Assembly (NCBI RefSeq): GCF_032302195.1
Contig: NZ_CP135275.1
Location: 310,001 to 374,000, forward strand
Origin: Paenibacillus sp. MMS20-IR301
GTDB taxonomy: Bacteria; Bacillota; Bacilli; Paenibacillales; Paenibacillaceae
Length of the DNA: 64,000 nt
Reading direction: 5' to 3'
Of this stretch, positions 1 to 64,000 are shown in pieces. Position 1 is the first letter of the stretch. Each line of letters starts with the position of its first letter. Both the position numbers and the translations under genes were made by a program. Below the pieces are notes generated by a model. The model was not told the origin of the DNA and ran no database searches. It saw nothing but the letters and a program-made list of their open reading frames with translations.

Positions 1-816
1 CTGCTGGGCATCCATCTGGAGGGCCCGTTTCTGAATCCGGCCAGATGCGGCGCCCAGAACCCGGAAGACCTGCGGGAGCCTTCTATTGAAGAGTTTGAAG
101 CGTTCTGGGCTGCGTCCCAAGGAAGCATTAAGCTGATGACGATTGCCCCTGAGCTGGGCCATGCGGAGGAAGTAATCCGTCATGCCGTGTGCAGAGGCGT
201 GGTTGTCTCTCTGGGGCATACGGATGCTGACTTTGCGGTAATGCAGTCTGCGGTAGAATGGGGCGCATCCCAAGTAACCCATCTCTTCAACGGGATGAAG
301 CCTCTGCATCACAGGGAGCCCGGGGCGGCAGGCGGAGCACTGATTCTGGACCCGTTGGCGGTCGAGGTCATTTGTGACGGGGTTCATGTCCATCCTGATT
401 TAATGAAGTGGATATTCCGGGCGAAGCCGGAGGGCAAGGTTTTGCTGATTACAGACAGCATGTGTGCAGCCGGCTGCCTGGCCGGGGAGTATGTCCTCGG
501 CAAGCTGCCGGTCCGTATGAGACAAGGCAAGGTGTATTTGAAGCAGGAGGATAGAACCGAAGGCAGCCTGGCCGGGAGCTCGCTGACAATGATTGAAGCC
601 CTGGCTAACGCAGTCCGGTTCACAGGAATGGATATTGCCGATATCGTTCCGGCATTAACGGTTCATCCGGCTGTGCAGATTGGTGCTGCGGCTGCCAAAG
701 GGACCATTGAACCGGGGAAGGATGCAGACCTGGTGCTGGTGAATGAGCAGTTCAAAGTGCTGCGCACCTTCGTGCGGGGCCGCCAGGTCTATGCTTGTGA
801 GGAGGAGCTTCAATGA
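1..816 (+). CDS. nagA: N-acetylglucosamine-6-phosphate deacetylase, 5' end outside window
   Basis: The reading frame is open from base 1, so the start lies upstream; 271 residues are visible of a family that is usually about 380-400. NagA removes the acetyl group from GlcNAc-6-P (some relatives act on GalNAc-6-P), giving the amino-sugar phosphate. Visible family motifs in order are HLEGPF with the metal-binding Glu, GHTDADF, THLFNGM-PLHHREPG with metal/substrate His residues, and ITDSMCAAG with the catalytic Asp. The C-terminal part is the usual beta-sandwich return (KGTIEPGKDADLV). It overlaps the next gene by four bases (ATGA), so the two are translationally coupled. With an aldolase of the tagatose-bisphosphate type downstream, GalNAc-6-P is as possible a substrate as GlcNAc-6-P. 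Confidence 0.93.
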   Translation: MLGIHLEGPFLNPARCGAQNPEDLREPSIEEFEAFWAASQGSIKLMTIAPELGHAEEVIRHAVCRGVVVSLGHTDADFAVMQSAVEWGASQVTHLFNGMKPLHHREPGAAGGALILDPLAVEVICDGVHVHPDLMKWIFRAKPEGKVLLITDSMCAAGCLAGEYVLGKLPVRMRQGKVYLKQEDRTEGSLAGSSLTMIEALANAVRFTGMDIADIVPALTVHPAVQIGAAAAKGTIEPGKDADLVLVNEQFKVLRTFVRGRQVYACEEELQ

Positions 817-1772
817 GATATGCAGCCGGTGTGGATGTTGGCGGCACCAATATAGAATGCGGCATCCTCGATGCGCAGGGCAGCATTCTGCTGAAACGGA
901 AAATGCCGACCCGGCCGGATAGCGGGGCGGAGGATATCCTGCAGCGTATAACCGCCACCCTGGAGCGGCTGTATGCAGAGGCTGGTGTAGCTGCACAGGA
1001 TATTGCGGTCATCGGACTCGGAATCCCGGGGCTGGTCGATCCGGAGGTTGGAATGAGTCTCCGGGCGGTCAATCTGAACTGGATTCAGGTGCCCGTTGCC
1101 GCTATGCTCAGGGAACTTACCGGCAAGCCGGTGTTTATAGATAATGATGTCCGTATGTATACCTACGGCGAAGCTGTTGCCGGGGCAGGACGCGGCTACG
1201 AATATATCTACGGCATTACCATCGGCACGGGTCTTGCAGCCGCATATGTACAACGCGGCGGGATCTACCGCGGGCACCGCTTCCTGGCGGGGGAGATCGG
1301 ACATATACCGGTTAATCCAGCCGGCATTACATGCGGCTGCGGACGAACCGGCTGCCTCGAGACGATCGTGTCCGCGACCGGGATTGCGCGGCAAGCCCGC
1401 ACAAGGATTGTACAAGGAGAGCACAGTCTGCTCCGGGAGCGCTTCGCCGATGTGGAGGACATCCGTGCAAGCGATGTCTCCAGGGCAAGCCGGGAAGGCG
1501 ACGGATTGTCGCGGGATGTGCTTGAACGGACAGGGCGCGAGCTGGGGCGTGCGCTGTCCTGGGTGGTGCCGATCCTCGCGCCGGATGTGATTATTATCGG
1601 CGGCGGCGGCGCTTTGGCCGGGGAAGACCTTACCGGCCCGATGAGGCAGGAGATGAACGCCCGCCTGCTCCAAGATTATGCCGGCCGGACGGCTATCCGA
1701 TACGCCGCGCTGGGTGATGATGCCGGAGTGATTGGCAGCGGCCTGTGGGCCTTGAGCCAGCTTAACAAGTAA
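813..1772 (+). CDS. ROK family sugar kinase
   Basis: 319 residues, the normal length for a ROK (repressor/ORF/kinase) sugar kinase. The N-terminal ATP-binding loop VDVGGTN is at residues 7-13, the catalytic Asp motif IDND at 109-112, and the ROK zinc site is complete (His164 in GEIGHIP, Cys174, Cys176 and Cys181 in CGCGRTGC). No N-terminal winged helix is present, so this is a kinase and not a ROK repressor. It overlaps nagA by four bases. The likely substrate is an N-acetylhexosamine or glucose-type sugar, judged only from the neighbours; the sequence alone does not separate glucokinase from GlcNAc/ManNAc kinase. Confidence 0.88.
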   Translation: MRYAAGVDVGGTNIECGILDAQGSILLKRKMPTRPDSGAEDILQRITATLERLYAEAGVAAQDIAVIGLGIPGLVDPEVGMSLRAVNLNWIQVPVAAMLRELTGKPVFIDNDVRMYTYGEAVAGAGRGYEYIYGITIGTGLAAAYVQRGGIYRGHRFLAGEIGHIPVNPAGITCGCGRTGCLETIVSATGIARQARTRIVQGEHSLLRERFADVEDIRASDVSRASREGDGLSRDVLERTGRELGRALSWVVPILAPDVIIIGGGGALAGEDLTGPMRQEMNARLLQDYAGRTAIRYAALGDDAGVIGSGLWALSQLNK

Positions 1773-1851
1773 GTGCAGCCAGCCGGCCGATTAAACGCTT
1801 AATTTGTCTTATATTTTCATACATCATTTTATAATCCGGGAGGAATAATTT

Positions 1852-2718
1852 ATGCCGCTTATCTCATCAACCACCATGCTGCGTCAGGCCAGAGCCAATG
1901 CTTATGCCATTCCCGCCTTCAATGTGCATACGCTTGAGATGCTTCAGGCTGTCGTGGAGGCTGCTTCGGAAGCCCGTTCACCGCTGATTATCCAGACGAC
2001 CATGGGCACGGTCAAACACCTGGGCCCGAAGTATCTTGTATCTGCTGCATCCGTTGCCGCCGATCAGTCCGGGCTGCCGATTGCGCTGCACCTGGACCAC
2101 TGTACCGATTTCGCACTGCTGGTGCAGTGTATTTATGCAGGCTATACCTCGGTAATGATCGATGCGTCCATGCATCCATTTGCCGAGAATGTCCGGCGTA
2201 CCGCCAAGGTGATGGAGATTGCAGCGGCGGCTGGAGTCAATGTGGAAGCCGAGCTGGGCAAGGTTGGCGGCGTCGAAGAGGATATTGTAGTGGAGGAGCG
2301 CGATGCGCTGCTGGCTGATCCGGAGGAATGCAGGCTGTTTGTGGAACAGACCGGGGTGTATACGCTCGCGCCAGCGATTGGCACCGCACATGGAATTTAT
2401 AAAGGTGAGCCGAAGATTGATTTTGCCAGAATAGAGCGGATTGCCGCATTGGTTGAGGCTCCGCTTGTGCTGCACGGCGGTTCAGGCATCCCGGGCGAGC
2501 AGGTGAAGCGGGCGGTAAGTCTTGGCATGGCCAAAGTAAATGTGGCTACAGAATTGCGTATTGAATTCTCCAATGCGATTAAGCAGGTATTCGGGGGCAA
2601 TGCCGAGGAGAATGATCCCCGTAAATATATGGTTCCGGCTAAGGAAGCCGTGAAACGGCTGGCGCTGGAAAAGATGGAGCTGTGCGGAAGCTTCGGCAAG
2701 GCTGATGAATTAAAGTGA
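1852..2718 (+). CDS. Class II fructose/tagatose-bisphosphate aldolase family
   Basis: 288 residues. Class II, zinc-dependent aldolase that splits a ketohexose 1,6-bisphosphate into dihydroxyacetone phosphate and glyceraldehyde 3-phosphate. Visible are HLDH with the catalytic Asp82 and zinc His83, VEAELG with Glu134, AIGTAHG with zinc His180, LHGGSG with zinc His208, and the phosphate-binding segment KVNVATE. GGGAGGA lies just before the ATG. The position after nagA and a ROK kinase, and before a PfkB kinase remnant and DeoR regulator, fits the GatY/KbaY tagatose-bisphosphate branch of galactosamine catabolism better than housekeeping glycolysis, but the split between FbaA and GatY/KbaY cannot be settled by eye. 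Confidence 0.88.
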   Translation: MPLISSTTMLRQARANAYAIPAFNVHTLEMLQAVVEAASEARSPLIIQTTMGTVKHLGPKYLVSAASVAADQSGLPIALHLDHCTDFALLVQCIYAGYTSVMIDASMHPFAENVRRTAKVMEIAAAAGVNVEAELGKVGGVEEDIVVEERDALLADPEECRLFVEQTGVYTLAPAIGTAHGIYKGEPKIDFARIERIAALVEAPLVLHGGSGIPGEQVKRAVSLGMAKVNVATELRIEFSNAIKQVFGGNAEENDPRKYMVPAKEAVKRLALEKMELCGSFGKADELK

Positions 2719-2813
2719 TTACTACCGTCACGCTGAATGCTGCTGTTGACAAGACCTATTATGTCAGCCGGCTGGATGCCGGGAGCATCGTATCTTCCCC
2801 AGGTGAAAATTGA
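2715..2813 (+). pseudogene. N-terminal remnant of a PfkB-type 1-phosphofructokinase/tagatose-6-phosphate kinase
   Basis: A GTG at 2715 overlaps the aldolase stop and opens a 32-codon frame ending at TGA 2811-2813. The peptide begins ITTVTLNAAVDKTYYVSRL, the unmistakable start of LacC/FruK-type PfkB kinases (TLNPAIDKT...), including the substrate-binding Asp. The remaining roughly 280 codons, with the GAGD catalytic motif, are absent, and unrelated sequence follows into the DeoR gene. This is a deletion remnant of the kinase that would normally make the aldolase's bisphosphate substrate. The start codon overlap shows that the ancestral gene was translationally coupled to the aldolase. Confidence 0.75.
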
Positions 2814-2910
2814 GGTTCTGGGCTCCTGCTGATTGTTGCAAAATTGTCCGGTTTCCTCCAATATTAACTCATTAGGATGAATGGACAATGGTTTCCCGGA
2901 GGAGAGAGTC

Positions 2911-3693
2911 ATGGATCAATCAAAAAGCGGCTTGCGCCGAGCGCGGATATTGGAATACGTAAAGCTGCACGGTAAAATTTCAGTTCAGGAGCTGATTCAG
3001 GAGTTCAACTGTTCAGAGGCTACGGCGAGAAGGGATTTGGACTGGCTGGATAAGTCGGGCAAAGTGATCCGGACGATCGGGGGAGCGGTGTATGAAGGCA
3101 ATCTCCGGCAGGAGCCGGCGGAGCTGGCTTTTAGCGACAAGCAGTTCTACCTCAAGGATGAAAAGGAGAAGATTGCCGGAATCGCCGCAGCTTTGGTCCA
3201 GGAAGGGGATGTGGTCTGCCTGACCGGCGGAACGACGACCTTCTTCATTGCCCGGGCGCTTAAGCACCACAGCCGGATTACGGTCGTGACCAATGCGGTC
3301 AATATCGCAGCAGAGCTTGCTGAAGCAGAAGGAATCAGAGTGGTTGTCATCGGCGGGGTTATGCGTGCGGGCAGCTATGAGCTCATTGGGCCGCTGGCCG
3401 AGAGTGTAGTGAAGCAGGTCAATGTGACCAAAATGTTCCTCGGTGTGGACGGCGTATCCCCGGTGCATGGCTTTACGATGCATTCCGAGCTGGAAGCCAG
3501 CATCGCCCAGCAGCTGGTCAGACGCGCAAGCGAGGTCTATCCGGTATTCGATGACAGCAAATTAGCCAAGTCTGCTTTGTTCACCATTATCCCTTTAGGT
3601 GAAGCGACGGGAATTATTACGAACAAACAGCCTGAGCCCTGGCTGGAATCGGCCTGCAACGAGCAGCAGGTGAAGATCTATACGGAGGAATAG
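2911..3693 (+). CDS. DeoR family transcriptional regulator
   Basis: 260 residues from the ATG at 2911, chosen because GGAGGAGAG lies eight bases before it; an in-frame ATG at 2881 has no such site. The N-terminal DeoR winged helix is clear (RARILEYVKLHGKISVQEL, then SEATARRDLDWL as recognition helix, and the IRTIGGAV wing), followed by the DeoRC sugar-phosphate sensor domain with LTGGTTTFFIARAL and the conserved Asp-Ser-Lys (DDSKLAK) near the C-terminus. Family members repress sugar operons and are released by a sugar phosphate. Position at the end of the nagA-aldolase cluster suggests that it controls that operon. Confidence 0.88.
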   Translation: MDQSKSGLRRARILEYVKLHGKISVQELIQEFNCSEATARRDLDWLDKSGKVIRTIGGAVYEGNLRQEPAELAFSDKQFYLKDEKEKIAGIAAALVQEGDVVCLTGGTTTFFIARALKHHSRITVVTNAVNIAAELAEAEGIRVVVIGGVMRAGSYELIGPLAESVVKQVNVTKMFLGVDGVSPVHGFTMHSELEASIAQQLVRRASEVYPVFDDSKLAKSALFTIIPLGEATGIITNKQPEPWLESACNEQQVKIYTEE

Positions 3694-3762
3694 GCCCAAC
3701 TCGAGAAATTTGACGATACTCCAGCTATCCGCAGGCTGTTCACGAAGTGAATTAAACGCTGT

Positions 3763-3808
3763 ATACAGGCCATCCACCGGGCGTATCCATCCGGTGGATG
3801 GCCTGTAT
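3763..3808 (+). terminator. Inverted repeat, probable terminator of the nagA-deoR operon
   Basis: Arms 3763-3780 and 3791-3808 are complementary over 18 bases with a 10-base loop, 70 bases after the DeoR stop. The following TTATGTAAATTTGTT is only moderately T-rich, so termination is likely but the T tract is weak. Confidence 0.6.
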
Positions 3809-3858
3809 TATGTAAATTTGTTCTGCGGTGCCTGCTCAGCGGCTTCATTGCCCGGAAG

Positions 3859-4071
3859 ATGATTGAAACTGAAATCTCAAGATTGGCCGCTCTGCGCCAT
3901 GACGGCACAGACCTGTCCAACATGGGGGAGCATTTGGATACAAGGAAGACGGCACTGGAGCAGAATGACCGTACGCTCTGCAGTGCAATGGACTCTGGAG
4001 ATTCTAAACGGCACGCTTTCCGAGCTGTGAATGTAAGGGATAACTTAAGGCAGAAAGGGGAACAGGCATGA
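3859..4071 (+). other. Unassigned stretch with a 70-codon frame overlapping the next start
   Basis: Between the inverted repeat and the ABC ATPase only one frame stays open (ATG 3859 to TGA 4069-4071), and its stop overlaps the ATPase start as ATGA. The peptide is hydrophilic, has no motif I recognise and no convincing ribosome binding site. It could be a degraded gene end or chance. I do not assign a function. Confidence 0.2.
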
Positions 4072-4871
4072 TTATATCACTCCAAAATGTATCCTGGCAG
4101 AGGGAGAAGATGATGATTCTGCGCGGTATGAACTGGGAAGTGGAGCAAGGGCAGCACTGGTGTATCGTCGGCCTGAACGGATCAGGCAAGACGACGATGC
4201 TGAACGTTGTGAACGGCTATATCTGGCCGACGACGGGACAGGTGGAGGTGCTGGACCACCGCTTCGGCGATGTTGATCTGCGGGAGCTGCGCAAACGGAT
4301 CGGCTGGGTCAGCACTTCGCTGCAGCAGAAGCTGTACGGCCATCAGACTGCGCTGAATATTGTCCTCAGCGGGAGATTCGCAACCATTGGTCTGTATGAC
4401 AAGACGAATGAAGATGAACTGAAACAAGCCGAGGAGCTGATGGAATTCCTTGGCTGCTCTTCCTTAGCTTCCCGGACATACGACACCTTGTCGCAGGGGC
4501 AGCGCCAGAAAATCCTCATTGCCCGCGCGCTTATGGCGAATCCGGATCTGCTGATACTGGATGAACCATGCACAGGACTGGATATCTTTGCCAGGGAACA
4601 GCTGCTGCAGATGATCGGGAAGATTACGCAGCAGCCCGGCGGGCCGACCTTGCTGTATGTAACGCATCATATCGAAGAGATAACGCCTTGCTTCACGCAT
4701 ACGTTATTGGTGAAGAACGGTGAAATCTACAAAGGGGACAAGACAGTAAACTGTCTGCGTTCGGATGTGTTAAGTGATTTCTTTGATACCCCTGTTGAAG
4801 TACAGGAGCATCATAACCGCAAGTGGCTTACACTTACCGGTGACTTCAGCAGCGGACCTCCCTTACTGTAG
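4068..4871 (+). CDS. ABC transporter ATP-binding protein, YlmA-like
   Basis: 267 residues from ATG 4068, preceded by AAAGGGG at a good distance. Walker A GLNGSGKTT is at 35-43, the signature LSQGQ at 141-145 and Walker B LLILDE at 161-166, with THH after it as the switch His. It is a single soluble ATPase domain resembling B. subtilis YlmA and half of ModF-type ATPases, which stand alone without permease genes. No permease or binding protein gene adjoins it, and the transported substrate is unknown. The element with TnpB begins about ten bases after its stop codon, so the C-terminus is close to an insertion point but appears complete. Confidence 0.85.
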   Translation: MIISLQNVSWQREKMMILRGMNWEVEQGQHWCIVGLNGSGKTTMLNVVNGYIWPTTGQVEVLDHRFGDVDLRELRKRIGWVSTSLQQKLYGHQTALNIVLSGRFATIGLYDKTNEDELKQAEELMEFLGCSSLASRTYDTLSQGQRQKILIARALMANPDLLILDEPCTGLDIFAREQLLQMIGKITQQPGGPTLLYVTHHIEEITPCFTHTLLVKNGEIYKGDKTVNCLRSDVLSDFFDTPVEVQEHHNRKWLTLTGDFSSGPPLL

Positions 4872-4901
4872 ACAGGATCACTTTAACAAATCGTTGTCAG
4901 A

Positions 4902-4928
4902 ATTCCCCCACTTCTAAAGTGGCGGGAT
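4902..4928 (+). repeat. Left-end hairpin of the TnpB element
   Basis: CCCCCACTT...AAGTGGCGGG forms an imperfect hairpin. Such subterminal hairpins are what the Y1 transposase TnpA recognises in IS200/IS605 elements. Its sequence partly mirrors the right-end hairpin around 6274-6297. Confidence 0.55.
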
Positions 4929-5029
4929 GAATGATAACGGTTTGTCTTTGCTTTTCAGAAGATCTTTGGTAAAATCGAAACAAGAACATATATTCCTGTT
5001 TTGATTCATAGAAGTTGAGGTGAGGCTTC

Positions 5030-6169
5030 ATGCTCAAAGCTTTCAAATTTCGGTTATATCCAAGTGCTCCGCAGGCTGATTTCTTGGTGAGAAGCTTCGG
5101 CTGTGTACGTAAAGTCTACAACCTCATGCTGAATGATCGCATCGAAGCCTACAAAAAGCACCGGGAAACCGGTGAACCCATCAAGCTTCCTACACCCGCC
5201 CAATACAAAAAAGAATATCCTTTTCTTAAAGAAGTCGACAGTTTGGCCCTATGCAATGCCCAGCTTCATTTAAAGGCCGCCTATAACCACTTTTTCCGTC
5301 ATCCTTCCTCCGGTTTTCCAAAGTGGAAATCCCGTAAACATCCGGTCCAGTCCTACACCACAAACAATCAGAATGGAACCATCGCGATTGTGGCAGGACG
5401 TTATTTGAAACTGCCCAAGATGGAACCTGTGCGGATCAAGCTGCATCGGCAGCTTCAGGGCCAGATCAAATCGGCCACCATCTCCCGTACGGCTACCGGT
5501 AAGTATTTTGTGTCCATTCTGTGCGAAACGAAGGTGGAAGCGAAGACATTAACCGGTTCAGTCATCGGGATGGATCTCGGGGTCACTTCGTTTGCCGCCT
5601 TCTCCGATGGAACGAAAGTTCAGAATCCGAAGCATCTGGTGAAAACCTCAGACCGGCTCTCCAAGGCCCAGCGTAAATTGTCGCGCCGGGCGCTGCAGGC
5701 CCAGAAGGAGGGGCGCCTCCTCGCAGGTAGCCGTAATTACCAGAAGCAGCGTATCCTTGTGGCTAAGCTGCATGAAAAAATAGCCAATCAGCGGAATGAC
5801 TTTCAGAACAAACTCAGTACGGAACTCGTCAACAACCACGACGTGATCTGTGTAGAGACTCTGAATGTCACAGGGCTGGTTCGAAACCACAGGCTTGCCC
5901 GTAGTCTTCAAGATGTCTCGTGGTCCGCCTTTCTGTCCAAACTGACCTACAAAGCAGAGTGGTATGGGAAACAAGTGATCCGGGTGGGACGCTGGTTCCC
6001 TTCCAGCCAGCTCTGCTCGGCCTGTGGGCACCGGGATGGAAAAAAGGGACTCCACATCCGGGAATGGAGCTGTCCAAGCTGCGGAACCACGCATGACCGG
6101 GACGTAAATGCAAGCAGGAACATCCGGACAGAAGGGCTGCATCTGCTCAATGAAACCGCCCAAATCTAA
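5030..6169 (+). CDS. tnpB: TnpB, RNA-guided endonuclease of IS200/IS605 elements
   Basis: 379 residues. TnpB is the transposon-encoded, omega-RNA-guided DNA nuclease related to Cas12. The N-terminal wedge/REC start (KAFKFRLYPS...) is intact, and the RuvC triad is complete: Asp182 in GMDLGV, Glu276 in CVETLNV and Asp358 in DRDVNASRNI. The zinc finger has all four Cys (329, 332, 348, 351). Start supported by GAGGTGAGG before the ATG. All catalytic residues are present, so the protein may be active. No tnpA is present. The 3' flank carries the expected guide RNA scaffold. Confidence 0.93.
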   Translation: MLKAFKFRLYPSAPQADFLVRSFGCVRKVYNLMLNDRIEAYKKHRETGEPIKLPTPAQYKKEYPFLKEVDSLALCNAQLHLKAAYNHFFRHPSSGFPKWKSRKHPVQSYTTNNQNGTIAIVAGRYLKLPKMEPVRIKLHRQLQGQIKSATISRTATGKYFVSILCETKVEAKTLTGSVIGMDLGVTSFAAFSDGTKVQNPKHLVKTSDRLSKAQRKLSRRALQAQKEGRLLAGSRNYQKQRILVAKLHEKIANQRNDFQNKLSTELVNNHDVICVETLNVTGLVRNHRLARSLQDVSWSAFLSKLTYKAEWYGKQVIRVGRWFPSSQLCSACGHRDGKKGLHIREWSCPSCGTTHDRDVNASRNIRTEGLHLLNETAQI

Positions 6170-6303
6170 CGCTGAAGGGAACCGCAGGGACTGCGGGGAT
6201 CGCTTGGTGTATAAGCCTAACCGCTGCTTCGGAAGGTCGTCATCCAGAGCAAGTATGGGCTGTTCCCGAGAAGCTCACACCTCTATAGGTGGGAGTAGTT
6301 CAC
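6170..6303 (+). ncRNA. Probable omega-RNA (reRNA) scaffold at the element right end
   Basis: In TnpB systems the guide RNA overlaps the end of tnpB and the right end of the element. Here the 130 bases after the stop codon form paired segments, including a terminal hairpin CACCTCTATAGGTGGGAG before TAGTTCAC. The guide would be read from the flank just past the element, starting about TTGAAGCAGACATCAGG at 6304. The 5' end of the RNA probably lies inside the tnpB reading frame. Boundaries are estimates from family architecture. Confidence 0.55.
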
Positions 6304-6427
6304 TTGAAGCAGACATCAGGGGAAGCTGAGCAGGAATGAGGCTGCACAAAAACCGTTTGCGCAAATTTCATCCTTTGTGTATTGTATTGAGATAATGCCT
6401 TTATCTGAGTATGGGAGATTTGTACAA

Positions 6428-7432
6428 ATGGATTTTAGTCATGTGAAGTTAAGCCGTAACAGCTTTCAGAAGGTTATTCATGTCAGTCATAATGATCTGG
6501 ACGGATTGTCACCGATCGTGTTGTCACGGATCGCGTTTGCCGGCAAAGAGCTGCTGACCAAATACTGCAATTATAACAGGGTAGATGATATCGTCCTGGA
6601 TCTGCTTGAAGAAGAAATGGATCATATGTCGGTCATGTTCATTACGGATATTAATGTCAGTGAAGACGTTGCTGCGGAAATCGATGAATACGTAGACAAG
6701 GGATACAGGATTTATGTCCTCGATCATCATGATCCGAAACCTGCAATGCCGGTTGAGTCGTATAGACATTGGATGTACCTGCAGAATACCTATCCGGATG
6801 GCAGAGGGACTGCTGCTACGTCAATATTCTATGAATTTTTGCTCGGACAAGGGTTATTGACCTCTTCGCTGATCATGGATGATTACGTTGAACTGGTACG
6901 GCTGTATGATACCTGGGAGTGGCCTGATGGTGACAAGAGCAACCGCCGGGCGAAACGAATGAATGATTACCTGTTTATGTCTGACCCGAAGGACTTCTGC
7001 GACCAGGTGATTCTGCGTTTAACATCCGCTCAAGCTCAGGCGTCATTCTCATTTGAGCCACAGGCTGAGCATTTGATTGATCAGGAACAACAGCGTATTG
7101 AGGATTATTGCATGGAGAAAAAGCAGGGAATGCGTTGCTTCCAGGGCCAGGTTGACGGGACGGGACGGATATACACTTATGCAGTCATGATTGCCGAATT
7201 ATATCAGTCGGAGCTTGGCGATATGGTCTGCAGCGAGGGAATAGGAGAGCTTGATTTCGTGGTCATGATTGATCTTCCGAAAAATAAGCTGAGCCTCCGC
7301 TCAAACAAAGCAACGCCAGTGGACGTAGGAGCCATTGCCAGAAGTTTAGGCGGCGGGGGGCGTGCCCAGACGGCAGGCTGCCCGCTGAATGAGCTTACAA
7401 AACCGCTGTTTCTGGACCCGCTGACGGATTAG
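6428..7432 (+). CDS. DHH superfamily phosphoesterase
   Basis: 334 residues from ATG 6428, which has GGGAGA upstream; an in-frame ATG at 6377 would add 17 residues without a ribosome binding site. DHH motifs are visible: HNDLDGLSP (Asp23 and Asp25), VLDHHDP, the DHH signature, and the DHHA1 C-terminal GGGGRAQTAG motif. The family includes oligoribonucleases, c-di-AMP/pApA phosphodiesterases, exopolyphosphatases and uncharacterised phosphohydrolases. The protein has no GGDEF or PAS domain, so it is not GdpP. The exact substrate is not evident. It stands alone behind the TnpB element. Confidence 0.8.
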   Translation: MDFSHVKLSRNSFQKVIHVSHNDLDGLSPIVLSRIAFAGKELLTKYCNYNRVDDIVLDLLEEEMDHMSVMFITDINVSEDVAAEIDEYVDKGYRIYVLDHHDPKPAMPVESYRHWMYLQNTYPDGRGTAATSIFYEFLLGQGLLTSSLIMDDYVELVRLYDTWEWPDGDKSNRRAKRMNDYLFMSDPKDFCDQVILRLTSAQAQASFSFEPQAEHLIDQEQQRIEDYCMEKKQGMRCFQGQVDGTGRIYTYAVMIAELYQSELGDMVCSEGIGELDFVVMIDLPKNKLSLRSNKATPVDVGAIARSLGGGGRAQTAGCPLNELTKPLFLDPLTD

Positions 7433-7878
7433 ATGCTGTAATAGGGCCTCTGATCTAAGAAAACGGATTTCAGTGTCATATATCAGCGGGCAAAGGGAAC
7501 CGTGAAGATTCCACCCGCGCGGTTGTCGTTGATACGGAGCTGTGCAGAGCATATTTATTGGTGTAGCTGGCCTTAGTTATGGTCTTGAATTGGGTCAAGC
7601 AGAACAGCCCCCGCATTGCGGCGAGGGGGCTGTTTGCTGTGCTTACCCAATCGGATTCTAATGCCCTGGTACGCTGCTTCGCGGGCAGGGAAGGTTGAAA
7701 TATTCCGGCAGGGAGAGCACGAACATCGGATCAGGGAAAGTGGTGATTGTTCGCCATGACAAGCACTTGATAATACTAAAAAATTTGGAAAATAAAGCCG
7801 ATAATAAGGGATGTAAATCATATATTTGGATTTTTATTGAAGATACAAGTACATAGAGTATGGAGTTAAACATGAAGG
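7433..7878. other. Non-coding interval with one hairpin
   Basis: 446 bases with no convincing gene on either strand. A perfect nine-base stem (7604-7612 with 7625-7633, ACAGCCCCC type) is a terminator candidate for the DHH gene, although the following T run is short. The last 100 bases before 7879 are AT-rich and probably hold the toxin gene promoter. Confidence 0.5.
7604..7633 (+). terminator. Hairpin, possible terminator
   Basis: ACAGCCCCC and GGGGGCTGT pair across a 12-base loop. Only a weak T run follows on either strand, so direction is uncertain. Confidence 0.4.
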
Positions 7879-9672
7879 ATGAAGAAAAGGGGGATGGTAT
7901 TGTCTTCCGCAAAAATGATCTTTAATGTCGATGAAGCAGAGCGTCTGCGGACGAAAATCGGACGGGTCAGCCAGGACACGAATCAGCTCTACCTGCAGTT
8001 CAAAGGAAAAGCTTCGGACTGGAACGGCATCCCGCTGGGGCAGGAGCTGTTACATGCTCAAGTGCTCATCAATGAGCTAACCAGCGAAGCCGAGAAGCTG
8101 GAGGATCTCATCCGGAGTGCTGTTCAAGGGTTCCAGGGAGTTCAAGCGGAGAATAAGCGGCAGGGGGATCAGCTCAGCCAGCAACTGGGTACACTGGCAG
8201 GACTATTCGGAAGCCTAGGGGGCAGCGGATCATTTGCTCCACATTCCATCCCCGCCTTAGCACAGAAGGCCGTAACCGGCCTGATTCGTACCGTATCGAT
8301 CCTAAGTGGCCGGGATGAAATGGGTAGCGATCCGGTAGTGCAGAAGCTACGGGGAATGATACAGCAGTCAGGCCTGGCAAGCATCAATGGACTGGCTGCG
8401 CAGCTGAAGCTGAAAGAAATCTATGAAGCACGTGAGCTAATCGGAAAGTCACAAACAGCCTACGGGGTATACAAGGCCTTTGGCAATCAGGCACAAATGG
8501 AGGCGGCCCATCAGCAGGCGGAGGAAGCGCGCAAGAAGCTGAAGTCTATGGGAATCAGCGAAATCCAGTATCAGCCAGGGAAAGATCTCAGGGGATACTA
8601 CAAGCAGCCGGCAATCAAAGCCTGTGACTACGATCCGTCGATCAAGGAGGACAGCGTGCCTGTCTTACATAACGAAGAATACCTGCTGCTGCTGCGGATG
8701 GGGATGGAGGAGAACACCGCTGGGGCATATGCGAGAAGCCAACTGGAGGCCAAGCGGCTGGAAATAGAAGCTGCGGAAGGTCAGCGGGCGCTGGATAACA
8801 GGACAGGGGCCAAGAAATACAACTTTGAGGAGTACAGCAAAACGCTTGTAGGAAGCACATGGGTACTCCAAAAAAATGGCATAACCAATCAGGACGCAGC
8901 GCAAGCCTCTATTGCGTATCAGGAAGCCATTAAGAGCGGAGAGATCAGACCCGATCAGGGCAATGTACCAGTCGATATTATGCAGGAGCAAATGCTGGCA
9001 GCGAAGGACGGGATCAACTACTGGACCGGTGAAAAAATAACAAAACTGCAGGCCTATAGTATAATATTCAGCAGTCTAGTTGTCAGTTTTCAGGGGATAC
9101 AAGGACTTCGCGGGAATATAAAGAGAACCCTGCCGCTTCATCCCGGTGCGACTGAAATAACTGCGTCCAGGGTGAAAAAGATTAAGGTTCCTGTATTTGA
9201 GGGGACGGGAAATCCTGACCACCCGATTAGAACATACCGAGATGCTGATTTAAGTAAACTAGAAGCTAAATATACTGCTGACCCTAGACTGACCGTGGAA
9301 ATGCCATACGTAGGTAAAGAAAAGAATAGTACAAATTCAGAAGGATGGTTACGAGATAAAGATTATTACTGGAAAGAGGTAATGGAAAAATATCCTGAAA
9401 GTATCAGTAAAGCCAACAAGCAAAAAATTGAATTAGGTTTTTCACCAATTAATGATAAGCAGTTCAGAGAACACTTCCCACAGTTTAATATTAAAGAACT
9501 GAATAATGACACTCTTATTCACCATCATATTGGCGGCGGTGGTCAAGCTGTTGCAGTACCATCAAAACTACATCCTGGGTCGGGTGGCATACACAATGCT
9601 GAAAAAGAAGCAGGAATTTGGGGTAGTGATAGCCAATATGCTGAATTACTAGAAAAATTCTTAAACAAGTAG
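7879..9672 (+). CDS. LXG/WXG-like polymorphic toxin with C-terminal HNH/EndoVII (LHH-type) nuclease
   Basis: 597 residues. The N-terminal ~120 residues are helical with a WNGIPLG turn, as in LXG/WXG100-type secreted toxins exported by the type VII system. The middle is helical and glutamine-rich. The last ~50 residues carry LIHHHIGGGG, VPSKLH and GGIHN, the pattern of HNH/Endonuclease VII nucleases with a conserved LHH; the His triplet is at 548-550. Starts at 7894 or a TTG at 7900 (six bases after GGGGG) are also possible. Base use becomes clearly more AT-rich from about 9160, at the toxin module, and stays so through the next gene, the usual sign of a swapped toxin tip. The following gene is the likely immunity partner. 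Confidence 0.72.
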   Translation: MKKRGMVLSSAKMIFNVDEAERLRTKIGRVSQDTNQLYLQFKGKASDWNGIPLGQELLHAQVLINELTSEAEKLEDLIRSAVQGFQGVQAENKRQGDQLSQQLGTLAGLFGSLGGSGSFAPHSIPALAQKAVTGLIRTVSILSGRDEMGSDPVVQKLRGMIQQSGLASINGLAAQLKLKEIYEARELIGKSQTAYGVYKAFGNQAQMEAAHQQAEEARKKLKSMGISEIQYQPGKDLRGYYKQPAIKACDYDPSIKEDSVPVLHNEEYLLLLRMGMEENTAGAYARSQLEAKRLEIEAAEGQRALDNRTGAKKYNFEEYSKTLVGSTWVLQKNGITNQDAAQASIAYQEAIKSGEIRPDQGNVPVDIMQEQMLAAKDGINYWTGEKITKLQAYSIIFSSLVVSFQGIQGLRGNIKRTLPLHPGATEITASRVKKIKVPVFEGTGNPDHPIRTYRDADLSKLEAKYTADPRLTVEMPYVGKEKNSTNSEGWLRDKDYYWKEVMEKYPESISKANKQKIELGFSPINDKQFREHFPQFNIKELNNDTLIHHHIGGGGQAVAVPSKLHPGSGGIHNAEKEAGIWGSDSQYAELLEKFLNK

Positions 9673-9684
9673 AGGGTGATATGT

Positions 9685-10218
9685 TTGTCTATAAAGGAAG
9701 CTATGAATCAATATTTTTCATTAAGGAAAGAAATTGCTGAGGAAGGATTGGACTTTTTATTTAAGACACCATTCGATGAAGATGTTGAATCTCTTATTTA
9801 CATTGGTGAAGTCGACGAGGATGAGTACATCTCATGGCAACCTGTCGAAAAAGACTTTTATGATTTCAATTCACTAGAAGAGGACTTAGATGTCAGGATT
9901 CATCCTTCTGTTATAGAATACTTCAATTCATATTATTTTGCCGATTTAGATGGATTTATTAAAGACCATTACATAAAACTAGAATCGGTACTGCAAAAGG
10001 CAGATATTGAATCTTATAGTAACACGCTTAAAGGATACAAGAATAACCACGACAACAAACTTGAAAATATTCCATTAGGGATAGAAGGCAACGGGCTTAA
10101 CGTAGTGGTTGATAACGAGGATGGTTCTGTGAAACTCGAGGACTTCGAAAGAAATTCATTCGAAGTGATTTCCGAGAGTATTGAGCTATTAATTATTAGT
10201 TTACGGCTAAAAAGATAA
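9685..10218 (+). CDS. Probable immunity protein, SUKH superfamily (Syd-like)
   Basis: 177 residues from TTG 9685, chosen because GAGGGTGA lies at the right distance; a GTG at 9676 in the same frame is the alternative. It begins 12 bases after the toxin stop. The acidic protein contains IHPSVIEYFNSYYFADLDG, a later VVVDNEDGSVKLEDF strand pair, and a C-terminal helix, the pattern of the SUKH superfamily and of Syd in particular (HP..EYF..Y and DNESGEV). SUKH proteins are common immunity partners of HNH-type polymorphic toxins. Family membership is by pattern only. The AT-rich composition matches the toxin tip, so the two probably travelled together. Confidence 0.65.
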   Translation: MSIKEAMNQYFSLRKEIAEEGLDFLFKTPFDEDVESLIYIGEVDEDEYISWQPVEKDFYDFNSLEEDLDVRIHPSVIEYFNSYYFADLDGFIKDHYIKLESVLQKADIESYSNTLKGYKNNHDNKLENIPLGIEGNGLNVVVDNEDGSVKLEDFERNSFEVISESIELLIISLRLKR

Positions 10219-10532
10219 TATCATTGAATAGAACTCTTTGTGATGACGTAGAATTTCCATTCCTCTTATATTATCATTTGGGGGGTTACCCAGTACCGAA
10301 TGAACCCATCTCTCAACCAATAACACACTTAACCCATGTAATACCCGTAAATAAATTTTTTTATTGTTTTTACGAACTTCAACACTACAATTTTACAACC
10401 TAAATAACGCTATTTCGTCACATTGAACAGGTCGATTATGGTCAGATGCCATCATGATTAGCCTGTTTTTTGTTATCTTCGCTATCTTGCGTTTTGGCCG
10501 ATGAAGTATTTGAAGACTTTCGGAAGTTTTGA
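10219..10532. other. AT-rich non-coding interval
   Basis: About 310 bases after the immunity gene show no open frame with recognisable content on either strand. The composition matches the immunity gene up to about 10400 and then returns to the host average, marking the right edge of the transferred toxin segment. Confidence 0.4.
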
Positions 10533-10715
10533 TTATTTCGAACGGGATTCCAGCGGGGACACCCCAAGGGGGGCACGGAAGACCCGGTGAAAATACGAGT
10601 AGCTGGAAAATCCGCATAATTCAGCTGTATGCTCCAGAGTCATTTCGCTATATTTGATCTGCTCGACAGCAGCATTAAGCCGGATTTCAATAGCATATTG
10701 GTTCTTGACGGATGA
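10533..10715 (-). pseudogene. Remnant of an AraC-family regulator (C-terminal HTH)
   Basis: Reading the minus strand from 10715 to the TAA at 10535-10533 gives about 60 codons including IRLNAAVEQI, LEHTAELCGFSSYSYFHRVF and GVSPLESR, the second helix-turn-helix and final helix of AraC/XylS regulators. A stop codon (10718-10716) precedes the fragment and no N-terminal domain is present. It is a broken gene end left after a deletion or insertion near 10710. Confidence 0.7.
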
Positions 10716-10821
10716 TTATCCGGCATTCAAAGTGCTGAATTATATGTCAAGCAGTCAGCTTGTACATCTGCTGGGTATCAGTGATAAAGGCAATTCAGCG
10801 CCGGCTGAAGGATTGACGAAT

Positions 10822-10866
10822 ACCCGCATGAAGGACTCTCCGGAAGAAGAGTGTCCTCATGCGGGT
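10822..10866. terminator. Imperfect inverted repeat after carD
   Basis: ACCCGCATGA...GGAC pairs imperfectly with GTCCTCATGCGGGT, located just past the end of the minus-strand carD gene. It probably ends the tetR-yhgE-carD transcript; the T tract is short on both strands. Confidence 0.5.
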
Positions 10867-10881
10867 TTAGTTACGTACCGG

Positions 10882-11400
10882 CTATACATACCTGTAATAA
10901 TACCGTTCATCCCCGCTGACCCTGATCTCAATATCCTCCTCCACGATTTGCCTCGCAAACTCATAGGAGATGTCCTCGGCAACCATCAGTTCACTAATCA
11001 GCATCCGGCAGGCGGTCTGCAGCATATACCGGTCATGGCGGGAGAAGCGTATCGTATCTTTATCCGCACAGACTAAGTCCCGGATGAGCTCTACTTCATC
11101 GGTAAGGGCTCCGGTTGTTAGTTTGGCTTGCAGCAAGTTCCGGCGCTGAGCAGGATCAGCAGGCAAGGGCAGGCTGGGATCAAAAAAACGGGCGCGCGAC
11201 CGGTCCAGAACATCCAGCGTTGACAGTGGACGGATGCCTAGTTCAGCTGCTTTGTGATGCGGGATAAGAATCTCTAGTTTACTCAAGGGAATGAACACTT
11301 TGAAATACTTCTGCGCTTCTCCCTGAAATTCATGAACTTCCTGGGCATTCACTATTCCGGCTCCCTGCAGAGGGTAAAAGATCAGATCGCCTGAGAACAT
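10882..11400 (-). CDS. CarD/CdnL-family RNA polymerase-binding regulator
   Basis: 172 residues. The N-terminal Tudor-like RNA polymerase interaction domain of CarD/CdnL/TRCF proteins is clear from MFSGDLIFYPLQGAGIV, and the remaining two thirds are helical as in CdnL. Such proteins bind the beta subunit and stabilise promoter open complexes. Three bases separate it from the upstream membrane protein gene, so it is the last gene of a TetR-controlled operon. This is unusual for a family generally expressed on its own, and it suggests a specialised paralogue, not the housekeeping CdnL, though the window alone cannot show whether another copy exists. Confidence 0.82.
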   Translation of the reverse strand: MFSGDLIFYPLQGAGIVNAQEVHEFQGEAQKYFKVFIPLSKLEILIPHHKAAELGIRPLSTLDVLDRSRARFFDPSLPLPADPAQRRNLLQAKLTTGALTDEVELIRDLVCADKDTIRFSRHDRYMLQTACRMLISELMVAEDISYEFARQIVEEDIEIRVSGDERYYYRYV

Positions 11401-11403
11401 CTT

Positions 11404-12594
11404 TTAAACTTCCAGATCGTATGTGTCACGGGCAGCTCGAGGCTTCAATACAGAAACCAGAATCACCAGCATGCCGCCAAGTCCGATCCAGATCAGGGCT
11501 GACAATGAAGCATTCCAGCTAAGCCCTTCCCCGAAGAAGAAGATCTTCCGCAGGCCGTCGACCATAAACCGCATAGGCAGCCATGGATGTATCCAGTCCC
11601 GGTAGAAGGAGGACATCATTTCTGGAGCCAGGGCCAGCAGCGGCGCGCCGAAGAACAGCATTAAGGTGAAGAGGGCGATGCCGCCCATACCGACCAGCGA
11701 CATTACGGCTGTGATCATCAGGAAGAAGCTGAAGCAGGCAACCGATAAGAACAGTGCGGTGTCCATAAAGGCCGGAATATGAATCCCAACCATATGACCG
11801 GCGAGCCAGGATAATCCGAAGCCTGCTGCCAGCGCAACGACAGCGCCAATAATGATCTGGAGCAGCTTGACTTGAAGAGCCTCTTTACGCGAGCCGGTCT
11901 TCGTCTTGCGGGCGGCCAGGAAAAGGATTGCCGCACTAGCCAGGCTGGCCATCCATAACGGCTGGAATAGGGAGATTGGAGAGTTCCCGTTGGCGCTGCT
12001 CGTACCGGTCTCGTTAACATTAGCCACCTGCTTAATAATAGGTGTTGCCAGGCCGGCAGCCTGCTCTACGGTCAGCGTTCCACCTTGGGCCTTGAAGCCG
12101 GCAAGGATCTGAGTACGGACGTTGGCGTTGATGTTATCTACGACACCGTTCAGAATCTGCCCGGCCGCAGTGGAGGCAGCCATATTCATGCCCTGATTAA
12201 TGAGGATTTGAATTTCCGGTGAAGCGGGCGCTGCACTGCTTAGAGAAGCTTGCTTCGTACTGAAATCTGCCGGGATGACCAGAGCTGCGTAATACTCCTG
12301 GTCATTTAATCCTTGTTGTACCCGTTCAAGACTGTCCACCGGCACCCACTTCACAGCGGGTTCTTCCCCGGCCCCTGGAACAGAAGCCTTTTGGATGTTG
12401 TCTATAATTGTCTGTCCGAAATTCATCTTAGCCTGATCCGGAATTTCAATGCCTTGGTCCTCGTTCACTATGGCGATCGGCAGGTTCTTGGGCTGGACTT
12501 TAACGGAGGGAAATAAGGTCAGCGAGAAAATAAATACAATGAGCAGGGCAATAATAGGTGAGAGTACTGCCAGTTTATTTTTAAAAATATTCAT
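11404..12594 (-). CDS. YhgE/Pip-like ABC-2 family membrane protein
   Basis: 396 residues. One N-terminal membrane segment (residues ~11-30), an extracytoplasmic domain with VNEDQGI, then about five membrane segments from residue ~215 to the end, the arrangement of ABC-2/YhgE-Pip export permeases. No ATPase partner is encoded nearby. The related B. subtilis yhgE lies beside a TetR gene as well. The substrate is unknown; drug, lipid or cell-wall related export is typical for such TetR-paired proteins. It follows tetR by 13 bases and precedes carD by three. Confidence 0.78.
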   Translation of the reverse strand: MNIFKNKLAVLSPIIALLIVFIFSLTLFPSVKVQPKNLPIAIVNEDQGIEIPDQAKMNFGQTIIDNIQKASVPGAGEEPAVKWVPVDSLERVQQGLNDQEYYAALVIPADFSTKQASLSSAAPASPEIQILINQGMNMAASTAAGQILNGVVDNINANVRTQILAGFKAQGGTLTVEQAAGLATPIIKQVANVNETGTSSANGNSPISLFQPLWMASLASAAILFLAARKTKTGSRKEALQVKLLQIIIGAVVALAAGFGLSWLAGHMVGIHIPAFMDTALFLSVACFSFFLMITAVMSLVGMGGIALFTLMLFFGAPLLALAPEMMSSFYRDWIHPWLPMRFMVDGLRKIFFFGEGLSWNASLSALIWIGLGGMLVILVSVLKPRAARDTYDLEV

Positions 12595-12607
12595 GATGAA
12601 TCACTCC

Positions 12608-13237
12608 TTATGATTTGCGAAGGCCGTCCATTACAAACAAGACCGCATCTTCAATTTCCTCAGCGCTGATGGCTTCCATATTGAGCAGTACGAACCGCGA
12701 AGCAATAAATCCGCCGATAAAGGTGTACAGCAGCCGCAGAATTCTGTCAGTGGGGATATCAATCAGCTCACCTTTTTCCTTAAATAGCTCAATGGAACCT
12801 TCCACGCGCGATTTCACAATGTCAGTTACATAAGGAATCAGCTCGGCTTTCAAATCCTCCTTATACAGAATTTCCTTGATTAAGACCTGAAAAATCTCCT
12901 TGTTCTCCATAATGAAAGCGATCCGGTTCTTCAGCAGCTCCCGTAAGAATCCCTCGAAGGTGGGACCTGCAGTGCTCGTGACCATTTCAAAGGTCTCCTG
13001 TGCAATGGCCGGAAAAAACTCTTTAATATACGGTACGATCAGCGCCAATAATAAGTTAGCCTTCGTCCCATATTGCTTAAAAATGCTGGCTTCGGATACC
13101 TCGGCAGTTTTAGCGATTTCAGCAGTTGAGGTGTTGGCATAACCTTTCTCGGCAAATAACTGAATGGCGGCTTCTACAATCCGCTGCTGCTTAGCCGTTC
13201 GCTTGGCCGGTTGCGAGGCTAGAATGTCATCGAACAA
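12608..13237 (-). CDS. TetR family transcriptional repressor
   Basis: 209 residues. The N-terminal DNA-binding domain reads RIVEAAIQLFAEKGYANTST, AEIAKTAEVSEASIFKQYGT, the classical TetR helix-turn-helix. The C-terminal ligand domain is poorly conserved, as usual. It is the first gene of the tetR-yhgE-carD operon and its upstream region has two palindromic operator candidates, so autoregulation is probable. The inducer is unknown. Confidence 0.9.
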   Translation of the reverse strand: MFDDILASQPAKRTAKQQRIVEAAIQLFAEKGYANTSTAEIAKTAEVSEASIFKQYGTKANLLLALIVPYIKEFFPAIAQETFEMVTSTAGPTFEGFLRELLKNRIAFIMENKEIFQVLIKEILYKEDLKAELIPYVTDIVKSRVEGSIELFKEKGELIDIPTDRILRLLYTFIGGFIASRFVLLNMEAISAEEIEDAVLFVMDGLRKS

Positions 13238-13275
13238 CTTGTTATGGGTCAGTTGGATTCACTACTTTCTATAAA

Positions 13276-13341
13276 GGGATTAGCCGCGGCTGCGGTGATT
13301 TTTGGACTTCCGGCCGCTGCCCGGCCCCAGATTTTTTGATT
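13276..13341 (-). repeat. Dispersed intergenic repeat, copy A
   Basis: On the minus strand this 66-base stretch aligns along its length with 40318-40383, sharing an uninterrupted 19-base core (CAGCGGCCGGAAGTCCAAA) and similar flanks (AATCA-AAATCT at one end, GCGG-TAATCCC at the other). It lies between tetR and its operators. No coding potential. Confidence 0.6.
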
Positions 13342-13351
13342 CATACCGCTT

Positions 13352-13371
13352 GTGAGTAAGTAATCACTCAC
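13352..13371. promoter_or_regulatory. TetR operator candidate 1
   Basis: GTGAGTAAGTAATCACTCAC, a near-palindrome sharing GTGAGT and ACTCAC half sites with the second site 50 bases further upstream. Confidence 0.65.
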
Positions 13372-13419
13372 TCGCCTGTATTCTTTTTAACATCTGCCGG
13401 CTGGAATGTCAACAAAAAA

Positions 13420-13435
13420 GTGAGTGATTACTCAC
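13420..13435. promoter_or_regulatory. TetR operator candidate 2
   Basis: GTGAGTGATTACTCAC, palindromic except for the central two bases. Two matching sites upstream of a TetR gene fit autoregulation by a dimer at each site. Confidence 0.68.
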
Positions 13436-13591
13436 CTTGCGTCCGAATTGGCAATCCCACGCCTCGGCCATGGAGGAATCTACAGCAAGATGCTTGCCGC
13501 TCACAAAACCTTCTTCTGGAGAGCACTTCCCGGTTCCTTACTTTGTGCTAGAATATAGGCAAATTAGGATTGCAGAAGACAGGAGACAGCG

Positions 13592-13840
13592 ATGAACTAT
13601 GACTGCCTGATCGTGGACGATGAAGTGGAGCTGGCAGAGACCACATCTGAATACTTCAATCTGTTTAATGTGCAGACAGCGTTCGTGACGAATGTACAGG
13701 ACTGCCGGGACTTCATGCGAGAGCACACCGTATCGATGCTGCTGCTATGCCTTGTACTCATTTCTGTTTCCTATGTGGTATCCATGCTGGTGGCTAACCG
13801 GATCCGGCGGATCAGCATGTATGCCTTGATCTCGGAGTAA
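13592..13840 (+). pseudogene. Fusion scar: response regulator start joined to ABC permease end
   Basis: The 82-codon frame has a good ribosome binding site (AGGAGAC). Residues 1-46 are the start of a response regulator receiver domain (MNYDCLIVDDEVELAETTSE) but end before the phosphoacceptor Asp. From about residue 47 the sequence switches to one hydrophobic segment and NRIRRISMYALISE, which resembles the last helix and tail of an FtsX/MacB-type permease. This looks like an in-frame deletion that removed the middle of a regulator-kinase-ABC cassette. A functional small membrane protein is unlikely but not excluded. Confidence 0.6.
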
Positions 13841-13919
13841 GGCTCCAGGTGAGGAACAAAATCCCAGTTACATGCGTCTAACCCTATAAGACTGGCAAAC
13901 TATACTGGGGGTAATGTAT

Positions 13920-16067
13920 ATGGGAGCAGCACTAACGAACAGGTTATTGCAAAAGACTACGCTAATCGTATTATGTATAATCCTGCTAATGCTGGATGCA
14001 AGGGCAATGGCGGAGCCGTCTGCGGGGCCGAAGGCGACTGCAAGCTTCACTGCGGAAATGCAGCGGCTGCTTGATGGGGCGGAGCAAGCGCTGCTGGCGT
14101 TACAGCCGTTTCCGGATGAAGCGGCCGCAGGCTTCTTCAAGAACGGGCGCAGTCTGCCTAAGGGGTATCTGGAGGGAATCGCCGACCGGATTCTGGAGCA
14201 GCGGGGCAAGTTCGCCATGGCAGCAGAGCTGACCCGGACAGCGCTTGCTTATGGTGCTGCCGGCGGCAACATGAATAACATCGCCGGCATTGACCTGTAT
14301 CCGCTGCTGATGAATCATGCCGGAATTGATTCCGAAGGAGCTGCTGTTGCCGCTGCTGCTTATATGACTACGAATAATTCTGCGTTCAATACTTATGAGC
14401 GGACGGACCGCTATCCCGATATGATTCTCTACCAGCTGCTCAAGACGCAGCTGGCGGACGGCAGCTGGCCTGCAGCCGGGCAGAGTACCGGAGATCCGGC
14501 TTCTACAGCCCGGGTACTCACTGCACTGGGTCCGGTAGCGGGATCGGAGCTCACGGAGGAGCCTGTCCGTAAGGCTGTGCAATGGCTGAGGGACAAGCAG
14601 CAGCCAAACGGCGGTTTTGACGGCAAGACCGGGACTACGGCGCAGGTGATCACCGGTTTATCCTCACTGGGGCTGGATGCGGCCGAATTCGCGCAAGCGG
14701 GCGGCACCTCACTGCTGGATCATTTGCTGGCCGCTAAGCTTGCAGACGGCAGCTTCTCACAAGCGGCAGGCGGAGGAAGTGACCGTACAGCTACGGTGAA
14801 CGCCTATCTTGCCCTGACTTCTTATAAGCTGTTATCCAAGCAGGAAGGATTACTGTACAGCGGCCTGCATCATGCCGGTCCGGTGCTAGCTGCGATTCAG
14901 ATAGAAGGTCCCGGCGGCACGCTTGCCGGCGGGCGGATAGCAGGCGGTGATGCCGTGAAGGCAGCCGCAGCTTTTTTACAGTCGAGGGGGCTGGCATATA
15001 AGCTGAATGCAGATACGGCGAAGCCTGCGTTCACAGCGATTGAAGGGATTCAGAACGGAAGATACAGCGGACGCGGTGAATGGAAGCTTGCCGTGTACAG
15101 CGGCGGGAGCTCCTGGCTGTACCCCGAGAATATATCATCCAGGCTGACGGTAGGCGACGGTGATCAGCTGCTGGTCTATTATGCCGATGACACAGAGCTG
15201 CCGGACCGGATAGCCGTGGAATGGAAGGACCAGTATGGCCAGCAGAATACCGGAGGTTCAGCCTATGCGGGCTTACCTTTTTCGCTGCGTGTAACGAGAT
15301 CGAACAGGTCTCTGGGCGGCCTTCCGGCCTTTGGAGTCACCGTAACACTCCAGGGGAAAAGTGTTGTAGCTGATAGTGCCGGAAAGGTGTCTTTTGCCGG
15401 AATGAAGCCCGGTGTCTATCCTGTGCAGGTGACTAAATACCGCAAAGACGGTGCTCCGGCGCTGGCCAAGCGTACGTTTGCCCTGCATATCGCTTCTCCG
15501 GATCTGGCCAGATTTACTGATTCCGCTAAAGTCTCTGCCTGGGCACGGAATGATATCTCTGTGGCGCTGAGCAGCGGATATATTCAAGGCGTGAGTGCCG
15601 GCGGGAATGTGCTTGCACCGAAGCAAAAGCTGACCCGGGCCGAATTTCTGACCCTGCTGATGCGCCTCATGCATGAATTCCCTGACGGAAAGGCGGCCTC
15701 CGGCTTCAAGGATGTTCCTGCAGGCAAATGGTACAGCGGCACTGTTGCCAAGGCGGCAGAGCTGGGCATCATCAGCTCCTCTTCCGGCAGGTTCGAGCCG
15801 GACCGCGGCATTACGCGGGAAGAAGCCGCAGTGATGGTAGTCCAGGCTGCTCAGCTGTCCACCTATGGCAGTACTGAGCGTATGAAGCTCGCGGATGTGG
15901 CCGGGTTGCCGGCGGCAAGCCGCCAGGCGGTTCAAGCGGTGTATGAGCATGAGATCATGACCGGCAGCAGCGGCCGTTTCGAACCGGAGCAGGTGCTGGT
16001 GCGTGAGCAGGCCGCGGCGGTGCTGGTCCGGCTGCAGCAGCTTATTCCGGCTGCGTCTTATCAGTAG
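13920..16067 (+). CDS. SLH-anchored surface protein with toroid repeats and DUF4430-like domain (transcobalamin-like)
   Basis: 715 residues from ATG 13920, which has CTGGGGG eight bases upstream; the ATG at 13914 is too close to it. A signal peptide covers about residues 1-30. Residues ~130-310 hold alpha6/alpha6-toroid repeats of the squalene cyclase/prenyltransferase kind (LADGSWPAAGQS, QQPNGGFDG, LADGSFSQA). Then comes a DUF4430-like beta domain (GRGEWKLAVYSGGSSWLYPE ... GDGDQLLVYYADD), an Ig-like or carboxypeptidase-regulatory-like segment, and three SLH domains from ~545 that bind pyruvylated wall polymer. Toroid plus DUF4430 is the architecture of transcobalamin/intrinsic factor, so a surface cobalamin or other ligand binder is a reasonable guess. 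The gene ends 14 bases before a convergent gene with no visible terminator. Confidence 0.78.
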   Translation: MGAALTNRLLQKTTLIVLCIILLMLDARAMAEPSAGPKATASFTAEMQRLLDGAEQALLALQPFPDEAAAGFFKNGRSLPKGYLEGIADRILEQRGKFAMAAELTRTALAYGAAGGNMNNIAGIDLYPLLMNHAGIDSEGAAVAAAAYMTTNNSAFNTYERTDRYPDMILYQLLKTQLADGSWPAAGQSTGDPASTARVLTALGPVAGSELTEEPVRKAVQWLRDKQQPNGGFDGKTGTTAQVITGLSSLGLDAAEFAQAGGTSLLDHLLAAKLADGSFSQAAGGGSDRTATVNAYLALTSYKLLSKQEGLLYSGLHHAGPVLAAIQIEGPGGTLAGGRIAGGDAVKAAAAFLQSRGLAYKLNADTAKPAFTAIEGIQNGRYSGRGEWKLAVYSGGSSWLYPENISSRLTVGDGDQLLVYYADDTELPDRIAVEWKDQYGQQNTGGSAYAGLPFSLRVTRSNRSLGGLPAFGVTVTLQGKSVVADSAGKVSFAGMKPGVYPVQVTKYRKDGAPALAKRTFALHIASPDLARFTDSAKVSAWARNDISVALSSGYIQGVSAGGNVLAPKQKLTRAEFLTLLMRLMHEFPDGKAASGFKDVPAGKWYSGTVAKAAELGIISSSSGRFEPDRGITREEAAVMVVQAAQLSTYGSTERMKLADVAGLPAASRQAVQAVYEHEIMTGSSGRFEPEQVLVREQAAAVLVRLQQLIPAASYQ

Positions 16068-16081
16068 GAGCGTACTCTTCC

Positions 16082-17434
16082 TTAGAGGTTCAGCGATGCT
16101 TCACGTTTATCAAGCAGCTGCTCACGGTTTCTTTTATAATCCTCTTTCCCCAGCGGGTAGAGGAAGGCTGCAATTAATCCGGTAATAATGAAAAGCTCAG
16201 GTGCGAACGTCATCGTGGTCCGGATGGTCCACCGGGCGGGCCCTTCCTGGATTTGATTAGGGACATAACCGGAGGCTTCAAGCAGAATCCCGATCAGGAA
16301 GATAGCGAGTGAATTGGATGTCTTCATGAAGAACGTCATGATACCGGAATACAGTCCCTCACGCCGCAAGCCTGTCCGGAGTTCATCCGCATCTAATACG
16401 TCAGGAAGCATGGACCAGGGGATCACATGCGCAACCCCGTAACCGGTACCTACAATTGCGCCAATAAGATATACAAGATAGGCTGGTGAATCAGGAGTCA
16501 AGAGTATCCAGGCCAGCTGGCTGACGGCCCAGAGGAGCAGCCCGGAGATGATGGTTATCTTCTTGCCTGCTGCCCGGGATACTTTCGTCCAGAGCGGAAG
16601 GGTAAGAACGCCGGCCAGTATAACGGTTACCAGCAGATAAGACATTTCCTCTTCCCGGTGCAGCCAATATTTCATGTAATAGATAACGAAGCCTTCTATG
16701 ACATTGGACGCCGCATAGCATCCGACATAGAGCAGCAGAAGAAGGCGGAAGGCCCTGCTACCCAGTGCAAGCCGGATTTCGGACCCGAAGCGGGGTGTAT
16801 CCACCTTGTCAACGGCACTTCCGCGTTCGCGTTCCCGGGTCCGGAAGAACAGCAGCAGCGGAATGAGGATAATGAACAGGCCGGCTGTAAGCGCCATGAT
16901 TCTGTAGCCCTGGAAGGGATCAGCATAGCTGTCGGCAATCATTTTGGGAATGACGGCAGCGACTAATCCCATAAGGAGCTGCACGATAATCCGGTAGTTG
17001 TTGACGCTGGTGCGCTCGTCATAATCATCAGTCAACTCGGCCACCAGGCTAAGATAAGGCACGTAATAGAGTGTCAATGTGGTCATGAACAGCATATAGG
17101 TTGCAGTAAAATATACGGCATTCAGTGTGACGGAGCCGGCTCCGGGATCACTCCACATGAGGTAGAAAAACAGGCCCACCGGAACTGCAGACAGCAGAAG
17201 GAAGGGTCTTCTCCGTCCCCATCTGGTCCGGGTCCGGTCGGTAATAATCCCCATAACGGGGTCTATGAACGCATCCCATATCCGGCCGATCATAAAGACG
17301 GCTCCGGCGAGTGCCGGTGACAGCCCCGCATAATCCGTCAGGAAAAACAGGTAGTACATGCCAATTACCGTAATCGTAATCACATTTACGGTTTCACCGG
17401 AACCGTAGAGCAGCTTAGTATTCCAACGCAGCAT
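16082..17434 (-). CDS. GPH-family (MelB-like) sugar or glycoside:cation symporter
   Basis: 450 residues with about twelve membrane segments. The GPH signature is visible near the N-terminus: RIWDAFIDPVMGIITDRT followed by RWGRRRPFLL, with Asp residues typical of cation coupling. Members import glycosides, uronides or related solutes with Na+ or H+. It is the last gene of the minus-strand run and lies 14 bases after the PLP enzyme gene, so the two are probably co-expressed. The substrate is unknown; a link to the sulfonate genes rests only on position. Confidence 0.85.
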   Translation of the reverse strand: MLRWNTKLLYGSGETVNVITITVIGMYYLFFLTDYAGLSPALAGAVFMIGRIWDAFIDPVMGIITDRTRTRWGRRRPFLLLSAVPVGLFFYLMWSDPGAGSVTLNAVYFTATYMLFMTTLTLYYVPYLSLVAELTDDYDERTSVNNYRIIVQLLMGLVAAVIPKMIADSYADPFQGYRIMALTAGLFIILIPLLLFFRTRERERGSAVDKVDTPRFGSEIRLALGSRAFRLLLLLYVGCYAASNVIEGFVIYYMKYWLHREEEMSYLLVTVILAGVLTLPLWTKVSRAAGKKITIISGLLLWAVSQLAWILLTPDSPAYLVYLIGAIVGTGYGVAHVIPWSMLPDVLDADELRTGLRREGLYSGIMTFFMKTSNSLAIFLIGILLEASGYVPNQIQEGPARWTIRTTMTFAPELFIITGLIAAFLYPLGKEDYKRNREQLLDKREASLNL

Positions 17435-17448
17435 TCATGTACACTCCC

Positions 17449-18789
17449 TCATTCTGTTTCTTGGCGTCTGCGGGTCATGGAGCTTAGATAGTCCCGCATG
17501 AACCCGTGAGCCAGGGCGGGGTCCGGCAGGCTGCCTACCATGCCGTACATCGCTGTGGAGCCTGCTGTATAGGCTTCCGGATGCCGCTGTACCTGTTCAA
17601 TTGCCTGATGGAGATCAATAATGAAGATATCGACGCTCTCCCTGTGCGCCGGAGTGACCATGAAGTGCAGGCTTGGGGGCAGATGCTGGCGGTCCATATG
17701 CCAGCCCCGGCGCTCAAGCTCGTCGGCGACCGCATACAGGTTTAGTACTTCTGAGCCGACGGCGAAGACACTCATCCGGGGATTGCCCAGGATGTACAGT
17801 TCCGGTACTGAAGCAAGGGCAGCCTGAAGCCTGCGGGTAATCTGCAGCGTGGTGTCCGCGAGACGGCTGTAACCGTCCCGGCCGAGTGCGCGCAGCACAG
17901 CCCATGCCGCCGCAATCGCTCCACCCGGCCGTGTGCCTGCCATCGTCGGGGAAGCAAATAGTCCGCCGGGCCAGTCGCTGCGGACATAGAACTGATGCTG
18001 GCGGTATTCGTCTTCACGGTACAGAACGACAGAGGCCCCTTTGGCGGCATAGCCGTATTTATGGAGATCGGCTGACATCGAGGTTACGCCGGGTACGCGG
18101 AAGTCAAAATCCGGTATAGGCTCACCGGTGTCCTTCAGGAAGGGCAGCATGAATCCCCCGAGGCAGGCATCCACATGAAAGGGAAGCTGATGACGGAGTG
18201 CAAGCGCCGCCAGTTCTGCAATGGGGTCGATCACACCATGCGGATAGGCCGGGGCGGAGCCGGCCAGCAGAATCGTATTTTCGTTAATCAGCTGCCGGGC
18301 AGCAGATACATCTGCCCGGTATTCCTCTGTTAACGGGATATATACAGGCTTGATATCGAAATAAGCTGCCGCTTTGGAGAAGGCCGGATGGGCGGTAACG
18401 GGAAGAAGCAGCTCCGGCTGGCTGATTTCCGGGCGGGTGGCCCGGGCATGGTCCCTTGCTGTTTTGACCGCCATCAGAATACTTTCCGTGCCCCCTGAGG
18501 TCATATTCCCGGCTGTTCCCGGACTGCCGCCCAGCAAATCCGCCGTCATGGACACCACTTCCGTCTCCATTTGCCGCAGGGAAGGGAAGGCCCCTGGGTT
18601 GAGGCCGTTCTCCTGGGAGAATAACTGGTACGCCTGTCTGGTCAAATCAGCAATTTCTTCACCTCCGTAGTAAACCAGGCTCCAGGTGCGGCCCTCACGC
18701 CAATTGGCATCCTCCCCCCGCAGGGCCTGCAGCTGCTCCAGAACCTCCTGCTTTGCTGTGCCGGTAACAGGAAACTGAAATTGTGCCAT
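17449..18789 (-). CDS. PLP-dependent decarboxylase/lyase, sphingosine-1-phosphate lyase-like
   Basis: 446 residues, fold type I, group II decarboxylase superfamily. Visible are MTSGGTESILMA (cofactor phosphate loop), HVDACLGGF (Asp contacting the pyridine nitrogen) and SADLHKYGYAAKG with the PLP-binding Lys. The overall pattern, particularly NPGAFPSLRQMETEV and the short Lys motif, is closest to the DPL1/sphingosine-1-phosphate lyase branch, not glutamate decarboxylase. Bacterial members cleave phosphorylated amino alcohols or decarboxylate amino acids. It lies between an amidohydrolase and a GPH symporter at the 3' end of a sulfonate-uptake run. Cysteate or sulfinoalanine as substrate would be an attractive guess but has no sequence support. 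Confidence 0.8.
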   Translation of the reverse strand: MAQFQFPVTGTAKQEVLEQLQALRGEDANWREGRTWSLVYYGGEEIADLTRQAYQLFSQENGLNPGAFPSLRQMETEVVSMTADLLGGSPGTAGNMTSGGTESILMAVKTARDHARATRPEISQPELLLPVTAHPAFSKAAAYFDIKPVYIPLTEEYRADVSAARQLINENTILLAGSAPAYPHGVIDPIAELAALALRHQLPFHVDACLGGFMLPFLKDTGEPIPDFDFRVPGVTSMSADLHKYGYAAKGASVVLYREDEYRQHQFYVRSDWPGGLFASPTMAGTRPGGAIAAAWAVLRALGRDGYSRLADTTLQITRRLQAALASVPELYILGNPRMSVFAVGSEVLNLYAVADELERRGWHMDRQHLPPSLHFMVTPAHRESVDIFIIDLHQAIEQVQRHPEAYTAGSTAMYGMVGSLPDPALAHGFMRDYLSSMTRRRQETE

Positions 18790-18837
18790 AGGTGAACACT
18801 GCCTTTCTCTGTAAGATTCTGCTGCTGTAATCTGTAA

Positions 18838-20466
18838 CTACTGCTGTGAAGCTATAGCTGATTCCGCCTGGACATACACCTGACGGCCGCCGATAATCGT
18901 CCGGAGAACAGGAATCTTATGAAGCTCCAGGGGATCAGCAGTCAGCGGATTATCGGCGAGAACGACCAGGTCAGCCAGCTTGCCGGGCTCAATAGAGCCT
19001 TTGTCTTGCTCCTCGAATGCCTGCCAGGCGGCATCGATCGTGACGGCGCGCAGCGCCTGATAAGGCGTGATCCGGTATTCCGGGCCCAGTTCCCGGCCGC
19101 TGGATGTCAGCCGGTTAACGGCGACGGATACGAGATGGAGCGGAGAGGGCGGGGTGATCGGTGTATCATTATGCAGCGAGAAACGGATGCCCCTGTCTAC
19201 GGCTGAGCGGAGCGGGCTGATCCGGCGGGCCCGGTCTTCACCCAGATAGATGTCACGGTGGTTATCGCCGAAATAATAGACATGATCGTTGAAGAAGGAA
19301 GGGGTGATCCCTAGTTCCTTGATCCGGTCCAGCTGATCCTCCCGTACGGACTGGGCATGCTCAATTCTATGGCGTGCGTCCGGCCGCGGCAGCTGCCGCT
19401 GGGCTTCGCCGATGGCATACAGCACATCATCGATGGCTGCGTCCCCGTTGGCATGGATGACTACCTGGCGCCCGGCGGAGTGAGCAGCGAGTACGGCTTC
19501 TGCCAGCTCCTCTCTTTCCAGCATAGGAAATCCCCGGTACAGCGGATCATCCTCGGAGAATGGGGTGTGATACGGGTTGGTGAGCCAGCCGGTGTATCCT
19601 TGGATGGAGCCGTCCTGAAACAGCTTAGCGCCTTGAGATTTGACTGAACCATAGTCATACGCGTCCTTCAGCGGAGCCTGCTCCGGATGAAATAACGGGA
19701 TATTGATCAGCCGGAGCTCCAGCAGCCCGCGGCTGCGGGCCGCTACAAGCGGTTCCGGGTCAATGCCTACCGCGATAATAGCAGTGGTGATGCCTTGCGA
19801 GAGGTATTCGGCATTCGCCAGCCTGATCCCCTCCGCATGCTGCTCCGCAGATAACGGGGGAATATAGGCTTCGATTAATGCGCCATTTTCCTGGATTAAG
19901 CCTGTAGGCTCCCCGTCGGGATCACGCTGGATAACACCAATGGCCGGGGCAGGGGAATCCTGCGTAATTCCGGCAATGGCCAGTGCCCTGCTGTTCGCCA
20001 CACCCATATGCGCCGAGTTATGGGACAGCCATACCGGATGCTCAGGGAAAGCCTGATCCAGCTCATAGCGGCTGGGATGCCGCTTCTCCGCAAGCTTGGA
20101 AGGATCATAGCCGAAGCCGGTTACCCAGCCCCCGGCCGGAATGGCCGCAGCCTTTTCTTTCAGTGCCGCAAGCAGCCCGGCAATACTGGTGATGGTGCCG
20201 CGCGGCGGACTCCACAGTGCAGCAGACTGTACCTCCAGAATTCCGCTTAGCGGGAAATGACCATGCGCTTCATAGAACCCGGGCAAGACTGTCTTTCCCT
20301 GGAGATCGATGACTGCCGTTTCCGGTCCTGCCAGCTCCAGAAGCTCCGCCGTGCTGCCCACTGCAGCTATACGCTCTCCTCGCACGGCTATTGCTTCCGC
20401 AGTGGTTCCTTCCTGATCAAAAGTCAGGACTATGCCGTTAATATAGATCTGTTCCGGATATGCCAT
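18838..20466 (-). CDS. YtcJ-like metal-dependent amidohydrolase
   Basis: 542 residues, matching the YtcJ/NfdA amidohydrolase family. The metal motif HGH appears in LPGFYEAHGHFPL, with VIHANGDAAIDD, RHRIEHAQSV and LHNDTPITPPSP as further metal/active-site motifs, and the usual C-terminal SIEPGKLADLVVLADNPL. No signal peptide, so cytoplasmic. Family members hydrolyse N-formyl or other amide bonds, though most are uncharacterised. The gap to the upstream permease is 74 bases and to the PLP enzyme 48 bases. Confidence 0.85.
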   Translation of the reverse strand: MAYPEQIYINGIVLTFDQEGTTAEAIAVRGERIAAVGSTAELLELAGPETAVIDLQGKTVLPGFYEAHGHFPLSGILEVQSAALWSPPRGTITSIAGLLAALKEKAAAIPAGGWVTGFGYDPSKLAEKRHPSRYELDQAFPEHPVWLSHNSAHMGVANSRALAIAGITQDSPAPAIGVIQRDPDGEPTGLIQENGALIEAYIPPLSAEQHAEGIRLANAEYLSQGITTAIIAVGIDPEPLVAARSRGLLELRLINIPLFHPEQAPLKDAYDYGSVKSQGAKLFQDGSIQGYTGWLTNPYHTPFSEDDPLYRGFPMLEREELAEAVLAAHSAGRQVVIHANGDAAIDDVLYAIGEAQRQLPRPDARHRIEHAQSVREDQLDRIKELGITPSFFNDHVYYFGDNHRDIYLGEDRARRISPLRSAVDRGIRFSLHNDTPITPPSPLHLVSVAVNRLTSSGRELGPEYRITPYQALRAVTIDAAWQAFEEQDKGSIEPGKLADLVVLADNPLTADPLELHKIPVLRTIIGGRQVYVQAESAIASQQ

Positions 20467-20540
20467 AGGGGCACCCGCCTTTCTTTTATGGAATAAATTC
20501 TTCTATATAACCTTGTGATTGTACAAGCTTGCCGGCAGCA

Positions 20541-21344
20541 TCAGCCTTTATAGGCCTCCCTCCAGTGCAGCAGCCTTGCTTCAAGCAGCCGCACCAGCGA
20601 GTCGGACAGCTTGCCGACAGCCGCGAAGATGCCGATGCCGACAAATACGGCCGCGGTTTGCGAATACTGGCGTGCTTCGGCAATCATGTAGCCGATACCG
20701 GAGCTGGCCCCCATCAGCTCGGCTACTACCAGACAGAGCCAGGCTATGCCCAGGGACAGGCGGAACCCCAGCAGAATGTTAGGCAGTGCGGCTGGAATGA
20801 TGAGGCGGAGGATCTGCTGCAGCCGGGAATACTGGAGGACCCGGGCTACCTCATGCAGCTTGCGGTCAACTCCCCGGACACCTGCGAAGGTATTGACATA
20901 TAAGGGGAAAAAGGACCCGAGTGCAATGAGCAGCACCTGCGACAGCTGGCCCACCCCGAACCAGAGAATAAACAGCGGAATGACCGATAAGAGCGGAACC
21001 GTCCGCATCATTTGCAGGGAAGGATCGAGCAGCTCCTCCACCAGTCTGGACAGTCCGGAAGCCAGCCCGATGATCAGCGCGAGTGATCCGCCGAGAGCGA
21101 AGCCGGCAGCGGCCCGGATGATGCTGGCTTCCAGGTGTATCCACAGCTTGCCGTTTCCCGCCAGCCGGATGAATTCCTTCCCGATCTCCCACGGCGCCGG
21201 CAGCAGCGAAGGGGAGATCAGGCCGGTGGCTCCCGCAGTCTGCCACAGCAGCAGCAGAGCCAGCGGAAAGATCCAGGCCTGCAGCGCATCCGGCAGTCTC
21301 GCGGACCGCGCCGGTTTCACGCTTGTTTTTCTAATCATGTTCAT
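20541..21344 (-). CDS. SsuC/TauC-type ABC permease, second copy
   Basis: 267 residues from ATG 21344, which has GGGGGAG before it and overlaps the previous gene's stop by four bases; longer in-frame starts would run deep into that gene. About six membrane segments and the permease EAA-type loop (EVARVLQYSRLQQILRLIIPAALPNIL). It is clearly paralogous to the upstream permease along the whole length (for example LGFRLSLGIAWLCLVVAELM against LGIRLSLGAAWLGLVVAEMM). Together they could form a heterodimeric channel for the Ssu-like importer. Sulfonate, nitrate and pyrimidine-precursor importers share this family. Confidence 0.86.
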   Translation of the reverse strand: MNMIRKTSVKPARSARLPDALQAWIFPLALLLLWQTAGATGLISPSLLPAPWEIGKEFIRLAGNGKLWIHLEASIIRAAAGFALGGSLALIIGLASGLSRLVEELLDPSLQMMRTVPLLSVIPLFILWFGVGQLSQVLLIALGSFFPLYVNTFAGVRGVDRKLHEVARVLQYSRLQQILRLIIPAALPNILLGFRLSLGIAWLCLVVAELMGASSGIGYMIAEARQYSQTAAVFVGIGIFAAVGKLSDSLVRLLEARLLHWREAYKG

Positions 21345-22186
21345 AGATTCTCCCCCAGATAGCTGTCCCGCCAGCGGAGCAGCCGCTTCTCCAGCAGCTT
21401 GACCAGCGAATCCGTCAGTTTCCCGACGATGGCGAAGATCAGGATGCCTACAAAAACCAGCGAGGTGATCGAGAAATACCTTGCATCCATAATCAGATAA
21501 CCTACCCCTTCGCTTGAGCCCATCATCTCGGCCACTACCAGTCCAAGCCACGCCGCGCCAAGTGACAGGCGGATGCCCAGCAGGATATTTGGCAGAGCGG
21601 CCGGCAGGATTAGCTTCGCAATCAGACTCCGGCGGTTAAACTGCAGTACCTTTGCCACTTCAAACAGCTTCTCGTCCACTGACCGGATACCGAGAAAGGT
21701 ATTTACATACACCGGGAAAAAGGCGCCTAGTGCAATCAATAGAATCTTGGATTCTTCCCCGAAGCCGAACCAGAGAATGAATAATGGCGTGATGGCCAGA
21801 TGGGGGACGGTCCGCAGCATCTGAATGGACGGGTCCAGCTGTTTCTCTGCCAGCCGGGAGAAGCCGGACCACAGTCCAAGGGCCAGCCCCAAAGACCCTC
21901 CCAGCAGGAAGCCGAGCAGCGAGCGCCATAAAGATATCCGCAGATGGTAGAGGAGCTCCCCCGACCCGGCAAGATGATAGAATTCCAATGCAATAACGTG
22001 GGGAGTGGGCAGAACGGTAGGACTGATCCCTCCAGCCGTTCCGGCAATTTCCCAGATTACAAGAGTCAGTGCAGGCAGCAGCAGTCCTTTGAAAGTGGTC
22101 TTCCGCTTGCCTTGCCTGTCACCGGGCCTTCTCTTGCCTGCGGCGGCAGGGAGTGCCACCCTTTCCTCCAGCCGGATGCTCTGCAT
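21341..22186 (-). CDS. SsuC/TauC-type ABC permease, first copy
   Basis: 281 residues from ATG 22186, selected because GAGGTGG stands seven bases upstream, just after the binding-protein stop; an in-frame ATG at 22222 lies inside that gene. Six membrane segments with the EAA-type loop VAKVLQFNRRSLIAKLILPAALPNILLG. Belongs to the sulfonate/taurine/nitrate permease family. Ends overlapping the start of the second permease copy, so both are made from one message in a coupled way. Confidence 0.88.
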   Translation of the reverse strand: MQSIRLEERVALPAAAGKRRPGDRQGKRKTTFKGLLLPALTLVIWEIAGTAGGISPTVLPTPHVIALEFYHLAGSGELLYHLRISLWRSLLGFLLGGSLGLALGLWSGFSRLAEKQLDPSIQMLRTVPHLAITPLFILWFGFGEESKILLIALGAFFPVYVNTFLGIRSVDEKLFEVAKVLQFNRRSLIAKLILPAALPNILLGIRLSLGAAWLGLVVAEMMGSSEGVGYLIMDARYFSITSLVFVGILIFAIVGKLTDSLVKLLEKRLLRWRDSYLGENL

Positions 22187-22196
22187 AGTGTCCACC

Positions 22197-23288
22197 TCAG
22201 GATTTCGGCTCAGCGGCGGCATCCTTAATGGCCTGCTCGATAAACTGGTTATCTACCACCTTGGAGACATCAATTTGCTTGCGGATCGTTTTCTGCTCCA
22301 GCTGGAAGTCCGCGGTTTCCTGCTGCTGGGCAATGACCTCGTCACTGATCGGCAGGTTAATCGGGGTTACGCGGTCACGCAGCGCCTTGATTACAGCCGC
22401 ATCCACCTGGAACTGCTCTGCATACGCCGCAGTGGCTTCCTCCAGATGCTGGTCCTCCCAGACACGGGCCTGCTCATACACCTTCAGGAACGAGGTGATT
22501 AATTCCGGATGCTCCTCGGCAAGCTTGGTTCTTGCAATCAGGAAGGAAGGGGATAAGACGCCCAAGGCTTCACCGTCTGTCAGAACCTTTGCTTTGCCGG
22601 TCAGCACATTCGTTGTAATGTAGGGGTCCCAGGTTGCCCATGCATCCACTCCCCCGGTTTCAAAAGCGGGCTGCGCTTCATTAGGCTGCAGCTGGATGAT
22701 CTCCAGGTCGGAAGGCTTAAGCCCGGCTTTATCCAGACCGCGGTACAGGAAGTTGAACGCATTGCTGCCTTTGGCCACGGCAACCTTCTTGCCCTTCAGC
22801 TGTTCAACTGTGGTGATCGTGCTGTCCTCCGGAACGATGATGGCTACATTATTCTTGCCGTCGATGATATTGGCGATTTCAGTGAAGCCGATATCCGCTG
22901 CCTGGGCAGTGACCACCGGCAGATTGCCAAGGCCGGCGAAATCGAGGCGCCCGGCGGCAATGGCTTCCGTCATCGGCGGACCGCTCTGGAACTCCGCCCA
23001 GTCCACCTTCACGCCGACCTTATCGAATTCCTCCTCGAACCAGCCCTTGCTGCGGGCCAGCGAGTAGGCGCCGGGTCCGGGCTGGATGCCGATCGTCAAG
23101 GTCAATCCGCCGTAATCCTTAGCGGCAGGTGCAGGGGCTGCCGTTGCCGCCGCCGCAGGTGCTTCAGTGGCCGCAGCGGTTTTATCCGCAGTATTGGATG
23201 CCGTGGCTCCGTTGCTGCCGCAGCCAGACACCAGAAGTGTCAAAGCGGTTAATGCCATCCAGGCTGTGCTTTTACTAAATAGTTTCAT
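22197..23288 (-). CDS. SsuA-like sulfonate-binding lipoprotein
   Basis: 363 residues. The lipoprotein signal peptide ends in LLVSGCGS with the lipid-attached Cys at 22, followed by a low-complexity Ala/Pro linker to about residue 58. The mature part is a type-II periplasmic-binding fold of the aliphatic sulfonate/taurine/nitrate family: LTIGIQPGPGAYSLARSKGWFEEEFDKVGV, AIAAGRLDFAGLGNLP, LKGKKVAVAKGSNAFNFLYRGL and VDAWATWDPY. It lies 11 bases before the first permease and 45 after the ATPase gene. Confidence 0.87.
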   Translation of the reverse strand: MKLFSKSTAWMALTALTLLVSGCGSNGATASNTADKTAAATEAPAAAATAAPAPAAKDYGGLTLTIGIQPGPGAYSLARSKGWFEEEFDKVGVKVDWAEFQSGPPMTEAIAAGRLDFAGLGNLPVVTAQAADIGFTEIANIIDGKNNVAIIVPEDSTITTVEQLKGKKVAVAKGSNAFNFLYRGLDKAGLKPSDLEIIQLQPNEAQPAFETGGVDAWATWDPYITTNVLTGKAKVLTDGEALGVLSPSFLIARTKLAEEHPELITSFLKVYEQARVWEDQHLEEATAAYAEQFQVDAAVIKALRDRVTPINLPISDEVIAQQQETADFQLEQKTIRKQIDVSKVVDNQFIEQAIKDAAAEPKS

Positions 23289-23333
23289 TGCGTAAATCCT
23301 CCTTAGATTATCTTCAATCCGGTTTGCGGTCTG

Positions 23334-24101
23334 CTAAAGACTGGCTGTTCTTGTTTCTTCCACTTTCTCAAATTCGTTGAGTACGGTCCGGCGGTACTGC
23401 TCAAAGGCTGTACTGGCTTTCCGGCGGGGATGGGGCAGCTCTATATGCTGGAGACTCTGGATCTGCCCGGGCCGGGCATTCATTACAACTACACGTTCCC
23501 CGAGGAAGACCGCCTCATCCAGGTCATGGGTGACCAGCAGCATCGTCGTTTTGTCCTTCTGCCAGATATCCAGCAGCACCTCCTGCATGTGGGAACGGGT
23601 GAATGCATCCAGCGCGCCGAAGGGCTCATCCAGCAGCAGCACCTTGGGGCCGCGCAGGAGTGCACGGGCGATGGCGACACGCTGGGCCATCCCGCCCGAG
23701 AGCTCCCGGGGGTAAGCCTGTTCGAACCCTTTCAGCCGGACCAGCCCGATGAGTTCCTCCACACGGCGACGGATCTTAGGGTCCTTCAAGGAAAGATTGC
23801 CGGCAATATTTTTCTGCACAGTCAGCCAGGGGAACAGGCGGGGCTCCTGAAAAATAAAGCCTTTCTCTATGCTGGGCCCCAGAATAGGCTGGCCGTTCAG
23901 CAGAATTCTGCCTTCATAGGCGTTATCCAGCCCGGCGATGATCTTGAGCAGGGTGCTCTTGCCGCAGCCGCTGGGGCCGATAATGGTGACGAATTCGCCT
24001 TCACTGACAGATAGGCTGATATTATGCAGGGCCTGCACCTGTCCCTGGGGGACGGTGAAGGCTTTGTGCAGACCGCTGATCTGCAGGATGTGACTGTTCA
24101 T
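23334..24101 (-). CDS. SsuB-like ABC transporter ATPase
   Basis: 255 residues. Walker [11 protein letters not shown]-loop FQEPRLFPW, signature LSGGMAQR and Walker [14 protein letters not shown] followed by the switch His in VTHDLDEA. The [12 protein letters not shown] form is typical of the SsuB/nitrate/taurine subfamily. Lies 13 bases after the monooxygenase gene and powers the binding protein and permeases downstream. Confidence 0.9.
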
Positions 24102-24114
24102 GAATGTACCTCCT

Positions 24115-25272
24115 TCAATGATATCCGGACGGTTCGGAGTTCCCGGCAGGCTGTGAGCGTACAGAGTTCCCCAAGGCTACCGCTTCTCCGCGGGCAGCCT
24201 GATCCTGCCGGGTGTCAAGGCCGTCCAGCGGCAGCAGCGGGAAGAGCAGCTCGGCTACACGATAGGCCTCCTCCAGGTGGGGATACCCGGAGAACACGAA
24301 GGTCTCAATGCCGAGTGCTGCATATTCGCGCATCCGCAGCGCCACCGTCTCAGGGTCTCCGACCAGTGCTGTGCCGGCTCCGCCGCGGACGAGGCCGATG
24401 CCTGCCCACAGGTCCGGGCTGATTGTAAGCTGCGAGCGGTCTCCGCCATGGAGCTCTGCCATTCTCTTCTGTCCGACGGAATCCATCTTGTTGAACACCT
24501 GCTGGGCTGCTGCAATAGTATCCTCATCCAGATGGGAGATCAGGCGTTCCGCCGCTTGCCAGGCTTCCTCCCGGGTCTCGCGGACAATGACATGCAGCCG
24601 GATGCCGAAGCGGACGGTCCGGCCTTCCAGCTCGGCAAGCCGCCGGACGGCGGCGATTTTGGCTTTGACCTGTTCTGGCGGCTCCCCCCAGGTAAGGTAT
24701 ACGTCAATATGCCTCGCTGCCGTTCTCAGCGCCGCGTCAGAGGAGCCTCCGAAATACAGCGGAGGGTAAGGCGACTGGACCGCTGGCTGCAGCACCTTGG
24801 CTTTGCTCACCTGAATATGCTTGCCCGAGAAGGTAACCTCCTCCTGCCGGATGGCCTTCCGCCAGACGGTAAGGAATTCATCCGCCCGTTCGTAACGTTC
24901 GTCATGGCTCAGAAAGACGCCATCCCCCTGAAGCTCCTCCGGGTCGCCCCCGGTAACCACGTTCAGGAGCAGGCGGCCTCCGGAGCTGCGGTCGAAGGTT
25001 GCGGCCATCCGTGCTGCGAGCGTGGGCGACATGAGATCCGGGCGGATCGCGACCAGGAATTTCAGCCTCCGGGTTAAGGGAAGCAGCGAAGACGCTATGA
25101 CCCAGGCATCCTCGCAGCCTCTTCCCGTAGGAATCAGCACGCCCTCATAACCGAGATCATCGGCAGCAGCGGCGATTTGCCGGTAATACCCCGGCGTGGC
25201 CGCCCTGCTGCCGGTTTCTGTTCCCAAATACCGGCCATCTCCATAGGTGGGAATAAACCAGAATATCTTCAC
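24115..25272 (-). CDS. ssuD: FMNH2-dependent alkanesulfonate monooxygenase
   Basis: 385 residues, bacterial luciferase-like TIM barrel, the length expected for SsuD. The N-terminus [16 protein letters not shown], the segment [31 protein letters not shown] (quoted by its ends DLMSP and NVVTGG), and [16 protein letters not shown] are characteristic. SsuD uses reduced FMN and O2 to turn an alkanesulfonate into aldehyde and sulfite. No SsuE-type flavin reductase is seen in the window, so FMNH2 must come from elsewhere. The gene starts a sub-block (monooxygenase, ATPase, binding protein, two permeases) with an 84-base gap upstream that could hold its own promoter. Preceded by GAGGAGG. Confidence 0.88.
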
Positions 25273-25292
25273 TAAGAGACCTCCTCAAATTA

Positions 25293-25313
25293 AATAATTG
25301 TGTATTGGAATAC
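25293..25313 (-). promoter_or_regulatory. CymR-like motif upstream of ssuD
   Basis: The plus strand reads ATAATTGTGTATTGGAATAC. ATTGGAATA with an AT-rich left flank resembles CymR (sulfur-control) sites of Bacillus and Staphylococcus. It lies 20-40 bases before the ssuD start. Similarity by eye only. Confidence 0.3.
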
Positions 25314-25356
25314 TTGGTTTAAGGATAGGCTGAATGATCACCCGGACCTGTCCTCA

Positions 25357-26181
25357 TCAGGTGCTTAAGGAAGGCAGCTTCTGCTTATTAATCAGCCCGA
25401 GAATCTCCTCCCGCAGTCTGTGAAATTCAGGTGTATAGCGGGTATTGCCGGACTCTCCTCCCGTAATGCCGTAGGTGAACGGGGGGGTGAACTCCTGCAG
25501 AATCCGGCCGGGGCTTCGGGACATCACCAGCACTCGGGTTCCAAGCGAGAGGGCTTCATCCACATCGTGGGTAATGAACAGAATTGTACAGCCCGTCTCC
25601 CGCCATATGTTCCGCAGCAGCAGCTGCATGTCTTCGCGGGTCAGGGCATCCAGTGCACCAAACGGCTCATCCATCAGCAGCACACGCGGATTGTTAACGA
25701 GAGCCCGGGCAATGGCTACACGCTGCTTCATGCCTCCGGACAGCTCATAAGGCTTATGTCCGGCATAGTCCAGCAATCCAACCTTGCGCAGGTACTCGTC
25801 AGCGAGTCTCAAACTCTCCGGCTTCGGAATTTTCCGCATTTTCAGTCCGAATCTGACATTCTCCCTGGTGCTCAGCCAGGAGTAGAGCGGGGGCTGCTGA
25901 AATACCACTCCGCGATGCCAATCCGGTCCTTTGATCTCTTCCCCGTCCATTACAGCAGTGCCTCCGGTTGGAGCAATCAAGCCGGCTATAATTTTGAGCA
26001 GTGTACTTTTCCCGCAGCCGGACGGGCCCAGAAGGCATACGAATTCACCTTCATGCAGCTTGATGTCAATATCCTCAAGCACATTTGCAGCGCTGCCCTG
26101 CCCGTAGGCGAGAGATACATTCTCTACAGAGATAATGGCGTCCGGGTTCTCCCGGGAGGTGATCTGTCCGGCTATCGGCAT
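25357..26181 (-). CDS. TauB-like ABC transporter ATPase
   Basis: 274 residues. Walker [11 protein letters not shown]-loop VFQQPPLYSW, signature LSGGMKQR, Walker [14 protein letters not shown], switch His in THDVDEA. The second ATPase of the locus; its neighbours upstream are a binding protein and a permease, so it completes a TauABC-like importer. It lies 19 bases after the binding-protein gene. Confidence 0.88.
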   Translation of the reverse strand: MPIAGQITSRENPDAIISVENVSLAYGQGSAANVLEDIDIKLHEGEFVCLLGPSGCGKSTLLKIIAGLIAPTGGTAVMDGEEIKGPDWHRGVVFQQPPLYSWLSTRENVRFGLKMRKIPKPESLRLADEYLRKVGLLDYAGHKPYELSGGMKQRVAIARALVNNPRVLLMDEPFGALDALTREDMQLLLRNIWRETGCTILFITHDVDEALSLGTRVLVMSRSPGRILQEFTPPFTYGITGGESGNTRYTPEFHRLREEILGLINKQKLPSLST

Positions 26182-26200
26182 ACAGTACAGCCTCCTGTCC

Positions 26201-27232
26201 TTATTTCAGTGCCCGCTCAATATATTCGGAGTTGATCCCCTGTTTGAAGGCCTCAAGGTCCGGCGCCTGTTCGAGTGCCTTCTGCTCCACGAGGAAGTCG
26301 GCGGTCGCCTTCAGAATACTGGCCAAATCCCCTTTGCTGTCACCCGGGCCGAAATATTTGGCCGACAGCTGCTCACCGGCAGGCAGCCAGATGAGATCGC
26401 CTGTTTGTTTCAGCGCTTCCTCTTTGCTGATATTAAGACCTTTAGCAAGCGCTTCGCCGGCTTCATCAGGACTTCTGGTGTACAGGTCGTAGGCCTTTTG
26501 CTGAACCTTGATATACTTGGCGACAATGTCCGGGTACTTACCGGCAAAAGCTTTGCTGACCACTCCGACATCGGCAGTGACTATGCCTTGTTCGGCTAAC
26601 TTGCCGCTGTCAGTCAGTACTGTGCCATCCTTCAGCAGTTCACCCAGCACCGGATTCCATACGTAAGCGGCATCGATATCGCCTCTTTGCCAGGCGGCAA
26701 AAATATCATTCGGCTGCAGATCCAGAATCTGCACATCCGCCAGATTCACACCTGCAAGCTCCAGTGCGTTCAGCAGACTGTAGTGTGCCGTAGAGCTGAA
26801 GGGAACGGCTACCTTCTTGCCGGCCAGTTCCTTGAGGGAGCTCACTCCTGCACTGTTCCTGACGGCAAGTGATTCGGCGGGACCTATGACATCGTGAATC
26901 CAGAACACCTCATAGGCAAGACCGGTTGCAATGCCTACGGATGCCGGCGTGCTGCCCATCAGTCCGATATCAATGCTACTCGAGGCAAAGGCAGTGTTCA
27001 CATCCCGGCCGGAATCGAATTTCTTGAAATTTACCGGTACACCCAGTTCATCCTCATACCATTCCTTGGCCCTGGCGACAACTTCATCATTCGGAATGTC
27101 CTGGTATCCGATGGTGACGGACTCCGGTTTGGCTGCGCCGTCAGCCTCCTTGCTGTTCCCGCATGCGGCAAGCTGAACGCAGAGTGCAAGGGCCACCCCG
27201 CCAGTGAGCAGCAGTCTAAGCTTCTTTTTCAA
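26201..27232 (-). CDS. TauA-like taurine/sulfonate-binding lipoprotein
   Basis: 343 residues from TTG 27232, chosen because GGGGAGG precedes it at the right distance; an ATG at 27268 would start inside the upstream gene. The lipoprotein signal ends VQLAACGN. The mature protein has the taurine-family pattern VTIGYQDIPNDEVVARAKEW, ASSSIDIGLMGSTPA, ELAGKKVAVPFSSTAHYSLL and QRGDIDAAYVWNP. Family members bind taurine or related sulfonates outside the membrane. Together with the adjacent ATPase and permease this makes a complete importer separate from the Ssu-like one. Confidence 0.85.
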   Translation of the reverse strand: MKKKLRLLLTGGVALALCVQLAACGNSKEADGAAKPESVTIGYQDIPNDEVVARAKEWYEDELGVPVNFKKFDSGRDVNTAFASSSIDIGLMGSTPASVGIATGLAYEVFWIHDVIGPAESLAVRNSAGVSSLKELAGKKVAVPFSSTAHYSLLNALELAGVNLADVQILDLQPNDIFAAWQRGDIDAAYVWNPVLGELLKDGTVLTDSGKLAEQGIVTADVGVVSKAFAGKYPDIVAKYIKVQQKAYDLYTRSPDEAGEALAKGLNISKEEALKQTGDLIWLPAGEQLSAKYFGPGDSKGDLASILKATADFLVEQKALEQAPDLEAFKQGINSEYIERALK

Positions 27233-27249
27233 AATGATTCCTCCCCTAT

Positions 27250-28056
27250 CTATTCTTTGCCCTTCCACGGAACCGCTTTGCGTTCAATGGCCCGCAGTCC
27301 GGCGTCAATCCACATTCCGGTAATGCCCATAATGATAATCCCTACGAAAATAATATCGCTCCGCAAAAATTTGCTGGCATCGAGTACCATCCAGCCGATA
27401 CCGGTTACTGCCGCGACCATTTCAGCCGCAACCAGTGTCGTATAGGAGACACCGACGGCTGTTCTGAGGCCGATGAATATATCCGGCAGACAGGCGGGAA
27501 ACACAACATGGAAGAAGATCTGCCGGCTGTCAGCCCCAAGGGTATAAGCGCCGTCAATATAATCCTGCTTCAGCTTACGCACGCCCGACTCGCAGGCAAT
27601 AAATACAGGGGCAAAGCCGGCCAGATACAGCAGGGCAATCTTGGAGGAATCCTCAATGCCCATCCACAGCACGAGCAGGGTATAATAGGCGAGCGGCGGA
27701 AGCGGACGGTAAAATTCAACAAGCGGATACATGATGGCGCGGACTTTAGAGTTATAACCGCTTAGCAGCCCGAGGGGGATAGCGGTCAGGATGACCAGCA
27801 CGAAGGAGCTTAACAGCCGCATCATGCTGTCTCTAAGATGTGTCAGCAGGCTATTATCCTTGTACCCTTCCTGCAGAATATGAATGAAGCTTGTAAATAC
27901 TCTGTTAGGAGAAGGGACGAGAATTTCAGGCACGAGCTTAAGCTCTGTGAGAGCGAACCATAACAGAAGCAGAATAAGAATAGTACTTATGGTTAACAGC
28001 CGCTCAGCCTTTACTAGTCTGCGGGCCCAGCGGCGTAAATTTGCAAGCTTCTCCAC
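27250..28056 (-). CDS. TauC-like ABC permease
   Basis: 268 residues, six membrane segments, EAA-type loop IDGAYTLGADSRQIFFHVVFPACLPDIFIG. It belongs to the same family as the two SsuC-like permeases downstream but is clearly more distant from them than they are from each other. Ends 17 bases before the TTG start of the binding-protein gene. Presumed membrane channel of the taurine importer. Confidence 0.86.
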   Translation of the reverse strand: MEKLANLRRWARRLVKAERLLTISTILILLLLWFALTELKLVPEILVPSPNRVFTSFIHILQEGYKDNSLLTHLRDSMMRLLSSFVLVILTAIPLGLLSGYNSKVRAIMYPLVEFYRPLPPLAYYTLLVLWMGIEDSSKIALLYLAGFAPVFIACESGVRKLKQDYIDGAYTLGADSRQIFFHVVFPACLPDIFIGLRTAVGVSYTTLVAAEMVAAVTGIGWMVLDASKFLRSDIIFVGIIIMGITGMWIDAGLRAIERKAVPWKGKE

Positions 28057-28073
28057 CGGATGACTCCTTTCCC

Positions 28074-28098
28074 GGGCAGTATGGAAGCATGACTGCCC
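28074..28098 (-). other. Intercistronic hairpin
   Basis: GGGCAGT and ACTGCCC pair, extended by ATG/CAT with one bulge and a GAAG loop, between the aminotransferase and permease genes. It could adjust the relative amount of the two parts of the transcript. No T tract follows on the transcribed strand. Confidence 0.4.
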
Positions 28099-28110
28099 CC
28101 TTAATGAGAG

Positions 28111-29496
28111 CTACAGTTGTCTGCGGAGAGCCTTCCCCAGCGCCCCGGTGATTCTGTCGATTCCGTATTTATCAATGATAAGCGGAGGCGCCATGTACAG
28201 CACGTTGTTATAGCCCGGCACACTGCGCGTCATCCTGCCGATAATTACGCCTTCTTCCCGGGCAGCGGCAACAACTTGCGCGAGCCGGTTCTCAGGCAGC
28301 GGCACCTTGGAGCGTTTATCCTCCACCAGTTCAACGCCAGCCAGTAAACCCTGCCCGCGGATGTTGCCGACAATAGGCAGCACCTCAAGCTCCCTCAGGC
28401 ACTCCAGCAGATAAGCACCCATGACAGCACTATTCTCCGCGAGGCGCTCCTCTTCAATAATCCGGATGTTCTCCAGTGCCGCCACCGAGCTGCCCGCGCA
28501 GCCGCCGAAGGTACTGATGTCGCGGAAGAAGCCGTCCGGCTCCTCCGGTCCGGCCAGGAACTGGCTGAAGATTTCTTTCCGTGCAAGCGTGGCCGAGATC
28601 GGCATATAGCCGCTTGCCAGACCTTTGGCCAAGGTGATGATATCGGGCTCTACATCGTAATGCTGGTGCCCGAACAACGCCCCAGTTCTGCCGAAGCCGG
28701 TAACAACCTCATCCAGAATCAGCAGGACACCGTAACGTCTGCAGATTTCCTGCAGCACCGGGTAATACTCCGGAACCGGAGGGATGATCCCGCCGCCGGC
28801 GGTTACCGGCTCCAGAATGACTGCGGCCACCGAATCCTCGCCTTCCTGCTGTATCACCTGTTCAAGGGCGCGTGCACAGTCGATATTGCAGCCGGGATAG
28901 CTTTTGCCGAAGGGACAGCGGTAACACAGGGCATGGGGAATCTCGGCGAAGCCTTCCGGCAGCGGACCGAAATCCGCCTTCCGTTCCTGCTGCCCGCTGC
29001 TGGCCAGCGCAGCCAGGGTGGTGCCGTGATAATCGCGGTTCCGGTATATAATCTTGTATTTCTTCTTACCGGGTGACTTCACGGCGAAGTATTGCCGCAC
29101 CATCTTGAACGCTTTCTCATTCGCTTCGGAGCCGCTGTTCGAGAGATAGACCTTAGGCAGCGAAGGCAGCAGGGAGGCAAGCTTCGCGGCCAGCATAATG
29201 TAAGGCGGGGTGGCCATAGAACCGGCATAATAGGGTAATGTCTTAAGTTGCCTGCTCACGGCATCCGCAATGCTCTCTCTGCCGTGTCCCACATTGACAA
29301 CCCATACGCCTCCGGACAAGCCGTCCACGAACTCCCTTCCCTGTATATCCTTCAGCATGTAGCCTTTACCTTCAGCCATAATCGGCGGCTCCTGTGTTTC
29401 ATAGAGCCTGTGATTGGTGAGATGCAGCCACAGATGCTCGCGGTGAAGCTCTGCCAGTTCAGCTGCTTGAGGTACACCGGTCAATGTCTGTTTCAT
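28111..29496 (-). CDS. Class III aminotransferase, probable taurine:pyruvate type
   Basis: 461 residues, fold type I omega-aminotransferase. Visible are YLSNSGSEANEKA (PLP phosphate), YHGTTLAALA, LILDEVVTGFGRTG (Asp at the pyridine nitrogen) and DIITLAKGLASGYMPISA with the PLP Lys. The N-terminus EHLWLHLTNHRLYE and the SGGVWVVNVGHGRE segment are like taurine-pyruvate aminotransferases, which convert taurine to sulfoacetaldehyde. A Cys-rich insertion (CYRCPFGKSYPGCNIDC) is present, as in several members of this branch. First gene of the minus-strand run, divergent from gntR, directly upstream of the TauABC-like importer, so taurine is the best substrate guess. Confidence 0.8.
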   Translation of the reverse strand: MKQTLTGVPQAAELAELHREHLWLHLTNHRLYETQEPPIMAEGKGYMLKDIQGREFVDGLSGGVWVVNVGHGRESIADAVSRQLKTLPYYAGSMATPPYIMLAAKLASLLPSLPKVYLSNSGSEANEKAFKMVRQYFAVKSPGKKKYKIIYRNRDYHGTTLAALASSGQQERKADFGPLPEGFAEIPHALCYRCPFGKSYPGCNIDCARALEQVIQQEGEDSVAAVILEPVTAGGGIIPPVPEYYPVLQEICRRYGVLLILDEVVTGFGRTGALFGHQHYDVEPDIITLAKGLASGYMPISATLARKEIFSQFLAGPEEPDGFFRDISTFGGCAGSSVAALENIRIIEEERLAENSAVMGAYLLECLRELEVLPIVGNIRGQGLLAGVELVEDKRSKVPLPENRLAQVVAAAREEGVIIGRMTRSVPGYNNVLYMAPPLIIDKYGIDRITGALGKALRRQL

Positions 29497-29522
29497 TCCT
29501 TGGCCTCCAAATAAACATAATA

Positions 29523-29566
29523 AAGGCTAAGTTACGTCTCCCCGGAAAGGAGCGCAGCTTAGCCTT
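29523..29566 (-). promoter_or_regulatory. Structured leader between promoter and aminotransferase gene
   Basis: In the minus-strand transcript AAGGCTAAG pairs perfectly with CTTAGCCTT, enclosing a smaller CTCC/GGAG stem, followed by an A then TTATGTTTATTT and the GGAGG of the aminotransferase gene. The shape is that of an attenuator or a 5' stabilising hairpin. No known riboswitch core was recognised. Confidence 0.45.
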
Positions 29567-29624
29567 CAGTGGTCTGATCAGCTGTATAAGATTGGTTGAT
29601 ACATAAATTACCACACCGAAATTC

Positions 29625-29652
29625 AACCTGTCAACAGGTTGTACGGACAACC
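29625..29652. promoter_or_regulatory. Overlapping palindromes, probable GntR operator over two divergent promoters
   Basis: Two palindromes overlap by four bases: AACCTG-TCAA-CAGGTT (29625-29640) and GGTTGT-ACGG-ACAACC (29637-29652). On the plus strand TTGTAC (29639-29644) is 17 bases from TATAAT (29662-29667), a good promoter for gntR. On the minus strand TTGACA (29634-29629) serves the aminotransferase operon. A regulator bound here would cover both -35 boxes at once. Confidence 0.68.
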
Positions 29653-29712
29653 AGACAATGCTATAATATATAATCGCATATGTTTACTTGGAATTATTAT
29701 AGGACAGAGAGG

Positions 29713-30450
29713 ATGATAGGTGTAGTGCTCGACAGAAATAATTCAATTCCTTTGCATTTACAAGTAAGGAATTTACTCCGGAACGATATATTTAAAGGCA
29801 ACTACACTGAGAAAATCCCGGCTGAGCATGTACTGATGGATAAATATTCTGTAAGCCGGGCAACGGTCCGCCGGGCGATCCGCACCCTGATTGATGACGG
29901 CATGCTTGAGTCCCGGCAGGGCCTTGGTACATTCGTAGCTGTACGGCCGATTGAAGAATGGCTGGGCAATCTGAGCACATTCTATGACATTATCGGCGAG
30001 CGCGGACTGACCCCCGATATCCGGGTGCTGAAGCAGGGAATTGTGGAAGCGCCGCAGGATGCAGCGGCAATCTTCGGGGTCCCGCAGCTGTACGAGACCA
30101 TCCGGCTGCGCCTGGCGAATGATACACCGGTTGTGCTGGAGACACAATATTATCCTCCTGAGATCGGGGAGAAGCTGGCCTTGCTGGATCTAAGCAATGT
30201 GTCCACCTACGATGTGCTGGAAACGGAGCTGGGTCTTAATCTGTGGGAAGCACAGCAGACGATAGCCGCTATTATTCCGGCTGCGGAAGAGAAGAAGCTG
30301 CTGGGCATGACTGCCGAACCAAGCTGCGCGCTGCTGTCCAAACGGCTGGTGCTGGATCATGACGGGAATCCGCTGGAATATGAGAAAAGCATTTACCGTG
30401 CAGATAATTATGCTTTCCGGATTAATCTGACCCGCAGAAGAAAGCTGTAA
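29713..30450 (+). CDS. GntR family regulator with UTRA domain
   Basis: About 245 residues. The GntR winged helix is clear (SIPLHLQVRNLLRNDI, then VSRATVRRAIRTLIDDGMLE and the wing RQGLGTFV), followed by an HutC-type UTRA ligand domain (TIRLRLANDTPVVLETQYYP, YEKSIYRADNYAFRI). The start is uncertain: ATG 29680, ATG 29713 and GTG 29725 share the frame; promoter position favours one of the later two. Lies between the sulfonate importer run and the glycyl radical enzyme and is the obvious regulator of both. The effector would be a sulfonate or a breakdown product. Confidence 0.87.
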   Translation: MIGVVLDRNNSIPLHLQVRNLLRNDIFKGNYTEKIPAEHVLMDKYSVSRATVRRAIRTLIDDGMLESRQGLGTFVAVRPIEEWLGNLSTFYDIIGERGLTPDIRVLKQGIVEAPQDAAAIFGVPQLYETIRLRLANDTPVVLETQYYPPEIGEKLALLDLSNVSTYDVLETELGLNLWEAQQTIAAIIPAAEEKKLLGMTAEPSCALLSKRLVLDHDGNPLEYEKSIYRADNYAFRINLTRRRKL

Positions 30451-30531
30451 TTGTGAACCTTCCCGGACGTTTTAATTAATTTTATTGACAAAATAAACTT
30501 AGCCGCTTTACGATGGATCACATAATTTAAC

Positions 30532-30557
30532 AAATCCTACTGGTTTAGTTAGGATTT
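30532..30557 (+). promoter_or_regulatory. Palindrome before the glycyl radical enzyme gene
   Basis: AAATCCTA and TAGGATTT form a perfect inverted repeat with a ten-base spacer, immediately before the GGGGGAG ribosome binding site. A TTGACA box lies at 30485-30490. It may be an operator or a leader hairpin; the sequence differs from the palindromes upstream of gntR. Confidence 0.45.
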
Positions 30558-30573
30558 AGTTGGGGGAGATCTT

Positions 30574-33051
30574 ATGACGGTTCAACCGGTATTGTCGGCG
30601 CAGGAACAAAGACTTCTTCTCGCGCCCGGAGAGCGGACCCTTCCCGGGCATGAGCGGGCGGTCCGGATTCTCCATTCGTTTCAGAACCAGCGTCCCAAAA
30701 TTGATGTGGAGCGGGCCCGCCTGTTTACCGAATCCTTCAGGCAGACCGAAGGGGAAGCCCTGATTCTGAGATGGTCCAAGGCACTCCTCCATATTGCAGA
30801 GCATATCACCGTCTATATAGACGACGAACAGCTGATTGCGGGACGGGGCGGGCGCACAGGGCGGTACGGCATCCTCTATCCGGAGCTCGATGGTGACTAT
30901 CTGGATACTGTAATCAGAGAGCTGCCCGGCCGCGGCCAGTCTCCGTTTGATCTGACTGCTGAAGATGCTGATATTATTGTGAACGAGATTTCACCGTACT
31001 GGAAAGGCCGGACCTTTCATGAGGCGCTTGCGGCCGCACTGCCCGCCGATACGCTGAAGGTGACCTATGATCCGGAAGACCCGCTGAAATCCAGATTCAT
31101 CGTCAACGAAACGGCATCCTTCCGGTCATCCATCCAGTGGGTGCATGATTATGAGAAGGTGCTGCGCATTGGCTATAAGGGGATCAAGGAGGAGGCGCTG
31201 CGGGAGATCGGGCAGCTCGACCCGTACAGTCCGGTTGACAACATGGAGAAGCTGCCCTTCCTGCAGGCTATAGTGAATGTATCGGACGCCATCGTACTGT
31301 GGGCGAACCGGCATTCTGCGCTTGCTGCCAGTCTGGCGCTAAGCGAAGCTGATCCTGCGCGCCAGGCCGAGCTGCGGAGAATTGCTGCTATCTGCTCGCA
31401 TGTGCCGGAGCATCCGCCCCGCAGCTTCCATGAAGCGGTACAGTCGCAATGGTTCGTCCAGATGTTCTCCAGGCTGGAACAGAAGACAGGGACGGTCATT
31501 TCGAATGGAAGGATGGACCAGTATCTGTATCCGTTCTACCGGAAGGATTCTGAGCTGGGACGGATTAACGATGAACAGGTTATCGAACTGCTGGAATGTG
31601 TATGGAATGCGATGGCCCAGTTCCTCGATCTTTACATCTCGCCGACGGGCGGTGCCTTTAACGAAGGGTATGCGCACTGGGAAGCGGTAACGGTCGGCGG
31701 ACAGACGCCGGGCGGGCTGGATGCGACCAATGAGCTCACTTATCTGATGCTTCAGTCCAAACGGGAATTTCCTTTGAACTATCCCGATCTGGCAGCCCGG
31801 ATCCATACAAGGGCACCGGAACGCTACTTGTATGAGGTGGCGGAGACAATCAAGGAAGGCTCGGGTTTCCCCAAGCTGATCAATGACGAAGAGGTAGTGC
31901 CGCTGCTGCTGGCCAAGGGGGCGACCTTCGAGGAAGCCTATGATTATGCGGTATCAGGCTGTGCAGAATGCCGGATGCCCAACCGGGACACGTATACGAG
32001 TCCGTGCGCTTACATCAATTTTGCCGCTGCCGTTGAGATGACGCTGCGCAACGGGCAAATGCTGCGTTATCCCGGCGAGACGCTCGGGCTTGAGACGGGT
32101 GAAGCGGCCAGCTTCCTTTCGTGGGAACAGTTCTTTGCTGCCTATAAAGCCCAGCAGAAGTATTTCCTGAAGCATGCGTTCATCCAGCAGCACGCGATTA
32201 TCCGGCTGCGCAGCAGTCATTTTGCCGCTCCGTTAAGCTCCTCCATGCATAAGCTGTGCCTCCAGAATTATAAGGATATCCATGAACCGCATATCGAGGG
32301 CGGAATTGACCTTGGCTATTTCGAATTTATCGGCTACGGTACGGTAATCGATTCTCTGGCTGCCATTAAAAAAGTAGTCTTCGAGGATAAAAGGATTTCG
32401 ATGACCCGGCTCATAGAGGCGCTGGACCATGATTTTGAAGGTTATGAGGCGGTCCGGCAGGTGCTGGCCCATGCGCCAAGTTACGGTAACAACGATGATT
32501 ATGCGGATTCGATTGCTAAGGAGCTGGATGAAGAAGCCCTGAAATTCACCCGCGCGTACTCGAAGGAGCTTGGAGTGAACCTGGATCTCCGGTACGTTCC
32601 GTTTACGTCCCATGTTCCGTTCGGCAAGGTTGTCTCAGCTACCCCTAACGGCCGCAAAGCCTACTCTCCGCTTGCAGACGGCTCCTCCGCCTCGCACGGC
32701 GCAGACATTAACGGACCAACGGCTGTCCTGCTCTCCAACTACTACTCCAAGAACTACAACTACCGGGAAAGAGCCGCGAGACTGCTCAATATTAAACTTA
32801 CGCCTTCTGTTATTGAAGGAGAAGAGGGAAGCTTTAAGCTCGTCTCTTTCATCCGGACCTGGAGCGATTTGCGCCTCTGGCATCTGCAGTTCAACATTAT
32901 TAACAGGCAGACGCTGCTGGACGCGCAGCGCGACCCGGAGCAATACCGTAATCTGCTGGTGCGGATCGCCGGCTACAGCGCTTATTTCACAGATCTCTCA
33001 GAGGATCTGCAGAATGATCTGATCCGGAGAACCGGGCATACGGCAATCTGA
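30574..33051 (+). CDS. Glycyl radical enzyme, probable sulfonate (isethionate-type) sulfite-lyase
   Basis: 825 residues, full length for a glycyl radical enzyme of the eliminase branch. The active site has Cys463 and Glu465 (SGCAEC), the Cys-x-Glu pair found in dehydratases, choline lyase and sulfite-lyases but not in pyruvate formate-lyase. The C-terminal loop RIAGYSAYF carries the radical Gly800. [16 protein letters not shown] is the usual family segment. Its activase gene overlaps its stop. Substrate is inferred from the neighbours: with a taurine-type aminotransferase, importers and a dehydrogenase around it, isethionate cleavage to acetaldehyde and sulfite fits best; dihydroxypropanesulfonate or a non-sulfonate substrate remains possible. 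The enzyme would be destroyed by O2 when activated, in contrast to the O2-requiring SsuD nearby. Confidence 0.78.
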
Positions 33052-34016
33052 TGCGAGAACCAAGGAGCAGCCGGGGCAGGAATGGGCAGGAATGGAGAAT
33101 GGGAATGGTGCATCAGCCGGTTCAAGGCAATATCTTCAATATTCAAAGATATTCAGTGCATGACGGTCCGGGCATCCGTACCGTAGTGTTCATGAAGGGA
33201 TGTCCGCTGCGCTGCAAGTGGTGCAGCAATCCGGAATCATGGCTGTCTGCCCGGGAAATGTATTATGATGCAGGCAAATGTATCGGTGCTGCAGCCTGCG
33301 GCTTCTGTCTTGCGGCCTGTGGACACGGCGCTATCTCAGTGAATCGGGACAGCGGGAAGGTGGAGATGAACCGCGGAAGCTGTGCCGAAGGCTGTCTGGA
33401 TTGCGCGGCCGCCTGTCCGGCCCAAGCCATTGATGTGTACGGACGTCTGATGACGGTGGACGAGGTGCTGAAGATTGCCGAACAGGACAGTATGTTCTAT
33501 GCAAGATCCGGCGGCGGCCTGACGCTCAGCGGAGGGGAGGCTACTGCCCAGATCGGATTCGCTGAAGCTCTGCTGGCCGGAGCGAAGCGGCGGCGGATCC
33601 ACACCGCAATGGAAACCTGCGGCCACACTCCCTGGAGCCATTTCAGCAGGCTGCTGCCCGGCCTGGATATGATCCATTATGATTTGAAGTCACTTAACGA
33701 GCAGGCTCACCGTAAGTTTACCGGGGTAGCTCCGCATTTGATCAAAGACAATCTGGAACGCCTGAGCCGTTCGTTCGAGCCCGGCCGGATCGTAGTCCGC
33801 ACCCCGGTCATTCCCGGGTTCAACGACACGGCCGGAGACATTGCGGAGATTGCCGGATTCGTCGCCAGCCTGGGCATCCGCCACGAGCTGCTGAAATACC
33901 ACCGGTACGGCTCGGTGAAATATGGTTTGCTGGGCAGGGTCTACGAGCTTGGGCAAGCGGATCTATCAGCTGAGCGGTTCGCAGAACTCGCCGGGGTTGC
34001 GGCCCGGTATTCCTGA
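33051..34016 (+). CDS. Glycyl radical enzyme activating protein, radical SAM
   Basis: Up to 321 residues. Radical SAM cluster motif CPLRCKWC (Cys51, Cys55, Cys58) after the family start RYSVHDGPGIRTVVFMKG. Two ferredoxin-type Cys clusters follow (CIGAAACGFCLAAC and CAEGCLDCAAAC), the arrangement of activases for GRE eliminases, unlike the short PFL activase. It generates the glycyl radical on the enzyme encoded just upstream. ATG 33051 overlaps the upstream stop by one base; ATG 33105 with GGAGA before it gives a family-like N-terminus and may be the true start. A terminator follows at 34051. Confidence 0.88.
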   Translation: MREPRSSRGRNGQEWRMGMVHQPVQGNIFNIQRYSVHDGPGIRTVVFMKGCPLRCKWCSNPESWLSAREMYYDAGKCIGAAACGFCLAACGHGAISVNRDSGKVEMNRGSCAEGCLDCAAACPAQAIDVYGRLMTVDEVLKIAEQDSMFYARSGGGLTLSGGEATAQIGFAEALLAGAKRRRIHTAMETCGHTPWSHFSRLLPGLDMIHYDLKSLNEQAHRKFTGVAPHLIKDNLERLSRSFEPGRIVVRTPVIPGFNDTAGDIAEIAGFVASLGIRHELLKYHRYGSVKYGLLGRVYELGQADLSAERFAELAGVAARYS

Positions 34017-34050
34017 TAAGCGTCAGGTGAGCATAATCACTTACCACTGA

Positions 34051-34098
34051 AGGGCTGTTTCCAAGAGCCGGTTCAAGGCTTGCGGGACAGCCTTTTTT
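34051..34098 (+). terminator. Rho-independent terminator after the activase gene
   Basis: GGGCTGT-TTCC and GGGACAGCC pair with one mismatch and are followed by TTTTTT, 35 bases past the stop. It marks the end of the glycyl radical enzyme operon and separates it from the dehydrogenase gene. Confidence 0.75.
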
Positions 34099-34229
34099 GG
34101 CGCGGGAAACGTTTTTTATTGTATAGGCATTTATGCAAAGTGAGAAAGTGCGGATAAGGGTGAAAAAGCGACTAAGCAGCTTGGAACGACACTCACGGGT
34201 GTCAGGATACCTCGGCAGCAGAACAATAG

Positions 34230-34382
34230 ATGGATAATGTACACTTGTTAAAAGAACGAAGGCCTCAGGTAGTGCAGGAAATCAGCCATTATGCTATAAA
34301 TTACGGCCATCCGTATATATCTGGTTTTGAATACATGGCCTACAATGAAGTAGACAAATATGATAAGGAGGCGCTGCGATGA
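34230..34382 (+). CDS. Small open frame of 50 codons before the dehydrogenase
   Basis: ATG 34230 follows a stop codon directly and the frame ends inside the start of the next gene (CGATGA overlap). The peptide, with HYAINYGHPYISGFEYMAYN, looks protein-like with balanced composition, but I see no ribosome binding site and no family. It may be the surviving end of a deleted gene or a small coupled protein. The rest of the 34099-34229 interval shows no gene. Confidence 0.3.
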   Translation: MDNVHLLKERRPQVVQEISHYAINYGHPYISGFEYMAYNEVDKYDKEALR

Positions 34383-35101
34383 AGTGGGCATTAGTAACCG
34401 GAGCTGACCGGGGAGTCGGACTCAGCCTGGTAAAGGGACTGCTTGAACGGGGATATTCTGTGTTTGCCGGACATTATGCCGGAAGCGGGGAAGAGCTGAA
34501 GCTGCTGGAGGAGGCCAGTGCAGAACGGCTGCGGGTGCTTCCGCTCGATATCAGCGATGCGGATAGTGTAGGCAAGGCACTGGAAGCGGTTGCGGCAGCT
34601 ACGGACCGGCTGGATATCCTGATTAATAACGGGGCAATCCTGGGGGATATGCAGGCTACGGTGGAGGATGAGCTGGACTTTGAAGAAATGGACCGGGTAT
34701 TCCGCGTGAATGCGCTGGGTTCGCTGCGGATGTCAAACGGACTGATCGGGCCCGTTATGGCAAGTGGCAGCAAGATGATCGTCAACATCTCCTCCGAGGC
34801 GGGCAGCATCGGGAGCTGCTGGCGTAATTCCTGGTACGCCTACTGCATGTCCAAGGCTGCTCTCAATATGCAGTCCCAGCTGATTCATAACCAGATATCA
34901 CCGCAAGGCGGCAAGGTCATGGTCATTCATCCCGGCCATGTACAGACTTATATGCAGGGTAAGCTGGATGTGTCGGGCAGCCTGACACCGGATGAATCTG
35001 CCGGGCATATTCTTAGGCTGGTGGATGAGCGGCTGGCGCCAGATTATACCGGGGAGGGGCTGACCCTCATTGATTATGAAGGCCGGACACTCCCGTGGTA
35101 A
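34379..35101 (+). CDS. Short-chain dehydrogenase/reductase
   Basis: 240 residues, classical SDR length. TGADRGVG nucleotide loop near residue 7, NNGA at ~81, catalytic Ser in NISSEAGS and YCMSK as YxxxK. AGGAGG lies seven bases before the ATG. It could be the sulfoacetaldehyde reductase that would feed isethionate to the glycyl radical enzyme, since SDR members do this in other bacteria, but it lies beyond a terminator and has its own upstream region, so an unrelated role is equally open. Directly convergent with the lacI gene (18-base gap). Confidence 0.83.
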   Translation: MKWALVTGADRGVGLSLVKGLLERGYSVFAGHYAGSGEELKLLEEASAERLRVLPLDISDADSVGKALEAVAAATDRLDILINNGAILGDMQATVEDELDFEEMDRVFRVNALGSLRMSNGLIGPVMASGSKMIVNISSEAGSIGSCWRNSWYAYCMSKAALNMQSQLIHNQISPQGGKVMVIHPGHVQTYMQGKLDVSGSLTPDESAGHILRLVDERLAPDYTGEGLTLIDYEGRTLPW

Positions 35102-35118
35102 TCTGCGTGTCAATGTAA

Positions 35119-36159
35119 TTAAATGATGCCCGGCGTGGATTCCCTGATAATCGGCGCTGTGTAGATATGCGAGACCTGGAAGGGCTGTTCCGGTGTCTGG
35201 ATCCGTGACAGCAGCATTTCTGCAGCTTTGACGCCCATCTCGATGCTGTAGATGTGGACAGTGGTCAGATGCGGCTCAATAATGCTTGATTCCGGGCTGT
35301 TATCGAAGCCGCAGACGACAAGCTGACCGGGAATGGAATAACCCAGATTCTTCAGGGATTTCATGAAATTGACCGCAATGTAATCGTTCGCGCACACAAA
35401 GGCGGACGGAAGCTCCGCCATGCCGGTTAATTTCTCTTCCGCCCAGCCGGGACCGGCAAAGAAAGTATCATCTTTATCGAGCACACACTGGTCCGGATTC
35501 AGCCGGATGCCTGCCTCATGCAGCGCCCGGTTGAAGCCGGTCCACCGTTCGTTAAAGCTCCGGCAATGATTATAATCCCCGATGAACCCCAAAGTTGTGT
35601 AACCGCCCTCAATTAGCTTGCTGGTAAGCTGATACGTGCTGTGCTCATTCTCCATTAATAAAATATCCGCCCGGAAATCGGGATAACAGATATGTGCAGA
35701 GCAGTCGATGAAAATAGTCGGTACCGCAAGGCTTGTAATCAGCTGGCTGTAGGCCAGGTTAAACAGCTCAATGCAGATAATCCCGTCCACATTGGCGACG
35801 TCGAAATTATTCGGCAGCGTCAATGCCTTCTGGTCAATCTCCCGGATAATATGTATGGATAAATTATATCCCTCCGCACTGATCCGCTTCTCCAGGCCGC
35901 TGATCAGAGCCGATCCAAAGTGTGAGGTATTCGGAAGATTCTCCGTTAATAAGGCGATATTCCGTGAACTCTTCGGAGGAACCGGGTCCGGCTCTATCAG
36001 AGAAAATTGTTTATACTTTAACTCAATAGCCTTCTTGATCACCTTGCTCCTGGTCTCTTCAGGCAGGCCTTCCGTTCCGTTCAAGGCTTTGGAGGCTGTG
36101 TTTCTGGAGATCCCGAGTGCATCAGCGATATCCTGGATCGTTACTTTTCCCCGTGCCAT
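35119..36159 (-). CDS. LacI family regulator of the fructan locus
   Basis: 346 residues. N-terminal helix-turn-helix KVTIQDIADALGISRNTASKAL and hinge, then a periplasmic-binding-protein-like sugar sensor domain (DGIICIELF, FVCANDYIAVNFMKSL, VVCGFDNSPES). Divergently transcribed from the ABC importer, GH32 and fructokinase genes, so it probably represses or tunes that operon in response to a sugar or sugar phosphate. Confidence 0.88.
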   Translation of the reverse strand: MARGKVTIQDIADALGISRNTASKALNGTEGLPEETRSKVIKKAIELKYKQFSLIEPDPVPPKSSRNIALLTENLPNTSHFGSALISGLEKRISAEGYNLSIHIIREIDQKALTLPNNFDVANVDGIICIELFNLAYSQLITSLAVPTIFIDCSAHICYPDFRADILLMENEHSTYQLTSKLIEGGYTTLGFIGDYNHCRSFNERWTGFNRALHEAGIRLNPDQCVLDKDDTFFAGPGWAEEKLTGMAELPSAFVCANDYIAVNFMKSLKNLGYSIPGQLVVCGFDNSPESSIIEPHLTTVHIYSIEMGVKAAEMLLSRIQTPEQPFQVSHIYTAPIIRESTPGII

Positions 36160-36567
36160 ATCTGTAAGCTCACCTCAGTCTCTTATCGTTGTACTCCCTT
36201 AAATGTATAATAGTTTCGCCAAAATAGCAATGTTATTTTTACAAATGCACAATTATGTTTACATTTTTGAAGCGGGAATAGGTTGGCGTCTTCTTGGTAA
36301 AGGCATAGAGATGAATATTTCTAGCGTGAATATTGCTTTTTTACTGATGGAAGCAGTTTTTTTGATTTTTTCACAACTATATAGAGCATTTAATGATAAT
36401 TTTATTGTCAAATGTACAAATATATTTTTACAAAATGTATTGACTGTTGATGATGTGTTTGGTAAATTGTAAATGAAATGAGGGGCGTGGATGTAAAAAT
36501 GTAAACCTTAACATACGTCCCGGCAGCAGTGAAATACAAACTATGCATAAGAATGGAGGTAAAGGCA
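36160..36567. promoter_or_regulatory. AT-rich divergent control region between lacI and the fructan operon
   Basis: About 400 bases with no credible gene; an 89-codon frame at 36203-36472 is hydrophobic AT-rich run-through. The motif TTTTTACAAATG and its variants recur (near 36237, 36258, 36425 and, inverted, 36493), possible operator half-sites for the LacI protein. A promoter TTGACT (36440-36445), 17 bases, TAAATT (36463-36468) points toward the ABC genes, leaving a ~100-base leader. Confidence 0.5.
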
Positions 36568-37521
36568 TTGCAAAACACGATAGAAGCGGACCGGCGGAAA
36601 CTGGCAGCGGAGCGGAAAGGCTCTCTGATGGAATATGTAAAGAAGCATTACTTTTTGTATCTCATGCTGTCGCCTGCGCTGATCCTGACCCTGATTTTCA
36701 AATACGGTCCGATGTATGGTGCAGTTATTGCCTTTAAGGATTTCAGTCCGCTCAAGGGGATCATGGGAAGTGAATGGGTCGGACTGTACAATTTTGAGAA
36801 ATTCCTGTCATCCCCAAACTTCGGAGTTATTTTTATGAATACGCTTAAATTGAGCTTGTCCGGTCTGATTCTGACGTTCCCAGTGCCCATCCTGCTAGCG
36901 CTGATGCTGAATCAGGTCCGCCGGGCCGGAGTGAAGAAGAATGTCCAGCTGTTCCTGTATGCGCCTAACTTTATATCTGTCGTTGTGGTGGTGGGCATGC
37001 TGTTTATCTTCCTGTCACCGACAGGACCTGTGAATCAACTGTTCAGCTGGATTGCCGGTGAGCCGGTAATGTTCATGTCGCGTCCGGAGTACTTCCGCTG
37101 GATCTATATTCTGTCCGACATCTGGACGGGGGCGGGCTGGGCTTCCATCATCTATGTGGCGGCGCTGGCGAATGTGGACCCTGAGTTACATAATGCGGCG
37201 AATCTGGATGGGGCAAATCTGCTGCAGAGAATCCGTCATATTGATCTTCCGGCCATCCGCCCGATTATGGCGATTGTGTTCATTCTTGCGGCAGGCGGAA
37301 TCATGTCGATCGGCTTCGAGAAGGCTTATCTCATGCAGACGGCCACGAACCTTCCGGCCTCGGAGATCATCCCGACCTATGTATACAAAATCGGCCTGCA
37401 GTCCGGTGACTATGCCTACTCAGCTGCGGTAGGGCTGTTCAATTCGATCATCAATGTCATCCTGCTGGTTACGGTGAACTTCACCGTGAAGAAGCTGAAT
37501 GAGGGCGAAGGCCTTTACTAA
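36568..37521 (+). CDS. LplB-type carbohydrate ABC permease
   Basis: 317 residues from TTG 36568, with GGAGG eight bases upstream; an ATG at 36529 in frame has no such site. Six membrane segments, start YFLYLMLSPALILTLIFKYGPMYG typical of LplB/YtcM-like permeases, and the EAA loop ELHNAANLDGANLLQRIRHIDLPAIRPI. One of two channel subunits of a sugar or oligosaccharide importer whose ATPase is not encoded here; a shared MsmX-type ATPase is usual for this class. Followed 17 bases later by its partner. Confidence 0.88.
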   Translation: MQNTIEADRRKLAAERKGSLMEYVKKHYFLYLMLSPALILTLIFKYGPMYGAVIAFKDFSPLKGIMGSEWVGLYNFEKFLSSPNFGVIFMNTLKLSLSGLILTFPVPILLALMLNQVRRAGVKKNVQLFLYAPNFISVVVVVGMLFIFLSPTGPVNQLFSWIAGEPVMFMSRPEYFRWIYILSDIWTGAGWASIIYVAALANVDPELHNAANLDGANLLQRIRHIDLPAIRPIMAIVFILAAGGIMSIGFEKAYLMQTATNLPASEIIPTYVYKIGLQSGDYAYSAAVGLFNSIINVILLVTVNFTVKKLNEGEGLY

Positions 37522-37538
37522 GAAAGGAGCAACAAGTC

Positions 37539-38420
37539 ATGTTCGTCAAACATTCCCGGATGGACCGTTTTATGCTTGCGCTGAACGCTGCTTTTCTGAC
37601 CCTGGCCGTGCTGGTTGTGATTCTTCCGCTCATCTATGTGGTGATTGCTTCCTTCATGGATCCGTCCGTGCTGCTCAGCCGGGGGATTTCCTTCCGCCTG
37701 TCCGACTGGTCCGCTGAAGGCTACAGGATGATTCTTACCAATCCGGCGATGCTCCGGGGATTTGCCAACGCGGTTTTGTATGCCTCGGCTTTTGCTGTTC
37801 TTACCGTTATGGTTTCAGTCTGCGCCGGATATGCCCTGTCGGATGAGCGGCTCAAGGGGAAAGGCCTGTTTATGACCGTCTTCCTCTTCACAATGTTCTT
37901 CGGCGGCGGCCTGGTCCCGACCTACCTGCTGGTCAAAAACCTGGGGCTGCTGGATACCGTCTGGGCGGTAATTATTCCCGGGGCAGTGAACGTCTGGAAT
38001 ATTATTTTGTCCCGGACCTTCTTCAAGGGGGTACCGAAGGAGCTGAAGGAGGCGTCCAATGTCGACGGCGCTTCGGAGATGAGGATTTTCTTCAGCATCG
38101 TACTGCCGCTCTCCAAGCCGATTATTTTCGTGCTGGCGCTGTACGCTTTTGTCGGCCAGTGGAATTCCTATTTCGACGCGATGATCTATCTTGATAATCC
38201 TAATCTCCATCCGCTGCAGCTCGTGCTGCGCTCCATCCTGATTCAGAATCAGGTAGACCCGGGCATGATCAGTGATCAGCTGGCGGCGGCGGAAATGAAG
38301 CGCTTGTCGGAAATTATCAAGTATGCGGCAATCGTGGTCTCAAGCGTCCCGCTGATTGTTATGTATCCGTTTTTCCAGAAGTATTTTGAGAAAGGTGTCA
38401 TGGTCGGCTCCATTAAATAG
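37539..38420 (+). CDS. LplC/YtcP-type carbohydrate ABC permease
   Basis: 293 residues, six membrane segments, FFGGGLVPTYLLVKNLGLLDT and EAA loop KELKEASNVDGASEMRIFFSIVLPLSKPI. Partner of the preceding permease. GAAAGGAG lies before the ATG. In this family the two permeases and a large binding lipoprotein form the importer for oligosaccharides; the GH32 enzyme downstream suggests fructo-oligosaccharides or sucrose. Confidence 0.88.
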   Translation: MFVKHSRMDRFMLALNAAFLTLAVLVVILPLIYVVIASFMDPSVLLSRGISFRLSDWSAEGYRMILTNPAMLRGFANAVLYASAFAVLTVMVSVCAGYALSDERLKGKGLFMTVFLFTMFFGGGLVPTYLLVKNLGLLDTVWAVIIPGAVNVWNIILSRTFFKGVPKELKEASNVDGASEMRIFFSIVLPLSKPIIFVLALYAFVGQWNSYFDAMIYLDNPNLHPLQLVLRSILIQNQVDPGMISDQLAAAEMKRLSEIIKYAAIVVSSVPLIVMYPFFQKYFEKGVMVGSIK

Positions 38421-38480
38421 GCAGCGGCCCGCACATAGATAAGCTTCTTTCATTCTTATTTATATTGGAGGTCATTTCCG

Positions 38481-40097
38481 GTGACAAGATCAAACAGATC
38501 CAAAGTATTGTCCAAAACTGCTTCAGCCTCTGTCCTCGCTTCCTTCATGTTCCTTGCAGCCTGCGGCGGCGGGGGAGGAGGAGGAAAAGCTGCCAGTGAG
38601 CAACAGGACCCGGACGGCAAAGTTACCCTGAACTTCATTACGCAAAGCTCCGCGCTGGCTCCGGCCGACCCGAATGACAAGCTGATCAATAAACGGCTCG
38701 AAGAGAAAACGAATGTGCATATCAACTGGAAGAACTTCACGAATGATGTGTTTGTGGAGAAAAGAAATCTGGCTGTCGCCAGCGGCGACCTTCCGGATGC
38801 GATTTTCAATGCGGACTATAGCGATTATGAGCTGCTGAAGCTGGCCAAAGACGGCGCCATCATTCCGCTGAATGAGCTGATCGAGCAGAATATGCCTAAC
38901 TTCAGCAAGGTACTGGAGGAAGCTCCCGAGTATAAAAGCATGATTACAGCACCAGACGGCAACATTTACGCATTCCCCTGGATTGAGGAGCTTGGCAACG
39001 GCAAGGAAAGAATCCAGGCGGTGGACAGCATGCCTTGGATTAATGTGGAATGGCTGAAGAAGCTGGGCCTTGATATGCCGGCCACCACGGAAGAATTGAA
39101 GCAGGTGCTGATTGCCTTCAAGACTGGGGATCCGAACGGCAACGGCCAGGCGGACGAAATTCCGTTGTCCTTCATTAACAAGCCGGGAGCGGAGGATTTG
39201 GCCTTCCTGTTCGGTTCGTTCGGACTCGGTGAGAATCCTGACCATGCGGTGGTCAGCAATGACGGCAAAGTAATCTTTACGGCTGCGCAGGAGGACTACA
39301 AGAATGCGGTGAAATTCATCAATGAGCTGTACAAAGAGAAGCTGATTGATATTGAAGCCTACACCCAGGACTGGAGCACTTATCTGGCCAAAGGGAAGGA
39401 TCAGAAATACGGCCTTTATTTCTCCTGGGATAAAGCGAATATCTCCGGCGCTAACGATGCCTATGAAGTAATGCCGCCGCTGGCGGGACCGGATGGTGAA
39501 ATCAATGTCACCCGGACGAACGCCCTGGGTCTTGGCCGCGGCAAGATGGTCATTACGAGCGCGAATAAGAACCTGGAAACTACAGCGAAATGGGTGGATC
39601 AGCTGTATGATCCGCTCCAGTCCGTACAGGACAACTGGGGTACCTATGGTGATGAGACGCAGCAGAACATCTTTGAGTTCGATGAGGCAGCGGCCATGCT
39701 GAAGCATCTGCCGCTTGAAGGTGCCGCACCGGTTGAGCTGCGCGAGAAGACGAGCATCGGCGGTCCGCTGGCGATCCTCGATTCCTATTATGGTAAGTAC
39801 ACCACCATGCCGGATGATGCCAAGGGCAGAATGGATATCGTCAAGAACATTATGGCGCCGAAAATGAAGGCAGAGAACGTGATGCCGAGCGTATTCCACT
39901 CCATCGACGAGCTGGACCGGCTGACGACGATTGAAACCGACTTGTTCGCCTATGTGCTCAGAATGCGGACCGAATGGTACCAGAACGGCAAAATAGATGC
40001 GCAGTGGGCCGATTATCTTAAGGAGCTGGACCGCCTGGGCCTGCAGGAATGGCTGACGATCAAGCAGAGCGGCTACGACAGGGCAACGGGGAAGTAA
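38481..40097 (+). CDS. LplA-like carbohydrate-binding lipoprotein
   Basis: 538 residues. Lipoprotein signal ends FLAACGGGG, followed by a seven-glycine run. Extracellular solute-binding protein family 1, large LplA type: SGDLPDAIFNADYSDYELLKLAKDGAIIPLNEL and GDPNGNGQADEIPLSF (a calcium-loop-like DPNGNGQADE common in this group). Captures the sugar for the two permeases. The large antisense frame over it is a shadow of its codon bias. Confidence 0.87.
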   Translation: MTRSNRSKVLSKTASASVLASFMFLAACGGGGGGGKAASEQQDPDGKVTLNFITQSSALAPADPNDKLINKRLEEKTNVHINWKNFTNDVFVEKRNLAVASGDLPDAIFNADYSDYELLKLAKDGAIIPLNELIEQNMPNFSKVLEEAPEYKSMITAPDGNIYAFPWIEELGNGKERIQAVDSMPWINVEWLKKLGLDMPATTEELKQVLIAFKTGDPNGNGQADEIPLSFINKPGAEDLAFLFGSFGLGENPDHAVVSNDGKVIFTAAQEDYKNAVKFINELYKEKLIDIEAYTQDWSTYLAKGKDQKYGLYFSWDKANISGANDAYEVMPPLAGPDGEINVTRTNALGLGRGKMVITSANKNLETTAKWVDQLYDPLQSVQDNWGTYGDETQQNIFEFDEAAAMLKHLPLEGAAPVELREKTSIGGPLAILDSYYGKYTTMPDDAKGRMDIVKNIMAPKMKAENVMPSVFHSIDELDRLTTIETDLFAYVLRMRTEWYQNGKIDAQWADYLKELDRLGLQEWLTIKQSGYDRATGK

Positions 40098-40283
40098 ATA
40101 ATATATAAATATAAATTAAGATTGAACCGGAATCTTGAGAAAAGGGAGCGGAGCAGCGGAGGATTAGGCTGGAACTGAAGACTGGCATCGGAAGGATAGG
40201 GATTTAAATCAAACTTGGAGATATAGCTTCAGGGGGGGGTGGCGGAGGAGAAGTTTGGAACTGTAGGAGCATAGCATCCGCCT

Positions 40284-40338
40284 TTGTCTGCTGATTTCCA
40301 CCGCTAACAGCGGTTATAATCAAGAAATCTGCAGACAA
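40284..40338 (+). repeat. Long hairpin with nested stem
   Basis: Outer arms of 15 bases (40284-40298 and 40324-40338) match with one mismatch and enclose a second small stem CCGC/GCGG. No T tract follows, so it is more likely an mRNA processing or stability element, or part of a mobile repeat, than a terminator. Confidence 0.55.
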
Positions 40339-40383
40339 CAGCGGCCGGAAGTCCAAACATTCTCTGCAGCTGCGGTTAATCCC
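40318..40383 (+). repeat. Dispersed intergenic repeat, copy B
   Basis: Aligns with the reverse complement of 13276-13341, including the same 19-base core. Two copies 27 kb apart in unrelated non-coding gaps suggest a genome-wide repeat family. Confidence 0.6.
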
Positions 40384-40515
40384 CGGAATAATAAATCACA
40401 AGTATAATCTAATCCAATTCTTACAGTGGCGAAGTCCAAGCCTTTCCCTCAGTTGAGCCCGGCCTTTTCTCTAAATTCTCGGTTCAATCTATCCGGGAGA
40501 AAAGGAGAAATCATA

Positions 40516-42000
40516 ATGTCAGCAACTACTAAACAAAACTACCGGGGGGTCTATCATTTCTCACCCGAGAAGAACTGGATGAATGATCCGAACGGGCTGG
40601 TGTACTTCGAGGGGGAATATCATTTGTTCTTCCAGCATCACCCGGACGGGATGACTATGGGCGAGATGCACTGGGGTCATGCGGTGAGTAAGGACCTGGT
40701 GACTTGGGAGGAGCTGCCGCTTGCGCTGGTGCCGGATGAGCTGGGGATGATTTTTTCGGGAAGCGCTGTGGTCGACTGGCACAATACGACGGGATTTTTC
40801 GGGGAAAAACCGGGTCTGGTGGCAATCTTCACACATCATCTGAACAGGCCGGAAGATGAGCATCCGCTTCAGTATCAGAGTATTGCCTATAGTAAGGATA
40901 ACGGCAGAACCTGGACGAAATACGCCGGGAACCCGGTGCTTACACATGATACCTTCATTGATTTCCGTGATCCCAAAGTATTCTGGGATAGGGAGCGGAG
41001 CCGGTGGGTCATGATTGTCGCCTGCGGCCAGACCGTCTGCCTGTATCATTCGCCGGACCTGATTCACTGGACCTTCGCCAGCGAATTCGGCACAGGCACC
41101 GGTTCGCATGACGGGGTATGGGAGTGTCCGGATCTGTTCCCGCTGGCTGTGGACGGGGATAAGGAGAAGATCCGCTGGGTAATGCTCGTCAGCATTGGCG
41201 CTGACCCTGCCTATGAGGAAGGCTCGCGGACACAGTATTTCACTGGCGGCTTTGACGGTGAGGTGTTCACGCCTGACGAGGCTTCGCATAGCATCCGCTG
41301 GGTGGATTACGGCAGGGATAATTATGCCGGCGTAAGCTGGTCCGATCTGCCGGAGGAAGACGGAAGACGCCTGTTCATCGGCTGGATGAGCAACTGGATG
41401 TATGCGCCGCAGACGCCGTCCGCAGGCTTCCGCGGGGCGATGACCATTCCCAGGGAGCTTACGCTGGAGACAAGAAACGGGGAGGCCGCGCTTATTCAGC
41501 GGCCTGCACAAGAGCTGGAAGCGGTGCGAATTCCGGTCCTGTCGCTCACCAACGCTTCTGCGCAAGAGATTAATGCGGCATGTGCCGGTATTCAGCTGGA
41601 GGCATATGTAATTGAAGCGGAGCTTGCGCCTGGAATGACTGCCGGGTTCCGCATGAAGGCAGGCGCCGCTGAGCAGACGCTTGCCGGAATTAACGGGCAG
41701 ACGCAGGAGCTGTATGTTGACCGGAGGGTATCCGGGAAGAGCAGCTTCCACCCGCTGTTCGCAGGAATGCATTCCGCCAGGCTCGCAGCTCCGGCAGCAG
41801 CCTGTGATCTGCATATCTATGTGGACCGCTCCTCGGTTGAGGTATTTGCCGGCGGAGGCCAGGCAGTTATTACAGATCTAATATTCCCTGAGCACGGATC
41901 AACCGGTCTGGCCGCATTTGCAGAGCAGGAGGAGAAGCGGTTCCTTTCGGTCCGTATTTATGAGCTGTCTCCTGCTGCGCCTGCCGGCGGCAGCCGGTAA
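40516..42000 (+). CDS. Glycoside hydrolase family 32 (sucrose/fructan hydrolase)
   Basis: 494 residues from ATG 40516, with AAAGGAG upstream; an in-frame ATG 30 codons earlier lacks it. GH32 catalytic residues are all visible: nucleophile Asp24 in WMNDPNG, the RDP transition-state Asp in FRDPKV and acid/base Glu in WECPDLF. A five-blade propeller is followed by the C-terminal beta-sandwich (VDRSSVEVFAGGG). No signal peptide, so it acts in the cytoplasm on imported sucrose, sucrose-6-phosphate or short fructans. Fructokinase follows 16 bases later. Confidence 0.9.
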   Translation: MSATTKQNYRGVYHFSPEKNWMNDPNGLVYFEGEYHLFFQHHPDGMTMGEMHWGHAVSKDLVTWEELPLALVPDELGMIFSGSAVVDWHNTTGFFGEKPGLVAIFTHHLNRPEDEHPLQYQSIAYSKDNGRTWTKYAGNPVLTHDTFIDFRDPKVFWDRERSRWVMIVACGQTVCLYHSPDLIHWTFASEFGTGTGSHDGVWECPDLFPLAVDGDKEKIRWVMLVSIGADPAYEEGSRTQYFTGGFDGEVFTPDEASHSIRWVDYGRDNYAGVSWSDLPEEDGRRLFIGWMSNWMYAPQTPSAGFRGAMTIPRELTLETRNGEAALIQRPAQELEAVRIPVLSLTNASAQEINAACAGIQLEAYVIEAELAPGMTAGFRMKAGAAEQTLAGINGQTQELYVDRRVSGKSSFHPLFAGMHSARLAAPAAACDLHIYVDRSSVEVFAGGGQAVITDLIFPEHGSTGLAAFAEQEEKRFLSVRIYELSPAAPAGGSR

Positions 42001-42016
42001 CGGGAGGGCTGCCTGG

Positions 42017-42910
42017 ATGCGTATAGGAGCTATTGAAGCCGGCGGAACCAAATTCATCTGCGGGATCGGGGATGAGAACGGGGTGATCTTGGAGCAGATC
42101 AGCTTCCCGACAAATCATCCGGGGCAGACGATGCCCCAGGTTATTGAATATTTTCAGGGTAAAGAGGTAGAGGCTATCGGAGTCGGCTCCTTCGGCCCCA
42201 TTGATCTCTCTCCAGGCAGCCCGGCCTATGGCTGCATTACGACCACGCCGAAGCCGGGATGGGCAAACTATAATCTGCTTGGCGCCTTGAAGCAGGTCTT
42301 TCCGGTTCCGTTCGGCTGGGATACCGATGTGAATGCAGCGGCATACGGAGAGGTCAAGTGGGGGGCTGCGCGGGGCCTGTCCAGTTGTCTGTACATGACT
42401 GTAGGCACCGGCATTGGTGTCGGCGTATATTCCGAAGGCCGGTTAGTCCACGGTCTTGTCCATCCAGAAGGCGGGCATGTGCCGGTACGGCGTCATCCGG
42501 AGGATGATTATGCCGGACACTGTCCATACCACGGAGACTGTCTCGAAGGAATGGCGGCGGGCCCTGCCATTGAAGCCCGGTGGGGCAAGAAGGGGTATGA
42601 GCTTCCGGCGGAGCACAAGGCATGGGAGATTGAAGCCTATTATCTTGCCCAGTCCATCACCCAAGCCATACTGCTGCTCTCTCCGCACAAAATTATACTC
42701 GGCGGCGGCGTAATGCAGCAGGTGCAGCTGTATCCGCTGATCCGCCGGGCGGTCCTGCGGAATCTGAACGGCTATGTCAATACGGATGCCATTCTGGAGC
42801 GGATGGACGAGTATATTACGGCTCCGGGGCTGGGCCAGCAGGCGGGATTATGCGGCGCTCTGGCCTTGGGACTATCGGCGGCAAGGGGCAATGAAGGCCG
42901 GTTAGAATAG
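42017..42910 (+). CDS. ROK-type fructokinase
   Basis: 297 residues from ATG 42017 (GGGAGGG upstream); longer frames would run inside the GH32 gene. IGAIEAGGTKF nucleotide loop, DTDVNAAAYGE with the catalytic Asp104, and the fructokinase form of the zinc site: His154 in EGGHVPV, Cys169, His172 and Cys175 in CPYHGDC. This signature is that of GmuE/YdhR-type fructokinases. It phosphorylates the fructose released by the GH32 enzyme. Confidence 0.9.
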   Translation: MRIGAIEAGGTKFICGIGDENGVILEQISFPTNHPGQTMPQVIEYFQGKEVEAIGVGSFGPIDLSPGSPAYGCITTTPKPGWANYNLLGALKQVFPVPFGWDTDVNAAAYGEVKWGAARGLSSCLYMTVGTGIGVGVYSEGRLVHGLVHPEGGHVPVRRHPEDDYAGHCPYHGDCLEGMAAGPAIEARWGKKGYELPAEHKAWEIEAYYLAQSITQAILLLSPHKIILGGGVMQQVQLYPLIRRAVLRNLNGYVNTDAILERMDEYITAPGLGQQAGLCGALALGLSAARGNEGRLE

Positions 42911-42933
42911 ATAACTGCATATCACTGAAATCG

Positions 42934-42973
42934 CAGAGCAGCGGCACTTCCATACCGGGAGAACGCTGCTCTG
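42934..42973 (+). terminator. Hairpin after the fructokinase gene
   Basis: CAGAGCAGCG and CGCTGCTCTG pair perfectly over ten bases with a 20-base loop, 23 bases past the stop. The T-run is weak (TTGATGT). Confidence 0.55.
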
Positions 42974-43137
42974 TTGATGTATCCGCCCGGCTGTAATCCG
43001 AGGTGTGACTCCACGCACCTCCTTCTTTTCTGAAAGGTGTATATTCATTCATGTAAACCTCCACTCCCGAGCAAACTTTTCAAAATTTGATTTCAATCCT
43101 CCTTTTGCACCCGGCACCCGTTATAGAATGAGGTTGC

Positions 43138-43152
43138 TGATAGACATTATCA
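43138..43152. promoter_or_regulatory. Palindrome before the flavodiiron gene
   Basis: TGATA-GACAT-TATCA lies 16 bases before the start codon, overlapping the leader. It partly resembles Crp/Fnr half-sites (TGAT/ATCA) but the spacing is not canonical. A candidate site for the Crp/Fnr protein at 46161. Confidence 0.35.
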
Positions 43153-43168
43153 ATTGGAGGCGTGAGAG

Positions 43169-44407
43169 ATGAACAATACAGAGATTAAGATTGCTAAGGA
43201 TACGTACTGGGTAGGCAAAATCGACAACCGGGAGGTTCCGTTCCACCGGCTGATCCTGGCGAAGGGAACCACCTATAATTCATATTTGCTCAAAACAGGC
43301 AAGCCGACCGTTATCGATACGGTGGATATGGAGTTCGGCCGTGAATATGCGGAGCGGATGGCGGAGCTGATTGATCCGCTGGATATTGCCTACATTGTAA
43401 TCAACCATACCGAGCCGGATCACTCCGGGGGTCTAGCGGCACTGGCCTCACAGGCGGCTAATGCAACGATCGTGTGCACGGAGATCGCCGTGCCGGAGCT
43501 GCAGGAAATGTACAAGCTGCACAGCCGCAACTTCCTGGCGGTGAAGGACGGGGATACGCTAGATATCGGCGGCAAAACGCTGCTGTTCAAAGAGACTCCG
43601 TACCTGCATACCGCTGAGACGATGATCACTTATTGTGTGGAGGACAAAATCCTCTACCCTTGCGATATCTTCAGCACCCATGTGGCTGTGGATAAGCTGT
43701 TCAGCGATGAAGCCGGGTTCGACATTACCGAGGACTTCAAAGGTTACTATAACGCAATTATCCATCCGCACAGAAGATATGTCCGTACACTGATGGAAGC
43801 TGTTAAGGATCTGGATATTGAGATGATCGCCCCTTCTCACGGGTTCCTGATCCGCGAAGACGTCCAGAAGTATATGGATCTGTATGCCGAGTTGAGCCGG
43901 GAGACGACCGAAGGGAAGAAAGCGGCTATCGTGTATACAACCATTAAGAACAATACGAAGAAGATGGCCGGCATTCTGCAGGCCACGCTGCAGGAGAACG
44001 GAATTGAGACTACCGTATGGGATGCGGATAAAAGCGAGCGGTCCGTTATTCTGGACAGCATCGCCGCAGCAGACGCCGTCTTCATCGGCAGCTCGACCCG
44101 TTATGCCGATATGATCGGCAATCTGGAGCCGCTGCTGAAGGAGCTGCAGCAGATGAATCTGGAGGGCAAGCTGGCTGCAGCCTTCGGCTCTTACGGCTGG
44201 AGCGGTGAAGCGATTGAAGTCATTCAGGATTATCTGAACGGAACCAATATGAGCGTGCAGAGCACATCTGATGTGATCAAATCCACCGGAATGACCCATG
44301 TGGAATTCCCGATCCGTGTCCGCTTCTCCCCGAAAGAGGCCGAGAAGACACAGAGAATCAAGAATGCCGCTGAATTTGTCTCTGATCTGCTGCTGAGCGC
44401 AATCTAA
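43169..44407 (+). CDS. Flavodiiron protein (O2/NO reductase)
   Basis: 412 residues: N-terminal metallo-beta-lactamase-like diiron domain and C-terminal flavodoxin domain. Diiron ligands are seen in NHTEPDH (His80, Glu82, Asp84, His85), LHTAE, CDIFSTH and SHGF. The flavodoxin part has AIVYTTIKNNTKKMA and GSSTRYADM. It reduces O2 to water and/or NO to N2O in the cytoplasm with electrons from rubredoxin. A rubredoxin reductase and rubredoxin are encoded next, so the full electron chain is present. GGAGG precedes the ATG. Confidence 0.92.
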   Translation: MNNTEIKIAKDTYWVGKIDNREVPFHRLILAKGTTYNSYLLKTGKPTVIDTVDMEFGREYAERMAELIDPLDIAYIVINHTEPDHSGGLAALASQAANATIVCTEIAVPELQEMYKLHSRNFLAVKDGDTLDIGGKTLLFKETPYLHTAETMITYCVEDKILYPCDIFSTHVAVDKLFSDEAGFDITEDFKGYYNAIIHPHRRYVRTLMEAVKDLDIEMIAPSHGFLIREDVQKYMDLYAELSRETTEGKKAAIVYTTIKNNTKKMAGILQATLQENGIETTVWDADKSERSVILDSIAAADAVFIGSSTRYADMIGNLEPLLKELQQMNLEGKLAAAFGSYGWSGEAIEVIQDYLNGTNMSVQSTSDVIKSTGMTHVEFPIRVRFSPKEAEKTQRIKNAAEFVSDLLLSAI

Positions 44408-44421
44408 AGGGGGGTACAGAG

Positions 44422-45639
44422 ATGAACAGACATTATGTGATAGTCGGCAGCGGCGTAGCAGCGGTTCATGCCGCCAAGGCGATCCGTGACCGGGATGCGG
44501 AGTCGGACATTACGATCTTTGGTGAAGAGAACCATCTGCCCTACAACCGGATTAAGCTGACCAAAGGGCTGTTCAGCGATCTGCACAGCGAGAAGGTGCT
44601 GATCAAGAAGGAGAAGTGGTACCGGGAGAATCGGATCACCCTTCATACCGCAAGCCGGGTAGCGTCCATTCACCCGGAATCGCAGGAGGTGGAGACAGCA
44701 GACGGCCGGCGGGTAACCTACCATAAGCTGCTGCTCTGCATGGGCGCCCGCAACCGGGCGCTGAGCGTAGACGGAGCAGGTCTGAAGAATGTCCACACGA
44801 TCCGGGAACTCGGTGATGCCGATCAGCTGAAGGCAAGCCTGACCAGCGGCCAGCAGGTCGTGGTCATCGGCGGCGGAGTCCAGGGGCTGGAGACGGCATG
44901 GGCGCTGCATGAAGCCGGCTATCCGGTGACGGTTGTTGAAGCGGCCCCGCGCCTGATGGCAAGACAGCTGGATGAAGCTTCCTCTGAACGGCTGCGCGGC
45001 AGCCTGGAGCAGCATGGAGTACAGGTTAAGCTTCATGCGGGAGTGGCCGCAATTACAGGTGAAGAGGCAGTCACAGGTGTGACGCTGGATAACGGGACGG
45101 TGGTTCCGTGTGACCATGTTGTATACTCCATCGGAATTGTACCGAATACCGGGCTTATGCAGAATACAGGCATCACTACCCGTTCAGGGGTCGTAGTGAA
45201 TACGCATTTGCAGACAAGCGCGCCGCATATATATGCTGCCGGAGATCTGGCCGAGCTGGACGGCCTCGTTGAAGGGCTGTGGGGCGGAGCGATGGAGCAG
45301 GGCAAGGTTGCCGGAGGCAATATGGCGGCAGCTGAGCCTGCAGATTACCGCAGAACAACGCCGGTTACACTGTTTAACGCCTTTGGCAGCTCGCTGTTCT
45401 CGATCGGGAATACGGATGAGCGCCAGTGTGACCAGACGGTATCGGCTGAGGCGGATGGCGTGTACACCAAGATTTATGTGAAGGACAACAGGCTGGCCGG
45501 AGCTATCTCCTGGGAGGGTGCCGCTGCCTCACTGATCTATAAGTCCGCAGTGGAGCAGGCCGTAAGCCTGGAAGGCATAGATCTTGCAAGCCGCAGCCTG
45601 GAGGAAATTATGAGTGCGGTAGAGAGCAGGCTGGCATAG
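44422..45639 (+). CDS. NAD(P)H:rubredoxin oxidoreductase-type FAD protein
   Basis: 405 residues. Two Rossmann folds: HYVIVGSGVAAVHAAKAI for FAD at the N-terminus and VVVIGGGVQGLETAWAL for NAD(P)H at ~145; IYAAGDLAEL is the second FAD motif. Class of NirB-N-terminal/rubredoxin/nitrite-type pyridine nucleotide-disulfide reductases. It begins 14 bases after the flavodiiron gene with AAAGGGGGG before it and most likely passes electrons from NADH to the rubredoxin downstream. Confidence 0.88.
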   Translation: MNRHYVIVGSGVAAVHAAKAIRDRDAESDITIFGEENHLPYNRIKLTKGLFSDLHSEKVLIKKEKWYRENRITLHTASRVASIHPESQEVETADGRRVTYHKLLLCMGARNRALSVDGAGLKNVHTIRELGDADQLKASLTSGQQVVVIGGGVQGLETAWALHEAGYPVTVVEAAPRLMARQLDEASSERLRGSLEQHGVQVKLHAGVAAITGEEAVTGVTLDNGTVVPCDHVVYSIGIVPNTGLMQNTGITTRSGVVVNTHLQTSAPHIYAAGDLAELDGLVEGLWGGAMEQGKVAGGNMAAAEPADYRRTTPVTLFNAFGSSLFSIGNTDERQCDQTVSAEADGVYTKIYVKDNRLAGAISWEGAAASLIYKSAVEQAVSLEGIDLASRSLEEIMSAVESRLA

Positions 45640-45719
45640 CGGATCACGGTCAAAAGCCTGCTGAGTAATAGTTGTTCTATAAACGAATCGGATGCCTGCT
45701 ACCCGCACTGATGTGGATT

Positions 45720-45908
45720 AACTGTAGTTTTTACAACTAAAACCGGCATTACTGTCCGTGTACACACCTTAAGTGTATTTCGTGCAACTATAACTGCACA
45801 GATGGCGTATTTTGAACGATTTCCGGAAATATAAGTGTACTAAATACAACTAAAACCCTGTGAAGGCAGAATACGGCAGGTTTAGTTGTACAGAGTACAA
45901 CTAAAATC
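45720..45908. repeat. Four imperfect tandem palindromic repeats
   Basis: Four spaced copies of a motif ending TACAACTAAAAYC at about 45720-45745, 45769-45795, 45831-45857 and 45881-45908. Each copy can fold back on itself; the last is a perfect palindrome with 11-base arms (TTTAGTTGTAC and its complement). They fill the 292-base gap between the reductase and rubredoxin genes. No coding potential. Confidence 0.6.
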
Positions 45909-45931
45909 AATGATTACAGGAGGAACTAACC

Positions 45932-46111
45932 ATGACCAAATATATTTGTAAGCCTTGCGGCTATATTTACGATCCGGCGCTGGGTGATCCGGATGAGGAT
46001 GTTTGTGCGGGTACAGCTTTTGAGGATCTGCCGGAGGATTGGGTCTGCCCGGTGTGCGGTGAGGATACGAGCCATTTCGAACCGGTAGCCCAGAAAAGGA
46101 TTGTGTCTTAA
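45932..46111 (+). CDS. Rubredoxin
   Basis: 59 residues. Both iron-binding knuckles are present: Cys6 and Cys9 in CKPCGYIYD, Cys39 and Cys42 in WVCPVCG, with the usual DLPEDWVCP core. GGAGG lies eight bases before the ATG. One-electron carrier between the FAD reductase and the flavodiiron protein encoded upstream. Confidence 0.95.
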
Positions 46112-46160
46112 GGAACAGCCGCTCCATTAAGCTGGCAGATGAACCTGGGAGGGATAGGAA

Positions 46161-46868
46161 ATGCCGGAACATTCCTGCAAGAACGCTGCGGAGCCGTGTA
46201 CCCGCAAGGTGCCGATTTTCGCACATTTGAGTAACGGGGAGCTCTCGCGGATCAGTGAAATGATCAAGCACCGCAAATATGCCAAAGGCCAGGCGCTAAT
46301 TCTCGAAGAGCAGCCTACCGACACTTTATATATCATTCAGCAGGGGCAGGTGAAGCTGTCCAAGATGACGCCGCAGGGCAAGGAGCAGATTCTGCATGTG
46401 CTGAGCAGCGGGGAATTCTTCGGCGAGCTGAATATTCTCAGCAGTGAAGAGCTGAGCAATTTCAGCGCCTATGCCCTGACTGATACCGCCATCTGCCTGC
46501 TGACCCGGCCGGATATGGAGCAGCTGATGACTGAGAATCCGGATATCACGATTAAGCTGCTGAAGACGGTCTCGAAGCGGCTCGCCCACACGGAGAATCT
46601 GGCCCAGAGCCTGGCGACCAAGGACCCGGAGATCCGGATTGCCTATATGATTCTGGAGCTTAGCGACAAGTACGGCAAGCCGCGCAGCGGCGGCACCTTC
46701 ATTAAGCTGCCGCTCTCCCGTGAGGAGCTGGCCAGCTATGTCGGCGTTACCCGGGAGACGATCAGCCGTAAGTTCGCCATCTTCGAGGATCTCGGGCTTA
46801 TTGAGCTGATCGGCAATAAACAGCTGATTGTGAAGGACCGGCTATCGCTGGAACAATATATGATATAG
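46161..46868 (+). CDS. Crp/Fnr family regulator
   Basis: 235 residues: cyclic-nucleotide-binding-type beta barrel (LEEQPTDTLYIIQQGQVKL, GEFFGELNIL), long dimer helix and C-terminal winged helix LSREELASYVGVTRETISRKF. The N-terminus has two Cys (6 and 13, CKNAAEPC) ahead of the barrel, which could bind a redox-active centre, but the four-Cys pattern of E. coli FNR is incomplete. The nucleotide-binding Arg/Ser pair of Crp is not evident. Downstream of rubredoxin by 49 bases, it likely regulates the O2/NO detoxification genes. Confidence 0.87.
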   Translation: MPEHSCKNAAEPCTRKVPIFAHLSNGELSRISEMIKHRKYAKGQALILEEQPTDTLYIIQQGQVKLSKMTPQGKEQILHVLSSGEFFGELNILSSEELSNFSAYALTDTAICLLTRPDMEQLMTENPDITIKLLKTVSKRLAHTENLAQSLATKDPEIRIAYMILELSDKYGKPRSGGTFIKLPLSREELASYVGVTRETISRKFAIFEDLGLIELIGNKQLIVKDRLSLEQYMI

Positions 46869-47030
46869 ACGGACTATGAATACGGTCCGCTGCGGATCTG
46901 AAGATTCGCAGCAGCCTGGTGAGAGAATCCGGAGCTGCAATTCATTTGGTAAGAAGCGCTTAGGCGCTTCTTTGCCGTTTCGGCCCAAGAAATTGATTTT
47001 GACAAAAGACAGGCAGGCGTGTGAGAATAT

Positions 47031-47047
47031 AGTTAATCAGACTAACT
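47031..47047. promoter_or_regulatory. MarR operator candidate
   Basis: AGTTA-ATCAGAC-TAACT inverted repeat just before the MarR gene, downstream of TTGACA at 46999-47004. MarR repressors commonly bind palindromes of this length over their own promoter. Confidence 0.5.
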
Positions 47048-47063
47048 AAAATGAGGTGTGCAG

Positions 47064-47495
47064 ATGAAGGAAAGCACGGTAAGGAGTGCGGAGATTGTCG
47101 GGTTATTTTGCCGGCAGCAGATGCAGGTTAAGAAGGGAATTCCTGTGCGCTCGAGTGAGATGGGCGTGCTCATCTATATTGAGAAGCAGGAGGAGCCGGT
47201 TACGCCGCTGTTGGTCAGCAGCTTCTTCCGGATCTCCAAGCCGTCGGTTACGGTGATGATTAATTCTCTGGTCCGGCAGCAGTATCTGCAGAAGGCGGCA
47301 TCACCTACAGATGGCCGAAGCTATACCGTTTCATTAACGGCAGCGGGCCGTGAGCTGGTAGAGTCTACGGCGGCTGAATATTTCCGCAGTATGGAGCAGC
47401 TTGAAGAGCAGATGGGCAGCGCCGATTTCGGGAGGTTCATAGATTTAATGCAGCAGGCTACAGAAATCTTAAGCGGGGAGGCGGGACGTCCATGA
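47064..47495 (+). CDS. MarR family transcriptional regulator
   Basis: 143 residues from ATG 47064 (GAGGTG eight bases upstream). Winged-helix core VTPLLVSSFFRISKPSVTVMINSLVRQQYLQK with the wing SPTDGRSYTVSLTAAG, the standard MarR pattern (given by its ends). A Cys at residue 16 lies in the dimer region and might sense oxidants. Overlaps the following NmrA-like gene by four bases (ATGA), so the pair is coupled. Confidence 0.86.
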   Translation: MKESTVRSAEIVGLFCRQQMQVKKGIPVRSSEMGVLIYIEKQEEPVTPLLVSSFFRISKPSVTVMINSLVRQQYLQKAASPTDGRSYTVSLTAAGRELVESTAAEYFRSMEQLEEQMGSADFGRFIDLMQQATEILSGEAGRP

Positions 47496-48355
47496 GCGTA
47501 TTAGTCACAGGAGCTTCCGGCAATGTCGGCGGTTATGTGGTGGAAGAGTTGCTGAAGACAGGCGAGCGGGTTACAGCTGCGGGGACCGATGCCGGCAGGC
47601 TGGAACGTAAATTTAACGGCAGGGTAACCTGTGTGGAGCTGGATTTCACTAAGCAGAGCACGTTTGCAGCCGCACTTGCAGGTGTGGACCGTGTCTTTCT
47701 GATGCGGCCGCCGCATCTGGGCAGGCCGGAGGATCTGTACCCGTTCATTGATGCCATGAAGGATCACGGCATCACACTTGTGTCCTTCCTGTCCCTGATG
47801 GGCATCGAGAAGAATAGTGTACCGCCGCATTACAAGATTGAGAAATACATAGAATCTTCCGGCATTCCCTATGCCCATATCCGTCCGGGCTTCTTCATGC
47901 AGAATTTGTCGGGGATTCATGCCGAGGAGATCCGCCGGCAGAATCAGATCTTCATTCCGGCCGGCAAGAGCAAGGCGAGCTTCATCGATGCTGCCGATAT
48001 CGGGCTTGCGGCAGCCACGGTGCTGAAGGACCCCGGGAGGTTCGCTAATACTGCCTACACTATAACGGGTTCAGAGTCCCTGGATTATAATCAGGTGGCT
48101 GAGATTCTGAGTGAGGTTACCGGACGGAAGATCACCTACGTAAGGCCGGGGTTTCTACGGTACAGACGGTATTATATTAAGCACCGTGGGCTGGATAAGG
48201 CTTATGTTAATGTTACGGTTGCCCTCTATTTCATGACCCGGATGGGCACGGCGCAAAGGGTGAGCCATGAGTTCAGGGAGCTGACCGGCCGGGAGCCGCG
48301 GACGTTCCGGGAGTTTGCGGAAGACAATCTGGGGTGTTTCAGTGATGAACAGTGA
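47492..48355 (+). CDS. NmrA-like NAD(P)-binding protein
   Basis: 287 residues, atypical SDR. The nucleotide loop is VTGASGNVGGYVVEEL, and YKIEKYIESSGIPYAHIRPGFFMQNL is the typical NmrA/quinone-reductase-2-like segment (given by its motifs). No YxxxK catalytic pair in the usual place. Members act as redox sensors or reductases for quinones and aldehydes. Coupled to the MarR gene, which probably regulates it. Confidence 0.83.
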   Translation: MSVLVTGASGNVGGYVVEELLKTGERVTAAGTDAGRLERKFNGRVTCVELDFTKQSTFAAALAGVDRVFLMRPPHLGRPEDLYPFIDAMKDHGITLVSFLSLMGIEKNSVPPHYKIEKYIESSGIPYAHIRPGFFMQNLSGIHAEEIRRQNQIFIPAGKSKASFIDAADIGLAAATVLKDPGRFANTAYTITGSESLDYNQVAEILSEVTGRKITYVRPGFLRYRRYYIKHRGLDKAYVNVTVALYFMTRMGTAQRVSHEFRELTGREPRTFREFAEDNLGCFSDEQ

Positions 48356-48469
48356 TGAAGGCCAGAGTCATACAGAATAAGTACACTATAGTTTGTATAA
48401 TGCCCTCTCCCGGCGGGTAATAACTAACATTACACCGAAACTGGAACAGCGGAAGGGAGCTGGCGGGAG

Positions 48470-49246
48470 ATGAAGCGCAAACTGCTCTTGACAGGGGCGT
48501 CAGGCAGAATCGGCAATGTGATCTATCAGGGCTTGAAGGCAGATGACAGGTATGCTATTACCGGTGCGGATATACAGGCGGATGAAGCGGAAGGGATTCT
48601 GCAGCTGGACATCACGGATGAAGCGCGGCTGGCTGAGCTGACGCGGGGAGCGGATGCCGTGCTGCATTTTGCCTGGATCAAGGATGAGGAGGATTTCCTC
48701 GGCAAAGTGCTGCAGGGGAATGTGAGCGGTGCTTATAAGCTGTTCGAGGCGGCGGCTGCAAACGGGGTGAAGCGGATAATCTTCGCCAGCTCAAATCACG
48801 CAACCGGCTTCTACCGGTCAGATGAGAAGACCGATGTCATGGACCCTTACCGGCCGGACAGCTTCTACGGGCTGAGCAAATGTTATATCGAGCTGCTCGG
48901 CCGCCTGTATGCGGATCAGGGCCGAATCTCATCCTTCAATATCCGGATCGGCAATTTCCCCGGCGATGACCGGCCCCATTCGGAGCGTGCAGGACATATC
49001 TGGATCTCTGAACGCGATATGCTGCAGCTGGTGATCTGCTGTATCGAAGCGGACGCCGGTATTCCATATATGAATCTATACGGCACTTCAGCTAATAGCG
49101 ACAATTATTATGATATCGGTTATCTGGAGGATTCAATTGGCTACAAGCCGCTGGATGACGGAACGGAGCTGCTTGAGCAGGCGAAGGCTGCCGGCTGGAA
49201 AGTGCGCCAGGACGAGACCGCCTATCAGGGCGGGCAAAAGCTGTAG
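48470..49246 (+). CDS. NAD-dependent epimerase/dehydratase, uronate dehydrogenase-like
   Basis: 258 residues, extended SDR. LLLTGASGRIGN nucleotide loop, ADIQADE acidic end of the second strand, FASSNHATGFY with catalytic Ser and YGLSKCYIE as YxxxK. This SSNHATGFY/YGLSK combination matches uronate dehydrogenases (Udh), which oxidise galacturonate or glucuronate to aldaric acid lactones. No other hexuronate gene lies beside it, so the substrate is a family-based guess. Followed by a clear terminator. Confidence 0.8.
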   Translation: MKRKLLLTGASGRIGNVIYQGLKADDRYAITGADIQADEAEGILQLDITDEARLAELTRGADAVLHFAWIKDEEDFLGKVLQGNVSGAYKLFEAAAANGVKRIIFASSNHATGFYRSDEKTDVMDPYRPDSFYGLSKCYIELLGRLYADQGRISSFNIRIGNFPGDDRPHSERAGHIWISERDMLQLVICCIEADAGIPYMNLYGTSANSDNYYDIGYLEDSIGYKPLDDGTELLEQAKAAGWKVRQDETAYQGGQKL

Positions 49247-49269
49247 CAGGCAATAGAGAGTCTGCGCGG

Positions 49270-49293
49270 GACCCCATACCAGGGGTCTTTTTT
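49270..49293 (+). terminator. Rho-independent terminator
   Basis: GACCCC-ATACCA-GGGGTC followed by six T, 23 bases past the stop of the uronate-dehydrogenase-like gene. Confidence 0.88.
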
Positions 49294-49830
49294 ATTGATC
49301 AGGGATTGGATTTTCACCATGAACAGCAGTAATCATCCAAAAATCCGGGGCGGGCAGCTGCCGCAAGTCTCATCTTTAAGCGGACAATCATGTACAATGA
49401 GCTGCCGCGCAGGTAAATGGACGGAATTGGCTCCCTGTTCAGCAAGCAGCCAGTCGCGTAATGGTTGTTCAAGTGACTGGCTGAGCGTTACGGACAGGAG
49501 AGGCGTTAAGCCAGCGGAAAGGCACCTGAGTGTTGGTCTTACGGACATGAGCGCCGTTATTTCACCGGAAAAGTGAAATTTGCCCATGAAAAGCGGCGGA
49601 TAAGGGCCATGGTGTCCGCAAGACCGCCCAAAAGGCCTATTTTGAGCGAATAAAGGCTGTGGTGTCCATAAGGGTCTGTATTTCCCGCCTCCCCCGGTAA
49701 TCAGGTGATAAGATTTGTTTCCTAATGTCCGATTATGTGTTAGACTCGAGCCTTATTAAAGCCCTTACATTTGAGCCGGCCGTAAAATTCAGACGCGCTG
49801 TACCGCAAACGGGGGAGAGGAAGAGGCCAC
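49294..49830. other. Non-coding interval with repeat cluster
   Basis: About 540 bases with no recognisable gene on either strand. A 93-codon plus frame (49295-49576) runs into the repeats and has no family or ribosome binding site. The right end, after about 49700, should hold the promoter of the sensor kinase gene. Confidence 0.5.
49487..49672. repeat. Two direct and two inverted copies of a ~25-base repeat
   Basis: Copies at 49487-49510 and 49538-49563 read forward (TTACGGACA...GCG..GTTA); copies at 49598-49622 and 49648-49672 read in the opposite direction (ATAAGGGCC..GGTGTCC and ATAAAGGCT..GGTGTCC). The arrangement can fold into a large cruciform. No coding potential. Confidence 0.58.
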
Positions 49831-51627
49831 ATGAAGCGTTATTTTCTTGATAAGCCTATACAGGCTAAGCTGCTGATTACTTTTTTGCCGGTAATGATTC
49901 TGTCCGTTATTGCTACAGGCTCGTTCTCCTACTGGTCCGCCAGCGACCAGCTCCGCAAAAACTCGCTGTATTCGCAGGCGGATACCACCTATCAAACGGC
50001 TTTGTTTCTGGATGATAAGTTTCTGACTATATTTGAACAGCTGGTTAATCTGGAGGATACTACGTCGCTGCGTAATCTCTTGTCTGTGAACGATCAGGGG
50101 GATACCCCGCAGAAATTCAATGACATTATTGAGCTGCATAACCGGCTGGGCAATGTATACCACACCTATAATGCGATGGTCGATTCCATCTATGTTGCCT
50201 TCAATAACGGCCGTTCCTTCAGCCTCCAGCAGGAGTATGTACCCCGCAGCGTCTCGATCGACCTTCCGGCCTGGCAGCAGCGGTATAACACATCCGAGAA
50301 AGGCTACTATTGGCTCAACAGCCATAAAGACGCTGTCTTTGATACGGTAGAGGACAGGCGGGTGCTCAGCAGCTTCAAAATGATCGGTACACCCACCTCC
50401 TCCTCCAGCGGGATCGTGCTGATTAACCTGCGTGAAAGTTACTTTCTGGAAATTATGCAAAATGTGAAGATCAGCCCGAACGGTGCGCTGGCGTTAATCA
50501 GCCCGGACGGCGAGCTGTTCTCCAGGACATTGAAGGCAGACTATGAAGTGCAGCCGGATACGATTGCCGACCTGAGGCAGCTTGCGGGCGGGAACGGCAG
50601 TCTTACAGCGGGCAGCGCAGCCGGCCAGAAGCTGGATATTGCCTATCAGACGCTGCCGTTGAACGGCTGGGTGCTGGCGGCCATTGTACCGGAGAAGGAT
50701 ATTCTCGCGGGTGCGTCGCGTATCCAGTGGATCGTTCTGGCCGTAACCCTGGTCATTCTGGTGCTGGTCGCCGCGTCAGCGACGCTGGCTGCGCGCAACC
50801 TGAGCAATCCGATCCGTTACCTGTCCAAGCAGGTCAAACGCTTCGAGCGCGGGGATTTCAGTGTCAGCTTCGCGATTGACCAGCACAATGAGATCGGCGT
50901 CCTGGCTACCGGCCTGACCCGGCTCTCCGATTCGGTTGAGCAGCTGCTGAGCGAGGTCCGCGAGGAGCAGGAGCAGAAGCGCAAGGCGGAGATGCGGGCG
51001 CTGCAGGCGCAGATTCAGCCGCATTTTCTATATAATACGCTGGGTTCGATCAAGCATCTGATTGATCTGGAGGAGCGGGAACGCGCCTCCTTGATGGTGA
51101 GCGCCTTAACCCGGTATTTCCGTATCGGGATCAGCAAAGGCGCAGAGCTGATTACCCTGGCGGAAGAAATCGAGCATGTGCGCAGCTATCTCCTGATTCT
51201 GAATATCCGGTATAATCAGGATTTCGACTATACGATTGAGGTGGAAGATGAGCTGTTGTCCCTGCGCATCCCGAAGCTGACGCTGCAGCCGATCGTAGAG
51301 AATGCAGTCTATCACGGGATCAAGAACAAGCGCGGCAAAGGGCTGGTGGCCATAAAGGGGCATGCGGCGGAGGATACCGCAGTGCTTGAAATTTATGACA
51401 ACGGACAAGGCATCCTGCCTGAGCGGCTTAGCCAGCTGCGCGCTTCACTCCAGGCGGATATTGCGGGTGACCATGCGCTGAGCTTCGGACTCTGGAATGC
51501 CCACCGCCGGCTGGTGCTGCAATTCGGACTGCCATACGGCCTGGCTATCGGCAGCGAGGAAATGAAATTCACCCGGGTAACGGTAGAGATGCCCCGTGTA
51601 CAGAAAGAAGGAGACGCTCATGATTAA
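49831..51627 (+). CDS. YesM-type sensor histidine kinase
   Basis: 598 residues. Membrane segment at ~15-35, extracellular Cache-like sensor domain to ~290, second membrane segment (WIVLAVTLVILVLVAASATL), HAMP, then the His_kinase domain of the LytS/YesM class with QIQPHFLYNTLGSIKHLI (phosphorylated His) and a HATPase_c part with ENAVYHGIKNKRGKG and DNGQGI. It probably senses a carbohydrate or its binding protein. The response regulator start overlaps its end by eight bases. Confidence 0.9.
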   Translation: MKRYFLDKPIQAKLLITFLPVMILSVIATGSFSYWSASDQLRKNSLYSQADTTYQTALFLDDKFLTIFEQLVNLEDTTSLRNLLSVNDQGDTPQKFNDIIELHNRLGNVYHTYNAMVDSIYVAFNNGRSFSLQQEYVPRSVSIDLPAWQQRYNTSEKGYYWLNSHKDAVFDTVEDRRVLSSFKMIGTPTSSSSGIVLINLRESYFLEIMQNVKISPNGALALISPDGELFSRTLKADYEVQPDTIADLRQLAGGNGSLTAGSAAGQKLDIAYQTLPLNGWVLAAIVPEKDILAGASRIQWIVLAVTLVILVLVAASATLAARNLSNPIRYLSKQVKRFERGDFSVSFAIDQHNEIGVLATGLTRLSDSVEQLLSEVREEQEQKRKAEMRALQAQIQPHFLYNTLGSIKHLIDLEERERASLMVSALTRYFRIGISKGAELITLAEEIEHVRSYLLILNIRYNQDFDYTIEVEDELLSLRIPKLTLQPIVENAVYHGIKNKRGKGLVAIKGHAAEDTAVLEIYDNGQGILPERLSQLRASLQADIAGDHALSFGLWNAHRRLVLQFGLPYGLAIGSEEMKFTRVTVEMPRVQKEGDAHD

Positions 51628-52891
51628 ACTGCTCATTGTAGATGACGATATGTGGATCCGGGAAGGCCTTAAGCGCAATATCCGCTGGGAGCAGGCCGGA
51701 ATCGAGGTAGCCGGTACGGCTGCCGACGGGGAAGAGGCGCTTGAGCGGATGCAGGAGCTGCAGCCGGATCTGGTGCTGACGGATATCCAAATGCCTTTTC
51801 TGGACGGGCTGCAGCTGGCCGAACGTATTAACGAGGTGTATGCCGGTACCAAGGTTGTCTTTCTGACCGGCTACGATGATTTCTCTTATGCCAAGCAGGC
51901 GCTGCGGCTGCAGGCGGCGGATTACATTCTGAAATATGAGGACAATGAAGTGATCTTAAACGCGGTGGCAGCGGCCGCCAGTACCTTTCTGGCGGAGAGG
52001 AAAGAGGCTGAAAAAGCCCGGAAGAGCCAGTCCCTGATCCAGAATAAGTTCCTGGCGGAGCTGCTTGAGGGCTGTGCCAATCCGCAGTGGGCCCGGGTTG
52101 AGCTGGGCAATCTGGGCATAGCGGCACCGGAAGAATTCTTTCAGGTTGCGGTGATTCAGCCGGAGGACGGCCGCCGGTTCGCCCGCCAGGGAGAAGGGGA
52201 TAATGCGGAGCTGCTGCTCTTCTCTATCGGCAATATCTGCTCTGAGCTGGGGGCGGAGGCGTTCCCTTACCGGTATCCGGTAGTCTATAACAACCGGGTG
52301 AATCTGCTCTTTAACCTTCCCGCTGCGGATACAGGGGAGGACCCGGCGGCAGAATGCCTGCCAGTGCATCTGGAGAAAATCCGCCGGACACTGGAGGATT
52401 ATTTGAAGCTTCAGGTCAGCGTTGGTCTGGGGACATGCCGCAAAGGTATAGAGCGGATCTCACTTTCTTACGGCGAGGCGCTGGCTGCTGCGCAGCTGAA
52501 GCCGATTACCGGCGAAGCCGGGGTGTTCGTCAGCGGTGAAATCCGCCATTCGCAGAGCTCGCATCATTCCCTGCTGAAGGAGATGGAGCGGTACATCCGG
52601 CAGCATTTCCGTGAGGAGGAGCTTAATCTGACGGCCATTGCCGGTCATGTTCATATTTCACCTGCCTATGCCAGCACGCTGTTCAAGAAGTATAAAGGCA
52701 CCAACTTCAGTGAGTACCTGATTCAGCTGCGCATGGACAAGGCTGCGGAGCTGCTGGCGGCTACGGACGCGAAATCCTACGAGGTGGCGGAGCAGGTGGG
52801 CTACCGCAATCCGCAATACTTCAGCGTGCTGTTCAAGAAGCATTACGGCAAATCGCCTTCGGAATACCGCAGGGACCAGCAGCAGATATAA
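51620..52891 (+). CDS. YesN-type response regulator with AraC domain
   Basis: 423 residues from ATG 51620 (AAGGAG upstream), inside the end of the kinase gene. Receiver domain with LIVDDD, phosphoacceptor Asp in LVLTDIQMPFLDG, and conserved Lys in LKYEDN; a middle linker; and a C-terminal AraC double helix-turn-helix (LTAIAGHVHISPAYASTLF, SYEVAEQVGYRNPQYFSVLF). Activates the ABC importer and GH43 genes downstream by position. Confidence 0.92.
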   Translation: MIKLLIVDDDMWIREGLKRNIRWEQAGIEVAGTAADGEEALERMQELQPDLVLTDIQMPFLDGLQLAERINEVYAGTKVVFLTGYDDFSYAKQALRLQAADYILKYEDNEVILNAVAAAASTFLAERKEAEKARKSQSLIQNKFLAELLEGCANPQWARVELGNLGIAAPEEFFQVAVIQPEDGRRFARQGEGDNAELLLFSIGNICSELGAEAFPYRYPVVYNNRVNLLFNLPAADTGEDPAAECLPVHLEKIRRTLEDYLKLQVSVGLGTCRKGIERISLSYGEALAAAQLKPITGEAGVFVSGEIRHSQSSHHSLLKEMERYIRQHFREEELNLTAIAGHVHISPAYASTLFKKYKGTNFSEYLIQLRMDKAAELLAATDAKSYEVAEQVGYRNPQYFSVLFKKHYGKSPSEYRRDQQQI

Positions 52892-52998
52892 GGTGAAGTT
52901 ATTTCAAACAAACCTGTTAAAGAAAACAAACAATCTTTGAAAGATAGTTTATTCAGCACGTTCACGCTCTGGTTTAAGATAAGCGTGGAGGTGCTGTT

Positions 52999-53946
52999 AT
53001 GGAATTATCCCAATCAACCGGCGGCAAGAGAATGACCGTCAAATCTAAATTATCGCGTAAAAAAACAGGCGACCGCTGGTTTCCGTACCTGCTGATCGCA
53101 CCGACGGTTCTGCTGATTGCAGGACTGCTCGTCTTCCCGATCTTCAGGGTGTTTGACCTCAGTGTGCAAAGCTATGATTTCACCAGGCTGCAGAAGGCAG
53201 GGTACATCGGGCTTGAGAACTTCCGGAATATCTTTACTAAGGATGATATGTTCTACTCTTCGCTGTGGATCACTGTGAAGTGGGTGCTGATAGAGGTAGT
53301 GCTGCAGCTGGTGTTCGGTCTGATTGTCGCGCTGCTGCTGAATCAGGCGTTCAGGCTGCGCGGTCTGGTCCGCTCCATGGTGCTTGTCCCTTGGGCCGTG
53401 TCGGGGGTACTCACCACCATGCTGTGGTCCCTGATGTTCAACCAGCATATCGGTGTCATTAACGATATCCTGATGAAGCTGGGCCTGATCTCTGAGCCGG
53501 TGGCCTGGCTGGCCAATATTCATACGGTTTTTGGCTCCGTGGTGGTCGCCGAGCTGTGGCGCGGCATTCCGTTCTTCGCAATTACACTGCTGGCTGCGCT
53601 GCAGACCATTCCGCATGAGGTATACGAATCCTGCGAGGTGGACGGGGCGGGGAGCGTCAAGAAGCTCTTTTTCATCACACTGCCTTTCCTGAAGGAAAGC
53701 ATTGTATTCGCCACGCTGCTGCGGGCGATCTGGGAGTTTAACTCCATCGATATGATCTTCACTATGACGAACGGCGGACCGATGGATATGACAACCACGC
53801 TGCCGATTTACATGATGAAGACTTCTATCCTGGAAGGAAACTACGGTTACGGCTCGGCGATTGGTGTAGTTACGTTCGCCTTCCTGATGATCTTCGTTGT
53901 CCTGTACCTCAGACTGAACCGTTCAGGAGGGATGCAGGATGAATAG
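52999..53946 (+). CDS. MalF/UgpA-type sugar ABC permease
   Basis: 315 residues with six membrane segments and EAA loop VYESCEVDGAGSVKKLFFITLPFLKESI. GGAGG precedes the ATG. First channel subunit of a CUT1 importer with no ATPase gene nearby. The next permease overlaps its end by eight bases. The interval 52892-52998 should carry the promoter activated by the YesN-type regulator. Confidence 0.88.
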   Translation: MELSQSTGGKRMTVKSKLSRKKTGDRWFPYLLIAPTVLLIAGLLVFPIFRVFDLSVQSYDFTRLQKAGYIGLENFRNIFTKDDMFYSSLWITVKWVLIEVVLQLVFGLIVALLLNQAFRLRGLVRSMVLVPWAVSGVLTTMLWSLMFNQHIGVINDILMKLGLISEPVAWLANIHTVFGSVVVAELWRGIPFFAITLLAALQTIPHEVYESCEVDGAGSVKKLFFITLPFLKESIVFATLLRAIWEFNSIDMIFTMTNGGPMDMTTTLPIYMMKTSILEGNYGYGSAIGVVTFAFLMIFVVLYLRLNRSGGMQDE

Positions 53947-54778
53947 CAAATGGCAACGTAAGCTTGGTTCAAAGCTGTTATTCTACATTCCGCTTGCCCT
54001 TACACTGGCGTTCGTGCTGGTTCCGTTCCTCTGGGCTATTTCCACCTCGCTGAAGCGTGAGGCGGATGTGCTGAGCGGCACAGTCCGGTATATTCCGAGT
54101 CCGGCTACGTTCGAGAATTTCATTCATGTGTGGAATGACAACAATTTCTCGCAATATTTCCTGAACAGCGTGTTCGTGTCGGTTGTCTCTGTAGTGGCGA
54201 TAACGGTGCTGTCCGTACTGAACGGCTACGCCATGAGCCGGTTTAAGTTCAAGGGCAAGGGAGCCTTCATGCTGGTGCTGCTGGCCACCCAAATGATGCC
54301 GGTCATCCTGTTCGTCATTCCGCTGTTCCTGATCTTCAAGAATCTCGGGATGATTAACACGCCATACGCACTGATCCTGTTCTACATCGTGCTCCAGGTT
54401 CCGTTCAACACGATCCTGATGCGCGGCTTCATCTCCTCGACACCGAAGGAGATTGACGAAGCGGCGATGGTGGACGGAGCCGGACGGCTGCGGATTATCT
54501 TCGCGATTATTATGCCGATTGTGCTGCCGGGAATTGTGGCTACCAGCGCATTCGCGTTCATCGGGGTATGGAATGAGTTCCTGGTCGCCTTCTCCTTCAT
54601 TACAACGCCGGATCAGTTCACCATACCGATCGGCCTCAAATTCATGGTCGGCGAGTTCAGCGTCCAGTACGCATCGCTTGCGGCCGGCAGCATTATCGGG
54701 CTGATTCCGCCCGTGCTGCTCTTCATGTTCATTCAGCGTTATCTGGTCGAAGGACTGGGCGGCGCAGTCAAAGGCTAG
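53939..54778 (+). CDS. MalG-type sugar ABC permease
   Basis: 279 residues, six membrane segments, EAA loop EIDEAAMVDGAGRLRIIFAIIMPIVLPGI. Partner of the preceding permease, overlapping it by eight bases. A hairpin follows before the binding-protein gene. Confidence 0.89.
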   Translation: MNSKWQRKLGSKLLFYIPLALTLAFVLVPFLWAISTSLKREADVLSGTVRYIPSPATFENFIHVWNDNNFSQYFLNSVFVSVVSVVAITVLSVLNGYAMSRFKFKGKGAFMLVLLATQMMPVILFVIPLFLIFKNLGMINTPYALILFYIVLQVPFNTILMRGFISSTPKEIDEAAMVDGAGRLRIIFAIIMPIVLPGIVATSAFAFIGVWNEFLVAFSFITTPDQFTIPIGLKFMVGEFSVQYASLAAGSIIGLIPPVLLFMFIQRYLVEGLGGAVKG

Positions 54779-54791
54779 TGTCCGGTATCGC

Positions 54792-54833
54792 AAGGACGGA
54801 TAAGGCCTGACTGAACCTGCCGGACCCGTCCTT
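54792..54833 (+). other. Intercistronic hairpin before the binding-protein gene
   Basis: AAGGACGG and CCGTCCTT pair over eight bases, in the 94-base gap between permease and binding-protein genes. Such stems often raise the stability of the downstream binding-protein message. Confidence 0.45.
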
Positions 54834-54872
54834 TGGATATACAAAAGTAATTCATTCGGGGAGGATCACAGT

Positions 54873-56234
54873 ATGATGGGGAAACACAAAGGTAAACGCA
54901 CGGCACTACTATCGGCAGCGCTCCTGCTGCTGCTTGCCGGCTGCGGCGGGAATAACGGCGGGAATGCCGCAAGTAACGGAGGAAATGCTGCGTCAGCGAC
55001 AGATAGCGGGGCTGCCAAAGCGGCCAGCGGTGAGAAAGCCAAGATCAGCTTCTGGGCTGCGGCGGTCACGACAGAGCGCAACGCCTTCTTCGAAGAGATC
55101 GTGAAGCAATTCGAGCAGGAGAATCCGGATATTGATGTGGATTATCTGGGGGTTCCGGGAGACCTCGCGGCCTATGAGCAGAAGGTGAATGTAGCCATCT
55201 CTGCCGATCAGGCGCCGGATATTATGAACGATTTCAAATCCGACCTGCTGGCCCGCGGCGTGCTGGAGCCGCTGGATACGTATTATGAGCAGTGGGCAGA
55301 CAAGGCGCTGATCAACCCTGAGCTGATTGCCAGTAACCGTAAGCTGGATACGGCTGAAGGAAAATTGTATGCGTTACCATACAGCTCACAGACCTGGAAC
55401 CTGTGGGTCCGCCCGGACTGGTTCAAGGAAGCCGGCCTTGCACTGCCGGACACCTGGGACCAATTCTTTGATGCTGTCGCCAAAATGACGGACAAATCCA
55501 AAGACCGTTACGGCCTTAGTATCCGCGGCGGTGCGGGCAGTGCCAATACACTGGAGATGCTGATGTATGCGTATTCCGGCATCACCGATTATTTCACGGC
55601 AGAAGGCAAAGCAACGATTAATGATCCGCTTAATGTTGAATTTGTTGAGAAATATCTCGGTGCTTACAATGTATACACGCCTGAAGATGACTTGAACAAG
55701 GGCTGGAGCGAGCTGGCCGCGACCTTCCAGTCGGGCAAAGCCGGGATCGTTGTGCACAATTTAGGCTCCGCCAGCTCTCATGAGAAAGCCTTCGGCGGCG
55801 ATTATACGAAGTTCGAGGCTGTACCTTTTCCAAAAAGCGTGAAGGGTTACCGCGAGCATCCCGGCCTCATGCCGCTGGGGCTGACGATGAGTAAATCGGC
55901 AAAGAACAAGGATGCGGTCTGGAAATTCATGACCTTCTATCTGTCGCATGACATCAACAGCAAATACGGCAAGCTGTACGGTGAAATCCCTGCCAACACA
56001 GAAGCAGCAGGCGATGAGTGGGTACAGGGTGTGCCGTACATGAAATCAGCGTCTGATCTGCTGAACAATACGGAGACGAAGTTCTCTGATGTGCCGTATT
56101 ATCTGGCCGGATACTCCAATGTGCAGAAGTCGGTTGAACCGCTGATTCAGAAGGTGATGGCCAAGCAGCTGACTGCCAAGGAAATGCTCGATCAGTGGGC
56201 AGCACTGCTGGAGCAAGAGAAAGCAGAGCAATAA
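54873..56234 (+). CDS. Sugar-binding lipoprotein (family 1)
   Basis: 453 residues. Lipoprotein signal ends LLAGCGGN and is followed by an Asn/Gly/Ala-rich linker. Mature domain has ISFWAAAVTTERNAFFEEIVKQFEQENPDI (quoted by its theme, family 1 start), QAPDIMNDFKSDLL and WSELAATFQSGKAGIVVHNLG. Captures an oligosaccharide for the MalFG-like permeases; GH43 downstream points to arabino- or xylo-oligosaccharides. GGGGAGG precedes the start; two adjacent ATG codons are possible. Confidence 0.88.
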   Translation: MMGKHKGKRTALLSAALLLLLAGCGGNNGGNAASNGGNAASATDSGAAKAASGEKAKISFWAAAVTTERNAFFEEIVKQFEQENPDIDVDYLGVPGDLAAYEQKVNVAISADQAPDIMNDFKSDLLARGVLEPLDTYYEQWADKALINPELIASNRKLDTAEGKLYALPYSSQTWNLWVRPDWFKEAGLALPDTWDQFFDAVAKMTDKSKDRYGLSIRGGAGSANTLEMLMYAYSGITDYFTAEGKATINDPLNVEFVEKYLGAYNVYTPEDDLNKGWSELAATFQSGKAGIVVHNLGSASSHEKAFGGDYTKFEAVPFPKSVKGYREHPGLMPLGLTMSKSAKNKDAVWKFMTFYLSHDINSKYGKLYGEIPANTEAAGDEWVQGVPYMKSASDLLNNTETKFSDVPYYLAGYSNVQKSVEPLIQKVMAKQLTAKEMLDQWAALLEQEKAEQ

Positions 56235-56243
56235 AGCACAAGG

Positions 56244-56264
56244 GGCCGGAGGAACTCCGGCCCG
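56244..56264 (+). other. Intercistronic hairpin before the GH43 gene
   Basis: GGGCCGGAG-GAA-CTCCGGCCC, a perfect nine-base stem with a three-base loop, between the binding-protein stop and the GH43 ribosome binding site. No T tract, so more likely an mRNA stabilising or partial attenuation element than a full terminator. Confidence 0.55.
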
Positions 56265-56279
56265 GAAGGAGCTGTTCAA

Positions 56280-57854
56280 GTGGAAACAACAAGTGCGCCT
56301 TGGGTACCCGATCTCGGCAATGGCCGGTACCGCAATCCGGTGCTCTATGCAGACTATTCCGACCCGGATGTAATCCGGGTCGGGGATGACTATTACATGA
56401 CGGCCTCAAGCTTCAACCACATGCCGGGACTGCCGGTTCTGCATTCCCGCGATCTGGTGAACTGGACCCTGGTCAATCATGCACTGGAGCGGCTGGATTT
56501 GCCGGGATACGACCAGGTCCAGCACGGGAAGGGCGTATGGGCGCCCAGCCTGCGCCATCATGACGGGAAGTTCTGGATCTTCTTCGGCACTCCGGATGAA
56601 GGGATCTTCATGACCCAGGCGGAGGACCCGCTCGGAGCGTGGTCTGCACCTCATCTGGTCAAGGCTGCCAAGGGCTGGATTGACCCGTGTCCGTTCTGGG
56701 ACGAGGACGGGCAGGCTTATCTGGTCCATGCCTTTGCCAAAAGCCGCAGCGGCATCAAGCATATTCTGCATGTGTGTGCGATGAGTCCGGACGGCAGAGA
56801 GCTGCTGGATGAAGGCAGGCTGATTATTGACGGAACAGCCGATCATCCGACGCTGGAAGGTCCCAAAATGTACAAGAGGGACGGATGGTATTATATTCTG
56901 GCCCCTGCCGGCGGCGTAGCGACGGGCTGGCAGGCTGCCTTCCGCTCCAAATCGATCTACGGTCCTTATGAGGACCAGATTGTTCTGGAGCAGGGCAATA
57001 CCGGGGTCAATGGTCCGCATCAAGGCGGCTGGGTGGAGACTCCTAAGGGAGAAAGCTGGTTCCTGCACTTTCAGGACAAGGGAGCTTACGGGCGGATCAT
57101 CCATCTGCAGCCGGTAGAATGGGTAGACGGCTGGCCGGTTATGGGGGAGGCGCCAGCCGGGAGTCTGACCGGACAGCCGGTATCCGGGTGGCATAAACCT
57201 GAGTCCTCCGGGGCAACACCGCCAGCTGCGCCGCAGACCTCCGACCGGTTCACCGAAGGCCGTCCCGGTCTGCAGTGGCAGTGGCAGGCCAATCCGCAGG
57301 CTGGCTGGATTGCAGCCGGCTACCCCGGTCCGGGCCTGCGGCTCCGTTCTGCGCCGCTCGGTACAGAGCGGCTGTATGATGCACCACAGCTCCTGATGCA
57401 GAAGTTCGCTGCGCCTGCATTCACGGCGCAGGTGCAGGTCAAACCGCAGTTCGGCGCATTGTCAGAGAGGGCCGGCCTGGTCGTGCTGGGTCATAAGGCG
57501 GTGCACTTAAGCCTGTTCACCGCAGAAGACGGCGGCCTGTGCCTGGGCCGGTTCGAGAGTCTGCCTGCGGATTCGGCAGAGAATGCGGAGTATGCTTTTA
57601 CAGACGGCTTGGTGAAATTAGCTGCGGAGGCTGTTCATCTCCGGCTTACAGTATCAGACGAGGCTGTCTGCCAGCTTGCGTACAGCGAAGACGGGGATGC
57701 CTTCACGGAGATGGGGACATCATTCCGGCTCCAGGAAGGTGCAGGTGCCTGGGTTGGAGCCAAGTTCGGCATCTATGCAGCGGCTTGTGGTGCTGGTGCT
57801 TTGGCGGAGGAGCACGGATACGCACATTTCGAAGAATTTGAAGTCTGTTTGTAG
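56280..57854 (+). CDS. Glycoside hydrolase family 43 (xylosidase/arabinofuranosidase-like)
   Basis: 524 residues from GTG 56280, eight bases after AAGGAG. Five-blade propeller with base Asp28 in YSDPDVIRVGDDYYM, middle Asp in WIDPCPFWDEDG and acid Glu in LEGPKMYKRDGWYYI; C-terminal beta-sandwich from ~330 as in GH43 beta-xylosidases. No signal peptide, so it works on imported oligosaccharides. Substrate within the family (xylan, arabinan) cannot be fixed here. Ends just before a strong bidirectional terminator. Confidence 0.88.
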   Translation: METTSAPWVPDLGNGRYRNPVLYADYSDPDVIRVGDDYYMTASSFNHMPGLPVLHSRDLVNWTLVNHALERLDLPGYDQVQHGKGVWAPSLRHHDGKFWIFFGTPDEGIFMTQAEDPLGAWSAPHLVKAAKGWIDPCPFWDEDGQAYLVHAFAKSRSGIKHILHVCAMSPDGRELLDEGRLIIDGTADHPTLEGPKMYKRDGWYYILAPAGGVATGWQAAFRSKSIYGPYEDQIVLEQGNTGVNGPHQGGWVETPKGESWFLHFQDKGAYGRIIHLQPVEWVDGWPVMGEAPAGSLTGQPVSGWHKPESSGATPPAAPQTSDRFTEGRPGLQWQWQANPQAGWIAAGYPGPGLRLRSAPLGTERLYDAPQLLMQKFAAPAFTAQVQVKPQFGALSERAGLVVLGHKAVHLSLFTAEDGGLCLGRFESLPADSAENAEYAFTDGLVKLAAEAVHLRLTVSDEAVCQLAYSEDGDAFTEMGTSFRLQEGAGAWVGAKFGIYAAACGAGALAEEHGYAHFEEFEVCL

Positions 57855-57859
57855 GAAAA

Positions 57860-57899
57860 TAAGAGCCACAGCCGTGAGCGAATCACGGCGTGGCTCTTA
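57860..57899. terminator. Bidirectional terminator between convergent genes
   Basis: TAAGAGCCAC and GTGGCTCTTA continue into GCCGTGA/TCACGGC with one bulged A, a 17-base-pair stem with a five-base loop. An A-rich left flank and T-rich right flank serve both directions: it ends the GH43 gene and the minus-strand gene at 57919. Confidence 0.85.
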
Positions 57900-57918
57900 C
57901 TTCTGCGTTCATGCACGC

Positions 57919-58326
57919 CTACACCAGCACCAAGGTTCTCTTTTGCGGCTTCATGCCGAGTACGGTATCCAGGGAGGGCGGGAAATATGAGCAGCTATAG
58001 GTATAGCTAAGCTCAATGTCATGCGGGCCGGAGCTTAAGCCGCCTGCTTTGACCACGGTAAAGACCGCAGGGTCAAGCACTCCCCAGTGGATATTACCTA
58101 ATGAAGCCATTTCTCCCTGGGTATAAGTTACTCCGTTAATTGTCCAAGTAATTTGTTCCCCGCTGAAGGTTTCTCCGTCTACAGTGATAACAGCAGGACG
58201 CAGCTGGGACAGCCAGACTCCGCGGTAGTATAGCGAACGTATGGTCAGCTGGAAGCCGGTGGTCCGGCCGGCGGCATCTTTACTATTTTTGAAACCTCTG
58301 GATTGGATACATTCCTTGTCGAACAT
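57919..58326 (-). CDS. C-glycoside deglycosidase beta-subunit-like protein (DUF6379 type)
   Basis: 135 residues. The sequence begins MFDKECIQSRGFKN and continues with TGFQLTIRSLYYRGVWLSQL, VTVDGE-type strand, a segment ending in GGLSSGPHDIEL and a C-terminal SYFPPSL. This pattern matches the small beta-sandwich subunit of bacterial C-glycoside deglycosidases (DgpB, CarC; DUF6379). In those enzymes this subunit pairs with a sugar-isomerase-like TIM barrel, which is exactly the gene 18 bases upstream. Identification from memory of the family pattern; substrate unknown. Confidence 0.65.
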   Translation of the reverse strand: MFDKECIQSRGFKNSKDAAGRTTGFQLTIRSLYYRGVWLSQLRPAVITVDGETFSGEQITWTINGVTYTQGEMASLGNIHWGVLDPAVFTVVKAGGLSSGPHDIELSYTYSCSYFPPSLDTVLGMKPQKRTLVLV

Positions 58327-58344
58327 GGCTGTAATCTCCCTTCG

Positions 58345-59232
58345 TTATTCCCCGAGAATCTGTTTCATCATGGCCTGGTGCAGTCTCACCTGATAAGGGG
58401 CAGTGCCAAGCACATTTTTGTTCGGGCCTTCAAATTCACTTAGCATATAACCATCCCAGCCATGCGCGGCAAGCGTGCCGATAATTTCTCCGTAAGGGAT
58501 GGTCATTTCTGTGAGCTCCCCAGTGACTTGTACAAATTTGGCATGGCAGCAATAAACGTAAGGCAGGAGCGGAATGATATCGGCAACCGGGCTGTGTTCA
58601 CCTGGAGGCATGATGAAATCATCCGGTCCCCACAGGTCTGCAGGCAAAGCCTGAGTCTCAAATACACCGAAGTCGACGTTGAGTCCGAAATGCCTGGTGC
58701 CGGTACGCTGGATCAGCTCAACATATTCCTTGACCATGGCTGAATTCAGCAGGGTAGGGGCGTGGATTTCCGGGCACATAATAACGTCGTATTGCTTAGC
58801 ATAGGGCAAGGCGGCTTCGATGATTTCTTTCCAGTTCTGCACCGGCGAGAGCGTCTCATCAATAACCCCCAGCTTGGTACGGAGAATCCGGAAGCCCAGG
58901 CGGTTAGCCAGCTTGAAATCCCGGACCAGCATCTCCAGTGATTCTTCAACCGACAGCTCTCTGCCTTCATACAGCCGGGAGTCCACCCAATGCCCGTATT
59001 CCACCGGAACAATATGATACTTGCTGATCAGCCGGTCCCAGTGCTCCAGCCATTCCTCACTAGGGTTCGGATAACCCGGAATATGCGAATTGGCGAGAAT
59101 CTCAAGGCCGTTAGCGCCCATATCCTGCATTTCAGCAAACATGTCCTCGAGCGTCATCGAAACTCCGAATTCACTGGAGTAACTGTAGAGCGAGACCCCC
59201 CGTTTTGGTTTAATATCCGGTACTGTGCTCAT
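58345..59232 (-). CDS. Xylose isomerase-like TIM barrel, C-glycoside deglycosidase alpha-subunit-like
   Basis: 295 residues from ATG 59232. AP-endonuclease-2/xylose-isomerase-like barrel with the usual metal ligand set visible: Glu155 and His157 in CPEIHAP, Asp187 in NVDFGVF, His230 in CCHAKF and Glu266 in SEFEG. The start MSTVPDIKPKRGVSLYSYS is typical of the sugar phosphate isomerase/epimerase family. Paired with a DUF6379-like gene, it resembles the catalytic subunit of C-glycoside deglycosidases, which eliminate the aglycone from 3-oxo-C-glycosides. The MocA-type oxidase that would make the 3-oxo form is not in the window but could lie past 64000. A plain ketose epimerase is the alternative. 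Confidence 0.7.
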   Translation of the reverse strand: MSTVPDIKPKRGVSLYSYSSEFGVSMTLEDMFAEMQDMGANGLEILANSHIPGYPNPSEEWLEHWDRLISKYHIVPVEYGHWVDSRLYEGRELSVEESLEMLVRDFKLANRLGFRILRTKLGVIDETLSPVQNWKEIIEAALPYAKQYDVIMCPEIHAPTLLNSAMVKEYVELIQRTGTRHFGLNVDFGVFETQALPADLWGPDDFIMPPGEHSPVADIIPLLPYVYCCHAKFVQVTGELTEMTIPYGEIIGTLAAHGWDGYMLSEFEGPNKNVLGTAPYQVRLHQAMMKQILGE

Positions 59233-59329
59233 GACAAGCTTCAACTCCTTTAATGTGTTACATTTACAAAGTAACAATGATTAACTATTAGTAAATGTAA
59301 AAACATTATATCCCCTTTCTTTGACCGGA

Positions 59330-59343
59330 TGCAAGCGCTTAAT
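59330..59343 (-). promoter_or_regulatory. Possible CcpA (cre) site
   Basis: TGCAAGCGCTTAAT has the AAGCGCTT core of a catabolite-responsive element with one imperfect end. It lies about 100 bases before the minus-strand TIM-barrel gene and just after the response-regulator stop. Confidence 0.4.
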
Positions 59344-59361
59344 TAGTGTTTTAATCACTTA

Positions 59362-60975
59362 TCAGAGCGATTTACGGAATTCTGCGGGGGTCATGCCGGA
59401 GAAATTACGGAACAGCTTGATGAAGTAGCTGGTGTTGTCAAAGCCTAACTGCTCTGCAATTTCAACTATTGAGCTGTTTGTTTGATTCAACAGATCCCGG
59501 GCATACTCCATTTTCAGTTTGGTCACATACTCAATAAAGGTGAGTCCTGTCTCAATCTTGAACAGCCGGCTGAAATGAGTAGGGTTCAGACCAAGCCGGC
59601 GGGCCATTTCATCCATGCTTACCTTGTCGCCAATATGGTTCATGACATAACGCTTGGCTTCAGCCACTTCTTTTCGGACATTCTGTTTCCACATGGATCT
59701 CACCATCAATATCTTATCGTTCAGAAATTCCTCCAGCCATTCCATTAAGTGATCGAGAGTTTCAAGCTCGCGGATCGAGCGCTGATATTTTTCACTATTG
59801 AAATTGTTAACAAAATTTTGCATGACGATATATTTTAGTTCCAGCTCCATGACCATTTTGAGCAGCCAGCTTTTCACGCTCTCCACCGGATACTTCTTAC
59901 CGCTGATATATTTCTTAATATCTGTGACCGTATAAGAGACGAGTGAGCTATTCTCCTGCTGGATGCAGTCTCTTAGTTGCTGAAGGAATTCAGAGTAATG
60001 AACGAACAGATCTTCATGGGTCGTTTTAAAGGGTTCGAGCTTCATAATAGTGCCTTCTGCCGTATAAAAGCGCAGGGTGCGGGAATCCAGTAAGGTCTGA
60101 ATCTGCTTCTTGAGCTCAATCAGGCTTGACGTAGCCTCTCCGTAAAAAAATGAAATCTCCATACGCAGATGAAGCTTTGACATCGTCTGGACATGCCGGA
60201 ATCTGTTTCTGTATTCTTCATGGAGATTGCGGACCAGAATCTGCGGAAAAGGGATGAACAGGATGAACTGCCGTTCGGTTAAGGCGAACTGGATAATTCC
60301 GTCAATTTCAAGAAATTCCTGAAGCACATTATCGATTACAAACTGCATGTTCACAATACCTCCGAACCGCCGTTCCAGCTCATAAGAGCGTTCCGGAATA
60401 GCCAGAACCGGAAGATAAGGAAGCCCCTTTAGCAGCCTTATCCCCATAATCCCGGCCTGCCTGAACCACTCTGCCTCATCCCAGACAGGCTGCTCCACAA
60501 ACATGCGGATGAATCTCGTCCGGATGGCTGAATGATTCTGTGAGACCAGCTTCTGCATCTGCAGAAAATTATTTGCTGAGAGCAGTTTAGCTTCGAGCCG
60601 GGATACAGCCTCCGTAAGCACCGCAATGATCTGATCAATCTGCATGCTTTCTTTCAATATATACTCGGTAACATTCAGCTTCACTGCCTGCCGGGCATAT
60701 TCAAATTCCCCGTGACAGGACAGAATGACCGCCTGAAGCTGAGGGTTGGCTTCCCTGGCCCTGCGGATTAATTCGAGCCCGTCCATCACCGGCATACCGA
60801 TATCGGTAAGCAGGATATCAGGCTGGTGCAGCTGGCAGGCTTCCCAGGCTTGTCTGCCATCCGAGCATACAGCAGACAATTCCAGCCCCAGCGTATCCCA
60901 GGGAATGCTGGCGCTCAAATATTCCAGTACAGGATAGTGATCATCTGCCAAAACCACTTTATATATCAAATCCAT
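59362..60975 (-). CDS. YesN-type response regulator with AraC domain
   Basis: 537 residues. Receiver with VVLADDHY, phosphoacceptor Asp in ILLTDIGMPVMDGLEL and Lys in ILKESM; a long middle region; and C-terminal AraC double helix-turn-helix (MDEMARRLGLNPTHFSRLF, IVEIAEQLGFDNTSYFIKLF, MTPAEFRK). Follows its sensor kinase gene by six bases. Likely controls the deglycosidase-like pair downstream and the divergent ABC importer at 62948. Confidence 0.92.
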   Translation of the reverse strand: MDLIYKVVLADDHYPVLEYLSASIPWDTLGLELSAVCSDGRQAWEACQLHQPDILLTDIGMPVMDGLELIRRAREANPQLQAVILSCHGEFEYARQAVKLNVTEYILKESMQIDQIIAVLTEAVSRLEAKLLSANNFLQMQKLVSQNHSAIRTRFIRMFVEQPVWDEAEWFRQAGIMGIRLLKGLPYLPVLAIPERSYELERRFGGIVNMQFVIDNVLQEFLEIDGIIQFALTERQFILFIPFPQILVRNLHEEYRNRFRHVQTMSKLHLRMEISFFYGEATSSLIELKKQIQTLLDSRTLRFYTAEGTIMKLEPFKTTHEDLFVHYSEFLQQLRDCIQQENSSLVSYTVTDIKKYISGKKYPVESVKSWLLKMVMELELKYIVMQNFVNNFNSEKYQRSIRELETLDHLMEWLEEFLNDKILMVRSMWKQNVRKEVAEAKRYVMNHIGDKVSMDEMARRLGLNPTHFSRLFKIETGLTFIEYVTKLKMEYARDLLNQTNSSIVEIAEQLGFDNTSYFIKLFRNFSGMTPAEFRKSL

Positions 60976-60981
60976 CCGCTC

Positions 60982-62757
60982 CTATCTGTTCATAGGCAAC
61001 ACCAAACGTATGGTTGTGCGCTGCCCGTGAATACTCTCGATGTCCATTTCGAAATCGTCCCCGTAAATTAACTTCATCCGCTGATAGACATTAATTAGTC
61101 CGATGCCGTGAGCAGGCGGGCTGTCCGCCGGTCCGCTAAGATTCCTGGCCTTGATTTCAGCAGCCTTCTGCCGGACATGCTGCAGCAGCGAAGCCAGCTT
61201 AAGCTCATCCATGCCGGTACCGTTATCCTCGACTTTGATATGCAGCATGGATTTTATTTTTGCAATGGAAATGATAATCCTGCCTCCGCCCTGGACGAAT
61301 CCATGCTTATAGGCGTTCTCAATAATCGGCTGCAGAATAAACCGCGGCAGAGCTTCAAGCAGCAATTCTTTGTCCACCTGGACGACAGAATCGGTAGGAT
61401 ATCTCATTGTAAACCGCATTAACTCCATATACTGCTTCGCGGAATCAAGCTCATAGGCAATGGATACAAATTCATCCTGATTCGAAAAAGTGGCCCGCAG
61501 CATAGACGATAAGGAGCCGACGATAAACGCATTCTCCTCATCGTGCTTCATTAGCAGCTTCAGGCGGATGGAGCTAAGCACGTTAAACAGAAAATGCGGG
61601 TTAATCTGCGCCTGCAGCATGGCCATCTCCGCATGGCGTTTCAATTCCTGTTCCATCTCTACCTGCTTGAGCATGAGCTGCACATGATCAAGCATGGTAT
61701 CAAAAGACAGCCCCAGGCTGCCGATCTCATCCTTTCCCCGGATATTGGAGCGCACCATCAGATCTCCGGCCTCCACGCGGCGGGCAACCTTGCCCAGTAC
61801 CAGCACAGGCTTTGTAAATCTGCGCAACAGATACGTTAAGGCGAACAGGAAGCTGACTGCAAAAACAGCCTGCAGGATTAAGCCTGTCCGGCTGATCCCG
61901 TTCAGCTTCTCCGTGAGCTGTTCGTAGGGAGCTACGCTGACCAGTCTCCATTTGGCATACTTAAGCGGCAGCGAGAGGAGCAGCTGATTCTCATCCTTGA
62001 ATTCAACAATATCAGGGAACAGCAGCTCAGCTATGGGCAAGAGCGTATTGAAGTCAGACCCGATAAGATCCGGGTTGCGGTTCGACAGAATCGTCTCCTG
62101 GTCGTTGAGCAGATATACATCCTCTTCTAATGAAGCAAAACGTTCCCGGATCGCGGCCTCGCTGCGGCTGACGATCAGATAAGCATAGGGAGGAGTATTA
62201 AGACCTTCCCGCAAAGCCCGTGCGGTCATGAAGACAAACGGCTTATCCGGCTCCAGTGAGATCAGATAATTGGCTTCCGCCCCCAGAAATAAGGTGTCAT
62301 ACGGTGAGAGCTTCTCCAGGGTCTGGAACCAGCTCTGCCGGCTGAACTGCCTGGGGTCATAGTCATAGAAGGAATAATCAGAATAAGCATGTCCTTCATT
62401 GTCGAGCAGAGTCAGCCTTAAATCCAGGGTGTCGCCCGCCACCTGCTCCAGCCGGTTTGTCAGGGTGCGTGCGGCAACCGGATTGGTTTTGGCATCCTCC
62501 AGCAGGGTTTTCATCTCCGGATCAAAATGCACAAAATTCGAAACCGACACCATCTCTTCGAAGATCACATCAATCTGTGACTGGACAATCGTTAAAGATT
62601 GCGTGGATTTCTCCAGGGAGTGCTCCCGGATAATCAGCTTGGAATATACCGTTGTAATATACAGCATCCCTATCGCTGGTATAACGAGGCAGGCGATAGA
62701 GGTTAGTATCAGTTTTTGCCGGAAGGATAGCTGACTGAATTTAGATCTGTCTTTCAT
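60982..62757 (-). CDS. YesM-type sensor histidine kinase
   Basis: 591 residues. N-terminal membrane segment ~15-35, extracellular Cache-like domain, second membrane segment (GLILQAVFAVSFLFALTYLL), HAMP, QINPHFLFNVLSSIRLKLL with the phosphorylated His, and HATPase_c with ENAYKHGFVQGGG and DNGTGM. Pairs with the regulator directly downstream. The 62758-62938 gap between this and the divergent permease should hold both promoters; it is AT-rich with no palindrome I could assign. Confidence 0.9.
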   Translation of the reverse strand: MKDRSKFSQLSFRQKLILTSIACLVIPAIGMLYITTVYSKLIIREHSLEKSTQSLTIVQSQIDVIFEEMVSVSNFVHFDPEMKTLLEDAKTNPVAARTLTNRLEQVAGDTLDLRLTLLDNEGHAYSDYSFYDYDPRQFSRQSWFQTLEKLSPYDTLFLGAEANYLISLEPDKPFVFMTARALREGLNTPPYAYLIVSRSEAAIRERFASLEEDVYLLNDQETILSNRNPDLIGSDFNTLLPIAELLFPDIVEFKDENQLLLSLPLKYAKWRLVSVAPYEQLTEKLNGISRTGLILQAVFAVSFLFALTYLLRRFTKPVLVLGKVARRVEAGDLMVRSNIRGKDEIGSLGLSFDTMLDHVQLMLKQVEMEQELKRHAEMAMLQAQINPHFLFNVLSSIRLKLLMKHDEENAFIVGSLSSMLRATFSNQDEFVSIAYELDSAKQYMELMRFTMRYPTDSVVQVDKELLLEALPRFILQPIIENAYKHGFVQGGGRIIISIAKIKSMLHIKVEDNGTGMDELKLASLLQHVRQKAAEIKARNLSGPADSPPAHGIGLINVYQRMKLIYGDDFEMDIESIHGQRTTIRLVLPMNR

Positions 62758-62947
62758 GAGTATTCCTCCAGTAATAGATCTTCACTAGACCATGGTACTT
62801 GATTTACCGGTTATCCTCATCCAATAAATTTTTCATTTCAGAAAAAATAATGCTATACAAACTTTTCGCGATAGATAAATTCGTTGCATGTGCAATGAAA
62901 AGAGCAATTTTATAATGAGGATACAAAAATAAAACGAGGTGGAAAAA

Positions 62948-63892
62948 GTGGAGGCTATGCCGAAAGAAGGGACTGTTAAACGGTTCAGCAAGCCGGGGGC
63001 AGGCAAAATGCGCAAGCAGGTTTTTTACGACAATATTGCGGGGTATTTATTCATTTCCCCCATGCTCATTCTAACCGTAACCCTGGTAATTATTCCGATT
63101 CTGTTATCCGGCGTGATCAGCTTTTCGGATTGGAATTTTGTGTCCGGGATCGATGGATTTCATTTTGTCGGGCTGGATAATTATACAAGGCTGGTGCAGG
63201 ATGAATCTTTTCACCGGTCGCTGGTTAACAACCTGATCATGATTGCCGTGGTGCCGGTAGCGATGTTTCTGGCTTTGGTGTTAGCCGCTTTAATCAACAA
63301 GGCGACGTATTTCAAAACCTTTTTCAAAGTGATCTATTTCATGCCCTTTATTTCGAGCTTTGTGGCGATTGCCTTATTGTGGAGAGTGCTGTATCACCCG
63401 AGCAACGGTCCGATTAACGGATTTCTCAGGTCGGTTGGTGTGGACAATCCCCCCATGTGGCTGGCGGACCCCAAGTATGCGCTGATTTCGGTCATGATTA
63501 TTATGGTATGGACTTCGCTCGGCTTCAACATGGTCATTTATCTGGCCGGTCTGCAGAATATTTCACGGGATTTGTATGAAGCTGCGGATGTGGATGGTGC
63601 ATCACAGCTTAGGCAATTCTTCAGAATTACATTGCCTTTATTGTCTCCAACCTCCTTCTTCCTGCTGATCACAGGGATTGTCGGATCCTTCAAGGTGTTT
63701 GATCTGATTATGGTGTTGACGGGTGGCGGACCGGCAGGTTCAACCTCAGTTATTGTATTTTATCTGTATGAGGTTGCATTCGTTAATCTGGAATCGGGTT
63801 ATGCATCTGCAATGGGAATCATTCTGCTGATCCTCATCCTGCTGGTAACCCTGATTCAATGGGTCGGACAAAAGAAATGGGTCAATTACTAG
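62948..63892 (+). CDS. CUT1 sugar ABC permease (MsmF/UgpA-like)
   Basis: 314 residues from GTG 62948, five bases after GAGGTGG; a GTG at 62939 and an ATG at 62957 are alternatives. Six membrane segments, N-terminal NIAGYLFISPMLILTVTLVI and EAA loop DLYEAADVDGASQLRQFFRITLPLLSPTS. First subunit of an importer whose partner begins at 63904; binding protein and enzymes presumably follow beyond the window. Confidence 0.87.
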   Translation: MEAMPKEGTVKRFSKPGAGKMRKQVFYDNIAGYLFISPMLILTVTLVIIPILLSGVISFSDWNFVSGIDGFHFVGLDNYTRLVQDESFHRSLVNNLIMIAVVPVAMFLALVLAALINKATYFKTFFKVIYFMPFISSFVAIALLWRVLYHPSNGPINGFLRSVGVDNPPMWLADPKYALISVMIIMVWTSLGFNMVIYLAGLQNISRDLYEAADVDGASQLRQFFRITLPLLSPTSFFLLITGIVGSFKVFDLIMVLTGGGPAGSTSVIVFYLYEVAFVNLESGYASAMGIILLILILLVTLIQWVGQKKWVNY

Positions 63893-63903
63893 GAGGTTAG
63901 AAC

Positions 63904-64000
63904 ATGCGATCGATCAAGCTAAGCCGCGTTATTGTGACACTGTTCATGGGATTCGCTGGGATACTGTTTATTATGCCTTTCTTATGGATGCTCTCTGCTT
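63904..64000 (+). CDS. CUT1 sugar ABC permease, 3' part outside window
   Basis: Starts with ATG 63904 after TAGGAGG and is cut by the window end after 32 codons. The visible residues contain a first membrane segment followed by LFIMPFLWMLSA, the standard start of MalG/MsmG-type permeases. Confidence 0.8.
   Translation, partial: MRSIKLSRVIVTLFMGFAGILFIMPFLWMLSA

Follow-up and report, generated by a model that had tools for sequence, protein, structure and literature searches.

A conserved Paenibacillaceae locus, probably for taurine-centred sulfonate scavenging, and its possible link to sulfonolipid breakdown

As two papers describe (PMC6453916; PMC8473560), the Tpa-SarD-IslA/IslB pathway of Bilophila wadsworthia comprises a taurine aminotransferase, the glycyl radical enzyme (GRE) IslA and an activase, with sulfite as product. 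Gut clostridial loci, L020 and L022 among them, also place an IslA-type GRE alongside an aminotransferase and TauABC-like genes, and the SsuEADCB system has SsuD, an SsuA binding protein, permease and ATPase. The locus compared with these here lies in Paenibacillus sp. MMS20-IR301, within a window (the whole stretch of DNA analysed) of 64,000 nucleotides. Every gene that an earlier note on this DNA had named is an open reading frame inside 16082..35101, and profile searches bore out the broad families that it gave; its inventory did, however, omit a symporter, an enzyme resembling sphingosine-1-phosphate (S1P) lyases and an amidohydrolase.

Its gene content and order, protein families, residues and conservation, all read directly from the sequence, indicate that a few Paenibacillaceae probably share a conserved locus for scavenging sulfonates, with taurine at its centre. 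For the substrates, the reductase step and the regulation, we infer the following scheme. TauABC would import taurine as a feeder arm, the SsuABC-type importer and the amidohydrolase would supply alkanesulfonates and perhaps N-acyl-taurines, and the MFSD2A-like symporter and S1P-lyase-like enzyme would perhaps take up capnine and split it to give taurine and a fatty aldehyde. Taurine would be converted to sulfoacetaldehyde by the Tpa-type aminotransferase, and a reductase without a named gene would reduce sulfoacetaldehyde to isethionate. Without O2, the activase would radicalize the IslA-type GRE, and cleavage of isethionate would yield acetaldehyde and sulfite. When O2 is present, SsuD, served by SsuE, would free sulfite from alkanesulfonates, and CysI could reduce sulfite for assimilation, both SsuE and CysI being found over cut-off elsewhere in the same genome. 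The earlier note had proposed that sulfur or carbon of taurine-like sulfonates could be taken with or without O2 from one locus; the co-location of SsuD with an IslA-type GRE agrees with this, but the reductase step is weakened, and so is the use of taurine with O2, since SsuD is not known to act on taurine itself.

The monooxygenase of the leftward run (24115..25272, minus strand, as are all genes of this paragraph) is an FMNH2-dependent SsuD as claimed, scoring 612.5 against TIGR03565 (curated cut-off 518.2) and 548 bits against the E. coli-type SsuD structure 1m41. The TauABC-like importer is less firmly assigned: taurine models score best for the TauB-like ATPase (25357..26181; PRK11248, 252.4 of 357), the TauA-like binding protein (26201..27268; TIGR01729, 254.7 of 304.25) and the TauC-like permease (27250..28056; PRK10160, 235.4 of 342), but all three fall below the equivalog cut-offs. 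Similarly, the Ssu-like importer has an SsuA-like binding protein over its cut-off (22197..23288; TIGR01728, 269.9 against 163.5), but the two SsuC-like permeases fall below that of PRK11365 (permease 1, 21341..22222, 259.7 of 347; permease 2, 20541..21551, 238.4 of 347, its listed start probably too long, as the G054 relative has 267 residues), and the ATPase in the SsuB position (23334..24101) is nearest to SaoA (246.2 of 360, below cut-off).

Most of this gene order is repeated in four other genomes and is thus not a matter of chance. The block is present in 5 of 394 family genomes, own genome included, from two genera, so that the two halves are not joined in this strain alone. All five loci share the aminotransferase, gntR, GRE and activase genes, SsuA, both SsuC-like permeases and the amidohydrolase. 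SsuD accompanies the GRE in the window and in three of the four other conserved loci (G054, P. sinensis and S150). The Fontibacillus locus is without SsuB and SsuD and that of P. sinensis without TauABC, so that neither SsuD nor TauABC is indispensable; S150 has no lyase or symporter and keeps the rest. An IslA-type GRE near SsuD is also seen in Sodalis and Brenneria, in a different gene order. The GRE relatives compared were the best 80 of 157, and because many of their contigs are short, absent neighbours mean little.

The outer membrane of Bacteroidota from soil, sea and gut contains sulfonolipids, whose base, capnine, is S1P's sulfonate analogue. Acting on capnine, the chemistry of an S1P lyase would release taurine, the Tpa substrate, so that the locus may be a pathway from sulfonolipids to sulfite. 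Three minus-strand genes invite this reading. The candidate capnine lyase (17449..18789), an S1P-lyase-like PLP enzyme, is 48.6% identical to StSPL. Relative to a published table of S1P-lyase residues (PMC6148460), it is identical at 11 of 14, including eight of the nine PLP-site and entry residues (G168, T169, H310, C276, H201, K311, D274 and Y482, with Thr for S353) and three of the five substrate-phosphate residues (Y105, N126 and K317). The other two are changed (H129N and A103L), at positions where a Burkholderia enzyme has Gln and Thr (PMC6148460). The GPH/MFS_2 symporter (16082..17434; TIGR00792, 285.4 against a cut-off of 231.35) finds its best solved relative in MFSD2A, at 155.3 bits against 139.9 for the sugar carrier MelB, a margin of ~15 bits. 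Of four other paralogues over cut-off, the two that served as controls prefer MelB (MFSD2A against MelB, 67.2 v 148.2 and 51 v 137.8). Finally, the Amidohydrolase_3 family protein (18838..20466; PF07969, 349 bits) is a candidate N-acyl amidase. A catabolic pathway for bacterial sulfonolipids, running from symporter, amidohydrolase (perhaps for N-acyl removal) and capnine lyase through Tpa and IslA, and SsuD, to sulfite, is on this basis a tentative proposal that we hold at somewhat less than even chances; the host may feed on the sulfonolipids of other bacteria.

In one alternative, which we hold to be rather unlikely, the substrate of lyase and symporter is a phosphorylated sphingoid base or some other compound unrelated to sulfonates, and their place in the operon has a different cause. 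The retained phosphate-site residues Y105, N126 and K317 are in keeping with it, as are the lyase homologues of nine Bacillota stretches, which do not lie beside recognisable tau or ssu genes, the symporter-lyase pair of L176 and L177, which occurs without sulfonate genes, and the S150 locus, which dispenses with the pair. What makes this alternative doubtful is that the lyase gene, at 83% identity or above, occurs in only 4 of the 394 family genomes, all among the five block genomes and each time inside this operon; the hypergeometric chance of four out of four falling within the five GRE genomes is 5e-9, a figure that ignores relatedness. The phosphate-pocket changes at H129 and A103 also speak against it, although the same changes are found in homologues without sulfonate neighbours, and we do not regard them as a sulfonate signature.

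Alternatively, the substrate of the lyase could be a short amino acid with a sulfonate group, such as cysteate, which it would decarboxylate to taurine, with the symporter importing a small compound, in a C2/C3 sulfonate locus without lipids. Taurine so formed would likewise feed Tpa, GPH carriers are mostly of sugar type, MfnA-type decarboxylases are related to the enzyme (136.7 bits), and its alphaproteobacterial plasmid homologues adjoin amino-acid ABC transporters. This we consider unlikely, as S1P lyases are far closer (424.6 bits to StSPL, with glutamate decarboxylases at 74.6 at best) and the symporter is nearer to MFSD2A than to MelB. In Rhizobium sp. CCGE532, one plasmid homologue of the S1P lyase has tpa ~6 kb away, but an IS element and further genes separate the two, and the R. 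acidisoli stretch holds no annotated tpa; we therefore do not count this proximity as independent evidence.

A different alternative concerns the two desulfonation arms, which might be neighbouring, separately controlled systems, not one programme. The GntR/UTRA regulator (29680..30450, plus strand; PF07702, 105.7; PF00392, 54.5) does stand between the arms, as the earlier note had it, and may control both. The palindrome GGTTGTACGGACAACC (29637..29652), a possible GntR operator kept in the five loci with one change in Fontibacillus, is a single site in the window, in the gap between the aminotransferase gene and gntR; the window scan found no second copy before the GRE gene. That scan, at three mismatches, lends no support of its own, since 37 of 100 shuffles give at least two matches, and the palindrome rests on the five-locus alignment. 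The GRE gene has a promoter-like sequence of its own, TTGACA-18-TACGAT (30485..30514, plus strand), kept in all five loci. An RNA regulator was rejected, the sole Rfam match being a sub-threshold miRNA. The single palindrome, the promoter-like sequence of the GRE gene and the piecemeal losses of TauABC, of SsuB with SsuD, and of lyase with symporter would fit two systems, but aminotransferase, gntR, GRE and activase remain together in all five loci, and four of the five, the window included, combine SsuD with the GRE, which makes separate control improbable in our judgement.

The GRE itself (30574..33051, plus strand) is, from its residues, of the sulfonate C-S lyase type and predicted to cleave isethionate. 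It matches PF02901 and PF01228 and has the expected Cys-x-Glu site as C463-A-E465. The residues named for B. wadsworthia IslA in the literature (PMC6453916; PMC8473560) are R189, I192, Q193, W374, C468, E470, R678, V680, F682 and G805; all ten are kept (numbering via the 7kq3 chain), as are 11 of 11 IslA positions compared. The adjoining radical-SAM protein (33051..34016, plus strand) is a GRE activase, as claimed, by TIGR02494 (PFLE_PFLC; 328.9, cut-off 174.35), and also scores 393.7 of 430 on NF048010, below cut-off. CutC, HypD and glycerol dehydratase are distant from the GRE, which does not cluster with a non-sulfonate branch. Trees of 38 and then 28 of 82 GRE rows, the second with one extra outgroup row, place it with certainty only with L001-L005, with HpsG and the outgroups on long branches; the outgroup branches, at 7.8 to 10 changes per column, are saturated, and the rooting is therefore unreliable. 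The tree called for in the earlier note does not separate HpsG from IslA. That the enzyme is instead a sulfolyase of HpsG type with (S)-DHPS as substrate is very improbable: it has 60.2% identity to the one solved HpsG (6lon), is not separated from HpsG in the tree and passes the HpsG model NF048011 (1504.5, cut-off 1000), but that model is not diagnostic, as it scores the IslA-type L060, 82.8% identical to D. vulgaris IslA, higher still (1563.1), positions 192, 196 and 682 are I, H and F as in both solved IslA and not L, P and I as in HpsG, and a Tpa-type aminotransferase and TauABC share the locus.

The class III aminotransferase (28111..29496, minus strand) appears to be of the claimed taurine type (taurine/hypotaurine-pyruvate aminotransferase, Tpa). 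It is 51-53.5% identical to five plasmid matches annotated Tpa among the 40 matches listed, and only 31-33% identical to the enzymes of IslA clusters L017, L020, L022 and L035; its top NCBIfam subfamily, PRK07678, is that of Rhizobium Tpa, the NCBIfam models listed including none for Tpa. The proposed sulfoacetaldehyde reductase, by contrast, was not borne out. The SDR of the rightward run (34379..35101, plus strand; PF00106) starts 362 bp past the activase gene and neighbours it in its own genome only, being absent from the 7-10 kb downstream of the GRE in all four other loci, so that its membership is doubtful. IsfD (PDB 6IXJ; PMC8473560) is not among the 14 chains that it matches at E 1e-15. 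No SarD passes the NF050025 cut-off of 700 bits, and no sulfoacetaldehyde acetyltransferase Xsc the TIGR03457 cut-off of 676.4 (best 313), in any of the five block genomes. The Fe-ADH near the Serratia GRE (L045) was discarded as a SarD query, since it reaches only 267.7 of 700 itself; its matches in the own genome resemble lactaldehyde reductase. The pathway thus has a gap between sulfoacetaldehyde and isethionate.

Sulfonolipid synthesis is worked out in part (PMC9304779; PMC10191378), and a literature search with most subscription journals outside its scope found no description of sulfonolipid breakdown. With a candidate lyase and carrier tied to taurine desulfonation, that breakdown becomes testable with one purified enzyme. 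O2-requiring and O2-sensitive desulfonation enzymes in one locus, as in these Paenibacillaceae and in different order in Enterobacterales, show how bacteria under changing oxygen supply could retain sulfonate sulfur.

Compared with the known systems, the locus differs from the B. wadsworthia pathway in having no SarD over cut-off and in possessing ABC importers, SsuD and gntR in a Paenibacillus-type host; the TRAP transporter and microcompartment genes of B. wadsworthia are not among the window genes. The gut clostridial TauABC-aminotransferase-Fe-ADH-IslAB clusters resemble it in TauABC-like proteins (49-64%) and GRE (about 70%), whereas their aminotransferase belongs to subfamily PRK06062, and no SsuD, lyase or GPH was found in the L020 and L022 stretches. 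Unlike SsuEADCB, the locus has two permease genes, SsuE elsewhere and an IslA arm joined to it. From StSPL and human SGPL1 the lyase is set apart by its changed phosphate pocket and its place in a taurine operon, and from MFSD2A, a lysophosphatidylcholine symporter, the locus carrier differs as a remote, bacterial relative, with capnine as a putative substrate.

Predicted desulfonation by an O2-dependent monooxygenase (SsuD) and by an O2-independent glycyl radical enzyme (GRE) is encoded at a single locus of the window (16082–35101), in a genome assembled as a single contig of 7.69 Mb. Twelve genes run leftward on the minus strand from 29496 to 16082, in the order taurine-pyruvate (Tpa)-type aminotransferase, tauC, tauA, tauB, ssuD, ssuB, ssuA, ssuC1, ssuC2, amidohydrolase, S1P-lyase-like enzyme (17449–18789) and GPH/MFS_2 symporter. 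The gaps between them range from -211 to 84 bp, the extreme value arising because the listed ssuC2 start is probably over-long (its relative in a second Paenibacillaceae genome, G054, has 267 residues). On the plus strand follow gntR, the GRE gene (30574–33051), its activase, overlapping the former by 1 bp, and, after a spacing of 362 bp, an SDR.

Across 394 family genomes, a GRE match at E 1e-100 is found in 17, five of which, our own included, reach at least 90% identity, the remaining 12 lying at 33–34%. The locus is complete in the window and in G054, where the full leftward set of twelve stands together with gntR, GRE and activase. Of the others, P. sinensis has no tauBAC and Fontibacillus neither ssuB nor ssuD, and in Paenibacillus sp. 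S150 the lyase and symporter are absent together; P. sinensis and S150 belong to the same genus as the window strain. Aminotransferase, gntR, GRE, activase, SsuA, both SsuC-like permeases and the amidohydrolase are common to all five loci. The earlier note's claim that both desulfonation types share one locus is thus borne out, the genes being present and SsuD and GRE conserved together in other genomes, and the arrangement is not a joining peculiar to the window strain. An SLH-domain gene (13914–16067) adjoins the locus and also does so in G054 (81%), which places the block at the same position in both genomes.

The 183-bp spacer between the aminotransferase gene and gntR holds GGTTGTACGGACAACC at 29637–29652, a plausible predicted GntR operator kept in the five loci with a single change in Fontibacillus. 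A scan of the window found no second copy before the GRE gene, where a TTGACA-18-TACGAT pair stands in 5/5 loci. The two arms may plausibly be under common control. In the gap before the aminotransferase operon (29497–29600) there is also a conserved inverted repeat, AAGGCTAAG / CTTAGCCTT, that matches no Rfam family.

That the GRE is of a sulfonate type, as the earlier note had proposed, is upheld by its scores: the two solved isethionate sulfite-lyases (IslA; 68.1 and 63.6% identity) give 1283 and 1199 bits and the DHPS sulfolyase HpsG (60.2%) gives 1141, vs less than 500 bits for each of CutC, glycerol dehydratase and HypD. The window enzyme has every one of the ten residues that were varied in a study of B. 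wadsworthia IslA (PMC8473560), and nine of these ten are kept throughout the best 80 of 157 GRE relatives; at the other, position 192, 70 have Ile and 10 have Leu. Most of the ten are common to HpsG too. At positions 192, 196 and 682, however, HpsG has L, P and I, and the window enzyme has I, H and F, as do both solved IslA. In a GRE tree the window enzyme groups with its relatives L001–L005 at 100/100; HpsG forms a long branch of unsure position. From residues and neighbours, and not from the tree, we conclude that the window GRE is a predicted IslA-type enzyme. Its NCBIfam name would be HpsG (NF048011, 1504.5 vs a cut-off of 1000). Because this model also gives 1563.1 to an IslA-type enzyme from Desulfovibrio sp. 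A2 (L060; 82.8% identical to D. vulgaris IslA), automatic annotation may call IslA enzymes sulfopropanediol dehydratase.

The step between aminotransferase and GRE is less well accounted for. Neither SarD nor Xsc scores over its cut-off in any of the five locus-bearing genomes, and generic Fe-ADHs are present in our own. The SDR does follow the activase in the window, but it is absent from the 7 to 10 kb downstream of the GRE in the four other loci, and is a positional candidate for the reductase in the window genome only. Of the earlier interpretation, what stands is that both desulfonation types occur together and are conserved; the SDR and the use of taurine with O2 stand less well. SsuE and CysI each score over their cut-offs in the genome, and an 890-residue Fe-ADH frame that has a PFL-like match close by (G000:C1:807999 and 810191) might be an AdhE, which could convert acetaldehyde further.

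The most unusual part of the locus, absent from its earlier description, is the lyase with its carrier. The candidate lyase scores 425 bits against the Symbiobacterium S1P lyase (StSPL; 48.6% identity over 420 positions), 409 against human S1P lyase and 137 against MfnA; its nearest NCBIfam model is also MfnA, matched below cut-off (262.1 vs 299.4). Of the 14 residues that PMC6148460 tabulates for the Symbiobacterium enzyme, 11 are identical; the changes are S353 to Thr, H129N and A103L, the latter two in the substrate-phosphate pocket. Matches at E 1e-30 occur in 5/394 family genomes, four at 83% or more and always inside this operon; the fifth (G061) is a 30% match to part of the protein only.

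Capnine, a sulfonolipid base, and N-acyl capnine are described in PMC9304779 as the sulfur counterparts of S1P and ceramide-1-phosphate. If capnine underwent the retro-aldol cleavage that S1P lyase performs on S1P, the products would be a fatty aldehyde and taurine, and taurine is what the aminotransferase encoded by the first gene of the same row is expected to use; no kinase would be needed, because the sulfonate is already present. By this analogy we infer that capnine may be the lyase substrate, yielding taurine for the Tpa-type enzyme. No pathway for sulfonolipid or capnine breakdown was found in a literature search with most subscription journals outside its reach, nor in the available parts of PMC9304779, PMC10191378 and PMC13232883.

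Homologues elsewhere have varied neighbours. In four Bacillota (L169:9316-11998, L170:7940-10539, L171:4849-7028, L172:9061-11610), genes 50–59% identical to the window lyase stand beside a carrier we take to be DUF819; in two others (L176:4749-7733, L177:7905-10873), with no recognisable sulfonate genes in these stretches, the lyase homologue and a GPH symporter adjoin divergently. Plasmid-borne homologues (37–41%) from Rhizobium, Sinorhizobium, Sulfitobacter and relatives (L162–L167), annotated solely as class V aminotransferase, in several cases adjoin genes for amino-acid ABC transporters, M20 hydrolases being present at some. This variety implies that the family has several substrates, and the phosphate-pocket changes are common to homologues without sulfonate neighbours. 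The window symporter favours MFSD2A over MelB by a modest margin (155.3 vs 139.9 bits); four further GPH paralogues in the genome exceed the cut-off, and the two compared in this way give 67.2 vs 148.2 and 51 vs 137.8. The several substrates, the shared pocket changes and the modest margin count against capnine, and cysteate, an alternative lyase substrate, would also yield taurine. Carrier and lyase may be an older pair, since the window symporter in BLAST prefers those adjoining the lyase homologues of L176 and L177 (181 and 184) over its four own paralogues (103–110); in reverse the preference is smaller (147 vs 82–124 and 153 vs 84–137).

The amidohydrolase has no close relative among solved structures (best 112.6 bits), and any role for it is a guess. 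A relative (40%) lies beside Ssu-like genes at an IslA-type locus of a rumen Ruminococcus MAG (L026:8882-10480), which ties it to sulfonates without the lyase.

Among the matches listed by a literature search combining terms for both enzymes, none had a title or abstract opening that concerned the IslA–SsuD pairing. Among the best 80 of 157 GRE relatives, SsuD (at least 60%) lies in the fetched flanks of four: two Paenibacillus (L001, L002), Sodalis (L052) and Brenneria (L053); the flanks examined in two further Enterobacterales (L043, L045) hold none. Both the Sodalis and Brenneria proteins exceed the SsuD cut-off. In Sodalis (L052:9983-18214) SsuD comes directly after the activase, with omega-aminotransferase and TauABC-like genes; in Brenneria (L053:1-17782) it starts some 3 kb past the activase, and TauABC-like genes occupy the other side. 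These loci, with IslA-type GRE, activase, TauABC-like genes and SsuD, are a second occurrence of the O2 and no-O2 pairing, and their gene order, unlike that of the window, suggests that it has had more than one origin.
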